Source of the DNA: Proteinivorax tanatarense
Lineage (GTDB): Bacteria > Bacillota > Proteinivoracia > Proteinivoracales > Proteinivoracaceae
Assembly: GCF_040267685.1 (NCBI RefSeq)
Contig: NZ_CP158367.1
Span: forward strand, 186,001 to 250,000
Reading direction: 5' to 3'
Length of the DNA: 64,000 bases
The position numbers were made by a program, and so were the translations under genes. How positions within the stretch are numbered: position 1 is the stretch's first letter; each line of letters begins with the position of its first letter. Shown one piece after another: positions 1-64,000 of this stretch. The notes below the pieces were generated by a model. The model was not told where the DNA came from and made no database searches. It was given only the letters and a program-made list of their open reading frames with translations.

Positions 1-288
1 AATTATAGTTGGCCGGGCAATGTTCGTGAATTAGAGCACATAATAGAAGGAGCAGTTAATTTAATAGATGGTGATAACATCATCAAAACCATTCACCTGC
101 CAAAATTTTTGCAGGGGGGCTGGTCAACAGTACAGCAGTCTACACTGACCAATCAAGTAAAAGATTTTGAAAAAAATATTATTTCTCAAGCTTACTATGC
201 CTGTAATCGAAATATCAGCAAGACAGCCCAGAGGCTAGGAATTTCAAGGCAAAGCTTGCAATACAAAATAAAAAAATATGACTTATAG
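1..288 (+). CDS. C-terminal end of a sigma-54-dependent (NtrC-type) transcription activator, partial
   Basis: The open frame runs from the window edge to TAG at 286-288 (95 codons). It begins with the NYSWPGNVRELEH stretch that closes the AAA+ domain of sigma-54 activators, and ends with a Fis-type helix-turn-helix (SKTAQRLGISRQSLQYKIKKY). The family remodels sigma-54 RNA polymerase at -24/-12 promoters. A matching -24/-12 promoter lies 137 bp downstream, ahead of ord, so by inference this protein controls the ornithine-degradation operon. The sensory and ATPase parts lie outside the window, so the signal is unknown. Confidence 0.93.
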   Translation, partial: NYSWPGNVRELEHIIEGAVNLIDGDNIIKTIHLPKFLQGGWSTVQQSTLTNQVKDFEKNIISQAYYACNRNISKTAQRLGISRQSLQYKIKKYDL

Positions 289-317
289 TTTGCACCAGAA
301 AGGTGCAAATTTTTTTT
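289..317 (+). terminator. Rho-independent terminator of the sigma-54 activator gene
   Basis: An 8-bp perfect stem TTTGCACC/GGTGCAAA with a 5-nt loop is followed by a run of T. It directly follows the stop codon, so the regulator gene is transcribed separately from ord. Confidence 0.85.
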
Positions 318-423
318 ACAACGATAATGCAAAAAATTTTTCATTAGGTTATTTTTGACCAATTAAATAGTATAAAAAAACTTGTAAAACCTATATTAAT
401 AGGGATTGGTAAATTATTTAAAT

Positions 424-441
424 TTGGCATATATTTTGCAT
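424..441 (+). promoter_or_regulatory. Sigma-54 (-24/-12) promoter for the ornithine operon
   Basis: TTGGCAT-ATATT-TTGCAT matches the sigma-54 consensus TGGCAC-N5-TTGC. The GG (426-427) and GC (438-439) are separated by 10 nt as required. The predicted start of transcription is near 451, about 30 nt before the ord ATG. An imperfect palindrome with CCTAT/ATAGG arms at 390-403 may be an activator site, but that is weak. Confidence 0.8.
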
Positions 442-481
442 AATATTTAAACAAATACAATATCAAAAGGAGTGGGAATTT

Positions 482-1513
482 ATGACAGTAAAAGTTATTC
501 ACTGGGGTTTAGGTGCTATGGGAGGACAAATGGCTGAGCTTGTAGCTACAAAAAAAGGTATTACTTCTGTTGGGGCTATTGATTTAGACCCTAACAAAGT
601 AGGTAAACCAATGGCAGAGCTTTTTGAGGGACAAACTAACGAGGTAAAAGTAAGTGATGATGCAACTAAGGTTTTAAATGAGAAAGCAGACCTTGTCATT
701 ATTGCTACAGGTTCATTTACAGAGGAAGTATATCCTTTAGTGGAGCAAGCTTTAAACAGCAAAAAAAATGTAATATGTATCGCTGAAGAAATGGCTTTTC
801 CAGCACAACAACAGCCCAAGCTTGCAGCCCAGCTTGATGAGCTAGCTAAAAAAAATAATGTAACTCTTTTAGGAACGGGTATAAACCCAGGCTTTGTGTT
901 GGATTTACAAATCATTGCTCTTACAGGTGTCTGCTACGATGTTCAAAGAATTGAGGCAGCTAGAGTTAACGACCTATCGCCATTTGGACCTACTGTTATG
1001 AAGACCCAAGGCGTAGGAACATCAGTTGAAGAGTTTAACAAAGGTATTGAAGATGGGAGTATAGTTGGGCATGTTGGATTTCCAGAATCTATGGCCATGG
1101 TAGCGAAATCACTAGGCTGGGAGTTAGACGAAATTAAGGAAACTAAAGAGCCAATAATCTCAAACACCCATAGAAAGACAAAATATGTGGAAGTTCAACC
1201 AGGTATGGTAGCTGGGTGTAAACATATAGCTTATGGTATTAAAGATGGTGAAACAATTATCAAAATGGAGCATCCACAACAAATTTTACCAGAAACAGAA
1301 GGTATTGACACAGGTGATTACATCAATATATTCGGAACACCAGAAGTAAACATGGCAATAAAACCAGAAATTCCCGGTGGAATAGGAACGGTATCAGTTG
1401 CAGTAAACTCAATAGCAAATGTAATTAACGCAGAGCCAGGACTTGTTACAATGGCAGATCTTCCTGTGCCAGCGGCAATTATGGGAGATATTAAAGATAG
1501 AATAAAAAAGTAG
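482..1513 (+). CDS. ord: 2,4-diaminopentanoate dehydrogenase
   Basis: This is the third enzyme of ornithine fermentation. It oxidatively deaminates 2,4-diaminopentanoate to 2-amino-4-oxopentanoate with NAD(P)+. The 343-residue protein starts with a Rossmann dinucleotide-binding motif GLGAMGGQM (residues 9-17) and resembles the dihydrodipicolinate-reductase-like family throughout. The ATG is preceded by AAAGGAG. It is the first gene of a tightly packed operon, with ortA starting 13 nt after its stop. The identity rests on family resemblance and on the diagnostic order ord-ortA-ortB-oraS-oraE. Confidence 0.93.
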   Translation: MTVKVIHWGLGAMGGQMAELVATKKGITSVGAIDLDPNKVGKPMAELFEGQTNEVKVSDDATKVLNEKADLVIIATGSFTEEVYPLVEQALNSKKNVICIAEEMAFPAQQQPKLAAQLDELAKKNNVTLLGTGINPGFVLDLQIIALTGVCYDVQRIEAARVNDLSPFGPTVMKTQGVGTSVEEFNKGIEDGSIVGHVGFPESMAMVAKSLGWELDEIKETKEPIISNTHRKTKYVEVQPGMVAGCKHIAYGIKDGETIIKMEHPQQILPETEGIDTGDYINIFGTPEVNMAIKPEIPGGIGTVSVAVNSIANVINAEPGLVTMADLPVPAAIMGDIKDRIKK

Positions 1514-1526
1514 GAGGTGGCCTGTA

Positions 1527-1844
1527 GTGTCTAAAACCTACCCAAAAGGAAGTTTCGTAGAAATACAAAGTGAGATTTTACCTCCGGGCAAAAGGGCTAA
1601 TCACCTTCCCGAGGATACAAAAGCAACCCCCCTTACAATGAAGGTCAAAGGATTTTTACAAAAACCAAGCAAAGAAGGGGAAACCATAAAAGTTAAAACA
1701 GTTATCGGAAGAATACACCAAGGTGTATTGGTGAATCCAAACCCCAAGCATACCCATGACTTTGGTGATATAATTGAAGAACTTTTTGATGCTCAAAAAA
1801 GCTTTAAAAAGTTTTTAAAAGAAGGTGGTGATAGCAATGGATAA
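1527..1844 (+). CDS. ortA: 2-amino-4-ketopentanoate thiolase, alpha subunit
   Basis: This is the small subunit of the PLP-dependent thiolase that splits 2-amino-4-oxopentanoate with CoA into alanine and acetyl-CoA. The protein has 105 residues, the usual OrtA size. Its conserved region carries the GRIHQGVLVNPNPKHTHDFGD stretch (shown in two overlapping halves: GRIHQGVLVNPNP and KHTHDFGD). It starts at GTG 1527, nine nt after GGAGGTGG. The stop overlaps the start of ortB by 8 nt, so the two subunits are probably translationally coupled. Confidence 0.92.
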   Translation: MSKTYPKGSFVEIQSEILPPGKRANHLPEDTKATPLTMKVKGFLQKPSKEGETIKVKTVIGRIHQGVLVNPNPKHTHDFGDIIEELFDAQKSFKKFLKEGGDSNG

Positions 1845-3240
1845 TAGCTATAACGCCGTTATGAGCAGAAGGAATCAGATTATGAAACAAGCCATAGGGT
1901 TAGACTACAGCCAGTTTAGTCTATCAGATTTGGCCTTTGATTATGAAAAAATGATGAACCATGGTGAGTATAGTATAGATAGAATAGTTGAAATACAAAA
2001 AAATCAAGGGGTAGGCAATACCCCCTTATATGAACTAAAAAACTTTACTGAAATCGCTCGAAAGTTGGCACCTGCAGGAAAAGGAGCACGAATCTTTGTA
2101 AAAGATGAAGCGGCAAATCCTTCGGGAAGTTTTAAAGATAGAAGGGCAGCTGTCTCTGTATACAACGCCAAAAAGAACGGCTACAAAGGCGTGATAGCTG
2201 CAACTTCTGGTAACTACGGAGCGGCAGTAGCATCACAAGCAGCTATGCAAATGCTAGATTGCATCATTATACAAGAAGCCTTTGACTCAAAAGGCATATA
2301 TCAACCAGAGATAATGGAAAAGGGCAGGGCGTGTGAAACCTATGGTGCAGAGGTAATACAACTATCAGTAGGACCTGAATTATTTTATGTGTTTTTAAAA
2401 ACACTAGAGGAAACGGGATACTTTAACGCATCGCTATACTCTCCCTTTGGCATAGCGGGGATAGAGACTTTAGGACTGGAAATAGCAGAACAATGTAAAG
2501 AAATTGCAGGTCGCAAACCTAGTAAAGTTATAGTTACTCACGCAGGTGGCGGTAACTTAACTGGCACAGCAAGAGGACTACAAAAAGCAGGTTGTTCAGA
2601 TACCGAAGTTATCGGAGCTTCTATCGACTTAACTGGACTTCATATGGCCAGTGACAATGACTTTAACAAAAAATCATTTACTACAGGACATACAGGGTTT
2701 AGCGTACCATTTACAACCTGGCCTGATAGAGCAGATGTCCCCAAAAATGCAGCAAGACCTCTAAGGTACTTAGACCGCTTTGTAACAGTATCTCAAGGAG
2801 AGGCATTTTACGTTACGGAAATGCTAGCTAAGCTAGAAGGTATGGAGAGAGGACCGGCTGGAAACACATCTCTAGCAGCAGCTATAAAAATAGCCCAAGA
2901 GATGGAGCAAGATGAAGTTCTTGTAGTACAGGAAACTGAATATACAGGAGCAGGAAAACACATAAATGCTCAGCTTTCCTTTGCAAAAGAAAACGGGATA
3001 GAAATCCAGCACGGAGACCCAGCGGAAAATGTACCAGGTGAGAATATAATATTTCCCAAAGACCCCTCTTTGATAAATGTAAAAGAGCATAGCATAGACA
3101 AACTTAGAAACACATATTTAAAAAATATTAAAAAGAATTTTGACATAAATGACTTAAGAGATGTTGACTGGAAGTTTTTAGAACAAGAACTGAACTGCAC
3201 TAAGTCTCATATAAAAACCTTGTTGGGAAAGGAGAGTTAA
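1837..3240 (+). CDS. ortB: 2-amino-4-ketopentanoate thiolase, beta subunit (PLP-dependent)
   Basis: This is the catalytic subunit of the thiolase that forms alanine and acetyl-CoA in ornithine fermentation. It is a fold-type II PLP enzyme related to threonine synthase/tryptophan synthase beta. The lysine-bearing motif NPSGSFKDRRA (residues 93-103) and a glycine-rich phosphate loop (THAGGGNLTG) are visible. ATG 1837 is preferred over upstream GTG 1825, because AAGGTGGTG sits 8 nt before the ATG. It gives 467 residues. It overlaps ortA by 8 nt and is followed after 4 nt by oraS. Confidence 0.93.
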   Translation: MDNSYNAVMSRRNQIMKQAIGLDYSQFSLSDLAFDYEKMMNHGEYSIDRIVEIQKNQGVGNTPLYELKNFTEIARKLAPAGKGARIFVKDEAANPSGSFKDRRAAVSVYNAKKNGYKGVIAATSGNYGAAVASQAAMQMLDCIIIQEAFDSKGIYQPEIMEKGRACETYGAEVIQLSVGPELFYVFLKTLEETGYFNASLYSPFGIAGIETLGLEIAEQCKEIAGRKPSKVIVTHAGGGNLTGTARGLQKAGCSDTEVIGASIDLTGLHMASDNDFNKKSFTTGHTGFSVPFTTWPDRADVPKNAARPLRYLDRFVTVSQGEAFYVTEMLAKLEGMERGPAGNTSLAAAIKIAQEMEQDEVLVVQETEYTGAGKHINAQLSFAKENGIEIQHGDPAENVPGENIIFPKDPSLINVKEHSIDKLRNTYLKNIKKNFDINDLRDVDWKFLEQELNCTKSHIKTLLGKES

Positions 3241-3244
3241 ATTT

Positions 3245-3610
3245 ATGGAAAGAAAAGATAACTATCAAGAAAAGCGAGGGCATCTAAAAGACTTGACAAA
3301 TGAGCAACTAGATAAAAAATTTTGGGAGCTGCTAGAAAAAGTTGCAGATCCTTTAGTGGATTTAGCTTCAAAGAATACTTCACCTGCGGTAGAGAGGTCT
3401 GTACTTTTGCGGATGGGCTTTTCTTCCCTAGATAGTAAAGCTATAGTAGAAAAAGTATATGATGAGGGGTTACTAGGCAAAGGTGCAGGCAATGTAGTGC
3501 TAAAACTTGCTAAAAAACATAATGTAGATTACAAACAAGCGGGAGAAATGATTATCGAAAATGAAAATGCGATCAAAGAAGCCAGAGAGTTATTTGGAGG
3601 TGTAAAATAA
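3245..3610 (+). CDS. oraS: D-ornithine 4,5-aminomutase, S subunit
   Basis: This is the small subunit of the adenosylcobalamin- and PLP-dependent aminomutase that converts D-ornithine to 2,4-diaminopentanoate. It has 121 residues, the length known for the Clostridium sticklandii subunit, and ends in an ARELFGGVK tail. The TAA and the ATG of oraE overlap (TAATG), so the two subunits are coupled and probably made in equal amounts. Confidence 0.92.
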   Translation: MERKDNYQEKRGHLKDLTNEQLDKKFWELLEKVADPLVDLASKNTSPAVERSVLLRMGFSSLDSKAIVEKVYDEGLLGKGAGNVVLKLAKKHNVDYKQAGEMIIENENAIKEARELFGGVK

Positions 3611-5793
3611 TGTCTAAAATTGAAGAGAAATTAGATATTAAAGAGATTTTAAAGGACTTAGATAGCTATAAGCCCCGACGTAAAGGATGGACATGGCGCA
3701 AAAAGGCCGAAGGCATTAAAATGGGTCCTTTTGAATACAAAGATGTATCAGAACCTCTTGAAAATAGCTATGGGTTACCTTCTTCAAAATACTTTGGCCA
3801 TATTGACCCACAGCCAGACTGTGTTATAACTTCAGAAATTGCATCTGGTAGGTTCGAAGATGACATTCGTCGGATGCGGATGGCTGCATGGCATGGCGCA
3901 GACCACATTATGGTTATTAGAACAGCTGGTCAAAGTCACTATGATGGTTTGATTGAAGGAACCCCTGAAGGAATTGGTGGGGTGCCAATTACTAGAAAAC
4001 AAGTTAGAGCATCCAGAAAAGCTTTAGATATGATTGAAGACGAGGTTGGTCGTCCCATAAACCTTCACTCCTACGTAAGTGGTGTAGCTGGGCCAGATAT
4101 TGCTGTGCTATTTGCTGAAGAAGGTATAAACGGAGCTCATCAAGACCCTCAGTACAACGTACTTTATAGAAACGTTAACATGCAGCGTTCATTTGTAGAC
4201 GCAGCTGTAGCCAAAAAGGTAATGGCATCAGTTGATATGCTTCAGATTGATGGCGCTCATAACGCTAACGCAACAGCTAGAGAAGCATGGAAGGTTATGC
4301 CGGAGCTTATGGTACAACACGGAATAAATTCAATGTTTTCTATGAAAGTCGGCATGGATAAAGAAAACATATCACTCTCCACAGTGCCGCCAACTGCGCC
4401 GCCTGCACCGTGTATGGATCTAGACCTTCCTTATGCAGTTGCGCTAAGGCAGCTATTTAAAGATTTTAAAATGCGTGCTCAAATGAACACAAAATATATG
4501 GAATCTGACACCAGAGAAGCTACGGTAACTCATACATTAAACTTACTTATATCTAAACTAACTAGTGTGGATATCCAAAGTACAATAACACCAGACGAGG
4601 GAAGAAATGTGCCTTGGCATTATAACAGTGTTCATGCTGTAAATACTGCAAAACAAGCTTTGATAGGTATGGATAGATTAAAAGATATTGTACAGCTCAA
4701 GCCTGATGGACCACTTTGGGATAAAGTTAGGGAGCTTAAAGAAAGAGCAATTCTTTTTCTAGAAGAAATAGTAGAGGCGGGAGGATACTTTAACGCTGTA
4801 GAACAAGGTTTCTTTGTAGACAGCGGACAGTATCCAGAGCGTAATGATGATGGTATTGTTAGAAAGTCTGATGGTGGCGTAGGTGCCGGAACTATTGTGG
4901 AGCGAGAAGATGACTACTTTGCTCCTGTGTGTCATCACTTCGGCGAAAACAACCTTCCAGACGACTTAGAAAACCCATGTGACCCAATAGAAGGCTGTAC
5001 ATTGTGTGATCCAAATAAAATAGTTTATATCGACGAGTTAGATGAAGAGGATAATGCTCAAGTACGTATCGACGCCAAAAAAGAACATCGTCAAAAAGAA
5101 CTTCTCTCTCCAGAGGTAGAATGGTATGCCGATGGTTACGTGAGCATGAACTTATTCTTGCCTACGTCTGAACGGGTGGCAGAGTATGCAGCTATGGAGA
5201 TGGCTAAAAATATGGGATTAACTGATGTTGAGGCAATCCATAAACAAGCCATGCACCCATCTGAAGGCACATTAGTTGAGATAAAAGGAAGGTTAGATGT
5301 AGCTATAGATCCAGATCAGCTAAATATTCCAGAACAAATTCCTACTTTATCGGAGGATGAAATTCGAGAAGATATCAAAAACAAACCGATGAAGGTTGTC
5401 GCTGCAACAGTTGGAGAAGATGAGCATTCAGTTGGAATGAGAGAAGTTATAGATATAAAGCATGGCGGAATAGAAGGGTTTGGTATTGAAGTTCATTACC
5501 TAGGTACATCTGTACCGGTTAGTAAATGTGTTGACGCTGCTGTAGAAATCGGTGCCGATGCTATATTAATATCCACAATTATAACTCATGCAGACATTCA
5601 CCGTATTAATATGTCTCGTTTAGACCAACTTTGTAAAGAAAAAGGAGTTCGTGACAAACTTATGTTGGCAGCTGGTGGCACCCAAGTAACCAATGACATT
5701 GCCGTAGAAGAAGGACTAGATGCAGGATTCGGTAGAGGTACAAACGGTACAGACGTAGCTTCCTTCCTAGTTAAAAGAAGAAGAGAAATGTAA
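3610..5793 (+). CDS. oraE: D-ornithine 4,5-aminomutase, E subunit (cobalamin- and PLP-binding)
   Basis: This is the large subunit of ornithine aminomutase, with 727 residues. The N-terminal part forms the TIM barrel. The C-terminal Rossmann-like domain contains DEHSVG, the base-off cobalamin-binding DxHxxG-type motif with His606 as cobalt ligand, and Lys617 in DIKHGG. In the C. sticklandii enzyme the PLP lysine lies 11 residues after the cobalt-binding histidine, and the same spacing is found here. A cysteine-rich stretch (CDPIEGCTLCDPNK, about residues 457-470) is also seen. It starts inside the oraS stop codon. Confidence 0.96.
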   Translation: MSKIEEKLDIKEILKDLDSYKPRRKGWTWRKKAEGIKMGPFEYKDVSEPLENSYGLPSSKYFGHIDPQPDCVITSEIASGRFEDDIRRMRMAAWHGADHIMVIRTAGQSHYDGLIEGTPEGIGGVPITRKQVRASRKALDMIEDEVGRPINLHSYVSGVAGPDIAVLFAEEGINGAHQDPQYNVLYRNVNMQRSFVDAAVAKKVMASVDMLQIDGAHNANATAREAWKVMPELMVQHGINSMFSMKVGMDKENISLSTVPPTAPPAPCMDLDLPYAVALRQLFKDFKMRAQMNTKYMESDTREATVTHTLNLLISKLTSVDIQSTITPDEGRNVPWHYNSVHAVNTAKQALIGMDRLKDIVQLKPDGPLWDKVRELKERAILFLEEIVEAGGYFNAVEQGFFVDSGQYPERNDDGIVRKSDGGVGAGTIVEREDDYFAPVCHHFGENNLPDDLENPCDPIEGCTLCDPNKIVYIDELDEEDNAQVRIDAKKEHRQKELLSPEVEWYADGYVSMNLFLPTSERVAEYAAMEMAKNMGLTDVEAIHKQAMHPSEGTLVEIKGRLDVAIDPDQLNIPEQIPTLSEDEIREDIKNKPMKVVAATVGEDEHSVGMREVIDIKHGGIEGFGIEVHYLGTSVPVSKCVDAAVEIGADAILISTIITHADIHRINMSRLDQLCKEKGVRDKLMLAAGGTQVTNDIAVEEGLDAGFGRGTNGTDVASFLVKRRREM

Positions 5794-5819
5794 CCTAATT
5801 ATAAAGGGGGAGTACAGGT

Positions 5820-7175
5820 ATGAAGCTAGACTTGATAGTTGCGGAAATCGGCAGTACGACTACTGTTGTTAATGGATTCACTGGCTTAAACTCCCCCAAT
5901 CCTACTTTAGTGGGACAGGGGCAAGGGCCTACAACTGTTGAACAAGGGGATGTTACCCGTGGGTTAGAGATGGCTCTAGAGGACTTAGCTGATAATATTA
6001 ATGTATCATCAGTAGATTATAATGAAATGTTAGCCACAAGTAGTGCTGCTGGCGGATTAAAAATGACAGTTCATGGGTTAGTTTATGAAATGACTGCAAG
6101 AGCGGCAAAAGAAGCAGCCTTAGGTGCCGGTGCAGTTATTAAGGATATCACCAGCGGTAAACTAAGCCAGCGAGATGTTAAAAATATTAAAGAAATAAAC
6201 CCGAATATTATTTTGCTTGCAGGTGGAGTGGACTTTGGTGAGGAAGAAACCACCTTGCAAAATGCTTATACCCTGAGCAAAGTTCCCATTGATATTCCTT
6301 TTATATATGGGGGAAATAAAAAACTAACAGAAGAGATAGTAGAAATTTTTGAAAAAGAAGGAAAAACCATCAAGCCTATAGAAAATGTTTATCCAGCAAT
6401 AGATGAGCTTAATATAGAGCCGGCTAGGAAAGTTATACAGGAAATATTTGAACAACATATTACAAAAGGGCCAGGAATGTCTAGCATAAGACAGATGGTA
6501 AACTCTAAAATAGTTCCTACACCGGGAGCAGTTATGATGGGAGCTAAGGCACTCTATGAAGAAATTGGAGATCTAATGGTTGTGGATGTTGGAGGAGCTA
6601 CAACTGACGTGCACTCTGTTACAGAAGGTTCAGAGGAACTTAGCCGATTTAGAATTTCTCCAGAACCATTGGCCAAAAGAACGGTGGAAGGCGATTTAGG
6701 AGTATATGTAAACAGCCAAAATATAGTAAATATGATAGGGCAAGAAAAGATTAGTGAAATAACCAATATAGATAAAGAAAAGTTAAGGGAAAATATTCTA
6801 CCTATACCTAAGACCGCTGAACAAAAAAAGATTTCTTTAGCTCTTACCGAAAAGGCTGTGGATGTTGCTGTTAAACGTCATGTAGGAAAGTTGAAAACAT
6901 TATATGGACCTAGCGGGCGTTACAAGGTGGTGGAAGGAAAGGATTTAACTCAAGTTAAATGGATAATAGGAACAGGTGGTGCCCTTACCAGGCTAGGGAA
7001 TGGAAAACAAACTTTAGAAAAAGCAAAAATAAACATAAAGGGAGATCTTCTGTTGCCCAAAGAAGGAGCCACCCCATTGTTAGATAATCATTATAACTTA
7101 GGGGTACTGGGAATAATGTCGGCAAAATACCCTAAGGAAAGCATTCAGCTTATGAAAAAAAGCTTAGAGCTTTAA
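5820..7175 (+). CDS. GlmL/MutL-family protein, probable aminomutase reactivase
   Basis: This 451-residue protein is of the glutamate-mutase accessory protein (GlmL, formerly MutL) family, which has an ASKHA (actin/Hsp70-like) ATPase fold. The phosphate-binding loops are visible: AEIGSTTTVVNGF near residue 8, and VVDVGGATTDVHSV near residue 254. It sits between oraE and orr, as in other clostridial ornithine operons. It therefore probably exchanges damaged cobalamin on OraE at the cost of ATP. The chaperone role is inferred from position and family. It is not a DNA mismatch-repair MutL. Confidence 0.85.
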   Translation: MKLDLIVAEIGSTTTVVNGFTGLNSPNPTLVGQGQGPTTVEQGDVTRGLEMALEDLADNINVSSVDYNEMLATSSAAGGLKMTVHGLVYEMTARAAKEAALGAGAVIKDITSGKLSQRDVKNIKEINPNIILLAGGVDFGEEETTLQNAYTLSKVPIDIPFIYGGNKKLTEEIVEIFEKEGKTIKPIENVYPAIDELNIEPARKVIQEIFEQHITKGPGMSSIRQMVNSKIVPTPGAVMMGAKALYEEIGDLMVVDVGGATTDVHSVTEGSEELSRFRISPEPLAKRTVEGDLGVYVNSQNIVNMIGQEKISEITNIDKEKLRENILPIPKTAEQKKISLALTEKAVDVAVKRHVGKLKTLYGPSGRYKVVEGKDLTQVKWIIGTGGALTRLGNGKQTLEKAKINIKGDLLLPKEGATPLLDNHYNLGVLGIMSAKYPKESIQLMKKSLEL

Positions 7176-7193
7176 AAAGGTGGTGTTGTTATT

Positions 7194-8252
7194 ATGTACC
7201 CACAGATTGAAATAGACTTAAAAAAAATTGGGGAAAATGCCAAAGTAATGTTGCATCAATGTAAAGCTCACGGGGTTGTTCCATGCGCCGTGACAAAAGT
7301 AGTCTGTGCAGACAAAAAAGTGGCAACAGAATTAGTGGAAAATGGTTTTAAACAGTTAGCTGACTCTAGAATAGAAAACATAATAAAGCTTAGAGAATAT
7401 TTTGGTCAAAAAATAGAAACGTTGTTGCTAAGGCTTCCTATGCTTTCAGACTGCGAAAAGGTTGTTCAATACTGTGATATAAGTTTAAACTCAGAGCTAG
7501 CCACATTAAAAGAACTAGATAAACATGCAAAAAGGCAAAAGAAAACCCACAAAGTAATTATAATGGTTGACTTAGGTGATTTAAGAGAGGGTATTTGGCC
7601 AAATGAAGTATTAACATTAAAAGATGAGTTGAAAAAGTTAAACAATATAGAAGTACTAGGATTAGGAACTAACCTAACATGTTATGGAGGCGTTATACCT
7701 ACTAACGAAACCCTCAGCAAACTTATTGAACTAAAGGAAAAGTGGGAAGTAGATAAAGATAAGCTACATTTGATATCAGGAGGAAACTCATCTTCCATAA
7801 ATATCATGACATCAAAAGACATGCCGCAAGAAGTGAACCACCTTAGATTAGGGGAAAGTTTGTTTTTAGGCAGGGAAACGGTTGCTAGAAAACATATAGT
7901 AGATACTAATCTAGATGCTTTTAAAGTAAAAGCTGAGATAATTGAGGTCAAAAAGAAACCGTCAATACCTATTGGTACTATAGGTCAAGATGCTTTCGGG
8001 GAAACACCAACCTTTGAAGATAAAGGAGAGCATCTAAGGGCTATAGCTGCAATCGGTCGTCAAGATATTGCTTTATCTATGGAACCTTTGCAAAAAGGAG
8101 TAGAAATTATAGGAGGGAGTAGCGACCACCTTCTTTTAGATGTAGATGAAAAAACTAATCTAAAAGTTGGAGATATAGTTGAGTTTATTCCTGGTTATGG
8201 GGCACTATTAGCGGCCATGACATCTCCTTATGTACGGAAAGTATATAAATAA
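7194..8252 (+). CDS. orr: Ornithine racemase (alanine-racemase-fold, PLP-dependent)
   Basis: It interconverts L- and D-ornithine, supplying the D-isomer used by OraSE. The protein has 352 residues and the fold-type III PLP barrel of the alanine racemase N-terminal family. Lys35 in AVTKVVCA is the expected Schiff-base lysine, and LISGGNSSS near residue 191 is a phosphate-binding loop. ATG follows AAAGGTGGTG. It links the arginine deiminase genes that follow (which make L-ornithine) to the aminomutase genes before it. Confidence 0.9.
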   Translation: MYPQIEIDLKKIGENAKVMLHQCKAHGVVPCAVTKVVCADKKVATELVENGFKQLADSRIENIIKLREYFGQKIETLLLRLPMLSDCEKVVQYCDISLNSELATLKELDKHAKRQKKTHKVIIMVDLGDLREGIWPNEVLTLKDELKKLNNIEVLGLGTNLTCYGGVIPTNETLSKLIELKEKWEVDKDKLHLISGGNSSSINIMTSKDMPQEVNHLRLGESLFLGRETVARKHIVDTNLDAFKVKAEIIEVKKKPSIPIGTIGQDAFGETPTFEDKGEHLRAIAAIGRQDIALSMEPLQKGVEIIGGSSDHLLLDVDEKTNLKVGDIVEFIPGYGALLAAMTSPYVRKVYK

Positions 8253-8273
8253 TAAAACGACGAGGTGAAAGAT

Positions 8274-9209
8274 ATGGGAAAATTTGTTGTAATTGCCTTA
8301 GGTGGCAACGCTATATTACAACCAAAACAAAAAGGAACTGCCGAAACTCAGTATCAAAACATATATGCAACTTGTGAACATATAGCAACTTTGTTAAAAT
8401 CAGGATATAAAGTGCTTTTAACCCATGGAAACGGACCGCAGGTGGGCAATATTTTACTTCAACAAGATGAAGCAAAAGAAGTAGTAGCTCCAATGCCCTT
8501 AGATGTATGTGGATCAATGAGTCAAGGATTCATCGGCTATATGTTTCAAAGAGCTATGAGAAATGTGTTAAAGAAAAATAATATGGAAAAAGAAGTTACT
8601 ACATTAGTTACACAAGTAAAAGTAGATAAAAATGATCCAGCCTTTAAAAACCCAACTAAGCCCATAGGCCCGTTTTATTCTGAAGATGAAGCAAAAAAGC
8701 TTATATCTAAAGGGTATGATATGGTAGAGGATAGCGGACGTGGCTGGCGTCGAGTGGTGCCATCTCCGAACCCTATCGGGGTTATGGAAGAAAAAAGCAT
8801 ACTACAACTCATCGAAAATGACAACTTAGTGATTGCTTCAGGAGGCGGGGGAATACCCGTTGTAGAAGGTGAAACCCTAGAAGGAATAGAAGCTGTAATA
8901 GACAAGGATCTAGCAGGACAGAGATTAGCTATGGATGCTAAGGCTGATTCCTTTGTGATTTTGACAGACGTGGACCATGTATACATTAACTTCAACACCC
9001 CTGAGCAAAAAAAGCTAGGAAAAATTACTGTAGCTGAAATAGAAAAATACGTAGATGAGGGGCACTTTAAAGCTGGTAGTATGGGTCCAAAAGTAGAAGC
9101 TGCTTTGAGGTTTGTAAAAGCTACCGATCAACCAGCTATTATAGCTTCGTTAAACAGTGTGTTAGATGCACTAGAACATAAATCAGGAACTATAATAGTT
9201 CCTGAATAA
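8274..9209 (+). CDS. arcC: Carbamate kinase
   Basis: It makes ATP from carbamoyl phosphate and ADP, the energy-yielding last step of the arginine deiminase pathway. The amino-acid-kinase fold is clear from VIALGGNAIL at the N-terminus, LTHGNGPQVGN, ASGGGGIPVV and GSMGPKVEAA. ATG 8274 is preferred over the in-frame GTG 8265 because that GTG is part of the Shine-Dalgarno sequence GAGGTG. This gives 311 residues. It is co-directional with orr (21 nt gap) and arcB (21 nt gap). Confidence 0.95.
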   Translation: MGKFVVIALGGNAILQPKQKGTAETQYQNIYATCEHIATLLKSGYKVLLTHGNGPQVGNILLQQDEAKEVVAPMPLDVCGSMSQGFIGYMFQRAMRNVLKKNNMEKEVTTLVTQVKVDKNDPAFKNPTKPIGPFYSEDEAKKLISKGYDMVEDSGRGWRRVVPSPNPIGVMEEKSILQLIENDNLVIASGGGGIPVVEGETLEGIEAVIDKDLAGQRLAMDAKADSFVILTDVDHVYINFNTPEQKKLGKITVAEIEKYVDEGHFKAGSMGPKVEAALRFVKATDQPAIIASLNSVLDALEHKSGTIIVPE

Positions 9210-9230
9210 ATTAAAGGGAGGAAATAAAAA

Positions 9231-10223
9231 ATGGCTTTGAACTTAAAAGGAAGACATCTACTAACGTTAAAGGATTTTACACCTCAAGAAATACAGTATC
9301 TATTAGATCTTGCAAAGGATCTAAAAGCTAAAAAAAGATTGGGGATTAAAGACAAATCCCTAGAAGGAAAAAACATCTGCCTTTTATTCCAAAAAACTTC
9401 TACTAGAACAAGGTGTGCTTTTGAAGTGGCAGCTTTAGATGAAGGAGCTCATGTAACATTCTTAGGGGCTAACGACTCGCAAATGGGCAAAAAAGAATCC
9501 TTGGAAGATACCGCTAAAGTGTTGGGTAGATATTATGATGGGTTAGAATATAGAGGGTTTAAGCAAGAGGTTGTAGAACTGCTTGCTGAGCATGCTGGTG
9601 TGCCAGTATGGAATGGTCTTACTGACTTGTATCATCCAACCCAAATTTTAGCTGATCTGCTTACCATAATGGAGCATGTAGATAAGCCACTGAATAAAGT
9701 TAAATTTGCCTATCTTGGAGATGCTAGAAACAATATGGGTAACTCACTAATGATTGGTGCAGCTAAAATGGGTATGGACTTTAGAGCAGTTGCTCCTAAA
9801 GAGCTATTCCCAACTGAAGACCTTGTGAGTGAAATGAAAGAACTTTCAAATGAAACTGGCGCTAAAATTACGCTAACAGAAGACATCGCTGAAGGTGTAA
9901 AAGACGCTGATGTAATTTATACTGATGTTTGGGTTTCCATGGGTGAGGAAGAGCAGTTTGAGGAGCGTATTAAGCAGTTATCTCCCTATCAAGTAAATAT
10001 GGATATGATAAAAAAGACCAACAATCCTAACGTAATATTCATGCACTGCTTACCAGCTTTCCATGATACTGAAACAGTTGTTGGCAAAGAAATTGCAGAA
10101 AAGTTTGGGATAAAAGAAATGGAAGTTACCGATGAAGTATTTAGAAGTAAGCACTCTGTAGTGTTTGATGAAGCTGAAAATAGAATGCATACTATCAAAG
10201 CTGTAATGGTAGCTACTTTATAA
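9231..10223 (+). CDS. arcB: Ornithine carbamoyltransferase (catabolic by context)
   Basis: In this context it converts citrulline plus phosphate to ornithine plus carbamoyl phosphate. All family signatures are present: the carbamoyl-phosphate loop STRTR (residues 57-61), HPTQ, and the ornithine-binding HCLPAFHD near residue 271. It has 330 residues, the usual length. It is the last gene before a strong terminator at 10,241, so it probably closes the ord operon. Sequence alone does not separate catabolic from anabolic enzymes; the assignment rests on arcC and arcA next door. Confidence 0.95.
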
Positions 10224-10240
10224 AACTTTAAGATGTAAAT

Positions 10241-10274
10241 AAAAGTTGAGGGTAAAAGAATATCCTCAACTTTT
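10241..10274 (+). terminator. Terminator of the ord-arcB operon
   Basis: An 11-bp perfect stem AAAAGTTGAGG/CCTCAACTTTT with a 12-nt loop ends in TTTT. It lies 18 nt after the arcB stop, separating the ord operon from arcA. Confidence 0.8.
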
Positions 10275-10323
10275 AAGCTTACAAAACATAGAACATATTA
10301 TTTGAGTTATGGGGGAATGTAAA

Positions 10324-11532
10324 ATGGCAGTAAATTCCGATATAGGTAAATTGAAAAAAGTAATTGTACACAGACCGGGGCAGGAGCTTGAGTATTTGGC
10401 GCCCCTATATCTAGAAGAGCTACTTTTTGATGAGATTCCTTGGTTAGAAAGAGCTCAAGAAGAACATGATTTATTTGTTAAAGAAATGCATAAAAATGGG
10501 ACCCAGGTTATTTACTTAACAGACTTAATGAAAGAAGTATTAATGATGGATGATTCTATTAAAAGAAGTTTTATAGATGAGCAGCTAAAACTGAGTCATA
10601 TTGGTAATGAGCTTACAAAGGAAAAGCTTGTAGAACATCTGATGGAGCAAAACCCAGAATACGTAGCTAAGAACCTTATTCGTGGCTTTAAAAGAGGATT
10701 TGTAAAAGAACTTAAAGAACCAGACTCTTTAGCTGATATCATTGAATCTCCTTTCCCATTCTACCTATCACCTCTTCCCAGTATGTACTTTACTAGGGAT
10801 CAAGGAATAACAATGGGAGATGGAATTTTGATAAGTTCAATGAACAATGATTCCAGACGTAGAGAAACCCTTTATACAAAGTATGTTGTAAACCATCATC
10901 CGTTATTTTCTAACATGGAACCTTTAATGGAAGATAAAATTCCAGCTGGATTAGAAGGGGGAGATTTAATAGTTGCATCGAAAGAGCTTTTGATTATCGG
11001 ACTTAGTGAAAGAACGACAGAACAAGCAATAGAGACTATATCAAAAGAGCTTCTTGTGGACAATCCTCGTTTTAAAGAGATTTTAGTTATTCAAATTCCC
11101 GCCAAAAGAGCATACATGCATTTAGATACAGTTTTCAACATGATAGACTATGATAAGTTTGTTATGTATCCCGGCATAAAAAATAGCACATACACTTATC
11201 GACTTACAGCAGGAGCAGATGGGCAGGTTAAGGCACAAAAAGCTGGTGAGCTTAAAGAAGCGCTTTCAACTTCTTTGGGCAGGCCGATCAACATAATCTA
11301 CTCCGGTGGAAATGACCCGATAACTGCTGCAAGAGAGCAGTGGAGTGATAGCACTAATACCTTGGCGTTAGCTCCTGGAAAAGTTATAGCATATAATCGT
11401 AACACAGTAACCAATGCTAAACTAAGAAGAGAAGGTATTGAAGTAGTGGAGTTTGAAGGCTCTGAACTAGTTCGTGGTCGCGGCGGGTCTAGATGTATGT
11501 CTATGCCTATAGATAGAGAACCCCTTAAGTAA
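10324..11532 (+). CDS. arcA: Arginine deiminase
   Basis: It hydrolyses arginine to citrulline and ammonia, the entry step of the arginine deiminase pathway. The 402-residue protein shows the catalytic signatures FTRDQ, EGGD, the His-containing HLDTVF and the nucleophile Cys391 in GGSRCMSMP. ATG 10,324 is chosen because GGGGGAA lies 7 nt upstream; an in-frame ATG at 10,309 lies within that purine run. It is transcribed separately from arcB, between two terminators. Product ornithine can enter the operon upstream. Confidence 0.96.
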   Translation: MAVNSDIGKLKKVIVHRPGQELEYLAPLYLEELLFDEIPWLERAQEEHDLFVKEMHKNGTQVIYLTDLMKEVLMMDDSIKRSFIDEQLKLSHIGNELTKEKLVEHLMEQNPEYVAKNLIRGFKRGFVKELKEPDSLADIIESPFPFYLSPLPSMYFTRDQGITMGDGILISSMNNDSRRRETLYTKYVVNHHPLFSNMEPLMEDKIPAGLEGGDLIVASKELLIIGLSERTTEQAIETISKELLVDNPRFKEILVIQIPAKRAYMHLDTVFNMIDYDKFVMYPGIKNSTYTYRLTAGADGQVKAQKAGELKEALSTSLGRPINIIYSGGNDPITAAREQWSDSTNTLALAPGKVIAYNRNTVTNAKLRREGIEVVEFEGSELVRGRGGSRCMSMPIDREPLK

Positions 11533-11535
11533 AAT

Positions 11536-11570
11536 AAAAGCTAGCACATAAAAATGTGTTAGCTTTTTTA
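11536..11570 (+). terminator. Terminator of arcA
   Basis: The stem AAAAGCTAGCACA/TGTGTTAGCTTTT (one G-T pair) is followed by T residues, immediately after the arcA stop. Confidence 0.8.
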
Positions 11571-11680
11571 GTAAATATTAAATTTATATTATCATTAATA
11601 AAATTTACTGTAAATTGAAAGTGATTTGTAATATAATTAATACAAATTAGACACAAAAGAAATAAAATGGGGGGATTCTA

Positions 11681-13318
11681 GTGACAAAAAAAATCCTAGC
11701 AACAATGCTGTTATTGCTAGCTTTTCTTTCGGGGAGCGTGTACGCTGAAGATTACACTATATTTTGGCCAGATGGATGGAGTTATTACCAAAATATTGGC
11801 AATTATCATAGAAGTTTTAGTCATGTAAACTATGTTCAAAACGATGAGCTGCTTTATTTTTTAAGTCGATCAAGCAAAGATGGTGAAGATATAGAACTTA
11901 CGCTAAAAGAATATAATCTAGAGGAGCAACAGGTAACATCTACCGGTCCAACTGTAAATACAAAGCAAAAAGAAGTTACAGAACTTTTTTTAGATAAATC
12001 AGGCGATACCTTTTTTGTTAGCTGGGTGTATAACGATAATGATATATACTATTCAACAATAAAAAATGGAGAAGTAACAGAACCTAAATTGATATATGCA
12101 GGTGAAAGAGCTGTGTACTCTAAGCACTCTTTTAACTTTCAAGGCAATCAATACTTTTTGTGGCGTCAGGTGCACCAAGGTTCAGCTAATATCTTGGGAG
12201 GATATTTAGATGAAAACGGCGAACTAAATATATTAGATGATGTTTTTCTAGGGAATGATAGAACAAACTATGTAAAAGATGTATACGTTACGCACGATGA
12301 CGTTAAGATACTGTGGATTAGTGATGAAACCCTTGATGGATTTGGAAGGATTACTTTATATTACAGTGAATATGATGGAGAAGAAGTTGAAACCCGGAAG
12401 TTAGAAGAATATACAGGTAGAAACTCTGGGACTCCAAAGTTTTTTAAAGTTGATGACAAATTAAAAGTGGGGTGGAGGCAGACAGTCAACCTTGGTGCGG
12501 GCATCGAGTCTTTGGTTGTTAGAGGGGTGGAAGAACAAGATCAGTCACAAACTGCATTTAAGGGACCATCATTTACTAATTTTGATATTGTTGGTTCCGG
12601 TTCTAATACTATTTCTTTAGCCTTAGAAGTAGCCCTAGGCTATGAAAGGGAAATTTTTGTTGCGGATTTTGATTTAAGTACTAAGGACCAAGGTGATGAG
12701 GATCAAGGTGTTAATGAACAAGATATACAAAGGCTTACCTATGATTCTTCTAATTTTTGGCACCCAAACATTGTTCAGCATGAAGAACATCATACAATCT
12801 TCTTTGTAGGAAGTCAACGACAGGATTTAGAGATATTTGCCATTAACAACAAATATCCTGACGAACCTTCTTTATGGAGGAAGCTGGGGTTAAACGAAAA
12901 TGAGCCGATGTTATCCGGACTTTATTTTGGATTTAAAAACTTTATTTTTGCAGGTATATATACGATTGCATCTCTTGTTCCTTTAGGTGCTGTATCTGCA
13001 ATGATTTTGATATTGAGAAAATATGGGCTATTTAGGAAACAAGGTAGACGAAATATAGTATTACAAATGTTATTTGGTTTTGCTCTTTTAGCTATTTTTA
13101 GAGAAGCTAGGTGGTTTTACTTTTTTGAAAGGCTAAATTTATTTTTCGATGTAAGTTATACCCTATATAGCTTTGCAATCGCATCCATACTATCCTTGTT
13201 AGCTCTTCATTTATCATCAATGTGGAAAGAAGATACTGGAATTCCACTTTCATTGGCCCTATTTCTTTTTATAGACCAGCTGCTTATAGCATTACCCACA
13301 ATCGTATGGTATCAATAA
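11681..13318 (+). CDS. Exported protein with predicted beta-propeller-like ectodomain and C-terminal membrane segments
   Basis: I do not recognise a named family. The 545-residue product has a signal peptide (basic MTKK, hydrophobic core, SVYA cleavage region near residue 22). A long extracytoplasmic region of about 370 residues follows, rich in aromatic/acidic beta-strand repeats resembling sialidase or TolB propeller blades. The C-terminal 140 residues hold about four hydrophobic helices. It starts at GTG 11,681 after GGGGGATT. Two small membrane proteins follow in the same direction, so they may be co-transcribed. A sensory or surface role is possible but not supported by motifs. Confidence 0.6.
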   Translation: MTKKILATMLLLLAFLSGSVYAEDYTIFWPDGWSYYQNIGNYHRSFSHVNYVQNDELLYFLSRSSKDGEDIELTLKEYNLEEQQVTSTGPTVNTKQKEVTELFLDKSGDTFFVSWVYNDNDIYYSTIKNGEVTEPKLIYAGERAVYSKHSFNFQGNQYFLWRQVHQGSANILGGYLDENGELNILDDVFLGNDRTNYVKDVYVTHDDVKILWISDETLDGFGRITLYYSEYDGEEVETRKLEEYTGRNSGTPKFFKVDDKLKVGWRQTVNLGAGIESLVVRGVEEQDQSQTAFKGPSFTNFDIVGSGSNTISLALEVALGYEREIFVADFDLSTKDQGDEDQGVNEQDIQRLTYDSSNFWHPNIVQHEEHHTIFFVGSQRQDLEIFAINNKYPDEPSLWRKLGLNENEPMLSGLYFGFKNFIFAGIYTIASLVPLGAVSAMILILRKYGLFRKQGRRNIVLQMLFGFALLAIFREARWFYFFERLNLFFDVSYTLYSFAIASILSLLALHLSSMWKEDTGIPLSLALFLFIDQLLIALPTIVWYQ

Positions 13319-13340
13319 AAAAAGCAAAGGATGAGACTGT

Positions 13341-13592
13341 ATGGACTTTTCATTTTTAAACTTAATCCCTTTTTTTGGAGTTTTTATGGCGGGGTTACTG
13401 GCGTTACTAACAACAGCTTTTTGGATTTGGATGATAATTGATGTAATTAAAACTCCAACTACTGAATGGGAGCATGAAATGGAAAAAATAGCATGGTTGC
13501 TAGTTGTTATTTTAGTAAATTGGATAGGAGCTCTTATATACTATTTTTCAATAAAAAAATCCAAAAATTTTTACAAGGAGGGAAGATATTAA
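13341..13592 (+). CDS. Small membrane protein of the PLDc_N (phospholipase-D N-terminal-like) family
   Basis: The 83 residues form two transmembrane helices. The motif FWIWMIIDVIKTPTTEW followed by W-L-V-V-I-L-V-N-W-I-G-A-L-I-Y-Y is that of the PLDc_N domain found alone in many small membrane proteins. It is followed without a gap by a paralogue, so the pair arose by tandem duplication. Function of free-standing PLDc_N proteins is not known. Confidence 0.75.
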   Translation: MDFSFLNLIPFFGVFMAGLLALLTTAFWIWMIIDVIKTPTTEWEHEMEKIAWLLVVILVNWIGALIYYFSIKKSKNFYKEGRY

Positions 13593-13808
13593 TTGGAACT
13601 TTTTCTATTTTCATTTTTAATTATAGGAACTATAGGAATCATAGGTACCGTTTTTTGGATATGGGCTCTTATCGATGTGGCTAAAACGCCAACAGAAGAC
13701 TTTAAAAACCCAAATGATAAATTACTTTGGATATTGATTGTAGTACTAGCCCATTTTGTAGGGGCCATTATATATTTTTTTGTTGGAAGAAAGCAAAAAA
13801 AGTTTTGA
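13593..13808 (+). CDS. Second small PLDc_N-family membrane protein
   Basis: The 71-residue paralogue of the preceding gene has FWIWALIDVAKTPTEDF and a second helix ending IIYFFVGRK. It starts at TTG 13,593, directly after the preceding TAA, with GGAGGG 10 nt upstream inside the previous gene. The two probably act together or as a heteromer, by inference only. Confidence 0.7.
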   Translation: MELFLFSFLIIGTIGIIGTVFWIWALIDVAKTPTEDFKNPNDKLLWILIVVLAHFVGAIIYFFVGRKQKKF

Positions 13809-13833
13809 GATTAACTAAAAAAAGTAGTTAAAT

Positions 13834-13867
13834 AAACTCAGTTAGAGTTCTAATCCTAACTGAGTTT
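13834..13867 (+). terminator. Terminator after the PLDc_N pair
   Basis: A perfect 12-bp stem AAACTCAGTTAG/CTAACTGAGTTT is followed by an AT-rich tail. Confidence 0.75.
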
Positions 13868-13959
13868 AATATTTTTATGTAGTAAGCGGCAAAAAATAAA
13901 AATTTCTTCTATAAGTATTTAAGAATATATTATATAATATAAAGAAAGAGGTGACTTTT

Positions 13960-14229
13960 ATGTATCAGCAAAAGGAATTTCCCGACACTTCTCCTTTTTT
14001 AGCAGCGATAGTATCATTGTTTTTACCAACCTTTGGTCAGTTTTACAACAAACAGCACTTTAAGGGAATAATAGGTTTAATAATACTTTTGCTGACCATT
14101 CATTATGACCATAATTCTTGGTTAATATATATAATATATCTGTTATTAGCATTAGACGCATATTTAATTTCGAGACATTATCGCAAGCTGAATAATCAAG
14201 GCCTTTTTATCTATGTTGATAATAAGTAA
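13960..14229 (+). CDS. Small membrane protein, function unknown
   Basis: ATG 13,960 follows AGAGGTGA and gives 89 residues with two hydrophobic segments: LAAIVSLFLPTFGQFYN, with a following helix, and a second near LYIIYLLLALDAYLI. The P-x-x-G-Q-x-Y-N pattern resembles TM2-type small membrane proteins. A TATAAT-like box lies about 20 nt upstream at 13,930-13,940, so it probably has its own promoter. No function can be assigned. Confidence 0.6.
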   Translation: MYQQKEFPDTSPFLAAIVSLFLPTFGQFYNKQHFKGIIGLIILLLTIHYDHNSWLIYIIYLLLALDAYLISRHYRKLNNQGLFIYVDNK

Positions 14230-14283
14230 AATGTAAAAAATAAAGGATAAGATTTAATATTACTTCTGTGGAGGTTTCAAAGG

Positions 14284-15090
14284 ATGTGGCAGTATATAAC
14301 CACCGTTTTCCAACAACTAAGAGTCTGGGACGTAGTTGATATAGCTATCGTTGCTTTTGTTATATATAAGCTTGCTATGTTAATTAGAGGCACAAGGGCG
14401 GTACAGCTAATTAAAGGCTTAGCTGTACTTTTAATTGTTACTTTGCTAAGCGATTGGATGGGGTTAAATACTATCAACTGGTTGTTAAATCAAGGGCTAA
14501 CTGTTGGTTTTGTTGCTTTGCCTATAATTTTCTATCCAGAACTTAGAAGAGCACTAGAGCAACTAGGAAGAGGAAAATTCTTTAAGACCAGTTATCTTCA
14601 ACCGGAACAACTTGAAGATGCTATAGGCGAAGTTACAGAGTCAGTTATTTATATGTCAAAAAAGAAAAGAGGAGCTTTGATAGTATGGGAACAGGAGACA
14701 GGGCTATCAGAGCATGCTGAATCGGGAATTGAAATAGATGCTAAAACCACTTCCCAGCTCATAAACAACATATTTTATGACAAAGCCCCCCTCCATGACG
14801 GTGCTGTAATAATAAGAGGGGATAGAGTGGTAGCTGCAAGCTGCTACTTGCCTCTAAGCGATAACACAGGGATAAGTACAGAACTGGGAACAAGGCACAG
14901 AGCAGGCCTAGGGATTTCAGAGCAAAGCGATGCAGTAGTAATAATAGTATCTGAAGAAACAGGGGCTATATCTATAGCTAAAAACGGTAAGTTTACGCGT
15001 TATTTAGATGAAAAAACACTACGAGAAATGTTGATTTCTGAGCTGCAGAAAAATCAACAAAAACAAACCAATATATTCCCTTGGAGGTAA
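14284..15090 (+). CDS. cdaA: Diadenylate cyclase CdaA (membrane-bound, DAC domain)
   Basis: It condenses two ATP to cyclic di-AMP, the signal controlling potassium, osmotic and wall homeostasis. Three N-terminal transmembrane helices (about residues 10-85) precede the DAC domain with the catalytic DGA (from residue 172) and RHR (from residue 204) motifs. It has 268 residues, typical of CdaA/YbbP. It is followed by cdaR and glmM, the conserved cdaA-cdaR-glmM operon in which CdaR and GlmM modulate the cyclase. Confidence 0.96.
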   Translation: MWQYITTVFQQLRVWDVVDIAIVAFVIYKLAMLIRGTRAVQLIKGLAVLLIVTLLSDWMGLNTINWLLNQGLTVGFVALPIIFYPELRRALEQLGRGKFFKTSYLQPEQLEDAIGEVTESVIYMSKKKRGALIVWEQETGLSEHAESGIEIDAKTTSQLINNIFYDKAPLHDGAVIIRGDRVVAASCYLPLSDNTGISTELGTRHRAGLGISEQSDAVVIIVSEETGAISIAKNGKFTRYLDEKTLREMLISELQKNQQKQTNIFPWR

Positions 15091-15096
15091 TATATC

Positions 15097-16002
15097 ATGT
15101 TTAAAAAATTTAGCAGGAATATGGGCTTAAGAGGCATCTCTGTTCTTCTGGCTATTATACTTTGGATCTTTGTATTTGGGCAACTTGATGGAGCCCCTCC
15201 GGAGTTTACAAGAACCATACCCAATATGCCTGTGGAATTAGTTGGAGAAAACCCTGAATTAAATTATAGTCTATACCCCGCCTCTGTTGATGTTGTGGTA
15301 GAAGGTAGTCAACAATTCATTAGAGGTCAGGACGCTTTAAGCCCTCAATTAACTGTGGAGGTGGGCAACTTATCTCCTGGAGTTCATAATATAGAAGTTA
15401 GCTCCACTATTGTAGGAGGAAACATTAGGTCAATTTCCCCTCGCTGGGTAACAGTTATAGTGGAAGAAGTAATTAATCACCAAAAGGAAATCTCTATTAA
15501 AACGGAAGGTGAATTACCTTTAGGCGAAATTAAAGATAAAGAACTTGAAGTGACAAAAACTACAATAGAAGGACCAGCCCCTAATGTAGAGCGGGTAACA
15601 GAAATAGTTGCTATGCTAGACCTATCCCAACTGCAACAAAGTGGTATCGTAGAGGTGCCTTTAAGAGCCTTGAACACGTACGGTGAAAGGGTACAAGGTG
15701 TTTCGTTAACTCCGTCCAGCGTTGGTGTCGATTTAACTTTAGATAGTCCGTTACAGCAAAAACAGCTAGAAATAGAAGTGAAAAATGCACCTGACCAAAT
15801 GGAGTATGAAATTGAACCTTCAGAAGTTTTTGTACAGTCATTAGATAAAGATGCCTTAGATGATTTAACGGCATTCGTGGATTTAGAGAACTTACAACCA
15901 GGAGAACATAGTTTAAATGTGCAATTAAGCTCAGAAAATGGCATAGACTTTGATGAGCTGGAAATTCAGCCTGAAAATATAACCGTTACTATAACTGATT
16001 AA
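15097..16002 (+). CDS. cdaR: CdaR, YbbR-domain regulator of CdaA
   Basis: A single N-terminal transmembrane helix (residues about 11-29) anchors an extracytoplasmic chain of YbbR repeats. I count three: about 45-125, 130-210 and 215-300. YbbR-domain protein CdaR binds and modulates CdaA. It starts 6 nt after cdaA and ends 12 nt before glmM, so the three are one transcript. Confidence 0.92.
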   Translation: MFKKFSRNMGLRGISVLLAIILWIFVFGQLDGAPPEFTRTIPNMPVELVGENPELNYSLYPASVDVVVEGSQQFIRGQDALSPQLTVEVGNLSPGVHNIEVSSTIVGGNIRSISPRWVTVIVEEVINHQKEISIKTEGELPLGEIKDKELEVTKTTIEGPAPNVERVTEIVAMLDLSQLQQSGIVEVPLRALNTYGERVQGVSLTPSSVGVDLTLDSPLQQKQLEIEVKNAPDQMEYEIEPSEVFVQSLDKDALDDLTAFVDLENLQPGEHSLNVQLSSENGIDFDELEIQPENITVTITD

Positions 16003-16014
16003 GGAGTTGGAAAA

Positions 16015-17358
16015 ATGGATAAACTTTTTGGAACAGATGGAATTAGAGGAGTTGCTAATAAAAAACTTACACCTCAGTTGGCTTTTGACATGGCTAGATA
16101 CGTAGGAAGCTACCTTACAGAAAACAACAATTTAGAGCATAAAAGAGCTATAATCGGAAAAGATACAAGAATCTCTGGTGATATGCTAGCAGCTTCACTA
16201 ACCGCAGGATTTAATTCCGTTGGAATTGATGTAGTTGAACTAGGAGTAGTTACAACGCCCACAGTGGCATATCTTGCAAAAGAAACAAATGCCCAAATTG
16301 GCGTAATGATCTCAGCCTCTCACAATCCGATGGAAGATAATGGAATAAAATTTTTTAATACCACTGGTTTCAAATTATCAGACAAAGTAGAACTAGAAAT
16401 AGAAAAGCGATATTATAAAAAAGAATCTCTCCCAGAGGTGATAGGGGAAAAAGTGGGTATTGCAGTTAAAGATAGCTCTATGGTTTCTAAATATTTGAAG
16501 CACTTACTCTCAGCAGTCTCAACAGACTTTTCAAACATAAAAATTGTTCTGGACTGTGCCAATGGTGCAAGCTATCAGTTAGCACCTAAGCTATTTGAAA
16601 TGTTAGAGGCAGAAACTTACGTAATAAACGATAAACCTGACGGCACAAATATAAATAAACAATGTGGCTCTACCGATACAAAAGAACTTGTAGAGGCAGT
16701 TAAAAGAAACAAAGCAGATCTAGGTTTGGCTTTTGATGGGGATGCTGATCGACTAATAGCTATAGATGAAAATGGAGTCGAGGTTGATGGAGATTACATA
16801 ATGGCCATCTGTGCTGATAGCATGAAAGAAAAAAAAGAGCTTAATCAAAACACAGTAGTTGCAACTGTAATGAGTAACCTTGGGTTTGAGTTAGGTTTAA
16901 CTAATAATGGACTAAACTTGAAACGAACAAAGGTAGGAGACAGATATGTTTTAGAAGAAATGCAAAAAAATGGTTACAACTTAGGTGGTGAACAGTCGGG
17001 CCATATAATATTTTCAGAATATGGTACTACAGGGGATGGATTACTCACAGCAATAAAACTTGTGGAGACCCTAAAACTTAAAAATAAAAGTTTGTCCCAA
17101 TTAAAAAAAATCATGAGAAAACTTCCCCAAGTACTTTTAAACACCAAAGTAGGGGATAAATCAAAACTTTCATCATCAAAAAAGGTAGCAGATAAAATAG
17201 CCCAAGTAGAACAAAAAATGGGTCAAGAGGGAAGAGTGCTAGTAAGGCCATCAGGCACAGAAGAACTTATAAGAGTTATGTTAGAAGGTAAAGACCAACA
17301 ACAAATTCAAACTCTAGCCGAGGAGATTGTAGGTGTCATTCAGCAGGAACTATCATAA
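16015..17358 (+). CDS. glmM: Phosphoglucosamine mutase
   Basis: It converts glucosamine-6-phosphate to glucosamine-1-phosphate for peptidoglycan precursor synthesis. The active phosphoserine is Ser102 in SASHNP, the metal-binding loop is DGDADR from residue 241, and the phosphate-binding RPSGTEELIR lies near the C-terminus. It has 447 residues. It supplies the step after GlmS, whose gene follows about 650 bp downstream behind a glmS ribozyme. Confidence 0.97.
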   Translation: MDKLFGTDGIRGVANKKLTPQLAFDMARYVGSYLTENNNLEHKRAIIGKDTRISGDMLAASLTAGFNSVGIDVVELGVVTTPTVAYLAKETNAQIGVMISASHNPMEDNGIKFFNTTGFKLSDKVELEIEKRYYKKESLPEVIGEKVGIAVKDSSMVSKYLKHLLSAVSTDFSNIKIVLDCANGASYQLAPKLFEMLEAETYVINDKPDGTNINKQCGSTDTKELVEAVKRNKADLGLAFDGDADRLIAIDENGVEVDGDYIMAICADSMKEKKELNQNTVVATVMSNLGFELGLTNNGLNLKRTKVGDRYVLEEMQKNGYNLGGEQSGHIIFSEYGTTGDGLLTAIKLVETLKLKNKSLSQLKKIMRKLPQVLLNTKVGDKSKLSSSKKVADKIAQVEQKMGQEGRVLVRPSGTEELIRVMLEGKDQQQIQTLAEEIVGVIQQELS

Positions 17359-17374
17359 AATAATGGTAGGCCAG

Positions 17375-17492
17375 ACCGCTTATAAGCGCCCGTTTTCGTC
17401 GTTGCCCAACACTCAGACTGTCCTCACGTATTAAAAGATACGCTTCGGGATTCGAGTGTCGGGCGCCTAGAATCTAAGCACTTCTAAGCGGT
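17375..17492. ncRNA. Long nested-hairpin element between glmM and glmS, identity unknown
   Basis: This GC-richer stretch folds as one long interrupted hairpin. Nested pairs: ACCGCTTA 17,375-17,382 with TAAGCGGT 17,485-17,492; GCGCCCG 17,386-17,392 with CGGGCGC 17,460-17,466; ACACTC 17,409-17,414 with GAGTGT 17,454-17,459; CGTAT 17,427-17,431 with ATACG 17,438-17,442. It holds no plausible gene. It could be a dispersed repeat or a structured RNA in the read-through from glmM. I do not recognise the family. Confidence 0.5.
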
Positions 17493-17509
17493 ATGGTGGG
17501 GTTAGTAAG

Positions 17510-17564
17510 AACAATAGTGGAGCAGTAGTGGAGCAATAGTTCAACGATAGTTAAGCAATAGTAA
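17510..17564. repeat. Five tandem 11-bp repeats (consensus AGCAATAGTGG)
   Basis: Five adjacent 11-mers run 17,510-17,564: AACAATAGTGG, AGCAGTAGTGG, AGCAATAGTTC, AACGATAGTTA, AGCAATAGTAA. They are imperfect and non-coding. From here to 17,820 the spacer has no gene, only simple AT-rich stretches and two GGAGG-like purine tracts. Confidence 0.7.
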
Positions 17565-17821
17565 AGAGCGTCGCCAAAGGCGATACCTCGCAAGAGGGGA
17601 CCACAGTGTTGTCCCGTCCCCAAATCAGCGACCCCAACATTGTCAATTGTCCATTGTAAATTGTAAATTCGCTTTTAAACTCCCCAAAAAACCTGCCACC
17701 TACTGGTTTAAGCCCTGACCAACTGTCCCCTGTCCAACTAAATTACTACAAAGGAGGTGATCAAAAAGCTAGGCGTAAAAAATAACAAAGGAGGCGAGAA
17801 CCACAACTAAAAGCTAAAAAC

Positions 17822-17990
17822 CAAAAAGCGCCAGGACTTTGCAGCTGCAAAGTTGACGAGGTGAAGGGTTATCGAGTTAATCGGCGGATACCTTCCGGAT
17901 TTTGTCACAGTCGTTATAAAACTTTTAAAACCTTAAGGTAACTTAAGGCACAAAGGAGTTTTAAGTGACAAAGAAAAAGTAAGTACCAAG
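17822..17990 (+). ncRNA. glmS ribozyme-riboswitch (GlcN6P-activated self-cleaving RNA)
   Basis: The sequence matches the glmS ribozyme core: AGCGCCAGGAC at 17,827, the pairing GACTTTGCAGC..GCAAAGTTGACGAGG, then GGGTTATCGAG and TCGGCGGATACCTTCC. It ends shortly before the glmS ribosome binding site, as in Bacillus. Glucosamine-6-phosphate triggers cleavage at its 5' edge and lowers glmS mRNA. Cleavage is expected just before AGCGCC, near 17,826-17,827. The 3' limit is approximate. Confidence 0.93.
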
Positions 17991-18004
17991 GAGGAAATAA
18001 AAAT

Positions 18005-19819
18005 ATGTGTGGTATCGTAGGATATATCGGCCCTAAAAAGGCCTCAGAAATATTAATAGATGGATTGGCAAAGCTTGAATATAGAGGGTATGATTCCGCA
18101 GGAATCGCAATGTTAGAAAACGGCAAAGTGATAATGGAGAAAAAAGAAGGGCGTTTAAGTAAGCTAGCAGATATTGTGAAAAGCAAATATGACGCAAACA
18201 TAGGAATAGGACACACCCGTTGGGCAACCCACGGCAAGCCTTCTGACGAAAACAGTCATCCTCACTTTGACTGCAGCAAAAAAATTGCTGTAGTTCATAA
18301 TGGGATTATCGAAAACTTCCACCAGTTAAAAGAAGAACTAAAAGAAGACGGTCATCAGTTTGACTCAGAAACAGATACCGAGGTAATTCCTCATCTAATC
18401 GAAGAATATTATAACGGAGATATGCTTGAAGCACTACAAAAGACTATTAAGCGCTTAGATGGATCCTATGCTTTGGTAGTGATAAATCAAGACAAACCAG
18501 AAGAAATCTTTTGTGCTAGAAAAGATAGCCCACTAGTTATAGGCGTAGGGCAAGGAGAAAACTTTGTCGCTTCCGACATACCTGCCATAATACAACATAC
18601 AAAAGAAACCATAATCTTAGATGATGGAGAAATCGCCAAGATAACAAAAGACGCTGTCGAAATCATGGATTTACCGGGAAATAATGTGGAAAAAGAAATC
18701 TTAAAGGTAGATTGGGACGCTGATTCTGCGGAAAAAGAAGGATTCGATCATTTTATGTTAAAAGAAATCTACGAACAACCAACTGCCCTAAGAAACACCC
18801 TAAAAGACAAATTTGAAAGTGACAAAGTTAATCTTCCAGACTTAAATATAGATAGCGAGTACCTTAAAGGGGTTAACAAGATAGCTATAGTAGCGTGTGG
18901 TACTGCCTGGCATGCAGGCCTTGTAGGAAAACACCTATTTGAAACCTTATTAAGAATTCCTGTAGAAATCGATATAGCTTCAGAGTTCCGCTATAGAAAT
19001 CCACTTGTAGATGAAAAAACCCTCGTTATAGTAGTAAGTCAATCAGGGGAAACTGCAGATACCTTAGCAGCAATGAGAGACTCTCAGAAAAAAGGTGCCA
19101 AAGTACTTGCAGTAACCAACAACAAAGGAAGTTCCATAGCCAGGGAATCAGAGTTTATCTTTCATACAATAGCAGGTCCAGAGATCGCAGTAGCATCGAC
19201 AAAAGCCTACACCACTCAGCTTATGGGCTTTTATCTAATAACACTATACTTTGGCCAACTACTAGGCAAAGAAATGCCAAAAGAACTTTACGATGGATTA
19301 AAAGAAATTCCAGTGCTAGCTGACAAAGTTCTCCAAAACACAAAAGACCAGCTAGATAAAATAACCGCACCTTTTGACGGATGGGATAACTCCTTTTTCA
19401 TAGGAAGAGGAATGGACTGGTACGTAAGCCAGGAAGGTTCGCTAAAACTTAAAGAAATCTCATATATCCATGCCGAAGCCTATGCAGCTGGAGAGCTAAA
19501 ACACGGCACTCTAGCCCTTATAGAGCAAGACATCCCAGTTGTTGCAGTGGCAACCCAGCAAGACATCTACGATAAAACAGTAAGCAACATCAAAGAAGTA
19601 AAGGCAAGAGGCGGGTACGTCATAGCAGTAGTGCAAGAAGGGGACGAAGACATAAGCCACTCCGTAGATGAGGTAATAAAAATACCAAAAGTACCCTCCC
19701 TACTAACTCCAATACTATCAGTAATCCCACTACAACTGCTATCCTACAAAGAAGCAGTTAAAAGAGGCCAGGATGTTGATAAGCCGAGGAATCTAGCTAA
19801 GTCAGTAACAGTAGAGTAA
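18005..19819 (+). CDS. glmS: Glutamine-fructose-6-phosphate aminotransferase (isomerizing)
   Basis: It makes glucosamine-6-phosphate from fructose-6-phosphate and glutamine. The catalytic Cys is residue 2 in MCGIVGYIG. Two SIS domains follow (about 285-420 and 455-595), and the C-terminus is DKPRNLAKSVTVE. It has 604 residues. ATG follows AAGGAGG. The ribozyme upstream gives feedback control. The last codons form the classical TnsD recognition region of attTn7, and a mobile island begins 25 bp after the stop. Confidence 0.98.
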   Translation: MCGIVGYIGPKKASEILIDGLAKLEYRGYDSAGIAMLENGKVIMEKKEGRLSKLADIVKSKYDANIGIGHTRWATHGKPSDENSHPHFDCSKKIAVVHNGIIENFHQLKEELKEDGHQFDSETDTEVIPHLIEEYYNGDMLEALQKTIKRLDGSYALVVINQDKPEEIFCARKDSPLVIGVGQGENFVASDIPAIIQHTKETIILDDGEIAKITKDAVEIMDLPGNNVEKEILKVDWDADSAEKEGFDHFMLKEIYEQPTALRNTLKDKFESDKVNLPDLNIDSEYLKGVNKIAIVACGTAWHAGLVGKHLFETLLRIPVEIDIASEFRYRNPLVDEKTLVIVVSQSGETADTLAAMRDSQKKGAKVLAVTNNKGSSIARESEFIFHTIAGPEIAVASTKAYTTQLMGFYLITLYFGQLLGKEMPKELYDGLKEIPVLADKVLQNTKDQLDKITAPFDGWDNSFFIGRGMDWYVSQEGSLKLKEISYIHAEAYAAGELKHGTLALIEQDIPVVAVATQQDIYDKTVSNIKEVKARGGYVIAVVQEGDEDISHSVDEVIKIPKVPSLLTPILSVIPLQLLSYKEAVKRGQDVDKPRNLAKSVTVE

Positions 19820-19843
19820 TCCAGGTCACTCAAAAGCACCCAT
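19784..19843 (+). other. attTn7-type attachment site at the 3' end of glmS
   Basis: The glmS C-terminal codons for KPRNLAKSVTVE, bound by TnsD in Tn7 systems, are conserved. The first transposon terminus (TGT at 19,844) lies exactly 25 bp after the last base of the stop codon, the canonical Tn7 insertion distance. The five bases CCCAT at 19,839-19,843 recur as target duplications at 20,322-20,326, 53,280-53,284 and 53,981-53,985. Confidence 0.85.
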
Positions 19844-20321
19844 TGTCTCCCAATAAAAAAGTTTGTTCAAAAATAAAAAAGATTGTTTAAAACTCATAAA
19901 AAAGATTGTTCAAAACACAAATCCCTGTCGAATTCTGTAGGATATACACAGAAGACGGCAGGGGTTTATTATTAAAATTTTAGATAAAAGATATTGAAAA
20001 TCCCTATCGAAAAAAGCTGCTATGCCTTGCTGTTATAGTATTTATACAACTTTAACTTTAATAATAAAAGGAAAATATATCGAAGACCATATCGAAAAAA
20101 GCCTATAGAAAAATATGTCGAATTTTGGCGATGACGAACAAACTTTATTAACTTGAAGTAATTTACATTCTTACAGAAATTAGTGGATGAATGGAAGTAA
20201 TTAGGAAAAATTTTGAACAAACTTTATTTACTTGTAAAAAATGGGAAAAGTGGTGTGAGAGCAGATGTGATAGAGGGTTAGGGGTGGTTGGATTTTGAAC
20301 AAACTTTATTATAAATAGACA
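19844..20321 (+). mobile_element. Gene-less Tn7-like mini-element, unit 1
   Basis: The 478-bp unit starts TGTCTCCC and ends AATAGACA. The left part has three dense 21-bp TnsB-type sites (19,852-19,872; 19,872-19,892; 19,895-19,915; core AAAAAGTTTGTTCAAAA). The right part has three inverted, spaced sites GAACAAACTTTATT (20,136; 20,215; 20,297). This dense/spaced asymmetry is that of Tn7R and Tn7L. CCCAT flanks both sides. Between the ends lie a terminator-like hairpin (CCCTGTCGAATTCTGT with ACAGAAGACGGCAGGG) and AT-rich filler without a gene. Confidence 0.82.
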
Positions 20322-20326
20322 CCCAT

Positions 20327-20802
20327 TGTCTCCCAATAAAAAAGTTTGTTCAAAAATAAAAAAGATTGTTTAAAACTCATAAAAAAGATTGTTCAAAACA
20401 CAAATCCCTGTCGAATTATGTCGGTTATGCACAGAAGACGGCAGGGTTTTTTATTAAAAATATAGAGAAAAGATATTGAAAAGCTCTATCGAGGAAAGCT
20501 GGTATGCCTTGTTGTTATAGTATTTATACAACTATAACTTTAATAATAAAAGCAAAAAATATCGAAAACCATATCGAAAAAGCCTATAGAAAAAGATGTC
20601 CAATTTTGGCGATGACGAACAAACTTTATTAACTTGAAGTAATTTACATTCTTACAGAAATTAGTGGATGAATGGAAGTAATTAGGAAAAATTTTGAACA
20701 AACTTTATTCACTTGTAAAAAATGGGAAAAGTGGTGTGAGAGCAGATGTGATAAAGGGTTAGGGGTGGTTGGATTTTGAACAAACTTTATTATAAATAGA
20801 CA
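20327..20802 (+). mobile_element. Gene-less Tn7-like mini-element, unit 2
   Basis: The 476-bp unit has the same TGT...ACA ends and site layout as unit 1, and follows directly after the CCCAT duplication. It differs from unit 1 at scattered positions, for example TTATGCACA in the hairpin loop at 20,425-20,433. The flank after it is CCTAT, one change from CCCAT. Confidence 0.82.
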
Positions 20803-20807
20803 CCTAT

Positions 20808-21022
20808 TGAAAAATATGTCGAATTTTGGCGATGACGAACAAACTTTATTAACTTGAAGTAATTTACATTCTTACAGAAATTAGTGGATAGATGGAAGTA
20901 ATTAGGACAAATTTTGTACAAACTTTATTCACTTGTAAAAAATGGGAAAAGTGATGTGAGAGCAGATGTGATAGAGGGTTAGGGGTGGTTGGATTTTGAA
21001 CAAACTTTATTATAAATAGACA
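20808..21022 (+). mobile_element. Tn7-like mini-element unit 3, only the spaced-site end left
   Basis: It matches the last 215 bp of units 1 and 2, including three GAACAAACTTTATT-type sites (the middle one mutated to GTACAAAC) and the ACA terminus. The dense-site end is deleted. Following sequence to 21,190 is non-coding and G-rich with AGGGGTTAGG-like runs. Confidence 0.75.
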
Positions 21023-21192
21023 TAGTTAGGGGTTAGGAATTAGGTTTTAGGGGTAAGGGGGGAGTTTGGTATAAGTTTATGGTGTAAAAAATATTAATCC
21101 TTATTTATAAAAAGGTTTTTGTCTACAAAGGTAGAAATATAAAATAAGTAGTTGGAATAATTTTCTTTCAAAAGTTAGTAGGAGGTTTTAAT

Positions 21193-21804
21193 GTGGGAAA
21201 TAAAAACAATAAAAGGAAATACATAATAGCAGCGTCTGTTTTAGCTAGTTTAGCTGTTTTGTTTGTGTTGTTTTTGCAGTTTTTTAGCGGACAAGCAGCA
21301 AAGGGTGATATTCAAAACTATGATGACTACTGCTTAATTAAAGAGCAGTTAAAAGTTATAGAGTTTGCTAACGAAAACCCCGGCTTAAAACCTGACGAGC
21401 TAAAAACAGTAGTTGAACAAAAAGGTGTAACAGAAGTTTCAAAAGCTATGTACATTAGCCAAACGACTGAAATATACGCCGACGCTACAAACGATAGCAA
21501 CAAGCTAGGCATAATGGACAAAGATGAAAAAGTTAAAGTAACGGGAAAAGTAAAAAATGGCTGGTATCAAGTAGAATATGGCGATGATAAAGGGTATATA
21601 AACGGCGATTACCTAACCCCAAAAAAGCCAGAACCAAAACCAGAACCGGAACCAGAGCCTGAGCCAGAGCCAAAACCAGAGCCTGAACCCGAGCCTAAGC
21701 CACCGAGTAATGGTGGGGGTAACGGAGATAATCCACCGGGGTGGACTCCTATAGAGGATATCGAAGGCGGTGTAGAGAGTCCCTATGAGGATGACGATAA
21801 TTAA
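21193..21804 (+). CDS. Membrane-anchored SH3-domain protein with Pro-Glu repeat tail
   Basis: The 203-residue protein has an N-terminal transmembrane anchor (about residues 9-30) after basic NKRK. An SH3b domain follows (about 96-140; EIYADATNDSNKLGIMDKDEKVKVTGKVKNGWYQVEY, given here as EIYADATNDSNKLG and NGWYQVEY). The tail is a (PEPEPKPEP)n stretch (about 143-170) and a Gly/Asp-rich end. Start is GTG 21,193 after AGGAGG; the overlapping ATG at 21,191 opens an 11-codon frame only. It probably binds the cell wall. It is the first gene after the Tn7-like block. Confidence 0.7.
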   Translation: MGNKNNKRKYIIAASVLASLAVLFVLFLQFFSGQAAKGDIQNYDDYCLIKEQLKVIEFANENPGLKPDELKTVVEQKGVTEVSKAMYISQTTEIYADATNDSNKLGIMDKDEKVKVTGKVKNGWYQVEYGDDKGYINGDYLTPKKPEPKPEPEPEPEPEPKPEPEPEPKPPSNGGGNGDNPPGWTPIEDIEGGVESPYEDDDN

Positions 21805-22073
21805 AGGAGGTATTAAAAGTAAATGAGTAGATTAAAGCATGTTGGCTTATTTACATTGCTTTAACAATTCGGGCTAATTCTGTATAGTAAGTGCTGCTAG
21901 CAGCCAATTAAGCCTGATATTACTTTTAATTAGTGGGAAAGAAGGAGCGCTGACCTTTGTCCCCCTCCTCAAAAAAAGCAGATAAAACACAAATCCCTGT
22001 CGAATTCTGTCGGTTATCCACATTTTAATCCACAGAAGACGGCAGGGTTTTTATTAAAGTTATAGAGATAAAA

Positions 22074-22125
22074 CATCATAAATTAAAAAAGAGAAGGTAT
22101 TCCTTCTCTTTTCTAATTTATGATG
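22074..22125. terminator. Long perfect hairpin, covarying with a second copy
   Basis: CATCATAAATTA...AGAGAAGG pairs with CCTTCTCT...TAATTTATGATG. A related hairpin lies at 54,144-54,193, where the outer pair changed on both arms (CATCAT/ATGATG to CAACAT/ATGTTG). Both are followed by CTATAATAGG and the 37-bp repeat. It could serve as a bidirectional terminator or an RNA element. Confidence 0.6.
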
Positions 22126-22130
22126 CTATA

Positions 22131-22243
22131 ATAGGCCGCATTTAAAGTAGCGGAACACTTAGAAGATATAGGCCGCTCTTAAAGTGGCGGAACACTTAGA
22201 AGATATAGGTCGCTCTTAAAAGTGGCGAAACACTTTGAATTAT
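22131..22243. repeat. Three tandem 37-bp repeats
   Basis: Units start at 22,131, 22,168 and 22,205, each beginning ATAGGYCGC and containing GCGGAACACTTAGAAGAT; the third is degenerate. A single copy occurs at 54,196-54,240. There are no spacers, so this is not a CRISPR array. Confidence 0.75.
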
Positions 22244-22997
22244 GACCATAGTTTACCAGATATGAATAATTTGTCAATATGTGCCTACTTCAGTTCAAGG
22301 AGGAGAGTAGACTACTTAATAGAAAAAAACCCGTAACGAGCAAGAAATTACCTTTATCTAAATATTCAAACATAAACACTTCATTTCTGTAACATAACTT
22401 TAATAATTTTTTTTTGGATTTTTCGTCATACTTTGAAGACTTTTACCCTGTATAATACATATAGAGAATCATTTAAGAAGAAAGCAGTTGACCCTATACC
22501 TCAATTTTGATTGTTTTATATAATTTAAGGGTATGCCCCAAATTTTTGGTTTAGAAAAGTCAAACCCTTGACTAACTACTGTAAGGTATTTAAAAAGCTA
22601 TAACCTTTGCTTGGTCAATTTGGTCTAAATTGTAAAATGAATTTAAATTTGCCATTAAAAATATGATTAACCTAGATTGCGTAAGATATTTTTAGATGTA
22701 GGCTATATGCCAACTTTTGCTACAGCTAAATCAAACAACATTAAAACACAAACACTTCATTTCAAAGAAGGGTAGTTTAGGAGCATTTAGCCATCTACTC
22801 CTCCTTGAACTGAAGTTTCTGTGCCTCTTATAAATTTACTATAAAAATTTATGACTAAAGTTAACCCAATTGGAGCTATTGGCACATAAACTCCTTGAAA
22901 CGAAGTAGTTTTTGTTTTTAAAACTCTTATAAGTACCTATAACGAGCAAGAAAAACCCGTAACGAGCAAGAAATTACTTTTATCTGAATATTCGTAA

Positions 22998-23204
22998 CCT
23001 ACTTCTCTTCCACCTTATGCAAAAGAGGAAGTAAAGGTAGAATTAAGTTTTAATTATAGAGATTATAAAGTCGATGCAAAAAATAATACTCTGTCTAAGC
23101 AATGGGTCAAAAAGAACCCTTATAATAAAAAACAAAGTAATAAATCAAACGATGATTCCACTATGGAAGATGATACTATGGAAAAATCCACTGTGGAAAA
23201 TTGA
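22998..23204 (+). pseudogene. 3' fragment of an unidentified gene
   Basis: An open frame of 68 codons without a start (stop TAA at 22,995-22,997 lies just upstream) ends with TGA 23,202-23,204. It reads PTSLPPYAKEEVKVELSF... and ends in a repeated acidic tail (STMED, DTMEK, STVEN). Its 5' side is the end of the 43-bp repeat, so the gene was probably cut by the insertion that brought that repeat. Family not recognised. Confidence 0.4.
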
Positions 23205-23277
23205 ACTGATTTAGAGGATTATTCGAAACTTTCGAGAAGAAGTTTGATAGAAAAAAATAGTGAAAGGGGTGTTGGTT

Positions 23278-23526
23278 TTGGCTAAAGTCAATATCTTATG
23301 TCCTGATTTAATTGAAGAGTATGGACTGGATGAAAGTGAAATTATCAAAGAATTAGGGAAGGTCAATGCTGAAAAAGATGTTGAAGGTATGATTAAAGGC
23401 CTACCTGAAAATTTAATGTATACGTTAGTTTATAGAGTTAAAAGCCAAAAAATATTTCTGACAAATATAATAAAGGCTGAGAAAGTAATAAAGATGGATA
23501 ATTCAAAGCTTTTCGCACATATGTAA
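23278..23526 (+). CDS. Small hypothetical protein
   Basis: The best start is TTG 23,278 with AAGGGGTG 8 nt upstream (an in-frame GTG at 23,260 lies before the ribosome binding site). It gives 82 residues (LAKVNILCPDLIEEYGLDES...), mixed alpha/beta, no membrane segment, no recognised domain. It ends at a strong bidirectional terminator shared with the convergent gene. Confidence 0.5.
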   Translation: MAKVNILCPDLIEEYGLDESEIIKELGKVNAEKDVEGMIKGLPENLMYTLVYRVKSQKIFLTNIIKAEKVIKMDNSKLFAHM

Positions 23527-23530
23527 AATA

Positions 23531-23572
23531 CATTAAATGACTATGAGCGCTGGTCGCCATAGTCATTTAATG
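23531..23572. terminator. Bidirectional terminator between convergent small genes
   Basis: A perfect 15-bp inverted repeat CATTAAATGACTATG/CATAGTCATTTAATG with a 12-nt loop lies between the + gene ending at 23,526 and the - gene whose stop (23,541-23,543) is inside the stem. Confidence 0.8.
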
Positions 23573-23837
23573 TTTCAACTGCGTGCAGCAAATCATTTTT
23601 AATAGCTTTATCTTTAATGTGACTGGTTAATTTCAATAAATCTCTAATGAGTGCATTTTTATCGATATAATAATAGTCTTCTCCAGCATTTAAAACTCTC
23701 GTTTTTAAATCAAAATTCAAAAAAAGATAATAATAAGAGTCTAAGCTATCATCATGGCCAAATAAAATAATAACATCAGAATCATCAAGGGTTATAGGTT
23801 CTATTTCTTCAAATCTCTCAAAAACTGTTTTTCTCAT
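23541..23837 (-). CDS. Small hypothetical protein
   Basis: 98 residues from ATG 23,837, which has GGAGAGG 6 nt upstream; the longer frame to 23,861 has no better start. The product is acidic, with a beta-rich N-terminal half (DVIILFGHDDSLDSYYYLFLNF) read here as DVIILFGHDDS and YYYLFLNF, and a helical C-terminus. It is the last of three co-directional minus-strand genes (24,548 to 23,541). Family not recognised. Confidence 0.5.
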   Translation of the reverse strand: MRKTVFERFEEIEPITLDDSDVIILFGHDDSLDSYYYLFLNFDLKTRVLNAGEDYYYIDKNALIRDLLKLTSHIKDKAIKNDLLHAVETLNDYGDQRS

Positions 23838-23851
23838 TTTCCTCTCCTCGC

Positions 23852-24154
23852 CTACATACAATGCAAATTATTCTTTAAGAGCTTTAGCATGATGTGTAAA
23901 TCGTAAATGATATGGTTTACATCATTGTGGTCTTCCACCCTAAGTTCACTAACATTTTCAAGCAGGTACATTATTTCATTTACAAACTCTGTTACGTCTT
24001 CAGCTTCTGAAAAGTATTCAGCTAAGTCAACAAAATAATTGTCAAAGTTGAGTTGATAAGAAAAGTGTCCATCACCTTTTGACACTTTGTAACAAAAGAT
24101 ACCATTGTGAGAAAAATTATTCACCATTTCTTCTTTAGTAATGGGTTGATACAA
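23852..24154 (-). CDS. Small hypothetical protein
   Basis: 100 residues starting at TTG 24,154 behind AAGGTGATG. It is acidic and mostly helical in the second half. It lies between the four-helix-bundle gene and the 98-residue gene, spaced 13-14 nt from each, so the three form an operon. No domain recognised. Confidence 0.5.
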   Translation of the reverse strand: MYQPITKEEMVNNFSHNGIFCYKVSKGDGHFSYQLNFDNYFVDLAEYFSEAEDVTEFVNEIMYLLENVSELRVEDHNDVNHIIYDLHIMLKLLKNNLHCM

Positions 24155-24167
24155 CTACATCACCTTC

Positions 24168-24548
24168 CTACGCGTCTTTGTTTATTTCTTTTTTTATCGT
24201 TCTCATATAACCGTAAAGCATTTTAGTAATTTCTTTGATGTTTTCATCGTACTCTTTATATTTGGCCTCGCTAATATAATTCTGATTATAAGCACTTTCT
24301 AGGTAGTAGTCAGCTTCTCTAGCGGAACCAAATGCGTTAGCAGCATAGTTGAACTGTTTTCTCAAAAAAGGACTTGCTGTCCCCTCAGCAAGATTTGCGG
24401 CAATTGAATCAGTAGCTTTAGGAAGCTGTTTTTTTAATATATCCTGTTCGTGATGGGGGAAGGTTTTAGCTACCTTATTGATTTGTAGATGAAATAATCT
24501 TGCTTTTTGAAAAACCTTTAGCTTACGAAAATCTTTGATATGTTTCAT
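24168..24548 (-). CDS. Four-helix-bundle protein of the 23S rRNA IVS family
   Basis: 127 residues from ATG 24,548 (AAGGAG upstream). The family hallmarks are visible: FRKLKVFQKARLFHLQI, FP..E, LKKQLPKATDSIAANLAEG, and FGSAREADYYLE. The family (PF05635 type) forms pentameric four-helix bundles. It includes products of rRNA intervening sequences and Avd accessory proteins of diversity-generating retroelements. No reverse transcriptase or variable repeat is nearby, so no retroelement is implied. Role unknown. Confidence 0.85.
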   Translation of the reverse strand: MKHIKDFRKLKVFQKARLFHLQINKVAKTFPHHEQDILKKQLPKATDSIAANLAEGTASPFLRKQFNYAANAFGSAREADYYLESAYNQNYISEAKYKEYDENIKEITKMLYGYMRTIKKEINKDA

Positions 24549-24748
24549 TTCGAAACAACTCCTTTTTTTGTTTTTTTGTCTTGTATTTTTAACATAACAC
24601 ATAAATTTCAAAAGTAAGGAGAAAACAAAATTTTTTTATGCTTTTTAAATAAAATTTGTTATTCAAAACTAAGAGTATTTAGAAATGAATAGTGAACAAA
24701 AAAGGTAATAAAAACTTGAATCATGCTCACTCTTTGGTTATAACATTT

Positions 24749-24809
24749 ATGAACTGTAAAGGTTCTTAGAAATAAAAGTAGGAATTTTAATGAACTAAAA
24801 TGAACTAAA
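24749..24809. repeat. ATGAACTRWA direct repeats ahead of parM, possible partition site
   Basis: ATGAACTGTA (24,749), ATGAACTAAA (24,790) and ATGAACTAAA (24,800) lie just upstream of the ParM-like gene. Type II partition loci keep the ParR-binding repeats in this position. Three short copies are suggestive only. Confidence 0.35.
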
Positions 24810-24821
24810 GGAGATGATAGC

Positions 24822-25763
24822 ATGAAAGAACAGGTTGAATTTATTGGCATCGACAAAGGCAATGGCTATATTAAAGCAGGAAGTGAAATTATCTTTCCAG
24901 CAGGGCTTAGTGTAACAGAAGGTGAGCCGCTTTCTAACTATAGGCTTTTGAAGTACAATGGTAAGCAGTATAACATTGGAGATTCTCGGCTGAAGTTTAC
25001 AAAAGATAAAGCCAATGAAGCTTTTTTAGTTTTAGCCTTGGCAGCAATCGCCATGAGATTAGAGAAGGTAAATAAGCAAAAAGGTGATGTTGTGTTAGGA
25101 TTGGGGGCGCCAATTTCTGATTATGGTTTTTTGAAAAACACATACACCAACTACTTTACAAAAAATAATCTTAATTTTGCCTTTAACGGAAAAAAGTACG
25201 AAATTGATATTAAAAAAGTTTACTGTTTTCCACAAGGGATTGCAGGTTTTCTGCACAATTATCATAATTTTGGCAGCGAGTACAGTTATTTTAATCTGTT
25301 AGACTTTGGAAATATCACCCTCGATGCTGTAACCATAGGAAAAGATAAAAAGCCTATATTGGACAGTGCAATAAGCCTAGAATATGGCATGACAAGCTTA
25401 GTAAAAAGAATTCAAAAAAAGGTAAATCATACTTTAGGCATTAGCTTAGCTGAAGAGCAAGTAGAGCTAGCTCTGACTGAGAAAACTAGCGTGTTTTTTA
25501 ATGAAAGGATTCAAGAAATTATAGAAGAAGCCAAAAAAGACTTTATTGAAGATAGCTTCAAAGAGCTGCATGAAAATGGCTTTAAATTACAAGGCTCAAT
25601 AAATGTATTGATGGGTGGCGGGGCGAAAATAGTTAATGCGAGCATTGATGCAAACAATCACCAGAAAACCATTGGATACGCAGAAGTGATGCCAGATGAG
25701 CAATTCGCTAATTCTTTAGGTTTTGAGAAGCTGGCAAAACAAGCATACTTGCAAGGTAGGTAA
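24822..25763 (+). CDS. parM: ParM-like actin-family plasmid segregation ATPase
   Basis: The 313-residue protein begins with the actin-fold phosphate-1 loop IGIDKGNGYIKA, has a second loop LLDFGNITLDAV near residue 163, and an adenosine motif INVLMGGGAKIV near residue 259. It matches the ParM/StbA/Alp actin-like family, which polymerises into filaments that push plasmid copies apart. ATG follows AAAGGAG. It overlaps no gene and is followed after 3 nt by a small ParR-like gene. This is the clearest sign of plasmid origin for the island. Confidence 0.85.
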   Translation: MKEQVEFIGIDKGNGYIKAGSEIIFPAGLSVTEGEPLSNYRLLKYNGKQYNIGDSRLKFTKDKANEAFLVLALAAIAMRLEKVNKQKGDVVLGLGAPISDYGFLKNTYTNYFTKNNLNFAFNGKKYEIDIKKVYCFPQGIAGFLHNYHNFGSEYSYFNLLDFGNITLDAVTIGKDKKPILDSAISLEYGMTSLVKRIQKKVNHTLGISLAEEQVELALTEKTSVFFNERIQEIIEEAKKDFIEDSFKELHENGFKLQGSINVLMGGGAKIVNASIDANNHQKTIGYAEVMPDEQFANSLGFEKLAKQAYLQGR

Positions 25764-25766
25764 AGC

Positions 25767-26039
25767 ATGGGTTATAGAAGAATCAACCTATCCTTTGACA
25801 GCAGAAAAGATTCGCATAATAGGTCCTATGAAATGTTAAAGAACAAAGGTAGAGAAAAAACAGACTTTATCGTAAAAACTATTCTAAATGACAAAGAAAA
25901 TGAAGACATTGAGCTGATAAAAGCAGCTTTGCGGGAAGTGCTAAATGAAAGCAATATAGTCAAGGAAAAACAGAAGGAAAACAAAGATAGTTCACAATCA
26001 GTTCCTGATGATGTGTTTGACATATTTGATAACATGTAG
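25767..26039 (+). CDS. ParR-like adaptor, probable ribbon-helix-helix protein
   Basis: 90 residues directly downstream of parM. The N-terminal YRRINLSFDSRKDSHNRSYE resembles a ribbon-helix-helix strand-helix start, and the acidic/hydrophobic tail PDDVFDIFDNM resembles the ParM-binding tail of ParR proteins. In type II partition systems ParR binds the centromere and caps ParM filaments. The assignment relies on position, size and architecture more than on sequence identity. Confidence 0.65.
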   Translation: MGYRRINLSFDSRKDSHNRSYEMLKNKGREKTDFIVKTILNDKENEDIELIKAALREVLNESNIVKEKQKENKDSSQSVPDDVFDIFDNM

Positions 26040-26092
26040 AAAGATGCAGTGGGCTATTAATAGCCCACTGCATCTTTCTACATACATGTTAT
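26029..26092. terminator. Very long palindrome ending the parMR operon
   Basis: The arms run from ATAACATGTAGAAAGATGCA through GTGGGCTAT and are repeated in inverse from 26,060 to 26,092, with only a 4-nt insertion. The ParR stop codon (TAG 26,037-26,039) lies within the arm. Two direct repeats AATAACACGG follow at 26,098-26,117. It could act as a terminator or be part of a centromere. Confidence 0.65.
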
Positions 26093-26252
26093 ACCAAAAT
26101 AACACGGAATAACACGGAATAAGATGGTATTAAGAGAAAAAAGCAGATATAAAATAAAAATAGGGTCTTTTAAGGGAATGAGCTTGATTTTGCTCGAAAA
26201 TAGCTTATAATAAAAATAAAACTAAAAAATTAGGAGGTTATGTAAATACAAA

Positions 26253-26750
26253 ATGAGAAAACTGACTAAGAAGGAGAAAGAGTTACTATCTATCCATCAC
26301 CTTCAAAATAATAAAGGAAGATGGACAAAGGAAGAAGAAGAATTTTTATTTGAGAAAGTAAACGAACTTAAAAATAAAATGTCTATTAAAGAGGCGTTTG
26401 CATTTGTAGGCAAGACTCTTAACAGGGGCTCCCAAGCCGTACAAGGGCGATACTATCGTATAAATAAAAAGTTCAAAATGGGAAATGATGGAATTGAATT
26501 TGAGAATGAGGGTAAGGATAACCACATCATAAAAGCTTTGCAAAATACTGAAAGAAACATTGTAAAGGCTATAAAAGATGCTGAAAAAAACGTTATAAAA
26601 GCTAGCATATTTGAGGAGAGAGACGAAACGGTAGACCATTCAATGGAAAGCATAAAAAGGATAGAAAATGAATCAAAAAGAATTCGAAAAACCTTAGATG
26701 AAATTGATGAAGATGTTTCTGCTTGGAAGTCTAAGTGGGGAAAACGTTAA
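26253..26750 (+). CDS. Myb/SANT-like DNA-binding protein (RsfA-type)
   Basis: The 165-residue protein has an N-terminal Myb-like helix-turn-helix (about residues 15-65). It contains GRWTKEEEEFLFEKV and GSQAVQGRYYRI, as in RsfA-type prespore regulators and phage/plasmid Myb proteins. The C-terminal two thirds is a charged coiled-coil with heptad-like repeats (IIKALQNTERNIVKAIKDAE). ATG follows TAGGAGG. A role as plasmid regulator is inferred. Confidence 0.7.
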   Translation: MRKLTKKEKELLSIHHLQNNKGRWTKEEEEFLFEKVNELKNKMSIKEAFAFVGKTLNRGSQAVQGRYYRINKKFKMGNDGIEFENEGKDNHIIKALQNTERNIVKAIKDAEKNVIKASIFEERDETVDHSMESIKRIENESKRIRKTLDEIDEDVSAWKSKWGKR

Positions 26751-26850
26751 ATCGGAATTTAGAAATGCGATTCTTAAATAGAAGAGGGAGAAGGAAATGT
26801 GTATAGAAATGGCACCTGAGTAGGAGGGAAATGCTTTTATTTGCAGAAAA

Positions 26851-26866
26851 AGCCACTTAAGTGGCT
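26851..26866. promoter_or_regulatory. 16-bp perfect palindrome, possible operator
   Basis: AGCCACTTAAGTGGCT lies between the Myb-like gene and the 294-residue gene. A related half-site TTTAAGTGGAC follows at 26,876. It is a plausible operator for a dimeric regulator such as the neighbouring Myb-like protein. The rest of 26,751-26,994 shows nothing else apart from AAGGAGG before the next start. Confidence 0.4.
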
Positions 26867-26994
26867 ATGAAACCGTTTAAGTGGACAAAAACCAATTTTG
26901 AACTTAAAATCGAGAAAATCTTGAAAGGATATGTATAAAGACAGTACAATTCATGTAGTGATGTTGGAATTAATATAAATAAGGAGGATTTTAA

Positions 26995-27879
26995 ATGACA
27001 AGCAAAGCAGAGATTTTACAGGAGAACTTTTTAATCATAAGAGCAAATTTTGCATTAAAATACGATTTGGCATCTAAACAGGAACTTAGAGAGGCAGGTG
27101 CGCCTGTTTTTGATACGGAAACTCTTAAGCAAAAGATAGAAGAGTTTTTAGAAGATATTAAAAATGACAAAGAGGCTTTTTTAGCGGTAGAAGATATAAT
27201 TTTCGAAAATGCCTGGATTGATGAGATTTTTCTAGAAACAATCCGATTTTACCCGGAATCGTTTTTAGAAAAATATAAAGGGAGGAACAAAAATTTTCTA
27301 CGGGAAAAGATTTACCCCAGAATTTTTGAAGTCATGCGCAAGCTAAACAGCGGAAAAGAGGAAGATTACCTACATTTTAAAGATGAGGATATTGAAGAAA
27401 ATCATGAACGGAAAAGAAGTTCCGATTATTGGCTGTCGAGAAATTACTATCTGGCAGCAAAAATTTCTGATGAAAAGTGGGGCAAAAAAATTTTCGATGA
27501 TGCTTATAGGACTTATCAGCAGAAAAAATTATTGGAAAACAGCAAATTAAGTTATTATGAGCTTTTCAGAAAAGCTAGTACAACATATGCAAAAATTCTA
27601 ACTATTAACGAGTTATGGCAAAAAGTCGAGGTAGGCAACAGAGTGGACTATTGCCCGTTAACCAATCATAAAGATGATATTTTGAGTATTGCTGAAGATA
27701 TTTTAAAGTCCGGAGATGAACTATTGATTGAAGAAATCAGCAACTTACTCTTGCCGATTTTTATGATTAAAGACGCTAAGATTCAAGATTTAAAAAACGA
27801 TATTGTCAAAATTTATTGGCAATTTAAAGAGAATGAATCTGTGAAATCGAATTTGTCGATTTTGCAAACTATGTATTAG
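26995..27879 (+). CDS. Hypothetical helical protein
   Basis: 294 residues, start ATG after AAGGAGG. It is charged and predicted almost wholly helical, with no membrane segment and no catalytic motif I recognise. A YWLSRNYYLAAKIS stretch near residue 142 and a C-terminal ISNLLLPIFMIKD are its most distinctive parts. It lies in the plasmid-like part of the island. A weak hairpin with G-T pairs at 27,898-27,930 may be its terminator. Confidence 0.55.
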   Translation: MTSKAEILQENFLIIRANFALKYDLASKQELREAGAPVFDTETLKQKIEEFLEDIKNDKEAFLAVEDIIFENAWIDEIFLETIRFYPESFLEKYKGRNKNFLREKIYPRIFEVMRKLNSGKEEDYLHFKDEDIEENHERKRSSDYWLSRNYYLAAKISDEKWGKKIFDDAYRTYQQKKLLENSKLSYYELFRKASTTYAKILTINELWQKVEVGNRVDYCPLTNHKDDILSIAEDILKSGDELLIEEISNLLLPIFMIKDAKIQDLKNDIVKIYWQFKENESVKSNLSILQTMY

Positions 27880-27998
27880 ATAATTATTAACTTTCATTAA
27901 GGGTGCTACTAACGAGAGTAGTGCTCTTTTTGATTAAAAATTAAAAGCGTTTACATGTAAAATTAATAATGATAATATCACTTGTAAGGGGGGGGAAC

Positions 27999-28211
27999 AT
28001 GGAAATTACTAAAAAAGATATTGAAGACTTTCAAGAAAACCTTTCGCTGGCATTGGTTAAAATGTCGCAAGGCAAACTAGATAAAGAAGGAGCTGATAGC
28101 CTTGCCAGCTCTGCTGTAAAAAAGGTAGATTTCTCGCCGGATTCAGCTCTAGCACACAAAGGTGTGAACTGGTATGCTAAGAGGATTTTGGAGACGATAG
28201 GAATTTTGTAG
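27999..28211 (+). CDS. Small hypothetical protein
   Basis: ATG 27,999 follows GGGGGG at 7 nt and gives 70 residues (MEITKKDIEDFQENLSLALV...). It is helical and soluble. Family not recognised. Confidence 0.5.
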   Translation: MEITKKDIEDFQENLSLALVKMSQGKLDKEGADSLASSAVKKVDFSPDSALAHKGVNWYAKRILETIGIL

Positions 28212-28812
28212 TGCGACTCCTAGGTATTCAGATAAGCATCTACTATTCTTACCCATGGAACAAGATGTCGGATGTAGTTATTTTCGTATTTTAACACTCA
28301 ACTTTTTACTATAGGGGTTTATAAAAGGGAGAGTGAATTGCAAGGTGTGTAGAGTTGATGTTTAGTCTTAACAAGCATAATGCAAAAAGAGTAACAATAA
28401 GACCTCTTCCTTAAAGTCAGGTTCTTATTGTTACTCTTTTTGCTAATTTTTTAAATAAGTAGCTCCCCCTGAGTTTGAGTATAAAGAAAACTGGCATATA
28501 AATATAGGAGGACATGATAATAGTACTAGGAAAAACTCTGGTATTCTAATTCTCTGAGTATAATTTTTCACCAATTTAGCCTCCACATGTTCCAGGTCTT
28601 TTTTAAAACCTATTTCTGATAAGATAATCTAGGTAATTTCAATACGTGTTTATATATTTTTTTAACCTTTAGTTTTGAAAGTAATTAGTGATTAATAAGA
28701 GAGAATTTAGGAAAAGAGCTGAAAAAATTGAAACTTGGAAGGGAAGTTAACTTATATACGAGAATATAAAATATAAATCCAATACTTTTTAGAAAGGAAG
28801 GAAGGAATTAAA
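28212..28812. other. 601-bp spacer with one hairpin of the island's AGAGTAACAATAAGA family
   Basis: Apart from the hairpin at 28,382-28,443 I see no gene or RNA. AAAGGAAGGAAGG before 28,813 is the ribosome binding site of the next gene. Confidence 0.6.
28382..28443. repeat. Palindromic island repeat, copy 1
   Basis: Arms GCAAAAAGAGTAACAATAAG and its inverse flank a loop with TTAAAGTCAGG. The motif is found five times between 28 and 35.5 kb and nowhere else in the window. Confidence 0.85.
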
Positions 28813-29859
28813 TTGAATATAACAGAACTGACTACTAATGATACCATTTTTTCCTTGGGACTTTATAATGCAGTAACCATAGAGCGGATGTTTAATGAAA
28901 GTAAAATTGTCTTCGATTATGAGGAGGAAAAACTGGGTATTGATGGTTTATACGTAATGTATTCTGATGAAATGAATGAACTTTTAAAGTTTATGAACGA
29001 CAGGCAAAAGTTACATGGTTTTTGTCCTTACTGCAATAAGGAACTAGTATTTAATTTGACATCGGTAGAAATTAATAGTGAATTATTGGAAAGAAAGGTT
29101 TGTGTGTTAAAATATTCTGCTATTGGTCCTGAAGAATATGATTCAATGGAACGCCATAAAGATTATAAATGCAATGAGCGCATAGAATTATTAAAGAACT
29201 ATACATATTTTAATAAAAAAGCTATATGCACTTTTGATAGTAGCCATATAATGAACTTTTTCTTTAAATTGGATATTTCTTATACTGGTGCAAAGGATTC
29301 AGTTACATTAACAAAAGTAGGGCAAAGTCCATCTTATACAGAAATGAACAGACATAAACACAAGAAGTTTTCAAAAGTACTGAAACAAATAAATAGCTAC
29401 GATGACTATGTAAAAGGGGATAATTTATTCTCACATGATGTTGGGGTGGGCGCCTTTGTTTATCTTAGAAGGATACTTGAAAAGATATTACTATTTAAAT
29501 TTAATGACTATACTAAGCATAAGGGCGAAAAAAAAGCCACTAGTATTCATGAATTTAAAAACATGGAGATGGAGAAAAAAATAAAACTATTAAAAGGATA
29601 TTTACCAAAAGAATTTGATAACCTAAAACAAGTTTATGGAATTTTGAGTTCAGGAATTCATAATTTAGAAGAAGATAGTTGCAAAGGATATTATCCAGTG
29701 CTAAAGACAGCTATTGATTTAATTTTACTTGAACAAAAAGAAAGCATGGAGAAAGAAAAACTAAAGAACAAAAACAAATCTGCTATTAATAAAATAACAC
29801 CAGAAGTAGGTGAAAAGGCAGATAAAGAACTAAAAAAGTTGGCTGGGAGTAAAAAGTGA
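28813..29859 (+). CDS. Hypothetical protein with zinc-ribbon-like cysteines and possible HEPN-like C-terminus
   Basis: 348 residues from TTG 28,813. The middle contains GFCPYCNKELVF (about residues 73-84) and later single Cys/His positions (YKCNE, ICTFDSSH), compatible with a degenerate zinc ribbon. The C-terminal 130 residues (YLRRILEKILLFKF ... VYGILSSGIHNLEED) resemble DUF4145/HEPN-type helical domains, but no R-x4-6-H RNase motif is seen. It stands alone between two palindromic repeats beside a restriction-modification pair. A defence role is only a guess. Confidence 0.45.
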   Translation: MNITELTTNDTIFSLGLYNAVTIERMFNESKIVFDYEEEKLGIDGLYVMYSDEMNELLKFMNDRQKLHGFCPYCNKELVFNLTSVEINSELLERKVCVLKYSAIGPEEYDSMERHKDYKCNERIELLKNYTYFNKKAICTFDSSHIMNFFFKLDISYTGAKDSVTLTKVGQSPSYTEMNRHKHKKFSKVLKQINSYDDYVKGDNLFSHDVGVGAFVYLRRILEKILLFKFNDYTKHKGEKKATSIHEFKNMEMEKKIKLLKGYLPKEFDNLKQVYGILSSGIHNLEEDSCKGYYPVLKTAIDLILLEQKESMEKEKLKNKNKSAINKITPEVGEKADKELKKLAGSKK

Positions 29860-29990
29860 GAAATAAACTAAATCTTATAAGCTATTGTGTTAATTTGGAT
29901 GAATAAGATAATATAAAAGCGAGTACAACACCTTATTAAATAAACCTGTTCTTGTATTATAGTAACAAGAAAGTGACAAACAGGTATAAT

Positions 29991-30046
29991 GCAAAAAGAG
30001 TAACAATAAGCCCTTCTCTCTAAAGTCAGGTTCTTATTGTTACTCT
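29991..30046. repeat. Palindromic island repeat, copy 2
   Basis: AGAGTAACAATAAG at 29,997 pairs with its inverse ending at 30,046; the loop again has TAAAGTCAGG. It sits between the 348-residue gene and the methyltransferase gene. Confidence 0.85.
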
Positions 30047-30220
30047 ACTAACATTGCGTTTTTTATAAATATAAATCTAATGGACAAACTTTTTTTAAAA
30101 GCATGTTTTAATATTCGTAAACAGAAATAAAAATCCGTTTTACAAGAGGCAAAATAGTATGTAAAAAAAACAGATGTTTGATATACTAGGTATATACTTA
30201 TTAAGAAAAGAGGGTAAAAC

Positions 30221-31054
30221 ATGACAAAGAATAAACTAGTACAACCACCCTTGAAATGGGTGGGGGGTAAAAGACAACTTATTTCAGAAATCGAAAAATC
30301 CCTCCCAAATAAATGGTCAACATATTACGAACCGTTTGTAGGTGGTGGGGCTGTATTATTTCACTTGCAGCCTAAAAAAGCTGTTATTAATGATGTAAAT
30401 GATGAGTTAATTAATTTTTATAGTACTGTAAAAGAAAATGTTGAAGAATTAATCAATGAATTAAAAAAATTTAAGAATAAAGAGGACTTTTTTTATGAGG
30501 TGCGTGGTTGGGATAGGAGTCCAGCATACAAGGATTTATCTAGTATAAAAAAGGCTGCTCGTTTACACTTTTTAAATAAGACTTGTTATAATGGTTTATA
30601 CAGGGTTAATAATGCGGGGGAGTTTAATGCCCCTTTTGGTAAATATAAAAATCCTGATTTTGTAAATGAGTCTGTATTGAGAGCAATAAACATTTTTTTA
30701 AATAAAAGCAACGTAAGAATATGTAATTGTGACTATCAAGATGCTTTGCGAGGGATAAGAAAGGGAGCTTTTGTTTATTTTGACCCTCCTTATGACCCTG
30801 TTTCATCTAGCGCAAGTTTTACAGGATATTCTCAAGGAGGTTTTGATAGAAATGAGCAAATAAGGCTAAAAGAAATTTGTGATAAATTAAATAAGAAAGG
30901 AGTCAAGTTTCTGCTTTCTAACTCAGCAACAGATTTTATAAAGGAATTATATAAGGAGTATGACATTAAAATAGTTAAAGCGAGAAGAAGTGTAAACTCT
31001 GTTGCTTCTAAGAGGGGGGAAGTTGAGGAAATACTTGTGAAGAATTATGACTAA
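30221..31054 (+). CDS. DNA adenine-N6 methyltransferase, Dam/D12 class
   Basis: 277 residues with the D12-class signatures: the AdoMet-binding PPLKWVGGKRQLI at residues 6-18, YYEPFVGGGAVLF near 38-50, and the catalytic FDPPYDP near residue 187. Relatives methylate GATC or related sites. It overlaps the following nuclease gene by 8 nt, so this is the modification half of a type II restriction-modification system. The recognition sequence cannot be read from the protein with certainty. ATG lies 8 nt after AGAGGG. Confidence 0.92.
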   Translation: MTKNKLVQPPLKWVGGKRQLISEIEKSLPNKWSTYYEPFVGGGAVLFHLQPKKAVINDVNDELINFYSTVKENVEELINELKKFKNKEDFFYEVRGWDRSPAYKDLSSIKKAARLHFLNKTCYNGLYRVNNAGEFNAPFGKYKNPDFVNESVLRAINIFLNKSNVRICNCDYQDALRGIRKGAFVYFDPPYDPVSSSASFTGYSQGGFDRNEQIRLKEICDKLNKKGVKFLLSNSATDFIKELYKEYDIKIVKARRSVNSVASKRGEVEEILVKNYD

Positions 31055-32324
31055 AGTAAATAAAGGTTGGGAAGAGTTGTTTGAGAGGCACAATATTTTG
31101 TATAAGGTAGATACCGAAGGATATTATAAAGTAACGTCAAAAGCAATAAATAAGGTCAGAGAAGCTAGGCTAATGACAAAATTTGACCACAAGAATAACC
31201 TTCCGGAAATTTTTCAACAGAACAACTTGTCTATTTTGCCTATTACTAGGGGCAGTTATGTTATATCAAAATTTGATGCCTATAAAGAGTTACACTATAA
31301 CAAAGACTTAGATACCGCTGAAATAGAGTTCCCATCTGAGATTGAGAGTATTGATTTTAGTAATATTTATAGTGAAGCAACGGCTTTAAATTGCGCCTAT
31401 TCTACAGGAATAATAAATCTTTTTTTAAATGAAGAACATACACTGCCAACTATCAGCGGAAGAATGAGTTCAAGCAGTTTTAGTTTTAATATTAGAAATA
31501 TTGAAACTAATAACAAATTTCCAGTTGATGTTCAGAACAGTCAAGTTGAAATTGATGGAGGATATGAAGGTAGAAACAAGCTTATGCTCGTAGAAGCTAA
31601 GAACTCTGTGTCAAAGGATTTTCTTGTAAGACAACTATACTATCCATATAGATTGTGGAGACAGAAAGTAAGTAAAGAAGTAGTTCCAGTATTTATGACG
31701 TTCTCTAATGATGTATGGAGTTTTTTTGAGTACAAGTTTACAAACCCCTTGGAATATAATTCACTTGTACTTGTAAAACAAAGAAACTACATGATAGCAC
31801 CAGAAAAAATAAACTTAAATGATATAAAAAATGTCTTAGAAAATGTGACCATTATAAAAGAACCAAAAGTTTCATTTCCGCAAGCTGATTCATTTAAAAG
31901 AGTTATCAATTTGTTAGAGATGCTAATGGAAAAAGATTTGGATAGGGATTACTTGACACATACACTAGATGTTCACCCTAGGCAAACTAATTATTATACG
32001 AGCGCAGCTATGTACTTAGGTTTAATAGAAAAGAAAAGAGAAGATGGTGTGACTCTTTACTACGTTACAGAAGAAGGTAAAAAAATTATGAATATGACAT
32101 ATAAAAAGAAGTATTTATCAATAATAGAGAAGATACTTAGGAATCCTTCATTTAACGAGTCCTTTAGGTGTTTTTTGAAAGACGGGTATCCACCAGATAA
32201 CAAAAAGATTGTTGAAATAATGAAAAAAACGAATATCTATAAAGTTGAAAAAGATAGTACCTTTTCCAGAAGAGCTACAACAGTAAAATCCTGGTTAGAT
32301 TGGATTTTAAGCTTACAAGAATAA
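31047..32324 (+). CDS. Type II restriction endonuclease (PD-(D/E)XK type)
   Basis: 425 residues, overlapping the methyltransferase gene by 8 nt. A probable nuclease centre EIDGGYEGRNKLMLVEAKNS fits the D-x(n)-E-x-K pattern (about residues 172-190). A C-terminal winged-helix-like part (about 285-425; HPRQTNYYTSAAMYLGL) may bind DNA. It resembles type II enzymes that pair with D12 methylases. The combination protects the host while cutting unmethylated DNA, and helps keep the element in the cell. Confidence 0.8.
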   Translation: MTKVNKGWEELFERHNILYKVDTEGYYKVTSKAINKVREARLMTKFDHKNNLPEIFQQNNLSILPITRGSYVISKFDAYKELHYNKDLDTAEIEFPSEIESIDFSNIYSEATALNCAYSTGIINLFLNEEHTLPTISGRMSSSSFSFNIRNIETNNKFPVDVQNSQVEIDGGYEGRNKLMLVEAKNSVSKDFLVRQLYYPYRLWRQKVSKEVVPVFMTFSNDVWSFFEYKFTNPLEYNSLVLVKQRNYMIAPEKINLNDIKNVLENVTIIKEPKVSFPQADSFKRVINLLEMLMEKDLDRDYLTHTLDVHPRQTNYYTSAAMYLGLIEKKREDGVTLYYVTEEGKKIMNMTYKKKYLSIIEKILRNPSFNESFRCFLKDGYPPDNKKIVEIMKKTNIYKVEKDSTFSRRATTVKSWLDWILSLQE

Positions 32325-32472
32325 AGGAAATGTAAATATTCGCTTTCAATTCTAGTAATGTAGAAGTTTAGAAAATAAGACAGTATAATATCTAAATTAA
32401 AAGCAAATATGGTTCCATTTACATAGACTTATTTATAATTCCCTAAAACAAGAGCACAAACCAAAGCATAAT

Positions 32473-32533
32473 GCAAAAAGAGTAACAATAAGACCCTCCC
32501 TTAAAGTCAAGTTCTTATTGTTACTCTTTTTTT
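32473..32533. terminator. Palindromic island repeat, copy 3, between convergent genes
   Basis: The stem GCAAAAAGAGTAACAATAAG and its inverse ends in T7, between the restriction enzyme gene (+) and the primase gene (-). This copy is well placed to act as a bidirectional terminator. Confidence 0.8.
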
Positions 32534-32535
32534 AC

Positions 32536-34479
32536 CTAAGCATCTAAAATATCTTCCTTAACAAGCAAGTATTTTTTTGTGTCTATGCCAAGTGCTTTAT
32601 TAACCTTCTTGTTTGCTTTTATATAAGAGAGGTTGTATTTTTGCATAACATCAGGCAAAATTCTTTTAAGTTCATACTCTTTTTCTCCACGTCTAATATA
32701 GTTACCACCTGCTTGTAATTGTCGATTTATCAGCATACTCTTAGTAAAATAGCCGCAGGATTTAATTTGTTGTAGAATGAAATCTTCTATAGTTCGGCTA
32801 ATTTTTTCAGACTTCCTGCTTTCTTTTATATTTGTATGATAAATTTGGTTTACTAATGCTTCACCGAAACAGTTTACTACAAACTTCTTGCTCATTCCGT
32901 TAATACTAAAGCCATACCTCAGCATCTTTTCTGCCCGCTCATTAGCGATTTTCAATATCCTGTTATAGTCGGGAACAGTGTAAAAAGATATACCTATATA
33001 ACCATTACTTTTAGCCATTTCCTTTGCCTTTTTTTGTAAATTCACGTTAACTTTACTATAGGGGATTTTATTCAATAATCCTAAAGTACAAAATAAGTTA
33101 ACATATTTATTTACGTTTCCCGTGCTTTTTTTTAGCTTTTTTGCTAAAAATCCATTAGAAAAGAAGAACAGATTATCGTCATCAACACTAAAGTATCTAT
33201 TATAGGTATTTTCCTTAGAAATTTCGAGAATCGTTATTAAAGTTTGGAAGCCAAATCTAATAATCCTGTTCAATTTTGGGAAGTCCTTTTCTATCTGGGT
33301 AATTAAGTAGATGTTTGTATCAATTTTTTTAGTCTGTTTACTTATCCAACTTGAGTCGATGTTTTTAATATCAAAATACTCTATTAAATGACTTATAGCC
33401 TGAGAAGTGGTCAAGTTTTCCTTGTATTCGACAATATCAATTATATCAGCACCGTTTTTAAATTGGCAGTTAGTTGAATTACAAAAATATCTATAGGCCC
33501 CATTTCTGTAGGTTATAACAGCACTTGGCTTTGAATCTTTATGAAAGACACAATTGAAGTTCACATTAAGTTCTGAATCTAGGCCTAAAAAATCTACCAG
33601 GTTCTGTGATTTTAAAAATGGTATTAAATTTTCATATGATATCGTAGAGGATGTTCCATGTTGATTAGGCTTATAAGTCTTAAGATTATGAGTCTTTGTC
33701 TTTTTATTAATCGTTTTCTTATTACTAGGAGTGGCTACCTTGTACCCTATTGCATTGGCAATATCATCCTGAGTGTATTTTTTTGAATTGTCAAAATGAA
33801 TACATTTTATTTTAAAAGGATTTTCTAAATCTTTTAAGTGATTGTAGTTTATGACTCTTAAAACTCTGCTTAAGTCCTTAACATTTGCATCAATATGTTC
33901 TTCTCTTTCTTCAAATCTAGCAAAGTACTTAATTAGTTTCTCTTGGAGAGCTGTAAAGGTTTTAAGGGAATTATCACTATCGTTTTTTACCAGCCAGTAA
34001 ACATGGAAACCATTTTTGGTTTCTACAATAATGTTGGGACATAGCTCAAACCTATTTAAATTTTTAAGAGCATTTGTTTTATATTTATTAACTTCATGGT
34101 GGCTTCTATATTCATAAACAACTTTCCCATTAGAATCTAGTAAAATTTCCCCATTAACTATTTTCGGGACCTTACCAAAATCCATATCAAGAAAATGAGC
34201 GTTAACCCTTTTTATAGATTTTTTAGTAGTTCCTCCACTATTAACAACAAAGTAAATTCCATAACCTTCTCTTTGTGCTTTTTCAAAGTGTTTTCTAGTT
34301 AAAGGATATTCTAGTTCATCATCTAATCTTAATGTTGAGTCTAGTTTTTTGGCCCCATACCCTTGCTCCTGAATCATTCTGAAATAAGTTTTTTCGTTAG
34401 GACCTCTAAATGCAGATAAAAACTCTATATCTGTAATATTAAGTTGTTCTCGGTTAGTAAAGTCTAATTTTAAATTCAA
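32536..34479 (-). CDS. Archaeo-eukaryotic-type primase / plasmid replication protein with CHC2-like zinc finger
   Basis: 647 residues when started at TTG 34,479, which has AAGGAGGAG 8 nt upstream; a GTG at 34,509 is in frame but lies before that site. The N-terminal half has the AEP primase motifs: HFLDMDFG (metal-binding Asp98 and Asp100), GFHVYW (His159) and DLSRVLRVINYNH. A CHC2-type zinc finger follows (CVFHKDSKPSAV ... YRYFCNSTNCQF, about 315-360). The C-terminus looks winged-helix-like. Such proteins initiate replication of plasmids. It supports a plasmid origin for the island. Confidence 0.85.
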   Translation of the reverse strand: MNLKLDFTNREQLNITDIEFLSAFRGPNEKTYFRMIQEQGYGAKKLDSTLRLDDELEYPLTRKHFEKAQREGYGIYFVVNSGGTTKKSIKRVNAHFLDMDFGKVPKIVNGEILLDSNGKVVYEYRSHHEVNKYKTNALKNLNRFELCPNIIVETKNGFHVYWLVKNDSDNSLKTFTALQEKLIKYFARFEEREEHIDANVKDLSRVLRVINYNHLKDLENPFKIKCIHFDNSKKYTQDDIANAIGYKVATPSNKKTINKKTKTHNLKTYKPNQHGTSSTISYENLIPFLKSQNLVDFLGLDSELNVNFNCVFHKDSKPSAVITYRNGAYRYFCNSTNCQFKNGADIIDIVEYKENLTTSQAISHLIEYFDIKNIDSSWISKQTKKIDTNIYLITQIEKDFPKLNRIIRFGFQTLITILEISKENTYNRYFSVDDDNLFFFSNGFLAKKLKKSTGNVNKYVNLFCTLGLLNKIPYSKVNVNLQKKAKEMAKSNGYIGISFYTVPDYNRILKIANERAEKMLRYGFSINGMSKKFVVNCFGEALVNQIYHTNIKESRKSEKISRTIEDFILQQIKSCGYFTKSMLINRQLQAGGNYIRRGEKEYELKRILPDVMQKYNLSYIKANKKVNKALGIDTKKYLLVKEDILDA

Positions 34480-35020
34480 TTTATACTCCTCCTTCTCAGA
34501 AGGAGCCACTAAATCTACTTAAATCACTCGATGATGAAAACATTTTTATTCGCAATATACTGTTGTTAAACGGTTAAATAGCTTTTCTTTTCCACTATTA
34601 GTAACTCCGTTTTTGAAATTGTTTAGAATTTATGTTCTGAATTACGCCTTGTACCATTTTAAAGAAGAGTAACAATAAGAACCTGACTTAGGGGAGGCTT
34701 TTATTGTTACTCCTTTCTACATCATGGTTGCTATTGGTAGCTCTCATAGGAAGCTAGATAAATGTTTTTCTCACTGTCTTTAAATTAAAACCGATATATA
34801 GTTATTTCAGGACTATATTAATTCGGACCATAATATATTTGCATAATAAACACCACCCTTTATTTAAATTTAAAATCAACTCAAACTCTGTATTAACTCT
34901 GTATTTTTAACATAACACATTATATTTTGAATCATATCCTAGGGAGGATAGAACTAAAAAAGTTTGAAAATAAGCTAGTCTTCTTTTAAAATTTGCTTAC
35001 CAAATTTAAGGAGGAATTAA
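34480..35020. other. 541-bp spacer, possible origin region of the plasmid-like part
   Basis: It lies between the divergent primase and SpoVS-like genes, and holds palindromic repeat copy 4. A 21-bp motif at 34,900-34,920 (TATTTTTAACATAACACA core) occurs identically at 24,582-24,602, upstream of the four-helix-bundle gene. No iteron array is evident. The rest is AT-rich. Confidence 0.4.
34666..34712. repeat. Palindromic island repeat, copy 4 (opposite orientation)
   Basis: AGAGTAACAATAAGAACCTG pairs imperfectly with TTTTATTGTTACTC; compared with copies 1-3 it is the reverse complement. Confidence 0.8.
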
Positions 35021-35290
35021 ATGCAAGACAAAGTCTTGAAAGTTGCAGAAACTACAAATTTAAACGCTTTAGTTAGAGTGATGAAAAGACAGATTAAAGA
35101 GAAAAGTTTTGTCGAAATTCAAAGTATAGGTCAATGTTCTAGCTATAAAGCCGTAAAAGCACTAATTAAAATTAGAGAATATTATAGGGATATAGAAAAA
35201 GAAGTGGAGCTAAAGCCTGAGTATGTGGAAATAAAAACAGAGGGGGGTAAAATAAAAACTGCTATAAAATGGAATATTAAAACTAACTAA
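35021..35290 (+). CDS. SpoVS-like protein (Alba-like fold)
   Basis: 89 residues from ATG after AAGGAGG. The pattern VLKVAETTNLNALVRVMKRQ then FVEIQSIGQCSSYKAVKALI matches the stage V sporulation protein S family, whose chromosomal members read VLKVSAKSNPNSVAGALA and EIQAIGAGALNQAVKA. SpoVS affects sporulation and septum formation and has a nucleic-acid-binding Alba-like fold. Here it lies beside a plasmid replication gene. A strong palindromic terminator (35,285-35,330) covers its stop codon. Confidence 0.85.
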   Translation: MQDKVLKVAETTNLNALVRVMKRQIKEKSFVEIQSIGQCSSYKAVKALIKIREYYRDIEKEVELKPEYVEIKTEGGKIKTAIKWNIKTN

Positions 35291-35330
35291 CATAAGACAC
35301 ATGGATAATCCATGTGTCTTATGTTAGTTA
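35285..35330. terminator. Palindromic terminator of the SpoVS-like gene
   Basis: AACTAACATAAGACACATGG pairs perfectly with its inverse around a short centre. The stop codon TAA 35,288-35,290 lies in the left arm. Confidence 0.75.
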
Positions 35331-35421
35331 AAAGAACTATGTTTAGCTTTGAATAGAGCCTAACTATTTTTAGTTGATATCTATCAAGGGGGACATAGTG
35401 GGCGCAAAAAAAACATATCTA

Positions 35422-35478
35422 AAAAAGAGTAACAATAAGAACCTGACTTTAGGAGAGGTTCTTATTGTTACTCTTTTT
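35422..35478. repeat. Palindromic island repeat, copy 5 (opposite orientation)
   Basis: AAAAAGAGTAACAATAAGA continuing ACCT pairs perfectly with AGGTTCTTATTGTTACTCTT; it lies 40 bp before the IS21 element. Confidence 0.85.
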
Positions 35479-35645
35479 CACTGGTTTATTGCTGGTTGGA
35501 TGTATTCTAATAGCTATGTGTAAATGGTAAACTAAAATGGAGAGATTTTGGCAAATAGAAACGGAGAATTTTTTCCAGTTATCTACTAAAAAAATACCCC
35601 TTCTGATAAAATTAAAGAGTTAATTTATCAGAGGAGGTATGAGAA

Positions 35646-37235
35646 TTGAAGAGGTGGGATATGTTTGCCAAAATTAAAGAAAATAGGTCTAGGGGATTAA
35701 ATAAATCCCAAGTTGCAAGGCTACTAGAGATTGACTACAAGACCGTATCAAAGTACTGGGATATGGAGTTTGATGAGTTTTCAGAGCTCCATAATACAGC
35801 TCAATCACGGAGAAAGAAGGTGGATAAATACAAAAAGCAAATTTTAGAATGGATTAAAGAATACCGAGATATGTCAGCCGCTCAGATTTATGATTGGCTT
35901 TTAGAAAAACATGGTGAGCTAGATTTTAAGGAAAGAACTCTAAGGCTCTATGTAAACAAGCTTAGAAAAGAATATGACTTGCCCAAAGTGACATCAGTTA
36001 GGCAGTATGAAGAAATAGAAAATCTTCCTATGGGGTATCAAGCTCAAGTTGATCTAGGAGAGATATGGCTTAAGACACATGATAATAAAAGAGTAAAAGC
36101 ATATTGTTTTGGAATGGTTTTATCCCATTCAAGATACAAGTTCGTATGGTGGTCGGACAAGCCATTTACAACATCAAGTTTCATCAAAGCCCACAACAAA
36201 GCTTTTGAGTACTTTGGCGGCAGACCCAAAGAGATAGTTTATGATCAAGATAAAGTACTAGTAGTTTCTGAAAACAATGGAGATATATTATATACCGAAG
36301 GATTTCAAAATTATCTTAACTCTCTTAAGTTTAAAGTGTACCTTTGCAGAAAGGCTGATCCTGAAAGCAAAGGCAAAGTAGAAGCTGTAGTAAAGTATGC
36401 CAAGAATAACTTCGCTAAACATAGAAAATTTGTAGATATTGAATCCTTTAATGATGATAATCTAAAATGGCTAGAAAGAACCGGCAATAAAAAAGTCCAT
36501 GAAACAACAAAGAAGGTACCGGCAGAAGTGTTTGCTCTGGAAAAGGAACACTTAATGCCAATACCTACCCTCTTTGCTGAATCAACTGATACTAAAATTT
36601 TAACCTATCTAGTAAGAAAAAACAATACAGTATTTTACAAACAAAACAGATATCAAGTACCCATAGGGACTTATTCACCAGGTAAAGAAGTTAATTTATC
36701 AGTTAAAAAAGATTGTATCGAAATAATTGATAAAGATACTAATGAGTTGATTATCACACATAAAATTGCTAAAGGAAAAGGTCAGCTAGTAACAATAGAC
36801 CACCCAGATAGGCAAAAATCAAGAAAGTACAGTTGCGACGAAATGCGTGAGAAAGTTTTAAAAAGTTTAGGAGAAACTGATAAGGCAATAACGTTTGTTG
36901 ATATCATTAGGGCTGAAAAATCTAGATACTTTAAAGATCAATCTAACCTAATAATTAAAACAGTGACATCTGAAAACCCGTCACTTGTACAAAAAGCTAT
37001 TGATTACTGCGTTGAAAGAAAACTCTACAGCGCTGGCATGCTTAAGGATACAATCCAATACTTTAAGGAGGAAGAAAAACGACAACTTAATAAAAAGTAC
37101 TTTAAGGCAGACATTTCTACCCCTTCAAAGTATCAGGATTTAAAGCCTGAAATAAGAAGTATTGAAGAGTATACTAATTCTTTGAAAGGGGACAGTCACA
37201 GTGGAGAAATTGGAGCTAATCAAAGAAAATGCTAA
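35646..37235 (+). CDS. istA: IS21-family transposase IstA
   Basis: 529 residues from TTG 35,646 with GAGGAGG 8 nt upstream. It has an N-terminal helix-turn-helix (RGLNKSQVARLLEIDYKTVSKY), a DDE integrase core with GYQAQVDLGEIWL (first Asp), PKEIVYDQDK (second Asp) and ESKGKVEAVVKYAKNNF (Glu), and a C-terminal Mu-transposase-like beta domain. It overlaps istB by 35 nt as in other IS21 elements. It cuts and joins the IS ends. Confidence 0.95.
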   Translation: MKRWDMFAKIKENRSRGLNKSQVARLLEIDYKTVSKYWDMEFDEFSELHNTAQSRRKKVDKYKKQILEWIKEYRDMSAAQIYDWLLEKHGELDFKERTLRLYVNKLRKEYDLPKVTSVRQYEEIENLPMGYQAQVDLGEIWLKTHDNKRVKAYCFGMVLSHSRYKFVWWSDKPFTTSSFIKAHNKAFEYFGGRPKEIVYDQDKVLVVSENNGDILYTEGFQNYLNSLKFKVYLCRKADPESKGKVEAVVKYAKNNFAKHRKFVDIESFNDDNLKWLERTGNKKVHETTKKVPAEVFALEKEHLMPIPTLFAESTDTKILTYLVRKNNTVFYKQNRYQVPIGTYSPGKEVNLSVKKDCIEIIDKDTNELIITHKIAKGKGQLVTIDHPDRQKSRKYSCDEMREKVLKSLGETDKAITFVDIIRAEKSRYFKDQSNLIIKTVTSENPSLVQKAIDYCVERKLYSAGMLKDTIQYFKEEEKRQLNKKYFKADISTPSKYQDLKPEIRSIEEYTNSLKGDSHSGEIGANQRKC

Positions 37236-37962
37236 AAAATTAAAGCTTGACTACTTAAATACAAACGCTTCTCAAGTCGTTCAAGATGCAGATGGAAAAA
37301 GCATTTCATATCAGCAATTTTTGTTAAACATACTTCAGGAAGAAATGAAACTAAAAGAAGAAAAAGCACAGGCAAGAAGGCTAAAAAACGCTGGTTTTCC
37401 TACACTTAAAATTATAGAAGATTTTGATTTAGATTTTCAAAAGTCCATAACTCAAAGACAAGTTAACAGTTTATCGGAATTGGAATGGATAGACCGTATG
37501 TATAATTTAATTTTTTTGGGCCCTCCTGGGGTCGGTAAAACTCACTTAGCAATAGCACTAGGCTACAGGGCTGTTGAGATGGGGTACAAGGTTAGCTTTG
37601 TTACTATGAACGACCTTATGCACTGTTTAAAAACCCAAGAGATATCAAGAAAAAGTAAAGGCAAAATAAATAAGGTTTTGTCCTCTAGCTTACTAATCAT
37701 CGATGAACTAGGTTACTTGCCGATATCTAGGGAAGAGTCTAACCTGTTTTTCCAACTCATAACGGCACTTCATGAACAAGCATCACTTATTATTACCTCA
37801 AATAAAGGTCTAGAAGACTGGACTGAACTATTGGGTGACCCAGCTTTAACTACAGCTGTTTTAGATAGAATCACTCATAGATGTGAGTTATTTAATATGT
37901 CAGGTAAAAGTTATAGATTAGCACACAGAGAATCATTTTTTGAAGAAAATTCTAGGTTTTAA
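37201..37962 (+). CDS. istB: IS21-family helper ATPase IstB
   Basis: 253 residues, AAA+ ATPase of the DnaC/IstB type: Walker A GPPGVGKTH with Lys113, Walker B LLIIDELGYLP, and the arginine-rich end RITHRCELFNMSG. It starts at GTG inside istA. IstB oligomers remodel target DNA and recruit IstA. Confidence 0.96.
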   Translation: MEKLELIKENAKKLKLDYLNTNASQVVQDADGKSISYQQFLLNILQEEMKLKEEKAQARRLKNAGFPTLKIIEDFDLDFQKSITQRQVNSLSELEWIDRMYNLIFLGPPGVGKTHLAIALGYRAVEMGYKVSFVTMNDLMHCLKTQEISRKSKGKINKVLSSSLLIIDELGYLPISREESNLFFQLITALHEQASLIITSNKGLEDWTELLGDPALTTAVLDRITHRCELFNMSGKSYRLAHRESFFEENSRF

Positions 37963-38107
37963 CTGGAAAAAGGATAGGGAAAATTAATTGCCAAAATTTC
38001 TCCAATTCTACTTGCCAGTTACACTATGGCTACTGCCTATTAAGTTTTGGAGTTTGCTAACTTAATAATTTAACTAAATTGAAGAATAAGTTATAAAAAA
38101 AGGATAA

Positions 38108-38143
38108 GTTATAATTAATGCCATTAAATGATGGCATTAATTA
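38108..38143. promoter_or_regulatory. Palindromic probable operator of the mqsR-like toxin-antitoxin locus
   Basis: TATAATTAATGCCAT is repeated in inverse after a 6-nt centre. A TATAAT box follows at 38,156-38,161. MqsA-type antitoxins autorepress through palindromes in this position. No good -35 box was found. Confidence 0.5.
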
Positions 38144-38169
38144 TAAAAACTGTGATATAATATTATTAA

Positions 38170-38527
38170 TGATATATGGCTCGGGCAGAAAGAGGGGAGA
38201 TACTATTAAAGATGTTAGATGGCAGTTTTTAAAATCATGTCTTATGACTAAAAAGAGCAATGTTGTTATTGACAGATATACTTTTGTTAACCGGAAAAAG
38301 AATATAAACTTTATTCGACAACATCTTTTAACCATAGAAGATGTAAAAATATCATTTTAGACTTATCTCCTCAAAACTGTACTACCGGGCCGGAAGCGGA
38401 TAGGAATGGGTATGAGGGCTATATATTAATATTCAAAACCGACAAAATTATAGAAGAAAGTATTTATATAAAGATTAGAGTTAATCCACCTGATGAAGTG
38501 GTATGTATATCGTTTCACCAGGATTAA
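38170..38527 (+). pseudogene. MqsR-family toxin gene split by a one-base frameshift
   Basis: The first frame encodes TIKDVRWQFLKSCL...IEDVKISF and stops at 38,358-38,360. The second frame continues the family from IILDLSPQNCTTGPEAD (38,351) to IYIKIRVNPP and VVCISFHQD, ending TAA 38,525-38,527. One extra A in the A5 run at 38,345-38,349 would restore DVKNIILDLSP. MqsR-type toxins cut mRNA. The start is unclear: GAGGGGAG at 38,192 precedes an ATT codon (38,205), and the only ATG in the frame after the promoter is 38,170. It may be a disarmed toxin, a programmed shift or a base-calling error. Confidence 0.75.
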
Positions 38528-38545
38528 TGTAAGGGGTGATATTCA

Positions 38546-39553
38546 ATGCTAACTGCTTACTGTCCAAACTGTCAGAAAAAGCATGAATATGTTATTCGTG
38601 AAAACTTGATTGAAAATTTTAAAGGCTATCCTTTAAAGGTAAAGGAAGAAATTCCAATATGCTCTAATTGCAACAAAGAAATTTTTATACCTGAAGTTGA
38701 AGAGCAAAATTTAATTAAGCTCTATGGTGAATACAGAAAAGTGGCAAATATAGTCTCGCCTGCTGACTTAATTGATTTCAGAAACAGGTTTAATATATCT
38801 CAACGGGAACTTGTCGCAATATTAAATTGGGGGAAGATGACGGTTAACAGATACGAAAAAGGTGCAATTCCAAGTTCAAGTCATAATGATTTGCTTAAAA
38901 TTATCATGAAAGATGAAATGATTTTTAAAGAGAAAGTTGAAGATGCATTTAAAAAAGGAAGAATTACAAAAAAAAGTTATAACAAAATCAAACAAAAATT
39001 TAACCATTCAATAAAAGATATGATGAAAAAATTGTGCATTCAAAGCTTGACTCATACAGAAAGTGAATATAATGGTTACAGAAAATTTGATATTGATAGG
39101 GTAACTAACTTAATTGGGTATATTGCAGATAAAGTCGAATTATATAAAACAAACCTTAATAAATTTCTGTGGTACATTGACTTTGAAAATTTCAAAAGAC
39201 AAATTCGTTCAATCACCGGGATTCAGTATATGAGATACACACATGGGCCAGTTATAGAGGAATTTGGTTATAATGAGATATTAAACTTTTTTAACGATAA
39301 GTTTAAAGTGATTGAAACAGAAAGGGGCAACAATACAATTACAAAAATCGAAAGCAACAAAAATTACGACCTATCTATATTCGATGACGATGAAATTAAA
39401 GTAATTAATGATGTCATTGCTAAGTTTAAAGATATGAGCTGTATCGCAATTTCCCAGCGCTCACATAAAGAAGATGCTTGGAAAGAAAATAGTGACAAAG
39501 ATTTAATAAGTTATAATTATGCAATGGACTTAAAAGAAAACTTCAGTGACTAA
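38546..39553 (+). CDS. Antitoxin: MqsA-like zinc finger, HTH and Panacea (DUF4065) domain
   Basis: 335 residues. The N-terminus has two CxxC pairs (CPNCQKK and CSNCNKE, residues 6-44) like MqsA/YgiT. A helix-turn-helix follows (FRNRFNISQRELVAILNWGKMTVNRYEKG written as FNISQRELVAILNWG and MTVNRYEKG, about 80-108). A C-terminal Panacea domain has LYKTNLNKFLWYIDFENF and YMRYTHGPVIEEFG. Panacea domains act as chaperone-like antitoxins for varied toxins. ATG follows AAGGGGTGAT, 18 nt after the toxin remnant. It should neutralise the MqsR-like product and repress the operon. Confidence 0.85.
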   Translation: MLTAYCPNCQKKHEYVIRENLIENFKGYPLKVKEEIPICSNCNKEIFIPEVEEQNLIKLYGEYRKVANIVSPADLIDFRNRFNISQRELVAILNWGKMTVNRYEKGAIPSSSHNDLLKIIMKDEMIFKEKVEDAFKKGRITKKSYNKIKQKFNHSIKDMMKKLCIQSLTHTESEYNGYRKFDIDRVTNLIGYIADKVELYKTNLNKFLWYIDFENFKRQIRSITGIQYMRYTHGPVIEEFGYNEILNFFNDKFKVIETERGNNTITKIESNKNYDLSIFDDDEIKVINDVIAKFKDMSCIAISQRSHKEDAWKENSDKDLISYNYAMDLKENFSD

Positions 39554-39580
39554 CTAAATACAAAAACACGCCTAAATGGC

Positions 39581-39636
39581 AAAACGCCATTGACACTGAC
39601 ACTTAGTAAAAGTGTTCCTGTAGTCGATGGCGTTTT
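39581..39636 (+). terminator. Terminator of the toxin-antitoxin operon
   Basis: AAAACGCCATTGAC pairs with GTCGATGGCGTTTT around an inner hairpin ACACTT/AAAGTGT, followed by TT. It separates the antitoxin from tnsA. Confidence 0.8.
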
Positions 39637-39673
39637 TTATTATTAAAATTTTTCGCTAAGGAGGCTAAAGTTC

Positions 39674-40525
39674 ATGTCAAAAAATAATAATACATGGAGC
39701 GAAAGGAAATTTACTCGGTTTATTAAAGAAGGGAGAGGCCAAGGCAGAGGAAGTGGCTATAAACCGTGGCTTACAATACAAGACTTTCCTTCTAAGGGGA
39801 GAGTGAGTAGGCTAAAGGGGTGGAAAACAAACAGAATCCATCATTTTTTCACAGACACCCAAACTCGTTTCTTTTATTTACTTGAGTGGGAGGATGCTGT
39901 AATTGATATCAGAGAACACTTCCCCCTGTTTAATCTCGAAGAAAAAATTGATACTAAAGACATAAACATGGAAAATTTCAAAGACAAGGAAAGTGGTTTT
40001 CCGTACACAATTTCCACAAGCTTTCTAATCACCATAAAAGATTGTCATGGGAATTTAGAATATGCAGCTAGAAGCATCAAGGCTGACTATGAGTTGGAAA
40101 AAAAGAGAACCCTAGACAGACTTGAATTAGAAAGACGATATTGGAAGGCCAAAGGAATTGATTGGGGAATCTTGACGCAAAAAGAAATTAATAAAACTAA
40201 AGCCAAAAACATCGAATGGATTCACGCTGCATATTTTCTTTTAGAAAATGAAGAAAAAGCTAAAGATTTAGGTTACCTAACGGAAGTTCTGCAGGAGGAA
40301 TTGACAAAAAGTAGCTTGCAGGTAAGATTAGCGCTCAAAAAATTTGATGAAGAGCTAAAACTGGAAACAGGAACAGCTTTAATGCTGTTTAAACATTTGA
40401 TAGCAAGAAAAAAAATAGTGGTAGATTTAGAAAAAGAAATCAAATTGAACCTGAAGCCAGACGAGTTAATTGCAAGATTTAATGAAAAGGTGCGGGAGGG
40501 GGAGGGACTTGTTAGTAACTGTTAA
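39674..40525 (+). CDS. tnsA: TnsA-like heteromeric transposase endonuclease subunit
   Basis: In Tn7, TnsA cuts the 5' ends of the transposon while TnsB cuts the 3' ends. The 283-residue protein has the restriction-enzyme-like N-terminal domain (FYLLEWEDAVIDIREHFPL, residues 67-85; SIKADYE with Lys136) and the winged-helix C-terminal half (LDRLELERRYWKAKGIDW). The Tn7 catalytic Asp114 lies in STDFL; the matching stretch here reads STSFL, with Ser116 at that place. If correct, 5'-strand cleavage would be lost and transposition would be replicative. ATG follows AAGGAGG. First gene of tnsABCD. Confidence 0.92.
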   Translation: MSKNNNTWSERKFTRFIKEGRGQGRGSGYKPWLTIQDFPSKGRVSRLKGWKTNRIHHFFTDTQTRFFYLLEWEDAVIDIREHFPLFNLEEKIDTKDINMENFKDKESGFPYTISTSFLITIKDCHGNLEYAARSIKADYELEKKRTLDRLELERRYWKAKGIDWGILTQKEINKTKAKNIEWIHAAYFLLENEEKAKDLGYLTEVLQEELTKSSLQVRLALKKFDEELKLETGTALMLFKHLIARKKIVVDLEKEIKLNLKPDELIARFNEKVREGEGLVSNC

Positions 40526-42659
40526 TACGCTAGTTTCTTGGTATGTAAAAGACGAAAAGAAAACAGAAAGAATCCTTTGGCTTGACAGAAAAACAGATGT
40601 AGCATTTGTCATTGATATAAATGAAAACAAACTCCCAACTTTAAAAATATTAAGCGAAATCGAAAAAGAGGTGGAAAGCGGCAGCGCATCTGTAGAAGTG
40701 AATGATAAATGGCAGAAAAACATAACCGAAAACAAGCTACAAAAAAATCATAAAGAAAAGAGAGATAGAAGATGGACGATAATTGAGAAGATAGCAACAA
40801 AAGAGCCTGATATTTACATGAAAGAAAAAAGAAGTATGTTACTAAAAGAAGCTGCAAAAGCGCATAATGTACCCGAAGGGAGCATAGCTAGAATATTAAA
40901 ATTATTTTGGAGGGGAGGCAAGACAAAAAATGCCTTAACCCCTGATTATCAAAAAGCAGGGGGGAGAGGAAAAGAAAAATCAGCTGGAGGTATAAAGAGA
41001 GGGAGACCCCGAAAACAGGGGGAAATCTTTGGAGAGGGAGTTAACATCGATGAAAGGATAAAGGAGATATTTCAGGCTGCTGTGAACAAATACTACTATA
41101 GCTATAACCAAAACACATTAAGATTTACTTACGAAATGATGCTGAAAGAATACTTTTCAGACAAAGCTACAACTGATACTGGTGCGAAAATTCCTGTCAT
41201 AAAATCAAGCAGCGAAATTCCAACCTACAATCAGTTCAGATATTGGTATCAAAAACAGCGAGATTTCAAAAAAGAAGTTAGGTTAAGGCGTGGTGCTAAG
41301 AAGTATGAACAACAAAATAGGTCTGTTTTAGGAAACTCAACATCTGAAGCTTTAGGGCCAGGTTCAATTTATCAAATTGATGCAACTATAGGCGATGTTT
41401 ATCTGGTGAGCCAATTTAATAGAAATTGGGTCATAGGTAGGCCAGTAATCTATGGCATAATTGATGTTTTTTCGAGGTTAGTTGTTGGGATATATGTGGG
41501 TCTTGAGGGCCCATCTTGGACTGGTGCCATGATGGCCCTTGCTAACGCAGCTATGGATAAAGTACAGTTTTGCAAAAAATATGGAATTGAGATAACTGAA
41601 AAACAATGGCCGGCTCAACATTTGCCTGACGCTATTTTAGGGGATAGAGGGGAACTAGAAGGAAAAAATGTTGAGAATTTAATTAGTTCTTTAGGCGTTA
41701 AAATACAAAATACCCCTCCATATAGAGCTGACTGGAAAGGTATTATCGAACAGAATTTTAAAACGACAAATCAAAGGGTGAAGCCCTTTACGCCAGGTGC
41801 GGTTAACGTAGATTTTAACGAAAGAGGAGACAAAGACTATAGGCTAGACGCTAAATTGACGTTAAAAGAGTTTACACAGATTATAATAAGGTCAGTACTA
41901 TTTCACAATAACTACAATATTTTAAAAAATTACAACCGAGAAGATATGATGATTGAAGATGATGTGGAACTGTTGCCGCTTAGTCTTTGGAAATGGGGTA
42001 TAGCTAATCGCTCTGGAAAGTTAAAAAGTGTAGACGCTGATATAATTAAATTGAGCTTGTTACCTAACGCAACGGCGGCAGTTACAAGTAGGGGTATTAA
42101 ATTTAAAAAAATGTATTATGCTTCGAATTTGACAATTCAAGAAAACTGGTTTGAAAAGGCAAGAAACAAAGGTTATTGGAAGGTAGATGTATCTTATGAC
42201 CCACGAAATATGAAGTATCTTTACGTGCATGCTGGCGGTCATGGCGAGTTTGAAAAATGCCAAATGTTAGATTATCAGGAGAGTTATTTTGATAAATTCT
42301 TTGAAGAAATTGAGTTTCTTCAAGAAAAAGAAAAAAATGATATTAAAAAAATGGAAGAGCAGGAACTGCAGCAAAAAGTGGAAATGATGACTGAGGTAGA
42401 GCAGATTGTCAAAAAGGCAGAGATTGAATTTGAAAAAGAGTTAGAGCATGTAAGCAAATCTCAAAAAATCAGAGGCATAAGGGAGAATAGAAAACTTGAA
42501 AAAGAGTATAACCGTGGGGATGAAGCTTTTGAACTGCAGAAGACCCCAAAAAGAGATGCTGAACTTATAAAACTAAAGGGCCAAAAACCTCATGAAAACC
42601 AAGATGAAATGGACTTACTGAGAAAAAAGCAAAGGGAGGCATTTTTTACCGATGACTAG
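40509..42659 (+). CDS. tnsB: TnsB-like transposase (DDE/retroviral integrase family)
   Basis: It cuts and joins the 3' ends of the element. TTG 40,509 is chosen, since the purine tract GGGAGGGGGAGGG (40,494-40,506) is the only ribosome binding site; the frame is open from ATG 40,470. It gives 716 residues: helical DNA-binding domains, the integrase core with YQIDATIGDVYL (Asp), AILGDRGELEG (Asp) and DWKGIIEQNFK (Glu), a Mu-type beta barrel, and a charged coiled-coil tail that would contact TnsC. It overlaps tnsA by 17 nt and tnsC by 8 nt. Confidence 0.95.
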   Translation: MLVTVNTLVSWYVKDEKKTERILWLDRKTDVAFVIDINENKLPTLKILSEIEKEVESGSASVEVNDKWQKNITENKLQKNHKEKRDRRWTIIEKIATKEPDIYMKEKRSMLLKEAAKAHNVPEGSIARILKLFWRGGKTKNALTPDYQKAGGRGKEKSAGGIKRGRPRKQGEIFGEGVNIDERIKEIFQAAVNKYYYSYNQNTLRFTYEMMLKEYFSDKATTDTGAKIPVIKSSSEIPTYNQFRYWYQKQRDFKKEVRLRRGAKKYEQQNRSVLGNSTSEALGPGSIYQIDATIGDVYLVSQFNRNWVIGRPVIYGIIDVFSRLVVGIYVGLEGPSWTGAMMALANAAMDKVQFCKKYGIEITEKQWPAQHLPDAILGDRGELEGKNVENLISSLGVKIQNTPPYRADWKGIIEQNFKTTNQRVKPFTPGAVNVDFNERGDKDYRLDAKLTLKEFTQIIIRSVLFHNNYNILKNYNREDMMIEDDVELLPLSLWKWGIANRSGKLKSVDADIIKLSLLPNATAAVTSRGIKFKKMYYASNLTIQENWFEKARNKGYWKVDVSYDPRNMKYLYVHAGGHGEFEKCQMLDYQESYFDKFFEEIEFLQEKEKNDIKKMEEQELQQKVEMMTEVEQIVKKAEIEFEKELEHVSKSQKIRGIRENRKLEKEYNRGDEAFELQKTPKRDAELIKLKGQKPHENQDEMDLLRKKQREAFFTDD

Positions 42660-44310
42660 AAAAATTAATATTCCTAACGGTGCTGAAGCAGTTAAAGCAA
42701 GCTATATAGAGCAAGCGATAAGGGAATATCAAGGTAACCCTTTCATAGAGGCGCTTCCACCAATTTTGAATAAAGGAGAGGTAGTTGAGAAGTTGGCTGT
42801 CTACCCCCATTATGATGAAGGTGAAAAGAATCTAGCTCCTCACCTGAGGCTACACATAGTACAGAGGATATTTCAATGCCTTCAACCTTTGCCCATACAT
42901 TTAGACTTGGAAAGTAGGATTTCTAGGGTGATTCGGCAGGGGTACTTAGCAAGAAACCCTTCTAAGCCAGAATTCGCAGAAAGCTTTCATACAGGAAAAA
43001 AAATGATTGAAAATCTAAGCTTAGAGATTTCAAATAACGATAAATTTAGAAGCACAGCATCGGGTTTTACAGTTATAGGTGTAAGTGGCATGGGAAAAAC
43101 AACGGCAGTAAACCAAGTGCTGTCAACTATACCCCAGGTTATCGTTCATTCAGAATACAGGGGAAATCAATTTAATATGCATCAATTGTCGTGGCTAAAG
43201 CTGGACTGCCCTTTCGATGGTTCTGTTAAGGGCCTGTGTATGGAGTTTTTTGCCAAAGTTGATAGCTTATTAGGGACCACCTATTTCAGAAAACATGGAG
43301 CTAAAAGAAACACCGTTGATTCAATGCTGACAGTGATGAGTCAGGTTGCAAGAAATACTGCCCTCGGAATGTTAGTTATTGACGAAATACAACACCTAAA
43401 AGAAGCCAAAAGTGGTGGAAGCTCGAAGATGCTAAACTTTTTCGTTACACTTATTAATACAATCGGACTGCCCGTTATCCTGATTGGCACCCCAAAAGCT
43501 ATGTCCATACTTCAATCAGAGTTTAGGCAAGCCCGACGGGGTAGTGGGCAAGGAGACTTTGTTTGGGATAGGCTGAAAAAAGATATGAACTGGGACCTTT
43601 TCATCGAGGCTTTTTGGGAATTTCAGTGGACCCGAAAGAAGACCCCCTTGTCTGAGGAGATAAAAGAAGTGCTTTATGAAGAAAGTCAGGGAATCATTGA
43701 TGTAGCTGTTAAGCTCTTTGCGATGGCACAAGTAAGAGCAATTAATTCAGGAAAGGAACATTTAGATAAAAAGCTTATCAAACAGGTAGCAAAAGAAAAT
43801 CTTAAACTGATAAGGCCAATGATTCAAGCGCTCAAGAGCAACAACATGAGTAAAGTAGCAAAGTTTGAAGATATTTCAAACTTGGATTTTGAAGAATTTT
43901 TGATTGAAGAAACACCAAGAGTAAACAGTTCTGAAGAAAAGATTAAAGAAATATTACTAAAGAAAAAATCCGCCGAAAATGAAAAAAACATTTCGGCAAA
44001 AGAAAAAGCAGTGCTGAAACTATTAGATTTAGATATTCCTTCTAAAAAAGCTGCAGCACTAGTATCAAAAGTTATAGAAGATGAAAGTGATGACATTTCA
44101 GTTTCGAATCTAGTAATAAAGGCTATAAAAGTAAATTCAGAAGAGAAAAGCACAAGAGATAATATTAAAATTAAAAAGCTAAAGAAAGATGATTTAAGGG
44201 CAATAGCAAAAGAAAAAAATAATAATTCAACATATCAATCATTTAAAGAAAAAAATATTATTAAAAATAGTCCAGATGATTTTTCTGAAAGGGTGTTTTT
44301 GGATGATTAG
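42652..44310 (+). CDS. tnsC: TnsC-like AAA+ transposition regulator
   Basis: 552 residues. Walker A VSGMGKTTAV with Lys149, Walker B LVIDEIQHL with Asp244-Glu245, and sensor region LPVILIGTPKA. TnsC joins the target selector (TnsD) to TnsAB and gives target immunity. The C-terminal 130 residues are highly charged and probably bind TnsA/TnsB. ATG 42,652 overlaps the tnsB end by 8 nt. Confidence 0.95.
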   Translation: MTRKINIPNGAEAVKASYIEQAIREYQGNPFIEALPPILNKGEVVEKLAVYPHYDEGEKNLAPHLRLHIVQRIFQCLQPLPIHLDLESRISRVIRQGYLARNPSKPEFAESFHTGKKMIENLSLEISNNDKFRSTASGFTVIGVSGMGKTTAVNQVLSTIPQVIVHSEYRGNQFNMHQLSWLKLDCPFDGSVKGLCMEFFAKVDSLLGTTYFRKHGAKRNTVDSMLTVMSQVARNTALGMLVIDEIQHLKEAKSGGSSKMLNFFVTLINTIGLPVILIGTPKAMSILQSEFRQARRGSGQGDFVWDRLKKDMNWDLFIEAFWEFQWTRKKTPLSEEIKEVLYEESQGIIDVAVKLFAMAQVRAINSGKEHLDKKLIKQVAKENLKLIRPMIQALKSNNMSKVAKFEDISNLDFEEFLIEETPRVNSSEEKIKEILLKKKSAENEKNISAKEKAVLKLLDLDIPSKKAAALVSKVIEDESDDISVSNLVIKAIKVNSEEKSTRDNIKIKKLKKDDLRAIAKEKNNNSTYQSFKEKNIIKNSPDDFSERVFLDD

Positions 44311-46138
44311 TTTTTTTCCGACACCCTACGAAGACGAGACTCTCCATAGCGTCATAGCACGGTACCATCTAAGGAGTGGGAATCAAAGCTCAAAATCAAC
44401 ATTGCAAGAGTTGTTTAGTCAAAAAACAGTCACAGCCACTGTTGATTTGCCCTCCCATATCGGGGAACTTATTGATAATTTACCACTTGGCAATCAAATG
44501 GATGCTGAATATTTAATCAAACACCACACTCTTTATCCTTTTTACACAGCTTTTTTGGATAGTGAAAGAAAAAAGAAGATTTTTAATTCCATGGCAGAAG
44601 GGAAAGGAGCTAGCATTCATAACAGTGCAGGAATCATGGCAAGCTCTATTAAAGCAAATAAATATTTAAAATTTTGCCCTTTATGTTTTAAAGAAGAGGC
44701 AGATAGCCTCGGGGAACCATATTGGCACAGAGCACATCAAATACCAACAATCCCTATATGTCATAAGCACCGAATCCCCCTGCAAAATAGTCAAGTTTTA
44801 CTTAAACCACAAAATAAACACCAGTTTATAGCAGCAACTAAAGAAAACTGCGTTATTCAGAGTTCAGATAGTTATGCCGAGGAAACTATTAAAATTTTAT
44901 TTATGTTAGCTAAAAATGCTTATGTTATACTCCAGAATAATTTTAATAATATAGGTGAATTTAATATTAAAAATAAATATTATGCAAGGTTGCAAGAGAA
45001 GAGGTTTGCTACTGTCAATAGTAGAATCTATCGAACCGAATCAACGCGAGAGTTTAAAAAATTTTTTGGCAGTGAACTCTTACAATTAACTCAATCAGAT
45101 TTTGACTCAGAAAAGAACTCCAACTGGTTACTGGAGTTTTTAACAAAACAGGATAGAGCAATGCATCCGACTAGGCATTTATTGCTAGCGATGTTTTTAA
45201 ATATTTCTTTGTATGAGCTTTTTTCAGGCGAAACCAAATTTAACACCTTTGGAGCTGGGCCATGGCCCTGTTTAAACAAAGTCTCAGACCATTATCAACA
45301 GTTGACAATTCCTGATATTATAATAAGCCATAGCTCAGATGCCAAAAAGCCTATCGCTACATATAATTGCTCAAAATGTGGATTTGTCTATAAAAGAACA
45401 ATGGGGGAAAAAAACTATAGGGTTATAGATTATGGTTTTAGGTGGAGGGAAAAGCTAAAAGAACTGTCAAAAAAGGGATTATCTCTCAGGGAAAAAGCTA
45501 GAATATTAGGAGTCGACCCCAAAACAGTAAAAAAATACCTAGAAAAAGATAAAAGGCGTGAAAGTCCCAAGGAAAACAAAGAAAGGATAACAAAAGATAA
45601 AGAGAATTACAGAACAAGCTGGCTTGTAACTATAGCAGAAAATAGGGAGAAGGGAAAAACCCAGGTAAGAAAACTAAATCAACGGGCATATTCGTGGCTT
45701 TACAAAAATGATAGAGATTGGCTCATACAAAACTCACCAGCTAGCACACCAGCAAAACAGCAAAACATTAAAGTGGACTGGCGTGAAAGGGATAAAAGAG
45801 TTTCAGAGATGGTTAAGGAGGTGGTCGATGAAAAACTTAGCTCAGAAAGTAAACCGGAAAAAATAACCAAAAGCAAAATAGGCAAAGAGTTAGGTATTCA
45901 AGATTTGCTTCAAAAGCACCTAAGTAAAATGCCTAAAACTAAGCATTATCTAACTGGTGTATTAGAGTCAGATTATACATTTAGGAAGAGGCGAGTAAAG
46001 TGGGCTATTACAGAATTGGAAAGGAAAAACAAATCCTTAAAAAAATGGGAAATCTATAAACAGGCTGGAATTAGAAAAGAATACAAGCAAGAATTGGATG
46101 AGTTCGTTGATGAATTAATAAGTGATAGGGAGAACTAA
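44303..46138 (+). CDS. tnsD: TnsD/TniQ-family target-site selector
   Basis: 611 residues from ATG 44,303 (GAAAGGGTG upstream; overlaps tnsC by 8 nt). The TniQ domain begins FFPTPYEDETLHSVIARYH. The zinc-binding cluster is CPLCFKEEADSLGEPYWHR followed by CHKHRIPL, and a second CSKCGF lies near residue 358. The long C-terminal half with a helix-turn-helix (LSLREKARILGVDPKTVKKYL) is TnsD-like rather than short TniQ-like. This fits recognition of attTn7 at glmS, where the island sits. No tnsE follows. Confidence 0.92.
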   Translation: MISFFPTPYEDETLHSVIARYHLRSGNQSSKSTLQELFSQKTVTATVDLPSHIGELIDNLPLGNQMDAEYLIKHHTLYPFYTAFLDSERKKKIFNSMAEGKGASIHNSAGIMASSIKANKYLKFCPLCFKEEADSLGEPYWHRAHQIPTIPICHKHRIPLQNSQVLLKPQNKHQFIAATKENCVIQSSDSYAEETIKILFMLAKNAYVILQNNFNNIGEFNIKNKYYARLQEKRFATVNSRIYRTESTREFKKFFGSELLQLTQSDFDSEKNSNWLLEFLTKQDRAMHPTRHLLLAMFLNISLYELFSGETKFNTFGAGPWPCLNKVSDHYQQLTIPDIIISHSSDAKKPIATYNCSKCGFVYKRTMGEKNYRVIDYGFRWREKLKELSKKGLSLREKARILGVDPKTVKKYLEKDKRRESPKENKERITKDKENYRTSWLVTIAENREKGKTQVRKLNQRAYSWLYKNDRDWLIQNSPASTPAKQQNIKVDWRERDKRVSEMVKEVVDEKLSSESKPEKITKSKIGKELGIQDLLQKHLSKMPKTKHYLTGVLESDYTFRKRRVKWAITELERKNKSLKKWEIYKQAGIRKEYKQELDEFVDELISDREN

Positions 46139-46872
46139 CAGTTTATGATAAACCAAAAATATAAGAAAAAAGATTAGGCTTTTTTTAAAAAAATCCACTA
46201 AAAAGAGGAGTTACTTGAAAAACTAGCAAAAAGCAACTACTCCTTCGTCAACTACCCACCACTTAAACTCTAACGAGTTTTGAAGTGGGGGCTTGTAAGA
46301 GCCCTAGTTGACTAGCCTAAGTACTATAAGTGCTACGTTATTTTAGTTATCATACCCTAGAATGATACCCTAGTTCTAGGCTCTATGTAGGCTCTGTAAA
46401 CAGTCCTGATGGGTAGGGGCAGTCAACCTAAAGTGTATTTCGCACATACAAGCTATTATAACATTGGCGAAGGGTAACTACTTGTTGGTGGAACAAGGAT
46501 ACATTTATGTAATGTATCGCAAAACCACTGAAGATACATTACCAATTCATCCCCCACCTAAAGAGGGTGGGGACTTCTTGGCAAATGAAGTTAACGAAAT
46601 GAAGTGTTTATATAGCTTAAGTAGTCAAGAAACTACTGATTTTCAGTTCTTAAAAAGATAATAGAAACTCACTCTTGAACAGAAGGATTTGATTAATAGA
46701 AAACAATCGTAATTAACAACTATATGTTCCAAAAACAATTGATAATGGCACACCTTAGCAGATGTGCCATTTATCGTATTTATCATGTTTCATAATTATT
46801 ATTCAAAAACTATTGTTTTTGGTATGTGTTTGTGATACATTTAAAACAATTAATGGAAAAAGGTGGTATATA
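46139..46872. other. Spacer after tnsD
   Basis: Besides the RNA element, a hairpin GGAGTT...AACTACTCC (about 46,207-46,243) may end the tns operon. The 200 bp before the resolvase gene show AAGGTGG as its ribosome binding site and nothing else. Confidence 0.5.
46230..46585 (+). ncRNA. Orphan HEARO/omega-RNA-like structured RNA with IS200/IS605-type end hairpin
   Basis: Strong structure without an ORF. A helix GTCAACTA (46,247)/TAGTTGAC (46,305) encloses two hairpins (CCACTT..GAAGTGG and GGGCTTGTAAGAGCCC). Further hairpins follow at 46,319-46,333 and 46,350-46,372, and then the stretch GGGTAGGGGCAGTCAACC. It ends in the hairpin CCCCCACCTAAAGAGGGTGG and ACTTCTTGGC, typical of IS200/IS605-family ends. 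This resembles the RNA of IscB/TnpB-type elements, but no nuclease gene is present. Family assignment is from memory of such ends. Confidence 0.55.
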
Positions 46873-47451
46873 ATGAAGTTTGGTTACGCACGAGTGTCGA
46901 CTCAAAAGCAAAACCTTCAAATGCAAATCGACGCTTTGGAAAAGCATGGAGTAGATGAAATCATTTCCGACAAAATAAGTGGCTCGAAAGTTGAGAGAAA
47001 AGGATTGAACAATTTATTAAATAAACTAAGAAAAGGAGACACCCTTGTCGTTTGGAAGCTGGACAGACTTGGGAGAACAATGTTTCAGTTAGTTAACTTG
47101 TTAAATGGGTTTAAGGATAAAGGTATAAACTTCATTTCAATACAAGATGGAATTAACACAAGCACAACCATGGGTAAATTTATGTTTCACGTAATGGGAG
47201 CCATGGCTGAAATGGAAAGAGAAGTAATAAATGATAGGGTGAAAAGTGGCCTAGAAAGTGCTAAGGCTAGAGGGCGGCAAGGTGGGAGAAAAAAAGCCCA
47301 CAGTAAGGAAAAGATTGATACTATGGTAAAAATGGTTTCAGATGGTTATAGCAAGAAAGAGATTTGCGAGAGTATGGGGGTAAGCAGGACAACTTTATAT
47401 AGGTATATAAAGGAAGCTGAGTATTTTACACAAATTAAGACTAAATATTAA
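46873..47451 (+). CDS. Serine recombinase of the resolvase/invertase family
   Basis: 192 residues from ATG 46,873 (AAAAGGTGG upstream; the frame is open further 5' but without signals). The catalytic serine is in GYARVSTQKQNLQ, with WKLDRLGRT, MGAMAEMEREVINDR and the C-terminal helix-turn-helix YSKKEICESMGVSRTTLYRYI. It is closest in layout to Tn3-type resolvases and Hin/Pin invertases. It could resolve cointegrates or plasmid dimers, which matches the structure proposed for the island. No res-site repeats were confirmed in the flanks. Confidence 0.93.
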   Translation: MKFGYARVSTQKQNLQMQIDALEKHGVDEIISDKISGSKVERKGLNNLLNKLRKGDTLVVWKLDRLGRTMFQLVNLLNGFKDKGINFISIQDGINTSTTMGKFMFHVMGAMAEMEREVINDRVKSGLESAKARGRQGGRKKAHSKEKIDTMVKMVSDGYSKKEICESMGVSRTTLYRYIKEAEYFTQIKTKY

Positions 47452-47630
47452 TATCAAAAGCAGTAGATATTAATATTATAATTACCGAGAGCGAAGCACT
47501 TTAACAACTGTATACTCTACACTCAATCAAGAATGAGCGTAGCAAATTATTTATTAAAATTGTTTATTTAAAAAGGTAAAAAGCAAAAAACTAGAAGTGC
47601 ATGTTTAGGAATTAAAGGAGGAAACTAATA

Positions 47631-47855
47631 ATGGAAAATCAGTTAATTTCTTTATTAATATATATATTAATTTTACTTATTATTATTGGACAGATTATTT
47701 ATTTAAAAACAAAAAGAATGTCTCGTATTTTTTTCTTTTGTGCAATTATTTTTCAAAAATTAATTTCTTGTAAATACTCCGTAACTACCATATGTTTCAT
47801 GTACACTGTCAGGAATATTTGCATATGGTCCACTCCATGCTTACTGGTTGTATAA
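47631..47855 (+). CDS. Possible small membrane peptide, frame runs into antisense gene remnant
   Basis: ATG 47,631 follows AAAGGAGG at a good distance. The first 35 residues form one hydrophobic helix (LISLLIYILILLIIIGQIIYL) written as LISLLIYILILLIIIGQII. From about residue 40 the frame overlaps the minus-strand remnant at 47,753 and looks non-native, so the original gene was probably truncated here. Confidence 0.35.
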   Translation: MENQLISLLIYILILLIIIGQIIYLKTKRMSRIFFFCAIIFQKLISCKYSVTTICFMYTVRNICIWSTPCLLVV

Positions 47856-48274
47856 TTACCTCTATTTCCACTCCAGTGTCCTTCTATATAAAAAATTTTT
47901 AACTTTGTACCGTTACCATTATTATAATGTGTTTGTACTCTGCTTAATATATTTTCAGAGTGTAAAGAATCTATTACATTATAAACTGTATAACCAAGTC
48001 CTAAAGCAGCCAGACTACTTCCAGCTATCTTTGATGCTTTAATGATAAATGCGGCTTTAGCAGGACTTATATTATAAGTATTAACTATATATTCTGTTAA
48101 AGGTTCTAATGCCATTCCACTAAGTGTTATTGTAGTTCCAATTATTTATTTAGTTATGTCAGAATCCCAATCGGTTGCTAATATATGACCTGCTTCTTCG
48201 TAAGTAATAAAAGTTATTGTATTCATCCATGAAGTTTGTGCAGGTGTAATTTTACTTCCTCTTGTTCTAGCCAA
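47753..48274 (-). pseudogene. Remnant of a secreted toxin/bacteriocin-like or mobile polymorphic protein
   Basis: Read on the minus strand, the frame runs from a TTG at 48,274 to TAG at 47,753 with one in-frame TAA (at 48,143-48,145, between WDSDITK and IIGTTITLSG). The last part, from ATG 48,115, encodes 120 residues with a hydrophobic AAFIIKASKIAGSSLAALGL segment and a charged C-terminus. The gene is broken and probably non-functional. Family uncertain. Confidence 0.4.
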
Positions 48275-48422
48275 TTAAAATGGAATATATAGAATTAGTA
48301 TGATGCGCATTGATTATTATTACTTTAGTTATGTTGTTAATATTAAATGACATAAACTAAAAATATAATTGCTTTAAACAAAGGTTTATTATTTTTGAGT
48401 TTTTATGTTTGGTCTAATATAA

Positions 48423-48467
48423 AAAACAAGACGCGTGGGTTATAATAAACCGTTGAGTCTTGTTTTT
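48423..48467. terminator. Bidirectional terminator-like hairpin
   Basis: AAAACAAGAC pairs with GTCTTGTTTT, enclosing an inner imperfect hairpin, with T-runs on the + strand and A-runs on the other. It would end transcripts entering from either side. Confidence 0.65.
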
Positions 48468-48621
48468 AATAAAGCTTGAATGTTATTTTAAGTATGATAA
48501 ACTGAAGTAAATTTAAATTATTAAAGAAACTATGACTGATAATATATAGCTCTTATTTTCTATATTAAATTATGAAGGCCATTGCATTTTTAGAGGAGTA
48601 ACGTCCAATAAAAATTAAAAA

Positions 48622-48678
48622 GGGGCAGTAACCTGATTTAAAAATATCTCTAATTTGACTTTAAATCGGTTAAGCCCC
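48622..48678 (+). promoter_or_regulatory. Leader hairpin upstream of the HEPN gene
   Basis: GGGGC..TAACC..GATTTAAA pairs with TTTAAATC..GGTTA..GCCCC, an interrupted 18-bp stem about 60 nt before the gene. It may be an attenuator or a terminator. The rest of 48,275-48,736 shows no gene. Confidence 0.45.
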
Positions 48679-48736
48679 GTATCTCTTATATTTATTATAT
48701 GCAAATTATACAATAAATATACTAAATAATCAAGGG

Positions 48737-50623
48737 GTGTTTAAGAAAATGTATAAAGATTGTTTGTTTAAAAATAATTACAAGAGTGAACCAAATGACA
48801 TACAAAAATATTTTATTTTAAGGTGGGGCGAGCTCTTGAATGAAGAACACACCCACTTTCGAAAGCTCACACATCCTTCTTTAAAAATGGTTTTAGATGA
48901 AACTCTTCATAGTGTAAGGTTGTTTAAAAAGCGAGTGCTTTATTCGTACCATATTGAAAGCGTGGTAAAAGAGTTAATAGATACTATAGTTCGATACAAA
49001 CATTTATACTTAACTAGAGATATGGAAATGTTAAAATTTTGGTTGATGGATTTTATTAAAGAATGGAAGCAGCTGAGAGATGAGGAATTCGAATCAAGGA
49101 AGATTAGAAAAGTGGAAGAAGTGGAAAGAATTATACAGGTTTTTAATAATAAGTTAGGCAGAAAACCAACAATAGACTGGCATGTTGATGGCTTACAAGA
49201 ACTTTTAAATAATGAAAAAACACGCTATTCGCAAGTTGATGAATCTCTTGAGTTATTAGTAAGTGAGCTTTTACATATGGGACACTCAAAAAAACATCTT
49301 TATAGCTGGGGAGCTGGGGTATTTATATATGAGCAAGATAGTGATTTTGAATCGAGGTTGCTTCGTATAAAAGACCTTGGAAAACATAATAAGAGAGAAT
49401 TTGAGTGTTGTTTAAAACTTTCTTTACCCTCACATAAAGATTATAATTTTTTAAATTCTAACTCAGAAGAGTCTATAATTAACTTTAAAAACAACAGTTA
49501 TTTGAAAGAAAAAATCGAGGAATACACTTTAGAAGAAAACAAAATTAATGATTTTCTTTCAGAGGAAGAAGGTCTTTCTTTTGCTATAGTAAAAGTTGAA
49601 GCGTTGGATAATTGTGCAGCAGCTAGTAGAGCAAGAGAATTACTAGAAAGTAGGGTGAAATTGTTTAGACTTGACAAAAAGCTGCAAACTTATAACGAGA
49701 GTATTAAAAAAGAAGTAATGGTAATTGATATTAGCGGAAAAAGAGTAAACCTATTACCGATTTTACCTGAAGAGCCGAAGTTAGTGGTTGATAATGTTAA
49801 CAACTATATACAACTTTTAATTACTCAAGAAAGTGAGTATTCAAGTGAAATAATCAGGTTATTAGAATGGATAAGAGTTGTTCAAGAATCTCCGAAAGAA
49901 ACAGCTTTTATAGCAATATGGAGCTTATTAGAATTTTTATTTAATCATGATTCCTTTACGGGTAAAAGACAAAGCGTTATTGATTATTCTATACCTATTA
50001 TAGGTAGTTCTTATGCAAAGAAGAGCTTGAATAGGACGTTGCAACGGCTGAAAGTTGGGAGAGAAAACGGAATTTTATTTAAAAAAATGAATAGTCAAAT
50101 AGAGGACTCATTTGAGGTTAGAAGGAAAAAAATTAAAAAACATGTATATCTAGCTTTTTTCAATGATAAGGGAGACAAAGCAGCTAGTTTTTATACTGGG
50201 AAGGTAATTGAGACACGATATATCCGCCTTATGTCTCAAATGTTACAAGTAAAAAAGGTAGGGAAAAAAAGGTGTGTTTTTTTATTAGATTCAATAGAAA
50301 GGGTAGAAAAGCAAGTCGAAAACGACCTTTCTAGGATTTACAGGGTCAGGAATATGCTCACCCATGAGGCAAAAGTACCAATTTACTTAATGGAAGAGGT
50401 TTATGAAAAGATGGTCTTTTACTGTAAAATTTTGTTAGAAGATATTCTTTATACATGGTTTCAAGAAAGATGCAGTAGTTTGAGCCAAGTGGTGACCATT
50501 AAAAGAAAATCGTACATTGAATACAAGAAAAATTTACAAAAAATAAGCTCTAAACAAATAGAAAATACAGACGTAAAGCAATGTTGTGAGGAGATATTAT
50601 ACGGATGCCAATATTTATTTTGA
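48737..50623 (+). CDS. Large ApeA/HEPN-like protein, candidate RNase of a defence module
   Basis: 628 residues; the listed start is TTG at 48,737 after AGGGGTG, and an ATG four codons later (48,749) is possible. The first 530 residues are mostly helical without known domain. The C-terminal part contains RVRNMLTHEA, giving an R-x4-H motif (Arg538, His543) within a helix pair, the catalytic signature of HEPN RNases. The following helix (EEVYEKMVFYCKILLEDIL) fits Apea-like HEPN domains. A PD-(D/E)XK protein gene follows in the same direction after 265 bp. Antiphage function is inferred. Confidence 0.55.
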   Translation: MFKKMYKDCLFKNNYKSEPNDIQKYFILRWGELLNEEHTHFRKLTHPSLKMVLDETLHSVRLFKKRVLYSYHIESVVKELIDTIVRYKHLYLTRDMEMLKFWLMDFIKEWKQLRDEEFESRKIRKVEEVERIIQVFNNKLGRKPTIDWHVDGLQELLNNEKTRYSQVDESLELLVSELLHMGHSKKHLYSWGAGVFIYEQDSDFESRLLRIKDLGKHNKREFECCLKLSLPSHKDYNFLNSNSEESIINFKNNSYLKEKIEEYTLEENKINDFLSEEEGLSFAIVKVEALDNCAAASRARELLESRVKLFRLDKKLQTYNESIKKEVMVIDISGKRVNLLPILPEEPKLVVDNVNNYIQLLITQESEYSSEIIRLLEWIRVVQESPKETAFIAIWSLLEFLFNHDSFTGKRQSVIDYSIPIIGSSYAKKSLNRTLQRLKVGRENGILFKKMNSQIEDSFEVRRKKIKKHVYLAFFNDKGDKAASFYTGKVIETRYIRLMSQMLQVKKVGKKRCVFLLDSIERVEKQVENDLSRIYRVRNMLTHEAKVPIYLMEEVYEKMVFYCKILLEDILYTWFQERCSSLSQVVTIKRKSYIEYKKNLQKISSKQIENTDVKQCCEEILYGCQYLF

Positions 50624-50888
50624 CCTTAAGACCAAGTAAAAAATGGGAAATACAGAACCTGAAATCTATTCACTATATAAATCAATAGCAAAAAAATATT
50701 AGAGAAACTTTTTGCTAGTGACTTCTTATTGGAAAACGAATATTTATAACAAGGTTGATATGATGGAATCTTTGTGAGCAAATGTAAGTCAACACATATT
50801 TAAAGCTCAGCGTATTATATTTAGATATATCTAAATTGGACTATTTGTCAATAAAATGGAGATAAATGTATGTCATAGGGGTGATAAA

Positions 50889-52619
50889 GTGAGTAGTAAG
50901 ACTGAAGAGAAAGCAATTAGATGTGTTGAGGATGTAGTAGATAAAAGCAAATTATTAAAGTCTTTACTTGATAAAAACGATAAAACACCATCATGGGATG
51001 GTGAAATCTATGTATATAATACTTCTAATCATAGGAAAGACAATCTAAAAGGCAAAGTACCAGTTCAAGTAAAAGGTACAAATGTAAAAAAATTTAGTGC
51101 AAAAACGAAATCCTTTCCTATCCAAGTTTCAGACTTACTAAACTACTTTCATGAAGGCGGCATTCTTTTTTTTGTTGTCGAGATAAATAAGAGATTGGAA
51201 ACAAAAATATTTTATATTTGCTTACTCCCTTTAGATATAAAAACACTTTTAGCCAAAGCAATGGAAGGTCAAAAAAGTATTTCAGGAAAATTAACATATT
51301 TAGCAAAAAGCTCTAAGTTGCAAAATATATGCCGTAGTTTTTTACATAACAGGAAACTTCAATATAGTACAGTGAGGCAAGGAGACAAAAATAGGGAACT
51401 AGAGGAGTTTAATATTATTGATTTTACAGTGTTTGTTGATGATAAAACAACCATAAGCGACCATGTTTTAAATAATGAAATTTATTTATACGGCCGTGAA
51501 TGTGAGGAGTCGATACCCACTCCTTTAGGAAAGAGTAAAGCTGAGCAAATATCATATCAGATTGATAGTAATATATCAGTAGATTCAGTGGTTTATTTTG
51601 AAAGTTGCAAAATGGTTAAGTCTAAGAACAAAGACTTTATTGTTGTAAATGAAAATATTAATTTCAATATTAACGATAACATTATGCATTTTAATTCTAA
51701 GGGAAATTTAAGTACTAGATTAAAAGAGACAGAGTTTATTATAAATGTAATAAAAAATGGATATTTTTGCGTAGAAGAAGCAAGATTTGAAGTGCTTAAT
51801 ATACCGGGAAAAAAGAGGGTTGCAATACAGCAATATTACAGTAATTTACTTAAAACAGAAAAAGTATTAAATCTCTATAATATAAAAGAGGACTTAGAAA
51901 TGGATAGCCTTACCAACAAAGATTATAAAAACTTAAATATTTTTATCGATATAAATATTAACAAAAGAAAGATTAAATCGAAGTTAAGCAGGTCTAATTT
52001 TTCTTTGATAAAGATTGGGAATATACATATTGCGATTTTTATTTTGGTAGATATAAATAGGTATATGAATATTATCAACTTATTTGGCAATAAAGAGAAA
52101 CTTCCTAAGTGTATCTATACATACAATGAATGTGAATATGAAGGCTGTATATATACTCTTTTAACAACAGATTATATTCTAAAAGCTAACAACTTAAACC
52201 TCCAAATCGTAAAAGAATCTATAAAAAGCGCTCCGTTTTCAGAGCAGCACAGGAGAGCAGTTACACAATTAGTTTTAAATTTAATTACAGCATATGATTT
52301 AGATAACAACTTTAAAGAGAGCATATCATTGGCACTTGAGATTTGTAGATGGTTAGAGCATCATGACAATATAGATACAGTGACTAAATTAAATAAGTAT
52401 CAGATACTCAAGAGAATGAGAGGTTTATATACAAGTGAAAAACATGAACTGTTGGGGTTGAGGGAAATAGAAAAGGACAAGCCTGTAGTTTTGTGTGGAA
52501 TAAATATTTTGTTGGACAACAAAACAGATTTTGAATATTACTTTGATAAGCTTACCACGGAAGAACGTGAGGAATTTAAAAGGTATCCAATAAGTAATAT
52601 ATCTAATCTGCAAAAGTAA
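50889..52619 (+). CDS. DUF4365-type protein with PD-(D/E)XK nuclease motif
   Basis: GTG 50,889 (AGGGGTG 8 nt upstream) gives 576 residues; an in-frame ATG at 50,856 lacks a ribosome binding site. The N-terminal 150 residues match the DUF4365 layout: KTEEKAI (Glu7), SWDGEIYVY (Asp37) and KVPVQVKGT (Gln60-x-Lys62), the E...D...QxK nuclease centre. The remaining 400 residues have no known domain; residues 465-510 look TPR-like (ITAYDLDNNFKESISLALEI). It probably works with the HEPN protein upstream. A hairpin GCTCAATTC/GAATTGAGC (52,664-52,694) ends it. Confidence 0.6.
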   Translation: MSSKTEEKAIRCVEDVVDKSKLLKSLLDKNDKTPSWDGEIYVYNTSNHRKDNLKGKVPVQVKGTNVKKFSAKTKSFPIQVSDLLNYFHEGGILFFVVEINKRLETKIFYICLLPLDIKTLLAKAMEGQKSISGKLTYLAKSSKLQNICRSFLHNRKLQYSTVRQGDKNRELEEFNIIDFTVFVDDKTTISDHVLNNEIYLYGRECEESIPTPLGKSKAEQISYQIDSNISVDSVVYFESCKMVKSKNKDFIVVNENINFNINDNIMHFNSKGNLSTRLKETEFIINVIKNGYFCVEEARFEVLNIPGKKRVAIQQYYSNLLKTEKVLNLYNIKEDLEMDSLTNKDYKNLNIFIDININKRKIKSKLSRSNFSLIKIGNIHIAIFILVDINRYMNIINLFGNKEKLPKCIYTYNECEYEGCIYTLLTTDYILKANNLNLQIVKESIKSAPFSEQHRRAVTQLVLNLITAYDLDNNFKESISLALEICRWLEHHDNIDTVTKLNKYQILKRMRGLYTSEKHELLGLREIEKDKPVVLCGINILLDNKTDFEYYFDKLTTEEREEFKRYPISNISNLQK

Positions 52620-52663
52620 TGGATATATCTTTAATCAAGCGAAGAGAAAAGCACTAAAGAAAA

Positions 52664-52694
52664 GCTCAATTCTTAAGAAAGGGGGGAATTGAGC
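52664..52694 (+). terminator. Hairpin after the DUF4365 gene
   Basis: A 9-bp stem GCTCAATTC/GAATTGAGC with a 13-nt loop, 45 nt past the stop, without a clear T-run. From here to 52,801 the sequence is non-coding and ends in CCCTAACCCCTAACTCC-like runs. Confidence 0.5.
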
Positions 52695-52801
52695 AAGAGT
52701 TTGATGATAAGAAAGGATAAAAGTTCAAATAATATAATTAACGGCAAACATAGTAGATATAGCTGTTTTTTATCTACCCCTAACCCCTAACTCCTACACC
52801 A

Positions 52802-53279
52802 TGTCTCCCAATAAAAAAGTTTGTTCAAAAATAAAAAAGATTGTTTAAAACTCATAAAAAAGATTGTTCAAAACACAAATCCCTGTCGAATTCTGTAGGA
52901 TATACACAGAAGACGGCAGGGGTTTATTATTAAAATTTTAGATAAAAGATATTGAAAATCCCTATCGAAAAAAGCTGCTATGCCTTGCTGTTATAGTATT
53001 TATACAACTTTAACTTTAATAATAAAAGGAAAATATATCGAAGACCATATCGAAAAAAGCCTATAGAAAAATATGTCGAATTTTGGCGATGACGAACAAA
53101 CTTTATTAACTTGAAGTAATTTACATTCTTACAGAAATTAGTGGATGAATGGAAGTAATTAGGAAAAATTTTGAACAAACTTTATTTACTTGTAAAAAAT
53201 GGGAAAAGTGGTGTGAGAGCAGATGTGATAGAGGGTTAGGGGTGGTTGGATTTTGAACAAACTTTATTATAAATAGACA
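52802..53279 (+). mobile_element. Tn7-like mini-element, second copy of unit 1
   Basis: Same length and, as far as I can read, same sequence as 19,844-20,321. The upstream flank here is CACCA, not CCCAT; downstream CCCAT (53,280-53,284) is kept. Confidence 0.82.
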
Positions 53280-53284
53280 CCCAT

Positions 53285-53760
53285 TGTCTCCCAATAAAAA
53301 AGTTTGTTCAAAAATAAAAAAGATTGTTTAAAACTCATAAAAAAGATTGTTCAAAACACAAATCCCTGTCGAATTATGTCGGTTATGCACAGAAGACGGC
53401 AGGGTTTTTTATTAAAAATATAGAGAAAAGATATTGAAAAGCTCTATCGAGGAAAGCTGGTATGCCTTGTTGTTATAGTATTTATACAACTATAACTTTA
53501 ATAATAAAAGCAAAAAATATCGAAAACCATATCGAAAAAGCCTATAGAAAAAGATGTCCAATTTTGGCGATGACGAACAAACTTTATTAACTTGAAGTAA
53601 TTTACATTCTTACAGAAATTAGTGGATGAATGGAAGTAATTAGGAAAAATTTTGAACAAACTTTATTCACTTGTAAAAAATGGGAAAAGTGGTGTGAGAG
53701 CAGATGTGATAAAGGGTTAGGGGTGGTTGGATTTTGAACAAACTTTATTATAAATAGACA
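53285..53760 (+). mobile_element. Tn7-like mini-element, second copy of unit 2
   Basis: Matches 20,327-20,802 over its full 476 bp; followed by CCTAT as in the first block. Confidence 0.82.
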
Positions 53761-53765
53761 CCTAT

Positions 53766-53980
53766 TGAAAAATATGTCGAATTTTGGCGATGACGAACAA
53801 ACTTTATTAACTTGAAGTAATTTACATTCTTACAGAAATTAGTGGATAGATGGAAGTAATTAGGACAAATTTTGTACAAACTTTATTCACTTGTAAAAAA
53901 TGGGAAAAGTGATGTGAGAGCAGATGTGATAGAGGGTTAGGGGTGGTTGGATTTTGAACAAACTTTATTATAAATAGACA
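53766..53980 (+). mobile_element. Second copy of truncated unit 3
   Basis: Matches 20,808-21,022, including the mutated middle site. It is followed by CCCAT (53,981-53,985) and a new TGT end. Confidence 0.8.
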
Positions 53981-54143
53981 CCCATTGTCTCCCAATAAAA
54001 AAGTTTGTTCAAAGATAAAAAAGATTGTTCAAAACTCATAAAAAAGATTGTTCAAAACACAAATCCCTGTCGAATTCTGTCGGTTATCCACATCTTATCC
54101 ACAGAAGACGGCAGGGATTTTTATTAAAGTCATAGAGAAAAAG

Positions 54144-54193
54144 CAACATAAATTAGAAAGAGAAGGTATTCTACCCTTTTCTAATTTATGTTG
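54144..54193. terminator. Hairpin, second copy of the covarying element
   Basis: CAACATAAATTAGAAAG pairs with CTTTTCTAATTTATGTTG; followed by CTATAATAGG and one 37-bp repeat (54,196-54,240). Confidence 0.6.
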
Positions 54194-54378
54194 CTATAAT
54201 AGGTCGCATTTAAAGTAGCGGAACACTTAGAAGATATAGGCTGCTCTTATACTAGCAGTTAAGGAGTGGGATAAACCCTACTACTCATCTTGAACAAGAA
54301 TCTAAAAATGGTAAAATATGCTTATGAGTACAAAAATTACTAGGGGCTCATATACAATATATTAAAAGTGGTTTTTGT

Positions 54379-55005
54379 TTGTTTAAGGAGAATTTGAAGT
54401 CCGTAATTTTATTACCCATTTTTTGGGTATTAGGGGTCATTATTGTTGAAGAAGCTTTAATCTACATTTTTGGGGGCAGTTTGTTTAGTACTGTGGTTAA
54501 ATACATAGGATCTATTTTGATAAACTTGTTTATTATGAGTCTGTGCTTGAGCTTAGTAAAAGGATGTCGTGTATCAGATTATCTTTTAGAATTTTTGGAG
54601 AAAATCCTAAAAGGGGTAATAATATTTGGAGTGCCAGCTATTGTTTTTAATTTGCTCTTCGGCTTTTATGGGGAAAAACTATTAGAATTTGAACCCTTAA
54701 CAATTACAGCCCTTGTTTTATATGCAATAGCAGCATTTTACCTTGCATTTATTTCTTTTCTGTTTTTAGATACTAACTTAAGTTTAACAAAGATAGTGAC
54801 TAAAAGCATAAGCCTTGTACATCAAAATATAGCAACTATGCTAAAGTTTATCTCAATAAGGATTATAGTAAGTTTTTCACTTCTATTAGGTATATTATTT
54901 ATTCAGGGTGCTTTACAATTTTTATTAATGATTGTCTATGCCTTTATTGTTGGCCCTATCTTTATATTAGGATTGGCTAGAATATATACTGATTTATCTA
55001 ACTAA
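54379..55005 (+). CDS. Multi-pass membrane protein, function unknown
   Basis: 208 residues with about five hydrophobic segments (for example IFWVLGVIIVEEALIYIF, LVLYAIAAFYLAFISFLFL). TTG 54,379 opens the frame; TTG 54,394, just 3 nt after AAGGAG, is the other candidate. It is cargo of the 53,986-55,638 element. The frame stops at TAA 55,003 but stays open beyond (next entry). No family recognised. Confidence 0.55.
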   Translation: MFKENLKSVILLPIFWVLGVIIVEEALIYIFGGSLFSTVVKYIGSILINLFIMSLCLSLVKGCRVSDYLLEFLEKILKGVIIFGVPAIVFNLLFGFYGEKLLEFEPLTITALVLYAIAAFYLAFISFLFLDTNLSLTKIVTKSISLVHQNIATMLKFISIRIIVSFSLLLGILFIQGALQFLLMIVYAFIVGPIFILGLARIYTDLSN

Positions 55006-55265
55006 CATAACTCCAGTAACAAACAATATTTTTTAAACAAGAGCGGTAGTCGGTGGTTTGGGTTTATATTACCAATACTTTCTTTAACTATAGCAACAAT
55101 TTTTTCTGTAACAATTTTTTTGGATGATTTTAAACTTTTAGGTATACTTATGTTCTTCGTATTTAACATTAGCACTATAATTTTCTTGTCTATATATTGG
55201 TACGTGAGAAAGGATTTGGCCAAAAAATCTGAAATACGTAAAATGAACATCGAAGATTTAGACTA
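55006..55265 (+). pseudogene. In-frame continuation of the membrane protein after a stop codon
   Basis: In the same frame as the preceding gene, 86 codons follow its TAA without any ATG, GTG or TTG near the beginning. They encode two further hydrophobic helices (WFGFILPILSLTIATIFSV; FFVFNISTIIFLSIYWY) and a charged end MNIEDLD. This suggests one longer gene interrupted by a nonsense mutation. A terminator (GGCTGCTGTTCC/GGAAGCAGCC then T5, 55,294-55,325) follows. Confidence 0.45.
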
Positions 55266-55293
55266 AGGAAATAAACAAAATAGCGCTAGTTCA

Positions 55294-55325
55294 GGCTGCT
55301 GTTCCAAAAGGAAGCAGCCTTTTTC
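55294..55325 (+). terminator. Terminator after the membrane-protein remnant
   Basis: GGCTGCTGTTCC and GGAAGCAGCC pair with an AAAA loop, followed by TTTTTCTTT. Confidence 0.8.
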
Positions 55326-55699
55326 TTTGCCCTTGACCTTGTACGAGCACTATAGTGATCCAACAGAACTTATTCAAAAAACAAAACAAATATGTAAATT
55401 CAAAAATACAATGTGACCAAATGTAGGGATAGTTTTGTTCCCTCAAAAGAGCAGATAAAAATATAAACCCCGCGTCGAACTCTGTTGGTTATCCACATTT
55501 AATCCACAGAAAACGGCAGGGGTTTTTATTAAAATTATAAATAGAAAAAGTTGAATTTTGGCGATGATGAGTAAAATTATTCGTTTGTAAAAATGGGAAG
55601 AGTGGCTGTGTTTTGAAGGTAATTTTTATAAATAGACACTTGATGCAACAAATTTCGGTAATTGTTAAATTAGAGTGTTTATTTGTTAGAAGTAAAGCA

Positions 55700-56023
55700 T
55701 TATTGCATATGCTCATTACCCCAGTTACTCATACTCTGTAAAACAGGTAAGAGAGACTTACCTAAGTCTGTTAAAGAATACTCGACCTTTGGAGGGATTT
55801 GAGGGTATTCCTTACGGTGTATGAACCCATCAGCCTCCAAATCTTTCAATTGTTGACTTAACATTTTATGAGTAATGCCTGTAAGACTTCTTTTTATTTC
55901 ACCATATCTCATTATTTCTTTATGAGTAAGATGCCATAATATAATAAGTTTCCATTTTCCCCCTATTAAATCTAATGTATATTGTATAGCACAACTATAT
56001 TTTAACTTTTTTTCGTTTCTCAT
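55700..56023 (-). CDS. HxlR-family transcription regulator
   Basis: 107 residues with the winged helix of the HxlR/YodB family: YTLDLIGGKWKLIILWHL, RYGEIKRSLTGITHKMLSQQ, and YPQIPPKVEYSLTDLGKSL. A single Cys11 near the N-terminus is where YodB-type members sense quinones or aldehydes. It is divergent from a nitroreductase gene, a common pair in which the regulator represses the enzyme. An inverted AGTAT-N15-ATACT (56,049-56,073) just upstream is a candidate operator. Confidence 0.9.
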   Translation of the reverse strand: MRNEKKLKYSCAIQYTLDLIGGKWKLIILWHLTHKEIMRYGEIKRSLTGITHKMLSQQLKDLEADGFIHRKEYPQIPPKVEYSLTDLGKSLLPVLQSMSNWGNEHMQ

Positions 56024-56048
56024 GATTTATATCACTATCCTTTTATAT

Positions 56049-56073
56049 AGTATCTTACTAAAAAGTGCATACT
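56049..56073. promoter_or_regulatory. Candidate HxlR operator
   Basis: Inverted AGTAT and ATACT halves lie 26 bp before the regulator start, in the 325-bp space shared with the nitroreductase gene. Confidence 0.4.
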
Positions 56074-56244
56074 TTTATATTTCATAATATGATTTATAAT
56101 TATAGCATAAGGACATGCAAAAAATAAAGAAGAACTTTTAATAAGGGTGACTTATAGTAGACTATTTTAAAAGAGTAGCATTGAGTTTAAATGAGTTATG
56201 TAAATGATATAGGGATTATACTACAGTTAGGGTGTAAAGTAAAA

Positions 56245-56298
56245 ATGCCATGTAGGTTTTGCTTTAAGTGCCATCAAGGCTGTAAAAAAGTTAAGTGA
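56245..56298 (+). CDS. Possible 17-residue cysteine-rich peptide
   Basis: ATG to TGA encodes MPCRFCFKCHQGCKKVK, with four Cys and one His in 17 residues and AGGGTG 10 nt before the ATG. It precedes the nitroreductase gene by 50 nt in the same direction. It may be a leader peptide, a metal-binding microprotein or chance. Confidence 0.3.
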   Translation: MPCRFCFKCHQGCKKVK

Positions 56299-56348
56299 AT
56301 AATAATGTTACAAACTTAAAGTGTTTTTAAATAAGGAGGAAAATTAAA

Positions 56349-56945
56349 ATGTCAAAAGATTTTTATACTGCTGTCAAAGAAAGAAGATCTATATATGGAA
56401 TTAGCAAGGAAACAACTATTTCAGATGTAAGAATTCAAGAAGTCGTAAAAGATGCTGTAAAACATACGCCTTCTGCTTTTAACTCTCAAAGTGCAAGAGT
56501 TGTTGTCCTATTCGGAGAGAATCATGATAAGTTATGGGATATAACAAAGGAGTCCTTAAGAAAAATTGTTCCAGAAAAACGATTTTCTGCAACTGAAGAA
56601 AAAATTAATTCTTTTCAAAACGGATATGGAACTATCTTGTTCTTTGAAGATATGAGTGTAATTGATTCATTGCAAAAACAATTTGCTACTTACAAGGATA
56701 ATTTTCCAATTTGGTCACAACAATCAAGTGGGATGCTTCAATATGTAGTTTGGACTTCTCTAGAAGTAGAAGGTCTTGGTGCATCTCTACAACATTACAA
56801 TGAGCTTATCGAAGATGAAGTAAAACAGCAGTGGAATATACCGAAAAATTGGAAAATAATTGCACAGATGCCCTTTGGAAAACCAATTGCTCCCGCTGGG
56901 GATAAGGATTTTATGCCATTAGAGGAAAGAGTAAAGATATTTTAA
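56349..56945 (+). CDS. Nitroreductase-family protein (HBN1/Frm2-like)
   Basis: 198 residues. FMN-binding features of the family are seen: KERRSIYGI at the N-terminus, TPSAFNSQSARVVVL, and EVEGLGASLQHYN. It resembles the oxidoreductases related to yeast Frm2/Hbn1, which act on nitroaromatics or lipid-derived signals. ATG follows AAGGAGG. Probably controlled by the divergent HxlR regulator. Confidence 0.88.
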   Translation: MSKDFYTAVKERRSIYGISKETTISDVRIQEVVKDAVKHTPSAFNSQSARVVVLFGENHDKLWDITKESLRKIVPEKRFSATEEKINSFQNGYGTILFFEDMSVIDSLQKQFATYKDNFPIWSQQSSGMLQYVVWTSLEVEGLGASLQHYNELIEDEVKQQWNIPKNWKIIAQMPFGKPIAPAGDKDFMPLEERVKIF

Positions 56946-57568
56946 TAATATTTACAGCATAACAAAAGAACTTTTTAGTAACAGATGTGATTTTTAACAA
57001 TTTCATGTCTGTTGTTTATATCAAAAATAATTTATTTATAATGCTAAAAGAGAAAAAATGTATGTAAAAAACTTGAACATATTAGCATTTAACAGCACTT
57101 TTTATCACAAATTTTAAACCTGATAAAGATGATTGTTAAAAACACACCCCCCCTGTCGAACTCTGTTGGTTATCCACATTTAATCCACAGAAGACGGTAG
57201 GGGTTTTTTATTAAAGTTATAGAGAAAAATCTATTGAATTTAACCCCTTATTTAGCCACGAAGACGTATAAATTAGCTACCTGCTGGGCCGCAGTTCCTT
57301 TTCCAAATTAGCTACATGATGAGTCGGTAAGAATATGGGCTAATTATACTTTTTTTAAAAATGCTAGGCAGTAAATCTTTTCCAGACCCAGCATCATCAC
57401 ATCTAATTTCAACTGTCTAAATCTCAGACCAAGCAGAAAAAGCAAATATCGACGTTTTCGTGGCCAATTAATGTTTTGACTTTAGCAGTCAAAACTAAAG
57501 AACAAAAAATACACCAAACAAAACACTTTTTAGAATTGGTATGTAAAGTGCTTTGTTTGGTGTATTGA
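56946..57568. other. Non-coding stretch with Tn7-island hairpin remnant and two large hairpins
   Basis: It holds a CCCTGTCG...CGGTAGGGG hairpin copy (57,150-57,206), a small repeat GTTTTGAC/GTCAAAAC (57,473-57,495), and a strong hairpin ATACACCAAACAAAACACTT with its inverse (57,510-57,565). No gene is seen. Confidence 0.6.
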
Positions 57569-57575
57569 ACAAAAA

Positions 57576-57604
57576 TTGAAAAAATAGTAAAATATTCTTA
57601 TAAG
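57576..57604 (+). promoter_or_regulatory. Sigma-A-type promoter of the M23-like gene
   Basis: TTGAAA (57,576-57,581), a 17-bp spacer and TATAAG (57,599-57,604). Transcription would begin near 57,611, ahead of the leader peptide. Confidence 0.6.
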
Positions 57605-57628
57605 TTTTTATATTTATAGGGGGTTAAT

Positions 57629-57664
57629 ATGCAAAATATTTTAAAAGGCAGCAGTATTTTTTAA
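57629..57664 (+). CDS. Possible leader peptide MQNILKGSSIF
   Basis: An 11-codon frame starts 8 nt after AGGGGG and ends before a hairpin (57,680-57,737; CAATAAAAAATATTCT with AGAATGTTTTTTATTG). The M23-like gene starts 32 nt after that hairpin. The arrangement resembles an attenuator. Confidence 0.4.
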   Translation: MQNILKGSSIF

Positions 57665-57679
57665 CAAGTTGAGGCTGGG

Positions 57680-57737
57680 CAATAAAAAATATTCTCGACA
57701 ATGGAAGTGGGTCATTTTTCTAGAATGTTTTTTATTG
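57680..57737 (+). terminator. Attenuator-like hairpin before the M23-like gene
   Basis: A 16-bp stem with one G-T pair and T6 in the 3' arm, placed between the leader frame and the main gene. Confidence 0.5.
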
Positions 57738-57768
57738 TATTATAAAATAAAATGGAGGCGAATTTTTA

Positions 57769-58398
57769 GTGAAAAATTATGAAACAGTAAGAGTGCATCC
57801 TATATTTAAGCGAGCTATGTCTTATGCAGAACACTTTGCAGGGAACCTTAAAAACCTTGGAGATTCACTAGGGAGGGATTGCTTTGTTGAGGCCTTAGAT
57901 ATTTCTGCCACTAGCAGAAAAGGATTTTCAAAGCGGTATAAAAATGATGGTATGAAAAATGAGGATTGGTTTACATTTGGCGCAGAGGTCTTAGCGCCGG
58001 TTAGTGGTAAGGTCACCAGTGTGTATGTCAATCCTATAACTAATACTCCAGGTTCATATGAGCAATCCAAGCCATCAAGTATTACTATATGTAGAGAAGA
58101 TGGGAAAAACATTCTATTGGCGCATATCCAAGACCCATTACTAAAAGAAGGTGAAAAAGTAAAAGAAGGCCAGGTTATAGCATACGGCGGCAACAACGGC
58201 CCGTCACGATTGCCTCATGTGCATATTGGGGCCTGGAAAGGTGAAGATTGCTTTCAGATAGAGTTTGATTTGTATAAAATGGGAGAACTGGTAAAAGAAG
58301 TAGGAGAAGTCTTTTATGTAACTGGATTCACTGAACAAGAATATAAAGAGTTTATGATGAAGGCTTCTAATAAGGACAATGTAAAAGAGAAGAGTTAA
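57769..58398 (+). CDS. M23 (LytM-type) peptidase-like protein, probably lacking one zinc ligand
   Basis: 209 residues from GTG after GGAGG, with no signal peptide or membrane segment. The LytM fold is shown by GAEVLAPVSGKVTSVY, KNILLAHIQ and the zinc motif PHVHIGAWKGED. The usual first ligand motif HxGxD is replaced by VEALD, so the first His seems missing. It may be a cytoplasmic, non-peptidase relative. It is transcribed alone. Confidence 0.7.
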   Translation: MKNYETVRVHPIFKRAMSYAEHFAGNLKNLGDSLGRDCFVEALDISATSRKGFSKRYKNDGMKNEDWFTFGAEVLAPVSGKVTSVYVNPITNTPGSYEQSKPSSITICREDGKNILLAHIQDPLLKEGEKVKEGQVIAYGGNNGPSRLPHVHIGAWKGEDCFQIEFDLYKMGELVKEVGEVFYVTGFTEQEYKEFMMKASNKDNVKEKS

Positions 58399-58424
58399 AT
58401 ACGGTTTTAGGAAATACTCCTAAA

Positions 58425-59411
58425 TTAACCAATTACCTTATATAACTCATCTGCGTCAGGGGGATCTAGCCTTAAAGCTTCATTATCCTTTACTACAACT
58501 CTATCCTTTTCTGTAATTTTACCTATCACCGTTGCATCTATTTTCTCATTTTTTAAGGAGTCTAATAATAGCTTTACTTTGTCTTCTGAAATAGTCATTA
58601 TCATTACTCCACTAGAAATTAGCTTAAAAGGATTAATTGAGAAAAACTCGCAAATTGTTTTAGTTTCCTTTTTTAAGGGAATTTGTTCTGAAAAAACTTT
58701 AATGCCCAACTGAGAAGCTTCTGCTAACTCCCAGAGGGCTCCTAAAACTCCACCTTCAGTGACATCATGCATACTACTTGTCCCAATATTACCTGCAATG
58801 ACACCTTCTTTAACAACACTGATATCTTTTGCAAAAGACTGGGCATTTTTAATTTCATCTTGTGTTAAAGTAGACTTTAATTTATCTTCTAGATCATTAG
58901 AAATAATAGATGCTCCTTCAAGACCAGCATGTTTTGTCATAATTACGGCGTCCCCTACCTGGGCGCCTTTACTTAAGATTACCTTATCTTTTAATTGCCG
59001 CCCAATTGCTGTTCCGCTAATTACCATTTGATTTACAGCAGTTGTTATCTCTGTGTGACCACCTAATATTTCAACATTGATAGACGCCGCAGCTTTGTTA
59101 GCATCAGCCATCACCTTTGCTAAATCTTCCTCAGTTGTTTCAGGTGGTGCTAATATAGTTAACATTATTCCCAAAGGTTCTACTCCATTTGATGCAATGT
59201 CGTTGCAGTTTATATGGACTGCTAAACTTCCTATATCATTTGTTGTTCCTGTGATTGGATCTGTGCTTATTACAGCTCCGTATTTATCAAAGTCAATAAC
59301 AGAACAATCCTCACCAATATTAGGTCTAACCATTACTTCTGGCCTGTTATTGGATATATTTGAATAAATAATCCTTTTTAATGCATCACTTGGTATTTTC
59401 CCTATCTTCAT
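58425..59411 (-). CDS. AIR synthase-family protein (HypE/PurM-like ATP-binding fold)
   Basis: 328 residues from ATG 59,411 (AAGGAG 8 nt upstream; an in-frame GTG at 59,420 overlaps that site). It has the N-terminal GEDCSVIDF and DPITGTTNDIG, the ATP-binding ILGGHTEITTAV near residue 117, and the C-terminal domain with HDVTEGGVLGALWELAEAS. The family includes HypE (hydrogenase cyanation), PurM and ThiL. No hyp genes are nearby, so the substrate is unknown. Confidence 0.85.
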   Translation of the reverse strand: MKIGKIPSDALKRIIYSNISNNRPEVMVRPNIGEDCSVIDFDKYGAVISTDPITGTTNDIGSLAVHINCNDIASNGVEPLGIMLTILAPPETTEEDLAKVMADANKAAASINVEILGGHTEITTAVNQMVISGTAIGRQLKDKVILSKGAQVGDAVIMTKHAGLEGASIISNDLEDKLKSTLTQDEIKNAQSFAKDISVVKEGVIAGNIGTSSMHDVTEGGVLGALWELAEASQLGIKVFSEQIPLKKETKTICEFFSINPFKLISSGVMIMTISEDKVKLLLDSLKNEKIDATVIGKITEKDRVVVKDNEALRLDPPDADELYKVIG

Positions 59412-59682
59412 AACGGTCACTCCTTCTTAACAGTTAACAGTATTATAACATACCCCTACCATGGCTAAAAGAAATGACTTGAAATGAGCAAAATAGAAGC
59501 GATGAAACTATTAATAAAGACAGAACCTTTTATTTGTTCAGCGAAATCGAGTAGTGTTAATTAGTAATATGAGATGATTATTGTAAAGAAGTTGGAAAAT
59601 GAATAAAGAGTTTTAATACTCTTTGTTTACTAAGTTACGCTTAAAAATAGGGAAGTAATTCATAGAAGATGGGGGTAAACCG

Positions 59683-60407
59683 ATGAAAATAATAGGAATA
59701 GATTGTGCGACAAAATCCCAAAAAACAGGATTGGCTTTGGGTCATTACGAAAATGGCACACTAACATTAAAAGATGCGACTTTAGGATTTACTAAAACAC
59801 CAATAGCACAAACAATATATAAGTGGATAAATCCAGATGATAAAGTTTTGCTAGCAGTTGATGCTCCGTTAGGGTGGCCGCAAAACCTAGGCTCAACCCT
59901 AACGGAGCACATAGCGGGAGAACCTTTAGAAAGCGATTCAAATAATCTATTTCGAAGAGAAACAGATAAATTCATAAAAAGAAACGTAAACAAACAGCCG
60001 CTAGATGTAGGAGCAGATAGAATAGCTAGAACTGCCCATTCTGCTTTGGCAATCATGATGAGTTAAGAAGTTTAACTAACCAAAATATTGAGCTAGCCTT
60101 AAATCATCAAAAACTAGCTCCAATATCAGCGATAGAGGTATACCCTTCAGCTACATTAAGCCAATGGGACATTAAAAGTACAGGCTATAAAGATAAAAAG
60201 GGAGAGGGTTTTAGAAAAGCTATTGTTAAAGAACTTTCCAGATATATTGATATCTCCTTAAGTAAAGAACTGCTAATAAAAGAAGATGACGTGCTTGATA
60301 GCGCAATATGTCTATTAGCTGCAAAGGACTTTTTAGAAGGTAAAGTGTTTTATCCTGAAGATATAGAACTAGCGAAAAAAGAAGGGTGGATATGGGTTAG
60401 AAAATAA
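59683..60407 (+). pseudogene. DUF429-family gene split by a frameshift
   Basis: The first frame (59,683-60,066) starts MKIIGIDCATKSQKTGLA and has the family's DAPLGWPQNLG and NVNKQPLDVGADRIARTA. It stops at TAA 60,064-60,066. From about 60,050 the next frame continues ELRSLTNQNIELAL, AIEVYPSATLSQW, DDVLDSAICLLAAKDFL and EGWIWVRK to TAA 60,405-60,407. Both halves together match the DUF429 fold (RNase H-like). A one-base change near 60,045-60,060 would join them. Confidence 0.8.
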
Positions 60408-60601
60408 CATTTCAATTTTTTTAAGCAGTGGTTTTGAGAACTTGGAGAACTAACAAACAAAACATTACAGATAATATCAGCCAGCAAACATAAATCATGA
60501 AAAGCTGCACCATCCAAAGTGTCTAAATCCGCAGTAATGAATTACCATTTGAGTAGTGGGAAGTGGGAAGTTAGAAATGGGAGCCATTTGGGTTGCGATG
60601 T

Positions 60602-61163
60602 CCGCAGGCAATGAATTACCTGCTACTAAGCGTTTGAGAAGCTGTTGATTTCAACCGTAGTAGTAGTAGTAGAGGGGAATTCATTCCCCGTGCTTGACAA
60701 CGTCGCCCCATCCAAAGCCGTAGCCAAATCCGCAGGCAATGAATTACCTGCTACGTGTTGGAGAGGATGCTGGTTTCAACAGTATTAGAGGGAATTCATT
60801 CCCCGTGCCTTGGCACCGCTGCACCATCCAAAGCCGTATGCAAAACCGCAGGCAATGAATTACCTGCTACTACGTGTTTGAGAGGATGCTGAATTTACCT
60901 GTGGTAGAGGGGAATTCATTCCCCGTGCCTTGACAACGTCGCCCCATCCAAAGCTGTGCCAAATCCGCAGGCAATGAATTACCTGCTACTACGTGTTGGA
61001 GAGGATGTTGATTTTAACCGTAGTAGAGGGGAATTCATTCCCCGTGTCTTGGCACCGCTGCACCATCCAAATCCGTATGCAAAACCGCAGGCAATGAATT
61101 ACCTGCTACGTGTTGGAGAGGATGCTATGCTGATTTCAACCGTAGTAGAGGGTAATTCATTGC
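60602..61163. repeat. REPIN-like repeat array 1 (five pairs)
   Basis: Two related palindromes alternate in opposite orientation: AGGGGAATTCATTCCCC preceded by GTAGTAG, and GCAGGCAATGAATTACCTGC followed by CTACTAC. The spacers (TTGACAACGTCGCCCCATCC and CAAAGCCGTAGCCAAAT) are also conserved. The period is about 118-125 bp. GTAG next to a palindrome, in inverted pairs, is the REP/REPIN layout. No gene lies between 60,408 and 61,218. Confidence 0.75.
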
Positions 61164-61218
61164 TTGTATTTTTGGAATTTATATATAAAGGATGTTCTCG
61201 TCATGAGAACATCCTTTA

Positions 61219-62001
61219 TTAATCAACTAACATTTGACTACTATCATTGAAAAAGGTTTTATATCCAAAATGTAGAAACAATATAACGGTTAGCGAAACA
61301 CTTCCCACTATCCCCAACATAATAGCAATTTGATACTTTATTGACAGTACCGGCGAAACACCTGACAAAATTTGCCCAGTCATCATCCCAGGCAAAAAAA
61401 CAATACCCATACCCACCATAGAGTTTATCGTTGGTAAGATAGCCGAATCAAAGGCTTTATCCACAATATCTTTAGAAGCCATCTTTGGTGTAGCGCCAAG
61501 CATTAAGGCAGATTCCACCATATGCTTTTGTTTGGTCATACCGTCCACAAGCCTTGTTACACCTAAAGAAATACCAGTCATAGAATTTCCTATTAACATT
61601 CCTGCAATGGGAATAAAATACTGTGGATCATACCAAGGAGAGATGTTGATTACTATAAATAAAAAATATAATAGACTAGACAAAGTTCCTATTACCATTG
61701 AAGCGGCTATAGTTTTTTTGAGAGGGGTGGAAATTTGCTCTTTGGTTCTTTTAAATATGTTATGAATTGCAAATGCCTCCATAATAACTATTACCATTAT
61801 TGTATAAAAAGGGTTTTTATTATCCAATAAATAAACAAGAATATACCCAACAAGTATGAGCTGTATTGTCATTCTAATTGATGAAACAAGGATTTCTTTT
61901 TCCCTTGAAATTCCCCTGGCTCTAACGATAAGCAACAAAATAACAACAAAAACATAAGCAGCTATCATCTGCAAAAATGAAAGCTCTACAACATCACCCA
62001 T
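61219..62001 (-). CDS. fetB: FetB/YbbM-family ABC exporter permease (UPF0014)
   Basis: 260 residues with about seven transmembrane helices. The family pattern is seen in NSMTGISLGVTRLVDGM, ALMLGATPKMAS and GMVFLPGMMTGQIL-like GIVFLPGMMTGQILSG. It pairs with an ATPase gene 4 nt upstream. FetAB of E. coli exports iron and protects against oxidative stress; the substrate here is inferred from that. ATG follows GGAGG. Confidence 0.9.
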   Translation of the reverse strand: MGDVVELSFLQMIAAYVFVVILLLIVRARGISREKEILVSSIRMTIQLILVGYILVYLLDNKNPFYTIMVIVIMEAFAIHNIFKRTKEQISTPLKKTIAASMVIGTLSSLLYFLFIVINISPWYDPQYFIPIAGMLIGNSMTGISLGVTRLVDGMTKQKHMVESALMLGATPKMASKDIVDKAFDSAILPTINSMVGMGIVFLPGMMTGQILSGVSPVLSIKYQIAIMLGIVGSVSLTVILFLHFGYKTFFNDSSQMLVD

Positions 62002-62004
62002 AAC

Positions 62005-62643
62005 TTATACCTCCTCAACACTGGTTACTGTACCATCTTTAATCTTAATAACCTCATTTGCAAATTGACGGGCAATATTTTTTGAGTGGGTAACCATGAC
62101 TAGAGTTTTGTTATTGCTACAAGAATAATTTACAAGCTTTTCAATAATTAACAGCTCAGTATCCTCATCTAAGGCTGAAGAAGGTTCATCTAGCAAAAGC
62201 ACCTCTGGATTCATTAGCATAACCCTAGCTAAAGCTAACCTCTGTTTTTCTCCACCAGATAGTTTATCAGCCTCATCATCTAGCATTTTCCTAAGGTAGA
62301 CAGTTTTCAAAGCTTTTTGTAGTTCACCCTCAGCTGCCTCTTGTTTTTCAGAAAATTTAAGCCCAATCAAAAGATTATCCTTAATGCTACCACTAAAAAT
62401 AGCAGGTTCTTGTGGCAACATTATTACATTTCTTCTTAATTGGACAGAATCAATTTCATCAATTAATCTATTTCTAAAAAAGATTTCTCCACTGTCACAG
62501 CTAATAAGTTTATTTAACATCCGCAAAAGGGTGGTTTTACCGCTACCACTTTCCCCAACTATACAGGTAATTTTTCCCTCCTTTATTTCTAAGTTGTTAA
62601 TGTCAAGGATTTTTTTGTACTTTATATTGTTAAGTAAAAACAT
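62005..62643 (-). CDS. fetA: FetA/YbbL-family ABC exporter ATPase
   Basis: 212 residues from ATG 62,643 (GGAGG 7 nt upstream). Walker A GESGSGKTTLL, Q-loop MLPQEPAIFSGS, signature LSGGEKQRLALARV, Walker B VLLLDEPSSALD and switch VTHSKN are all intact. It forms the exporter with FetB. The pair lies between the two REPIN-like arrays. Confidence 0.92.
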   Translation of the reverse strand: MFLLNNIKYKKILDINNLEIKEGKITCIVGESGSGKTTLLRMLNKLISCDSGEIFFRNRLIDEIDSVQLRRNVIMLPQEPAIFSGSIKDNLLIGLKFSEKQEAAEGELQKALKTVYLRKMLDDEADKLSGGEKQRLALARVMLMNPEVLLLDEPSSALDEDTELLIIEKLVNYSCSNNKTLVMVTHSKNIARQFANEVIKIKDGTVTSVEEV

Positions 62644-62729
62644 AGACAAACCTCCTACAATGGAATTTGGACCGATAAATACATTAGAATAAATAGCTAA
62701 TTTAGTTATTGTTTATCCTTTTAAAATTC

Positions 62730-63583
62730 GTAGCCAAATCTAAAGCCGTTGATTTCAACCGTAGTAGTAGAGGGTAATTCATTCCCCGAGCTTTATCAAC
62801 GTCGCCCCATCCAAAGCCGTAGCCAAAACCGCAGGCAATAAATTACCTGCTACGCGCTTGAGAAGATGTTGATTTCAACCGTAGTGGTAGAGGGTAATTC
62901 ATTCCCCGAGCTTTATCAACGTCGCCCCATCCAAAGCCGTAGCCAAAACCGCAGGCAATAAATTACCTGCTATGCGTTTGAGAAGATGTTGATTTCACCC
63001 GTAGTAGTAGAGGGGAATTCATTCCCCGAGCCTTGACAACGTCACCCCATCCAAAGCCGTAGCCAAATCCGCAGGAATGAATTACCTGCTACGTGTTGGA
63101 GAGGATGCTGGATTTACCCGTAGTAGAGGGGAATTCATTCCCCGTGCTTGACAACGTCGCCCCATCCAAAGCCGTAGCCAAAACCGCAGGCAATAAATTA
63201 CCTGCTACGAGTTTGAGAAGCTGTTGATTTCAACCGTAGTAGTAGTAGAGGGGAATTCATTCCCCGTGCTTGACAACGTCTCACCATCCAAAGTTGTATC
63301 TAAATCCGCAGGCAATGAATTACCTGCTACGCGTTTGAGAAGATGTTGATTTTAACCGTAGTAGTAGAGGGTAATTCATTCCCCGAGCTTTTACAACGTC
63401 GCCCCATCCAAAGCCGTAGCCAAAACCGCAGGCAAATTACCTGCTAAGCGTTTGAGAAGCTGTTGATTTCAACCGTAGTAGTAGTAGTAGAGGGGAATTC
63501 ATTCCCCGTGCTTGACAACGTCGCCCCATCCAAAGCCGTAGCCAAATCCGCAGGCAATAAAATTACCTGCTACTACGGTGTTA
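62730..63583. repeat. REPIN-like repeat array 2 (about seven pairs)
   Basis: The same alternating palindromes as in array 1, with conserved spacers and period near 120 bp. GTA copy number differs between units (GTAGTAG to GTAGTAGTAGTAG). Some units have GGGTAATTCATTCCCC and GCAGGCAATAAATTACCTGC. It fills the space between fetA and the next ABC gene. Confidence 0.75.
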
Positions 63584-63692
63584 ATACGAAAAATTTAATT
63601 TCATTATATCATATTGGAATTGATTTTAGAGTGTTTTCTATACATAAATAAGCTTAATTTTAACTGCAATTGGCGAAGCTTTCTATTAAGCG

Positions 63693-63721
63693 TTGACTTA
63701 ATTAAAAGAAGACAGTAGAAT
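63693..63721 (+). promoter_or_regulatory. Sigma-A-type promoter of the ABC ATPase gene
   Basis: TTGACT (63,693-63,698), a 17-bp spacer and TAGAAT (63,716-63,721), 38 bp before the ATG. Confidence 0.65.
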
Positions 63722-63758
63722 ATAATTAAGTAATAACTTAAATAGATAGGGGGATTAT

Positions 63759-64000
63759 ATGAGTATTATTGAAGTTGAAAATTTAACAAAAAAGTATGAG
63801 CAATTTACAGCTGTTGAGTCAATTAACTTTAAAGTTAAGGAAGGGGAAATATTTGGGCTTTTGGGTCCAAATGGTGCGGGAAAAACAACCACTATTAACA
63901 TGTTAATAGGTTTAGCTAAAATTACCAAAGGTGATATCAAAATAGTTGGAATTGAATGTGCTAAAAATCTAAGTAAAATCCAAGAAAAGATAGGGATTAT
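63759..64000 (+). CDS. ABC transporter ATP-binding protein, N-terminal part
   Basis: ATG 63,759 follows AGGGGG. The 80 codons in the window encode an ABC ATPase N-terminus with an A-loop YEQFTAVESINF and Walker A LLGPNGAGKTTTI. The layout (short, EVENLTKKY start) is that of ABC-2-type exporter ATPases such as the antibiotic/Na+ (NatA, CcmA) group. The gene continues past the window, so partner and substrate are unknown. Confidence 0.9.
   Translation, partial: MSIIEVENLTKKYEQFTAVESINFKVKEGEIFGLLGPNGAGKTTTINMLIGLAKITKGDIKIVGIECAKNLSKIQEKIGI

Follow-up and report, generated by a model that had tools for sequence, protein, structure and literature searches.

The 34-kb segment downstream of glmS

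The window, a stretch of 64,000 nucleotides analysed as a whole, carries a 34-kb segment next to the attTn7 target gene glmS, bounded by two direct repeats (Table 1). The two copies of the repeated block (19,844–21,022 and 52,802–53,980) are each 1,179 bp long with 0 differences in a base-by-base comparison, just as the first-pass annotation had read them, and the CCCAT it had noted at both outer edges lies at 19,839–19,843 and 53,981–53,985. Identity extends 0 bp past either side of the block, and the offset between the copies is 32,958 bp. A search of the single-contig genome (3,091,218 bp) found the full-length block at these two places only (two of nine matches, the other seven being partial), which rules out a chance or genome-wide repeat.

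The block is an array of Tn7 end pairs (TGT...ACA), here termed mini-elements. Mini-elements 1 and 2 differ by 22 mismatches and 2 gap columns (~5%), yet the two blocks are identical, so the identity of the blocks is not due to chance. Divergence between tandem mini-elements within one array was ~5–22% in the two arrays compared. The hairpin in the proximal end of mini-element 1 is possibly a terminator for glmS transcripts; this role is suggested by folding, because a consensus scan of positions 19,800–24,900 listed seven terminator-like sites, none of them at the proximal-end hairpins.

The interior holds a complete Tn7-type operon, tnsA, tnsB, tnsC and tnsD (39,674–46,138), that was absent from the first-pass annotation. 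TnsB retains what we take to be its DDE residues, as read by eye in an alignment to Tn7 TnsB. As in the Tn7 family, TnsA–D occur together, the insertion point lies a constant short way past glmS, and the target duplication is 5 bp (CCCAT). The duplicated unit itself contains no tns gene, since tnsABCD lie between the copies; the tns genes fall inside only if the unit is drawn from the outermost end of one copy to that of the other. Among the plasmid-like functions previously proposed for the interior, the resolvase is present as a serine resolvase and ParM is backed by a Pfam family, while its ParR partner was recognized by position and matched no ParR family. The supposed AEP primase is primase-like by its PHROG matches and by resemblance (26% identity) to a protein encoded on a 17.2-kb Natranaerobius plasmid, and had no Pfam match. 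Because the resolvase gene sits in the single-copy part, the enzyme could resolve a cointegrate only via a site inside the block.

The backbone carries partition and primase genes, and the first-pass annotation had suggested looking for a free plasmid that shares it. Searches of PLSDB (tblastn with the primase, ParM and TnsB) returned distant matches and no close plasmid; for TnsB, all 3,845 matching records were below 60% identity, the best-ranked at 43.6%. Scans of IMG/VR viral contigs with the primase and with the TnsA alignment found no relative, and a scan of genome contigs with patterns of poor quality found one locus, in T. saccharolyticum NTOU1.

Table 1. Features of the segment and its flanks (window coordinates).
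Feature	Position	Strand	Remarks
glmS, attTn7 target gene	18005..19819	+	ORF; orthologues in relatives
Outer target-site duplication CCCAT, glmS side	19839..19843		
Direct repeat copy 1 (block)	19844..21022	+	identical to 52802–53980
Mini-element 1	19844..20321	+	proximal TGTCTCC end holds three packed TnsB-like sites; distal sites, also three, are spaced; terminates TAGACA
Hairpin with T-rich tail in proximal end of mini-element 1	19917..19971	+	folding z = -7.4
CCCAT separating mini-elements 1 and 2	20322..20326		identical to attTn7 duplication
Mini-element 2	20327..20802	+	95.4% identical to mini-element 1
Truncated mini-element 3	20803..21022	+	distal half only
Inner flank TAGTTA directly after copy 1	21023..21028		same after copy 1 in G102, G296, G117
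Four-helix-bundle protein (23S_rRNA_IVP)	24168..24611	-	homologues in attTn7 loci of G095, G102, G117, G296
ParM-like actin	24822..25763	+	Pfam ALP_N
Small gene in ParR position	25767..26039	+	position only; no ParR family match
D12 adenine methyltransferase	30221..31054	+	cargo
Type II restriction enzyme	31047..32324	+	cargo
Primase-like replication protein	32536..34509	-	PHROG primase matches; plasmid homologues; no Pfam match
IS21-type insertion (istA, istB)	35646..37962	+	
TnsA without catalytic acids	39674..40525	+	E63Q, D114S, Q130S (Tn7 numbering)
TnsB transposase	40470..42659	+	
TnsC ATPase	42652..44310	+	
TnsD target selector	44276..46138	+	E 5e-98
Serine resolvase	46762..47451	+	domain starting near residue 40
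Inner flank CACCA ahead of copy 2	52797..52801		not a duplication of TAGTT
Direct repeat copy 2 (block)	52802..53980	+	identical to copy 1
Outer target-site duplication CCCAT, far side	53981..53985		
Older Tn7-type element with cargo gene	53986..55638	+	decayed distal end

TnsA active site and recurrence of the repeats

The catalytic residues of Tn7 TnsA are E63, D114 and K132. Alignment to Tn7 TnsA places Q/S/S/K at positions 63/114/130/132 of the window protein, which therefore has Q, S and K where cut-and-paste transposition calls for E63, D114 and K132. Five related loci (G095, G102, G113, G117, G296) encode E/S/S/K and a sixth (G429) Q/T/T/K, whereas Tn7 and eight related elements have E/D/(Q, T or S)/K. 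The acid-less TnsA is under purifying selection, with dN/dS of 0.115 and 0.073, within the range of TnsB–D (0.053–0.127). The serine at position 114 is kept across both serine codon families (TCN and AGC) and may have some role. An AlphaFold model of TnsA from a five-row alignment (mean pLDDT 44.6) was too poor for locating a moved acid. On the TnsB tree, the acid-less TnsA proteins fall into a single group (support 84/94), so the acid may have been lost once, and only the integrations count separately.

The repeats recur with this TnsA. Five loci combine open tns genes with a TnsA that lacks the acid at residue 114 and can be viewed on both flanks. In every one of them the tns genes lie between near-identical direct repeats, an arrangement seen in none of the eight acid-bearing elements. 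The repeat pairs measure 1,179 bp in the window genome (G000, 0 differences), about 1,438 bp in G095 (2 mismatches and 2 gap columns), 341 bp in G102 (1 mismatch), 341 and 342 bp in G296 (gaps only within the 339 positions aligned) and 462 bp in G429 (100%), and paired copies thus differ by 0–0.3% in mismatches. Perfect outer duplications flank the pairs in G000 (CCCAT), G296 (GTTAT) and G429 (AGAGA, at rpsI); that of G102 is one base short (CGAAA/GAAA), and in G095 a search directly after each copy turned up no distal end. Insertions lie 24 (G000, G095), 25 (G102) or 26 (G296) bases after the glmS stop codon, and of the 18 genomes of family f67 that were read, 14 have an end-like sequence at roughly this position. 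Orphan mini-elements are found at attTn7 in relatives with no TnsB match.

Left out of the five were G113 (contig ending inside the second copy), G117 (broken tns genes, copies 88% identical), G118 (broken TnsA that has S at 114, and only one full copy seen) and G395 (no TnsA found, partial TnsB, no repeat of at least 100 bp in its 61.8-kb contig). The counts exclude weak or short TnsB matches in G034, G076, G148, G242, G279 and G351, and the view is limited to 18 kb in G184 and 41 kb in G326. Repeat pairs near acid-bearing tns genes, which might have contradicted the association, were also considered and rejected. A 262-bp pair (85%) on both sides of acid-bearing tns genes in G151 is part of a short coding sequence and lacks TGT...ACA ends. 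The 1,192-bp direct pair of G063 (97.7%), upstream of glmS and downstream of tns, was set aside as an insertion sequence because it encodes what is, by eye, presumably an IS110-type transposase. Shorter pairs in G125 (135 bp, 79%) and G177 (157 bp, 87%) lie on one side of tns only.

Proposed integration of a whole replicon and its alternatives

Two identical direct copies enclose the presumed donor and the target duplication lies outside them, which is the arrangement of a cointegrate. We consider the 34-kb segment to be probably just that, a whole circular replicon integrated by a Tn7-type transposase without cutting by TnsA, and the related loci are best read as a lineage of plasmids that enter attTn7 or rpsI in their entirety by replicative transposition. 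We infer the biochemistry of this route from sequence. The donor would have been a circular replicon of ~33 kb, presumably once free, carrying the 1,179-bp block as a short Tn7-type mini-element and tnsABCD outside it. TnsD would guide the complex to attTn7, where TnsB would nick the 3' ends of the mini-element and join them 24 bp past glmS. Because TnsA presumably cannot cut the 5' strands, the donor would remain attached, and replication through the mini-element would copy it, leaving the whole plasmid between two copies with the 5-bp duplication outside. That the whole plasmid was pasted in, rather than the transposon alone, most likely reflects loss of the DNA-cutting half of the Tn7-type transposase.

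The integrated circle of 32,958 bp proposed in the first-pass annotation, as either a cointegrate or a Campbell-type integration, is well supported; of the two routes the cointegrate is favoured, because the segment encodes its own Tn7 transposase, the TnsA acids are lost and the architecture recurs with such TnsA. In Campbell-type integration, a circle already carrying the block would have recombined, by the homologous recombination of the host, with an identical copy that a previous visit had deposited at attTn7. The end product and its outer CCCAT would not differ from those of a cointegrate, and orphan mini-elements do occur at attTn7 in relatives with no TnsB match. This route explains less and is unlikely: it needs two identical blocks beforehand and leaves the loss of the TnsA acids unexplained, and tandem mini-elements diverge far more than paired copies do. 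Short-read or careless assembly might have fused a separate plasmid to the chromosome at the shared repeat, but such an artefact is scarcely credible: four other genomes show this architecture, perfect outer duplications accompany it in two of them, and a false join does not explain the outer CCCAT.

The outermost ends with CCCAT on both sides also form a legal Tn7 unit, and the segment could be one large composite element (34 kb) with duplicated ends that moves by cut-and-paste. Copy 1 is followed by sequence beginning with TAGT in all five loci in which this end could be located (G000, G102, G117, G296, G429), as an unchanging donor site would predict; this point is weakened because conserved inner junctions are also expected of a composite moving as one unit. 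Against the composite stand a TnsA without catalytic acids and copies that are homogenized within each genome but diverged between genomes (83% between G102 and G296; ~56%, barely alignable, between window mini-element 1 and G102), a pattern that requires either a one-copy stage or gene conversion, and we regard the composite as improbable. Slightly less probable still is that TnsA cuts via other residues and the repeats arise another way: the protein is intact and selected, and its serine is kept through both codon families, but loss of the acid is associated with the repeats (5/5 against 0/8 loci examined).

A cointegrate could plausibly give up its plasmid when the repeats recombine, which fits the orphan mini-elements; later release by recombination or a resolvase would leave a mini-element as a scar. 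There is about an even chance that loss of TnsA catalysis founded a lineage that uses the Tn7 machinery as a whole-plasmid integrase, with the mini-element as a permanent attachment module with built-in terminator, a plasmid cycling between the free state and attTn7 (or rpsI) as recombination leaves mini-element scars, and TnsA retained for a structural, non-cutting role alongside TnsB and TnsC.

Relation to known elements

Like Tn7 of E. coli, the window has TnsABCD homologues, a 5-bp duplication and insertion just after glmS, and its TGT...ACA ends carry TnsB-like sites that are packed proximally and spaced distally. In contrast to Tn7, its TnsA lacks E63 and D114, its tns genes lie outside the mini-element, and two mini-element copies enclose the inserted unit, an entire plasmid-like replicon. 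Integrative plasmids and ICEs with tyrosine or serine integrases likewise keep a replicon-like element in stable residence at one fixed site of the chromosome, but through short att sites, whereas here a transposase would duplicate its own recognition element and so create long direct repeats.

The switch from cut-and-paste to replicative transposition by loss of the TnsA active site is already known from laboratory mutants. The TnsA D90A mutant of a V. cholerae CRISPR-transposon gave >95% cointegrate reads, with duplicated mini-transposon and plasmid backbone (PMC8188705), the same product as the window architecture; that mutant was engineered, whereas here the acid loss is natural, common to a group of loci and accompanied by purifying selection on TnsA. 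Tn5053/Tn402-like and type V-K CAST elements lack TnsA. They form cointegrates replicatively, some with resolvases (PMC11406308, PMC8649781). They share this route with our reading of the window, where tnsA is instead present, selected and apparently non-catalytic.

The switch appears to be natural here and to have persisted under selection in several lineages within a single bacterial phylum, and it appears to give plasmids whole entry into a safe chromosomal site. Natural TnsA proteins that are predicted to lack catalysis would thereby become available for study. Surveys of Tn7 elements that seek one end pair around the tns genes may mis-draw such loci.

Structure of the block and its Tn7-type ends

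The first-pass annotation had described two apparently identical direct repeats at 19,844-21,022 and 52,802-53,980 with CCCAT outside both. A base-by-base comparison confirmed this: across 1,179 bp the blocks show no difference, the match ends exactly at these edges, and CCCAT is present beyond both outer ones. The genome (G000) is a single contig of 3,091,218 bp, in which a genome search placed the full-length block at just these two sites, the first 24 bases from the end of glmS. The block consists of arrayed Tn7-type end pairs (mini-elements). Three packed TnsB-like sites lie in the glmS-proximal end (TGTCTCC) and three spaced ones in the distal end (TAGACA), which we take to be Tn7 right and left ends, respectively. 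Beyond copy 2, CCCAT is followed by a further proximal end.

Coordinates of features in the window
Feature	Position	Remarks
Mini-element 1	19,844-20,321	Block copy 1
CCCAT		Between mini-elements 1 and 2, block copy 1
Mini-element 2	20,327-20,802	Block copy 1
Third mini-element	up to 21,022	Distal half only, block copy 1
Segment identical to G001	21956-22072	117 bp, interior
Four-helix-bundle gene	24168-24611	23S rRNA IVP-type
Palindromic repeats, ~68 bp	28370-28440, 29979-30049, 32460-32532, 34660-34730, 35410-35478	Both orientations
Older element	53,986; near 55,638	Starts with proximal end; decayed distal end
~120-bp repeat arrays	60600-61160, 62740-63570	Either side of apparent gene pair

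Just inside the proximal end, a hairpin was found in 7/7 mini-elements folded (z -2.8 to -7.4, for stretches chosen by eye, which biases toward low z), and its sequences are unrelated between groups. We read the hairpin as a terminator shielding glmS or rpsI transcription after insertion, although the window hairpins are absent from the output of a consensus terminator scan, which counts against this reading.

TnsA without the catalytic acid and its association with direct repeats

The interior between the blocks also encodes tnsA, tnsB, tnsC, and tnsD, and the window TnsA, TnsB, and TnsC align to the solved Tn7 proteins across most of their length; the whole genome has one TnsB match. Alignment with Tn7 TnsA showed that E63, D114, and Q130 are replaced by Q, S, and S, while K132 is kept, and is free of gaps around residue 114 (STDFLV / STSFLI). 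May and Craig reportedly worked on Tn7 D114A. Relatives were gathered by TnsB or TnsA searches of overlapping genome sets, with matches in 5/101 relatives, 5/20 genomes of the family of G095, 16/398 phylum genomes, 6/37 in the class of G296, and 1/26 in the class of G395. Position 114 carries S in G000, G095, G102, G113, G117, G296, and the broken TnsA of G118, T in G429, and D in G063, G125, G151, G177, G184, G256, and both G326 elements. On the TnsB tree, which omits G117, G118, G177, and G395, all acid-less rows fall on one side of a branch with support of 95/97 without and 84/94 with G429. TnsA dN/dS is 0.115 for G102/G296 (TnsB 0.053, TnsC 0.088, TnsD 0.127 for the same pair) and 0.073 for G095/G117; acid-less TnsA is therefore under selection despite the lost catalytic acid. 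The Ser114 codon is TCG or TCA in G095, G102, G117, and G296 and AGC in the window; given two codon types, serine itself may be selected at this position.

In all five acid-less loci whose tns genes are open and whose two flanks are visible (G000, G095, G102, G296, G429), tnsABCD lies between near-identical direct copies that start with a mini-element end, an association drawn from few loci of one group. In G113, copy 2 contains a contig break and glmS lies on a separate contig beside the same end sequence, as a repeat would cause, and in G117 the tns genes are broken and the copies 88% identical. Such repeats flank 0/8 acid-bearing elements from seven genomes, of which G184 was visible across 18 kb only and G326 across 41 kb only. 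In G151 and G063, tns does lie between direct repeats of other kinds: a coding repeat in the former and, in the latter, two copies of an insertion sequence taken for IS110-type. Mini-elements are 83% identical between G102 and G296 and ~56%, barely alignable, between the window and G102, and pairs must therefore be homogenised within each lineage.

TnsA D90A in the V. cholerae CRISPR-transposon yields >95% cointegrate reads, the product being a duplicated mini-transposon plus plasmid backbone (PMC8188705); elements lacking TnsA form cointegrates, whose resolution relies on either a site-specific system or host recombination (review, PMC11406308); and TnsA point mutations end cut-and-paste but spare replicative transposition, missing tnsA being linked to resolvases (survey, PMC8649781). 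No description of a natural acid-less TnsA group or of repeat-flanked plasmids of this kind was found in the accessible parts of the mostly non-subscription literature searched, and neither is mentioned in those of PMC10293859.

Target duplications, inner flanks, and possible scars past glmS

Perfect outer 5-bp duplications were present in G000 (CCCAT), G296 (GTTAT), and G429 (AGAGA, directly past the ribosomal protein S9 gene); that of G102 is one base short (CGAAA / GAAA), and G095 gives no clear one. Among the inner strings compared, none is a target duplication: copy 1 is followed by TAGTTA in G000, G102, G296, and G117 and TAGTAA in G429, and copy 2 is preceded by CACCA (G000), AACGA (G102, G296), AACTA (G095, G113, G117), or GATTG (G429). 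Conservation of this inner junction points to the mini-element being a fixed plasmid component. The TAGTT that follows the distal end reads AACTA on the opposite strand, the same five bases that precede the proximal end (G117; G095 left side); on the plasmid, terminal inverted repeats therefore reach 5 bp past TGT/ACA. In G429, C6 (L148-L152) has an acid-less element of the same type immediately past rpsI; its TnsD is shorter (425 aa), and rpsI may be an additional site at which Tn7-type elements attach.

A glmS match was obtained in 19/20 genomes of the G095 family, and the downstream region was read in 18 (the G110 match is incomplete). Mini-element end sequence starts 23-27 bases beyond glmS in 14 of these 18, nine of them without a TnsB match (G103, G104, G105, G107, G108, G112, G115, G116, G119; the resemblance in G112 is weak, at 65% across 88 columns). 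G104, G107, G116, and G119 carry near-complete mini-elements unaccompanied by tns. All four have TAGTT after a distal end in the region, and therefore some are integrated-plasmid remains and not clean scars. In the genus mate G001, a single 281-bp mini-element lies 337 bp beyond glmS, with no matching duplication there and no TnsB match in this genome.

Plasmid-like content of the interior

The ParM-like, primase-like, and resolvase genes anticipated from the sequence were recovered in the interior. Its cargo includes an adenine methyltransferase together with a type II restriction enzyme, as well as an IS21-type insertion. ParM-like genes occur in G000 and G429, with a shortened version in G095; the window-type primase-like protein is also encoded in G095 and G113 (split, two reading frames) and G117. 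The G102 primase-like protein is of the DnaG/Toprim type, and an 891-aa G429 protein without Pfam match was taken by eye for a replication protein. The recombinase is a serine type in G000 and a tyrosine type in G102 (homologue in G296) and G429; none was identified in the G095 locus. Searches with primase, ParM, and TnsB against PLSDB found no close free plasmid.

The four-helix-bundle gene is present in 5/5 attTn7 acid-less loci with the first repeat visible (window, G095, G102, G117, G296) and absent from the G429 locus and all acid-bearing stretches searched. The 117-bp segment is 100% identical to G001 DNA downstream of glmS (L027:3923-4039), and is perhaps chromosomal DNA acquired at an earlier excision or a related-plasmid remnant in G001. 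Five palindromic repeats (AAAAAGAGTAACAATAAG...CTTATTGTTACTCTTTTT) lie between interior genes; 10/10 genome matches fall within the interior, and searches of G001 and G002 gave none. They resemble cassette borders or bidirectional terminators. Elsewhere in the window, the gene pair between the ~120-bp arrays looks, by eye, like an ABC transporter.

Follow-up and report, generated by a model that had tools for sequence, protein, structure and literature searches.

Gene-less mini-Tn7 units downstream of glmS as the probable attachment site of plasmid-like elements with a TnsA predicted to be nuclease-dead

The gene-less mini-Tn7 units that are stacked downstream of glmS in Proteinivorax tanatarense are best explained as an R-L attachment site belonging to a plasmid-like element, which carries tnsABCD outside of these ends and was copied into attTn7 as a cointegrate (probability roughly 0.8). 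The element probably copies itself whole into the chromosome, rather than moving by cut-and-paste. We analyzed a stretch of 64,000 nt (the window), and the coordinates of its features are collected in Table 1. The original prediction for this locus overlooked that the whole 1,179-bp array of units is repeated, with the tnsABCD genes between both copies.

Table 1. Features of the glmS region and of the integrated element in the window.
Feature	Position	Strand	Evidence or remark
glmS ribozyme	17816..17973	+	Rfam RF00234, 115.7 bits; 5' of glmS
glmS, 3' end = TnsD target (attTn7)	18005..19819	+	ORF
Outer left target-site duplication CCCAT	19839..19843	.	Sequence; same as 53981-53985
Mini-Tn7 unit 1, 478 bp	19844..20321	+	TGT...ACA ends, 3 dense + 3 spaced sites; right-end sites face glmS
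Intrinsic terminator hairpin in unit 1 right end, 3' of glmS	19917..19970	+	RNA fold -26.4 kcal/mol, z -7.2; five further minis have comparable hairpins
CCCAT separating units 1 and 2	20322..20326	.	Sequence
Mini-Tn7 unit 2, 476 bp	20327..20802	+	94.6% identity to unit 1; sites
Unit 3, left-end half only	20803..21022	+	97% identity to unit 1 positions 259-478
Plasmid-like donor backbone, 31,779 bp	21023..52801	+	Between identical arrays; plasmid-type genes
IVP/Avd-like four-helix protein	24168..24611	-	PF05635; found in 7/8 backbones
ParM-like actin, partition protein	24822..25763	+	ALP_N/MreB-like_C; PHROG 691 partition protein
Possible ParR-like partner of actin	25767..26039	+	Position; homologue beside actin in C. 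bovifaecis
Type II restriction-modification pair, cargo	30221..32324	+	
Primase-like replication protein	32536..34509	-	PHROG primase 1.5e-6; G095 backbone homologue 56% identity
IS21 element within backbone	35646..37962	+	
tnsA, predicted nuclease-dead from residues	39674..40525	+	E63Q, D114S, Q130S, K132 kept
tnsB, DDE transposase, catalytic residues conserved (D, D, E)	40470..42659	+	E 7e-112 to Tn7 TnsB 7pik
tnsC, AAA+ regulator	42652..44310	+	AAA_22/TniB
tnsD, target selector	44276..46138	+	PF15978 5e-98
Serine recombinase, candidate cointegrate resolvase	46762..47451	+	PF00239
Second identical three-unit array	52802..53980	+	1,179 bp, 0 mismatches vs 19844-21022
Outer right target-site duplication CCCAT	53981..53985	.	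Sequence
Older, diverged mini, right end	53986..54249	+	Three sites; 86% to unit 1
Decayed mini remnant, terminates in AATAGACA	55441..55637	+	
Decayed right-end/terminator remnant 5' of selD	57113..57238	+	75-76% identity

Full TGT...ACA ends with three dense and three widely spaced sites had been predicted for units 1 and 2, and the site coordinates confirmed this. Both units span TGTCTCCC...AATAGACA. In unit 1 the dense predicted TnsB-type sites on the glmS side are at 19855, 19875, and 19898, and the far-end sites, about 80 bp apart and in opposite orientation to the dense trio, are at 20136, 20215, and 20297. The site motif had 34 matches in the window versus 2.7 expected from shuffling. 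As predicted, CCCAT precedes unit 1 as well as unit 2; the first copy begins 20 bp past the glmS stop codon, and the insertion point is 24 bp 3' of this codon. It also held that the units are gene-less and stacked at attTn7, and an action of TnsABCD on them is plausible. Only units 1 and 2 proved to be complete; unit 3 comprises just a left-end half, and the CCTAT at its junction has the appearance of an internal deletion.

A terminator hairpin is found just inside the right end of each mini, with z-scores of -2.7 to -7.6 across the seven that were folded. The predicted hairpin is positioned such that it would terminate glmS transcription after insertion. All matches to the unit in the 3.09-Mb genome were confined to one locus, at glmS. 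The last 1.55 kb of glmS itself (18250-19819) showed 97–99% identity to the congener G001, compared to about 75% upstream and about 87% for selD. This sharp mosaic edge at glmS suggests a recent interspecies exchange of the glmS-attTn7 segment. A large block of imperfect direct repeats (60601-63582, 82–95% identity) is present close to the right end of the window.

The array pair is flanked by CCCAT on both outer sides, while the two inner flanks differ from each other. The homologues of TnsA, TnsB, TnsC, and TnsD, which form one operon, are located outside of the R-L ends: these ends are only 478 bp apart, and tnsA follows 18.7 kb beyond. The integrated segment harbors replication and partition genes (primase-like protein, partition actin), as is characteristic of an integrative plasmid. 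No conjugation genes were recognised among the scanned proteins of the window backbone. The inner mini flanks (21023-21037 and 52785-52801) are conserved across species, and each is in part an inverted copy of the other (TAGTTAGG... / ...CCTAACTA). In Bacilli these flanks read TAGAAG / CTTCTA; the backbone sequence past the left end of the mini is TAGTTA in Clostridia and TAGAAGG in Bacilli, and in several elements an inverted match of the left-end flank precedes the right end. Since the flank on the backbone side is conserved, the mini occupies a conserved position in the backbone, like an attachment site. A HEARO RNA (RF02033, 132 bits) was found at 46247-46481, immediately 3' of tnsD and with no obvious HNH nuclease gene adjoining, and an MqsA/SocA-type antitoxin-like gene (38546-39553), of which the G281 region contains a homologue (48%), lies 5' of tnsA. 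Furthermore, 117 bp of the backbone (21956-22072) match the region between glmS and selD in G001 (L022:9924-10040) with 100% identity, suggesting that the element may have passed through the chromosome of this congener.

The catalytic residues of Tn7 TnsA are E63, D114, and K132. Alignment of the window TnsA to Tn7 TnsA (1f1z) revealed replacement of E63 by Q, of D114 by S, and of Q130 by S, while K132 is retained. A peptide-pattern scan of genome contigs with TnsB yielded no relatives, and a scan by TnsA alignment yielded 80 loci. The TnsA comparison comprised 85 rows, with three Acinetobacter rows left out. Within it, the 36 Bacillota TnsA proteins lacking D114 form one clade (support 100/99), in which this position is occupied by T (21), S (10), or N (5). 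E63Q was present in 19 of the 36 proteins and K132 in all of them; most have also lost a third acid (Q169 in the window, column 201). The dN/dS values for tnsA were 0.05–0.11 in twelve within-clade pairs. Judged from these ratios, tnsA of the clade is under purifying selection despite the lost nuclease residues. TnsA proteins of the clade are predicted to lack nuclease activity. Residue E140 (numbering of the window TnsA) is always acidic in the clade, compared to about half of the other TnsA proteins, which leaves a small chance of a shifted active site in clade TnsA. Three TnsA proteins from Acinetobacter indicus, lwoffii, and tandoii (L118, L120, L121) also have S at the position of D114 and show the canonical layout beside glmS. 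Membership of these proteins in the same clade was ruled out: the loss is independent, the layout is canonical, and no duplication is present.

We tested for the mini-backbone-mini structure in loci lacking D114 that have glmS and tnsA on one contig and about 60 kb or more available. The structure was present in all seven testable clade loci at glmS, including the window, and the two copies were 99.7–100% identical. Flanking copies of 1,438/1,440 bp (99.7%) enclose 29.1 kb in G095, copies of 341/342 bp (99.7%) enclose 31.0 kb in G281, and copies of 342 bp (99.7%) enclose 46.3 kb in Thermoanaerobacter wiegelii. Copies with 100% identity were found in Clostridium bovifaecis (501 bp, 38.6 kb between), Terrilactibacillus tamarindi (475 bp, 40.1 kb), and Metabacillus bambusae (464 bp, 53.2 kb). 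Exact outer 5-bp duplications are present in four of the seven loci, namely CCCAT in the window, GTTAT in G281, GTTTT in Terrilactibacillus, and GTACA in Metabacillus. The outer duplications of T. wiegelii are offset by one base, and C. bovifaecis lacks an outer 5-bp duplication. In G095 the duplication extends about 1 kb beyond the left end of the mini, which the simple model leaves unexplained. Mesobacillus boroniphilus has a mini between glmS and tnsA on a contig that lacks the far side. On a Firmicutes FC7 draft contig (G415:C5, L231-L234) a diverged pair (83%) surrounds tnsABCD, and several stacked minis are present; this element with a TnsA predicted to be nuclease-dead reads as adjoining the 3' end of rpsI, not glmS. 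Stacked older minis also occur in T. wiegelii and G095. In the related genomes we saw neither units at random sites only nor a loss of the conserved site spacing, the two outcomes that had been named as speaking against the original prediction.

A duplicated glmS-proximal segment was found in none of 11 canonical and none of three Acinetobacter loci, with less than 20 kb available for two of these controls. The start of tnsA was at a distance of about 1.1 kb or less from glmS in 13 of 14 control loci and of 3 kb in G160. All eight backbones encode a primase-like protein and/or a ParM-like actin, the primases of G281 and T. wiegelii being recognized only through homology to the DnaG-like primase of C. 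bovifaecis. A serine or tyrosine recombinase is encoded in seven of the eight backbones. Queries for primase, actin, recombinase, and the IVP/Avd-like protein found nothing in the first 24–40 kb of 10 control loci, except for one match of 30 residues. A resolvase specific to the window was considered as the cause of the structure and was rejected; the relatives have serine or tyrosine recombinases, and none was detected in G095.

Solo minis were found in two genomes. G446, a single-contig genome congeneric with G281, carries a mini of 342 bp, which starts 29 bp past the last glmS codon and shows 77% identity to the G281 mini, and G001 has a shortened mini 3' of glmS. No TnsB match was obtained in G446 or G001, in a search that included no positive genome; in a separate search this query hit 16 of 16 other genomes. 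The solo mini of G001 is flanked by two 94% identical copies of a 320-bp segment from downstream of glmS (L022:8186-8506, 8907-9219). Among plasmid records we found no free circular member of the family, and no TnsA lacking D114 was recognized; two TnsA proteins from Bacillota plasmids were checked residue by residue and both were canonical, and almost all matches to plasmid records were relatives with less than 60% identity. Five draft contigs, each about 60 kb long, showed no terminal overlaps that would indicate circularity.

We propose the following series of events, for which we infer a replicative reaction, a free circle, and excision. TnsD would recognize the 3' end of glmS, and TnsB would cut the 3' ends of the mini and join them at attTn7. 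The TnsA protein of the clade, having lost its catalytic acid or acids, would leave the 5' ends unfreed. Replication through the mini would then insert the whole circle, resulting in a cointegrate with the order [mini]-backbone-[mini] and the 5-bp duplication on the outside; the window would represent this cointegrate before resolution. Recombination between the minis, by RecA or an encoded recombinase, would set the circle free, with one mini staying behind in the chromosome. A further round would again insert beside glmS, so that scars stack with the youngest closest to glmS. Repeated insertion at attTn7 would thus be due to successive rounds of integration and excision. CCCAT between the units implies that the array arose at a chromosomal attTn7 and reached the circle afterwards. 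That the transposed unit in the window would be a three-unit array counts against the model, as chromosome and circle must then have undergone an exchange beforehand. The offset outer duplications of T. wiegelii, their absence in C. bovifaecis, and the lack of a free circular member among the plasmid records likewise count against it. The proposed reaction resembles experimental results: for a type I-F transposon with TnsA-D90A, more than 95% of long reads showed duplicated mini-transposons on either side of the donor backbone (PMC8188705), and point mutants of Tn7 TnsA are described as leading to cointegrates (May and Craig 1996, as cited in PMC8649781 and PMC11406308). It seems fairly likely that such integrative plasmids, which use Tn7 as integrase, are spread throughout the Bacillota, with an ancient clade of nuclease-dead TnsA, replicative entry at attTn7 and at one or more further sites, duplication of the mini at entry, and a scar at exit.

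An identical mini-backbone-mini layout would result if a single crossover joined a plasmid bearing a mini or array to a mini residing at attTn7, where such minis are common, and TnsABCD would then not be involved in the last step. The resident, older minis are diverged (77–95% identity), however, and the copies should therefore differ to the same extent, but they are nearly identical in all seven glmS loci. The structure also tracks the clade lacking D114 and is missing from canonical loci. We thus regard homologous integration as unlikely for these loci, while it may apply to FC7 with its diverged pair. Movement of the 34 kb from 19844 to 53980 as one composite transposon, in which the arrays would serve as long terminal repeats, would fit the canonical orientation of the outer R and L ends, the CCCAT on either side, and the orientation of tnsA-D, which is as in Tn7. 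Near-identical copies in every glmS locus would then demand constant homogenization, and excision would still require TnsA; a circle is the better fit for the genes of plasmid replication and partition and for the backbone flank that is conserved beside the mini. This makes a composite transposon improbable.

The original prediction took the units for MITE-like passengers, which would belong to a separate full-length Tn7-like element, in line with their lack of genes, their full ends, and their position at attTn7. This part of the prediction was not supported. The genome yielded no full-length R-tnsABCD-L element whose own ends directly enclose the tns genes; MITEs are non-autonomous copies that are dispersed in the genome, but all copies are at one locus. 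The array flanks the tnsABCD backbone on both sides, and likewise in every testable relative the mini is the flanking repeat of a tns-bearing backbone. We therefore give this explanation very little weight. An assembler could have been misled by the shared 1.2-kb repeat to join the chromosome and a plasmid with the same array, but single-contig genomes of unrelated species (the window, G095, G281, T. wiegelii, C. bovifaecis) agree in structure although their repeats are different, and such an artefact appears hardly credible.

The replicative entry of a plasmid-like element, which we favor, shares many features with Tn7: homologues of TnsA-D, asymmetric TnsB-type sites, TGT...ACA ends, a 5-bp duplication, and insertion immediately past glmS with the right end closest to the gene. 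In canonical elements tnsA adjoins glmS, whereas in the window the tns genes are outside of the R-L ends on a plasmid-like backbone. Unlike cut-and-paste Tn7, the element has a TnsA without E63 and D114 and would have been inserted as a cointegrate. Engineered Tn7 and type I-F CAST systems with dead TnsA likewise combine a live TnsB with a backbone flanked by duplicated mini-transposons, but they are laboratory mutants, whereas the clade is natural and ancient and its tnsA is maintained by selection. Tn5053/Tn402 and type V-K CAST elements are also replicative and form cointegrates, and elements of the Tn5053 type carry a resolvase as the window carries a recombinase; they have no tnsA. The present element retains tnsA, its TnsD targets glmS, and its transposase genes lie beyond the ends. 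ICEs and integrative plasmids, some of which (e.g., TnGBS) use DDE transposases, likewise have a plasmid-like backbone that enters the chromosome via a recombinase, but here integration duplicates the attachment element. An analogy only can be drawn to solo LTRs of retroelements, with identical flanks at insertion and solo scars after recombination, while chemistry and ancestry are unrelated. Tn7-like elements without tnsA but with a resolvase were already described (PMC8649781). In the open-access literature we found no earlier account of a natural clade with a retained dead TnsA, of tns genes located beyond R-L ends, or of plasmids for which a mini-Tn7 serves as attachment site and scar.

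If the proposed model is true, these elements would be the natural counterpart of the laboratory result that killing TnsA switches Tn7 from cut-and-paste to copy-in. Evolution would have fixed this switch and retained TnsA as a non-cutting subunit, and roles of TnsA besides cutting would become testable. The model would account for gene-less pairs of Tn7 ends and for stacked minis at glmS. It would also mean that tns genes need not be located inside the ends, and that surveys based on element boundaries would mis-draw such elements. Finally, the elements would represent compact natural systems for the insertion of whole circles at a safe chromosomal site.

Follow-up and report, generated by a model that had tools for sequence, protein, structure and literature searches.

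Tn7 TnsA has an active site made up of Glu63, Asp114, Glu149 and Lys132. May and Craig reportedly observed in 1996 that engineered Tn7 TnsA active-site mutants leave the donor backbone flanked by two mini-element copies in direct orientation. For Tn6677, Vo et al. found that the TnsA substitution D90A replaces simple insertions by cointegrates (over 95%), in which two mini-transposon copies enclose the donor backbone (PMC8188705), and Benler et al. (2021) linked the absence of tnsA with the gain of serine or tyrosine resolvases (PMC8649781). We found no description of a natural TnsA clade without the catalytic Asp, or of integrative plasmids such as those presented here, in the open-licence literature. 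Here we analyse a Tn7-like locus of Proteinivorax tanatarense within a 64,000-nucleotide stretch of DNA, the window, and compare it with related loci.

Results

The window TnsA has lost two acidic active-site residues

The tnsA reading frame contains both the N- and the C-terminal Pfam TnsA domain, and its product is a near full-length match to Tn7 TnsA (1f1z/1t0f; residues 1-266, E 6e-48). An AlphaFold model of the protein (mean pLDDT 90) also matches 1t0f/1f1z over almost the full length, with an E-value of about 1e-20. The end-to-end alignment bears out the claim of the first-pass annotation that Tn7 Asp114 is replaced by serine: the window motif reads ISTSFL and places Ser116 opposite Asp114 and Lys136 opposite Lys132. 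The retention of Lys136 had been read correctly, but the rest of the domain is not intact as had been claimed, since the position of Tn7 Glu63 is occupied by Gln63 (DTQTRF versus DLELAV). Two acidic residues of the site are therefore gone, and in place of E63/D114/K132 the protein carries Q63/S116/K136. From this pattern we infer that the window TnsA is probably devoid of nuclease activity.

Loss of Asp114 is fixed in a clade of Bacillota

By scanning named genomes we collected 80 TnsA loci; the first scan, with a single query sequence, had given no matches. We refer to TnsA proteins without Asp114 as D-less and to those that keep it as D-type. When the motif columns were masked for tree calculation, the 35 Bacillota D-less TnsAs all fell into a single clade (support 0.92), and the TnsAs closest to it retain the Asp. 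Residue 114 is Thr in 21, Ser in 10 and Asn in 4 members of this clade, whereas Asp114 is present in 50 of 53 homologues outside it, the exceptions being three Acinetobacter sequences. The replacement is thus beyond chance. A second acid is also missing in 25 of the 35 D-less proteins (E63Q in 18, loss of E149 in seven more); among the D-type TnsAs, Glu63 and Asp114 occur together in 50/50 and Glu149 in 49, with Asp at that position in one. Lys132 is invariant among the compared TnsAs, Gln82 is changed to His in 33 of the 35 D-less proteins, and the alignment offers no obvious candidate for a clade-specific replacement acid near the site. Such a combination would be expected where selection keeps the protein but no longer its function as a nuclease.

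A sequencing error or a pseudogene was considered as the source of Ser116 and is ruled out by the fixation of the Asp loss across 35 relatives. The three Acinetobacter species (A. indicus, A. lwoffii and A. tandoii; loci L090, L092 and L093, TnsA at 10001) carry an independent D114S together with Q130R and keep Glu63; their tnsA lies 162-163 bp after glmS in an ordinary Tn7 layout.

Two identical mini-elements flank a plasmid-like body in the window

The features of the locus are collected in Table 1. Insertion took place 24 bp past the glmS stop. The direct repeats to which the first-pass annotation had alluded are real: R1 and R2 are 1179 bp long, 100% identical and in the same orientation. 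The tnsABCD genes sit between two LE-RE copies and outside each of them, and TnsB has DDE residues that line up with those of its Tn7 counterpart (7pik). As a free circle carrying a single mini-element block, the plasmid would measure 32,958 bp. Since the repeat is itself a three-part array, its history comprises more than one event.

Table 1. Features of the Tn7-like locus, in window coordinates.
Feature	Position	Strand	Remarks
glmS, attTn7 target gene	18005-19819	+	Pfam SIS and GATase domains
Left outer target-site duplication CCCAT	19839-19843		same as 53981-53985
Mini-element copy R1	19844-21022	+	LE TGTCTCCC... to RE ...ATAGACA
Parts of R1	m1 19844-20321, CCCAT, m2 20327-20802, right-half remnant 20803-21022
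Putative integrated plasmid body	21023-52801		31,779 bp between direct repeats; plasmid-type genes
Four-helix-bundle protein gene	24168-24611	-	PF05635
ParM-like actin-family plasmid partition gene	24822-25763	+	ALP_N/MreB-like; partition phrog_691, E 2e-34
Primase-like protein, possible plasmid replication gene	32536-34509	-	phrog_25531 (function unknown), E 2e-36; weak primase matches
tnsA	39674-40525	+	283 aa; Q63 codon 39860-39862, S116 codon 40019-40021; K136 kept
tnsB	40470-42659	+	E 7e-112 to 7pik; true start may be later
tnsC, AAA+ regulator	42652-44310	+	TniB/AAA_22
tnsD/TniQ target selector	44276-46138	+	TnsD E 5e-98, TniQ
Small serine recombinase (resolvase)	46762-47451	+	PF00239, E 3e-47; start likely internal Met 38
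Mini-element copy R2	52802-53980	+	identical to R1
Right outer target-site duplication CCCAT	53981-53985
Left end of another, older element at this att site	53986-54141	+	86% identical to mini-element positions 1-146

Several other features were noted in the window. The plasmid body contains an IS21-type istA/istB pair upstream of tnsA (35646-37962), a D12-class adenine methyltransferase beside a DUF6996/6997/7226 protein, which together resemble a restriction-modification cargo pair (30221-32324), and, immediately upstream of tnsA, an antitoxin-type gene, MqsA-like plus SocA/Panacea domain (38546-39553). Terminator-like inverted sequences of 25-60 bp around AAAGAGTAACAATAAGA recur between cargo genes (28372-35478), and two arrays of tandem repeats, each repeat about 120 bp long, surround an ABC transporter gene pair (60592-63561). 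Inside LE lies a hairpin-like repeat that ends in a T-run (19929-19964), with similar copies near 21981, 54051, 55456 and 57137; it may be a terminator, a recombination site or an old scar.

Related D-less loci share the cointegrate-like plan

The first-pass annotation had proposed to look for conservation of Ser in a clade with cointegrate insertions. This check came out positive in the nine D-less loci with full context, i.e. the window, G085, G277, G401 (Thermoanaerobacter wiegelii), G403 (Clostridium bovifaecis), G405 (Metabacillus bambusae), G408 (Terrilactibacillus tamarindi), G411 (Clostridium homopropionicum) and G418 (Paenibacillus glycinis). All nine are flanked by direct mini-element repeats of 293-1440 bp and 99.7-100% identity, between which lies a plasmid-like body of 29-54 kb, and every unit contains tnsA. 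The repeat runs from TGT to ACA in eight loci, that of G085 being without a recognisable right end. Outside the whole unit a perfect 5-bp duplication is found in 5/9 (CCCAT in the window, GTTAT in G277, GTACA in G405, GTTTT in G408 and ATAAG in G411); none was found in G401, G403 or G418, and inner flanks matching each other as direct repeats were never seen. The most widely shared cargo is the PF05635 four-helix-bundle gene, with homologues in eight of the nine units. The primase-like gene has homologues in five, and a ParM-like gene is also present in five, the ParM model matching the window product only below the cut-off.

Each of the eight units whose RE is defined has TAG next to the RE on the plasmid side, across genera (TAGTTA in five, TAGAAGG in two, TAGTAGG in one), and the draft locus L062 shows the order glmS, mini-element, TAGTTA, tnsA. 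As the mini-element has the same neighbours in different genera, it was not cut out and moved, and the donor stayed intact. In G411 (L153-L155) the unit lies between 3076 and 57705 in reversed order, 15 bp after a gene that, from reading its protein sequence, we take to be recR. The pattern is therefore not bound to glmS, which suggests a second att site for the TnsD of this subclade. Relatedness within the clade means that the common architecture does not count as independent evidence, although each insertion is an event of its own. Should a published assembly have linked, via the repeat, a free plasmid to a scar in the chromosome, the integration would be an artefact, yet one mini-element per molecule would still imply copying.

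Controls, recombinases and searches for free plasmids

Of the 36 D-type loci with sufficient DNA upstream, 22 have a tnsA that begins 148-393 bp after glmS, as against none of the Bacillota D-less loci, and among loci of at least 10 kb site-specific recombinase genes occur in 14 of 30 D-less versus 0 of 38 D-type loci; these two counts share phylogeny and differ in upstream DNA, and we regard them as supporting rather than independent. High-identity direct repeats around tns were absent from five D-type contigs of 60-80 kb, the near relative G151 included. The controls are imperfect, as the chromosome and not the element stands upstream of D-type tnsA.

A serine or tyrosine site-specific recombinase is encoded in eight of the nine complete units, in several directly upstream of tnsA; no res site was identified. 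The resolvase downstream of the window tns genes, to which the first-pass annotation had given a part, is of a type that is not conserved, and it is the presence of some such recombinase that holds. A conserved serine resolvase as partner is ruled out, the window type being rare in the clade and other recombinases occurring instead. Searches for a free circular plasmid with a D-less TnsA in PLSDB and for relatives in IMG/VR found none.

Discussion

We propose, with a probability of roughly 0.8, that these loci represent integrative plasmids whose resident mini-element brings them into att sites by replicative Tn7 transposition, the decayed TnsA being kept as a structural subunit. The starting point would be a plasmid, of about 33 kb for the window, that carries an LE-RE mini-element with tnsABCD outside it. 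TnsD would guide the complex to the region 3' of glmS, where TnsB would nick the two 3' ends of the mini-element and join them to the target. TnsA may act here as a structural partner whose metal site has decayed (D114S, E63Q), so that the 5' strands would stay uncut. Replication across the mini-element would then yield a cointegrate in which two mini-element copies in direct orientation enclose the whole plasmid and the 5-bp duplication lies outside them. If host RecA or a unit-encoded recombinase subsequently recombined the two copies, the plasmid could be released, with one mini-element remaining as a scar at the att site. Such scars may be represented by the tandem units in the window, by an extra mini-element copy in T. 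wiegelii and by a decayed mini-element downstream of glmS in the same-genus genome G056, which has no tnsA and whose glmS is 97.8% identical to that of the window. The earlier proposal that natural loss of 5'-strand cutting explains the repeats around the plasmid is thus supported by the clade-wide loss and the cointegrate-like loci. Its description of a replicative Tn7-like element is likewise supported, with the correction that the transposing unit would be the short LE-RE mini-element, the tnsABCD genes lying outside it on the plasmid body.

Other explanations have to be weighed against this reading. The whole unit, 34 kb in the window, might be a composite transposon in which two mini-elements around tns and cargo are moved by cut-and-paste through the outermost LE and RE. 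The outer 5-bp duplications would fit this equally well, but the catalytic Asp is missing from TnsA in every member and a second acid in most, each unit would need two mini-element insertions that are 99.7-100% identical in nine lineages, and the conserved TAG flank on the plasmid side would be left unexplained. We therefore consider such a transposon quite improbable. Homologous recombination between the mini-element of a plasmid and an old scar already present at the att site is also improbable. It could account for the units without perfect duplications, and candidate scars do exist in the window, T. wiegelii and G056; the scars themselves, however, require transposition of the mini-element, a position of tns outside LE-RE is only sensible if the donor backbone comes too, and the clade-wide loss of the TnsA site finds no explanation.

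That the D-less TnsA retains nuclease activity by means of another residue, such as His82, in the metal site is very improbable. While the invariant Lys132 and the Q82H change, which tracks the Asp loss, would be in line with a retained activity, this idea is opposed by the lack of an obvious replacement acid in the alignment, by the additional loss of Glu63 or Glu149 in 25/35 and by insertions that look like cointegrates.

Replicative entry by the resident mini-element may be part of a wider picture, which we hold to be somewhat more probable than its opposite: an undescribed class of Bacillota integrative plasmids that repeatedly enter and leave attTn7-type sites, with the mini-element acting in an attP-like manner, TnsA as a pseudoenzyme and scar arrays that record the visits. 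Exit by recombinase-mediated resolution belongs to the same joint reading and shares its standing. It would follow that whole plasmids can reach a defined chromosomal site by such a route, and retention of TnsA as part of the transposase complex without nuclease function is suggested. TnsD-directed insertion of an entire circle could serve as a tool.

The D-less units share with cut-and-paste Tn7 the tnsABCD order, the TGT...ACA ends, the 5-bp duplication and the TnsB DDE residues, as well as an attTn7 site behind glmS, the usual location for elements directed by TnsD. They differ from Tn7 in that the TnsA metal site is lost and the tns genes lie outside LE-RE, and, in contrast to a simple insertion, a whole donor plasmid (a 31.8-kb body in the window) is inserted between duplicated ends. 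The structure found in the nine genomes matches the shape of the Tn6677 D90A cointegrate. Unlike in the engineered TnsA mutants, the loss here arose naturally, has become fixed in a clade and goes together with a plasmid architecture that fits it. The link to recombinases is comparable to that described for elements without tnsA, with the difference that TnsA is here present but degenerate. With the TnsA-less Tn5053/Tn402 and type V-K CAST elements the D-less units have in common a predicted cointegrate product and a frequent serine or tyrosine recombinase. Unlike these, they have a conserved tnsA with a degenerate site, are targeted to att sites by TnsD, and their product is seen as an integrated plasmid.
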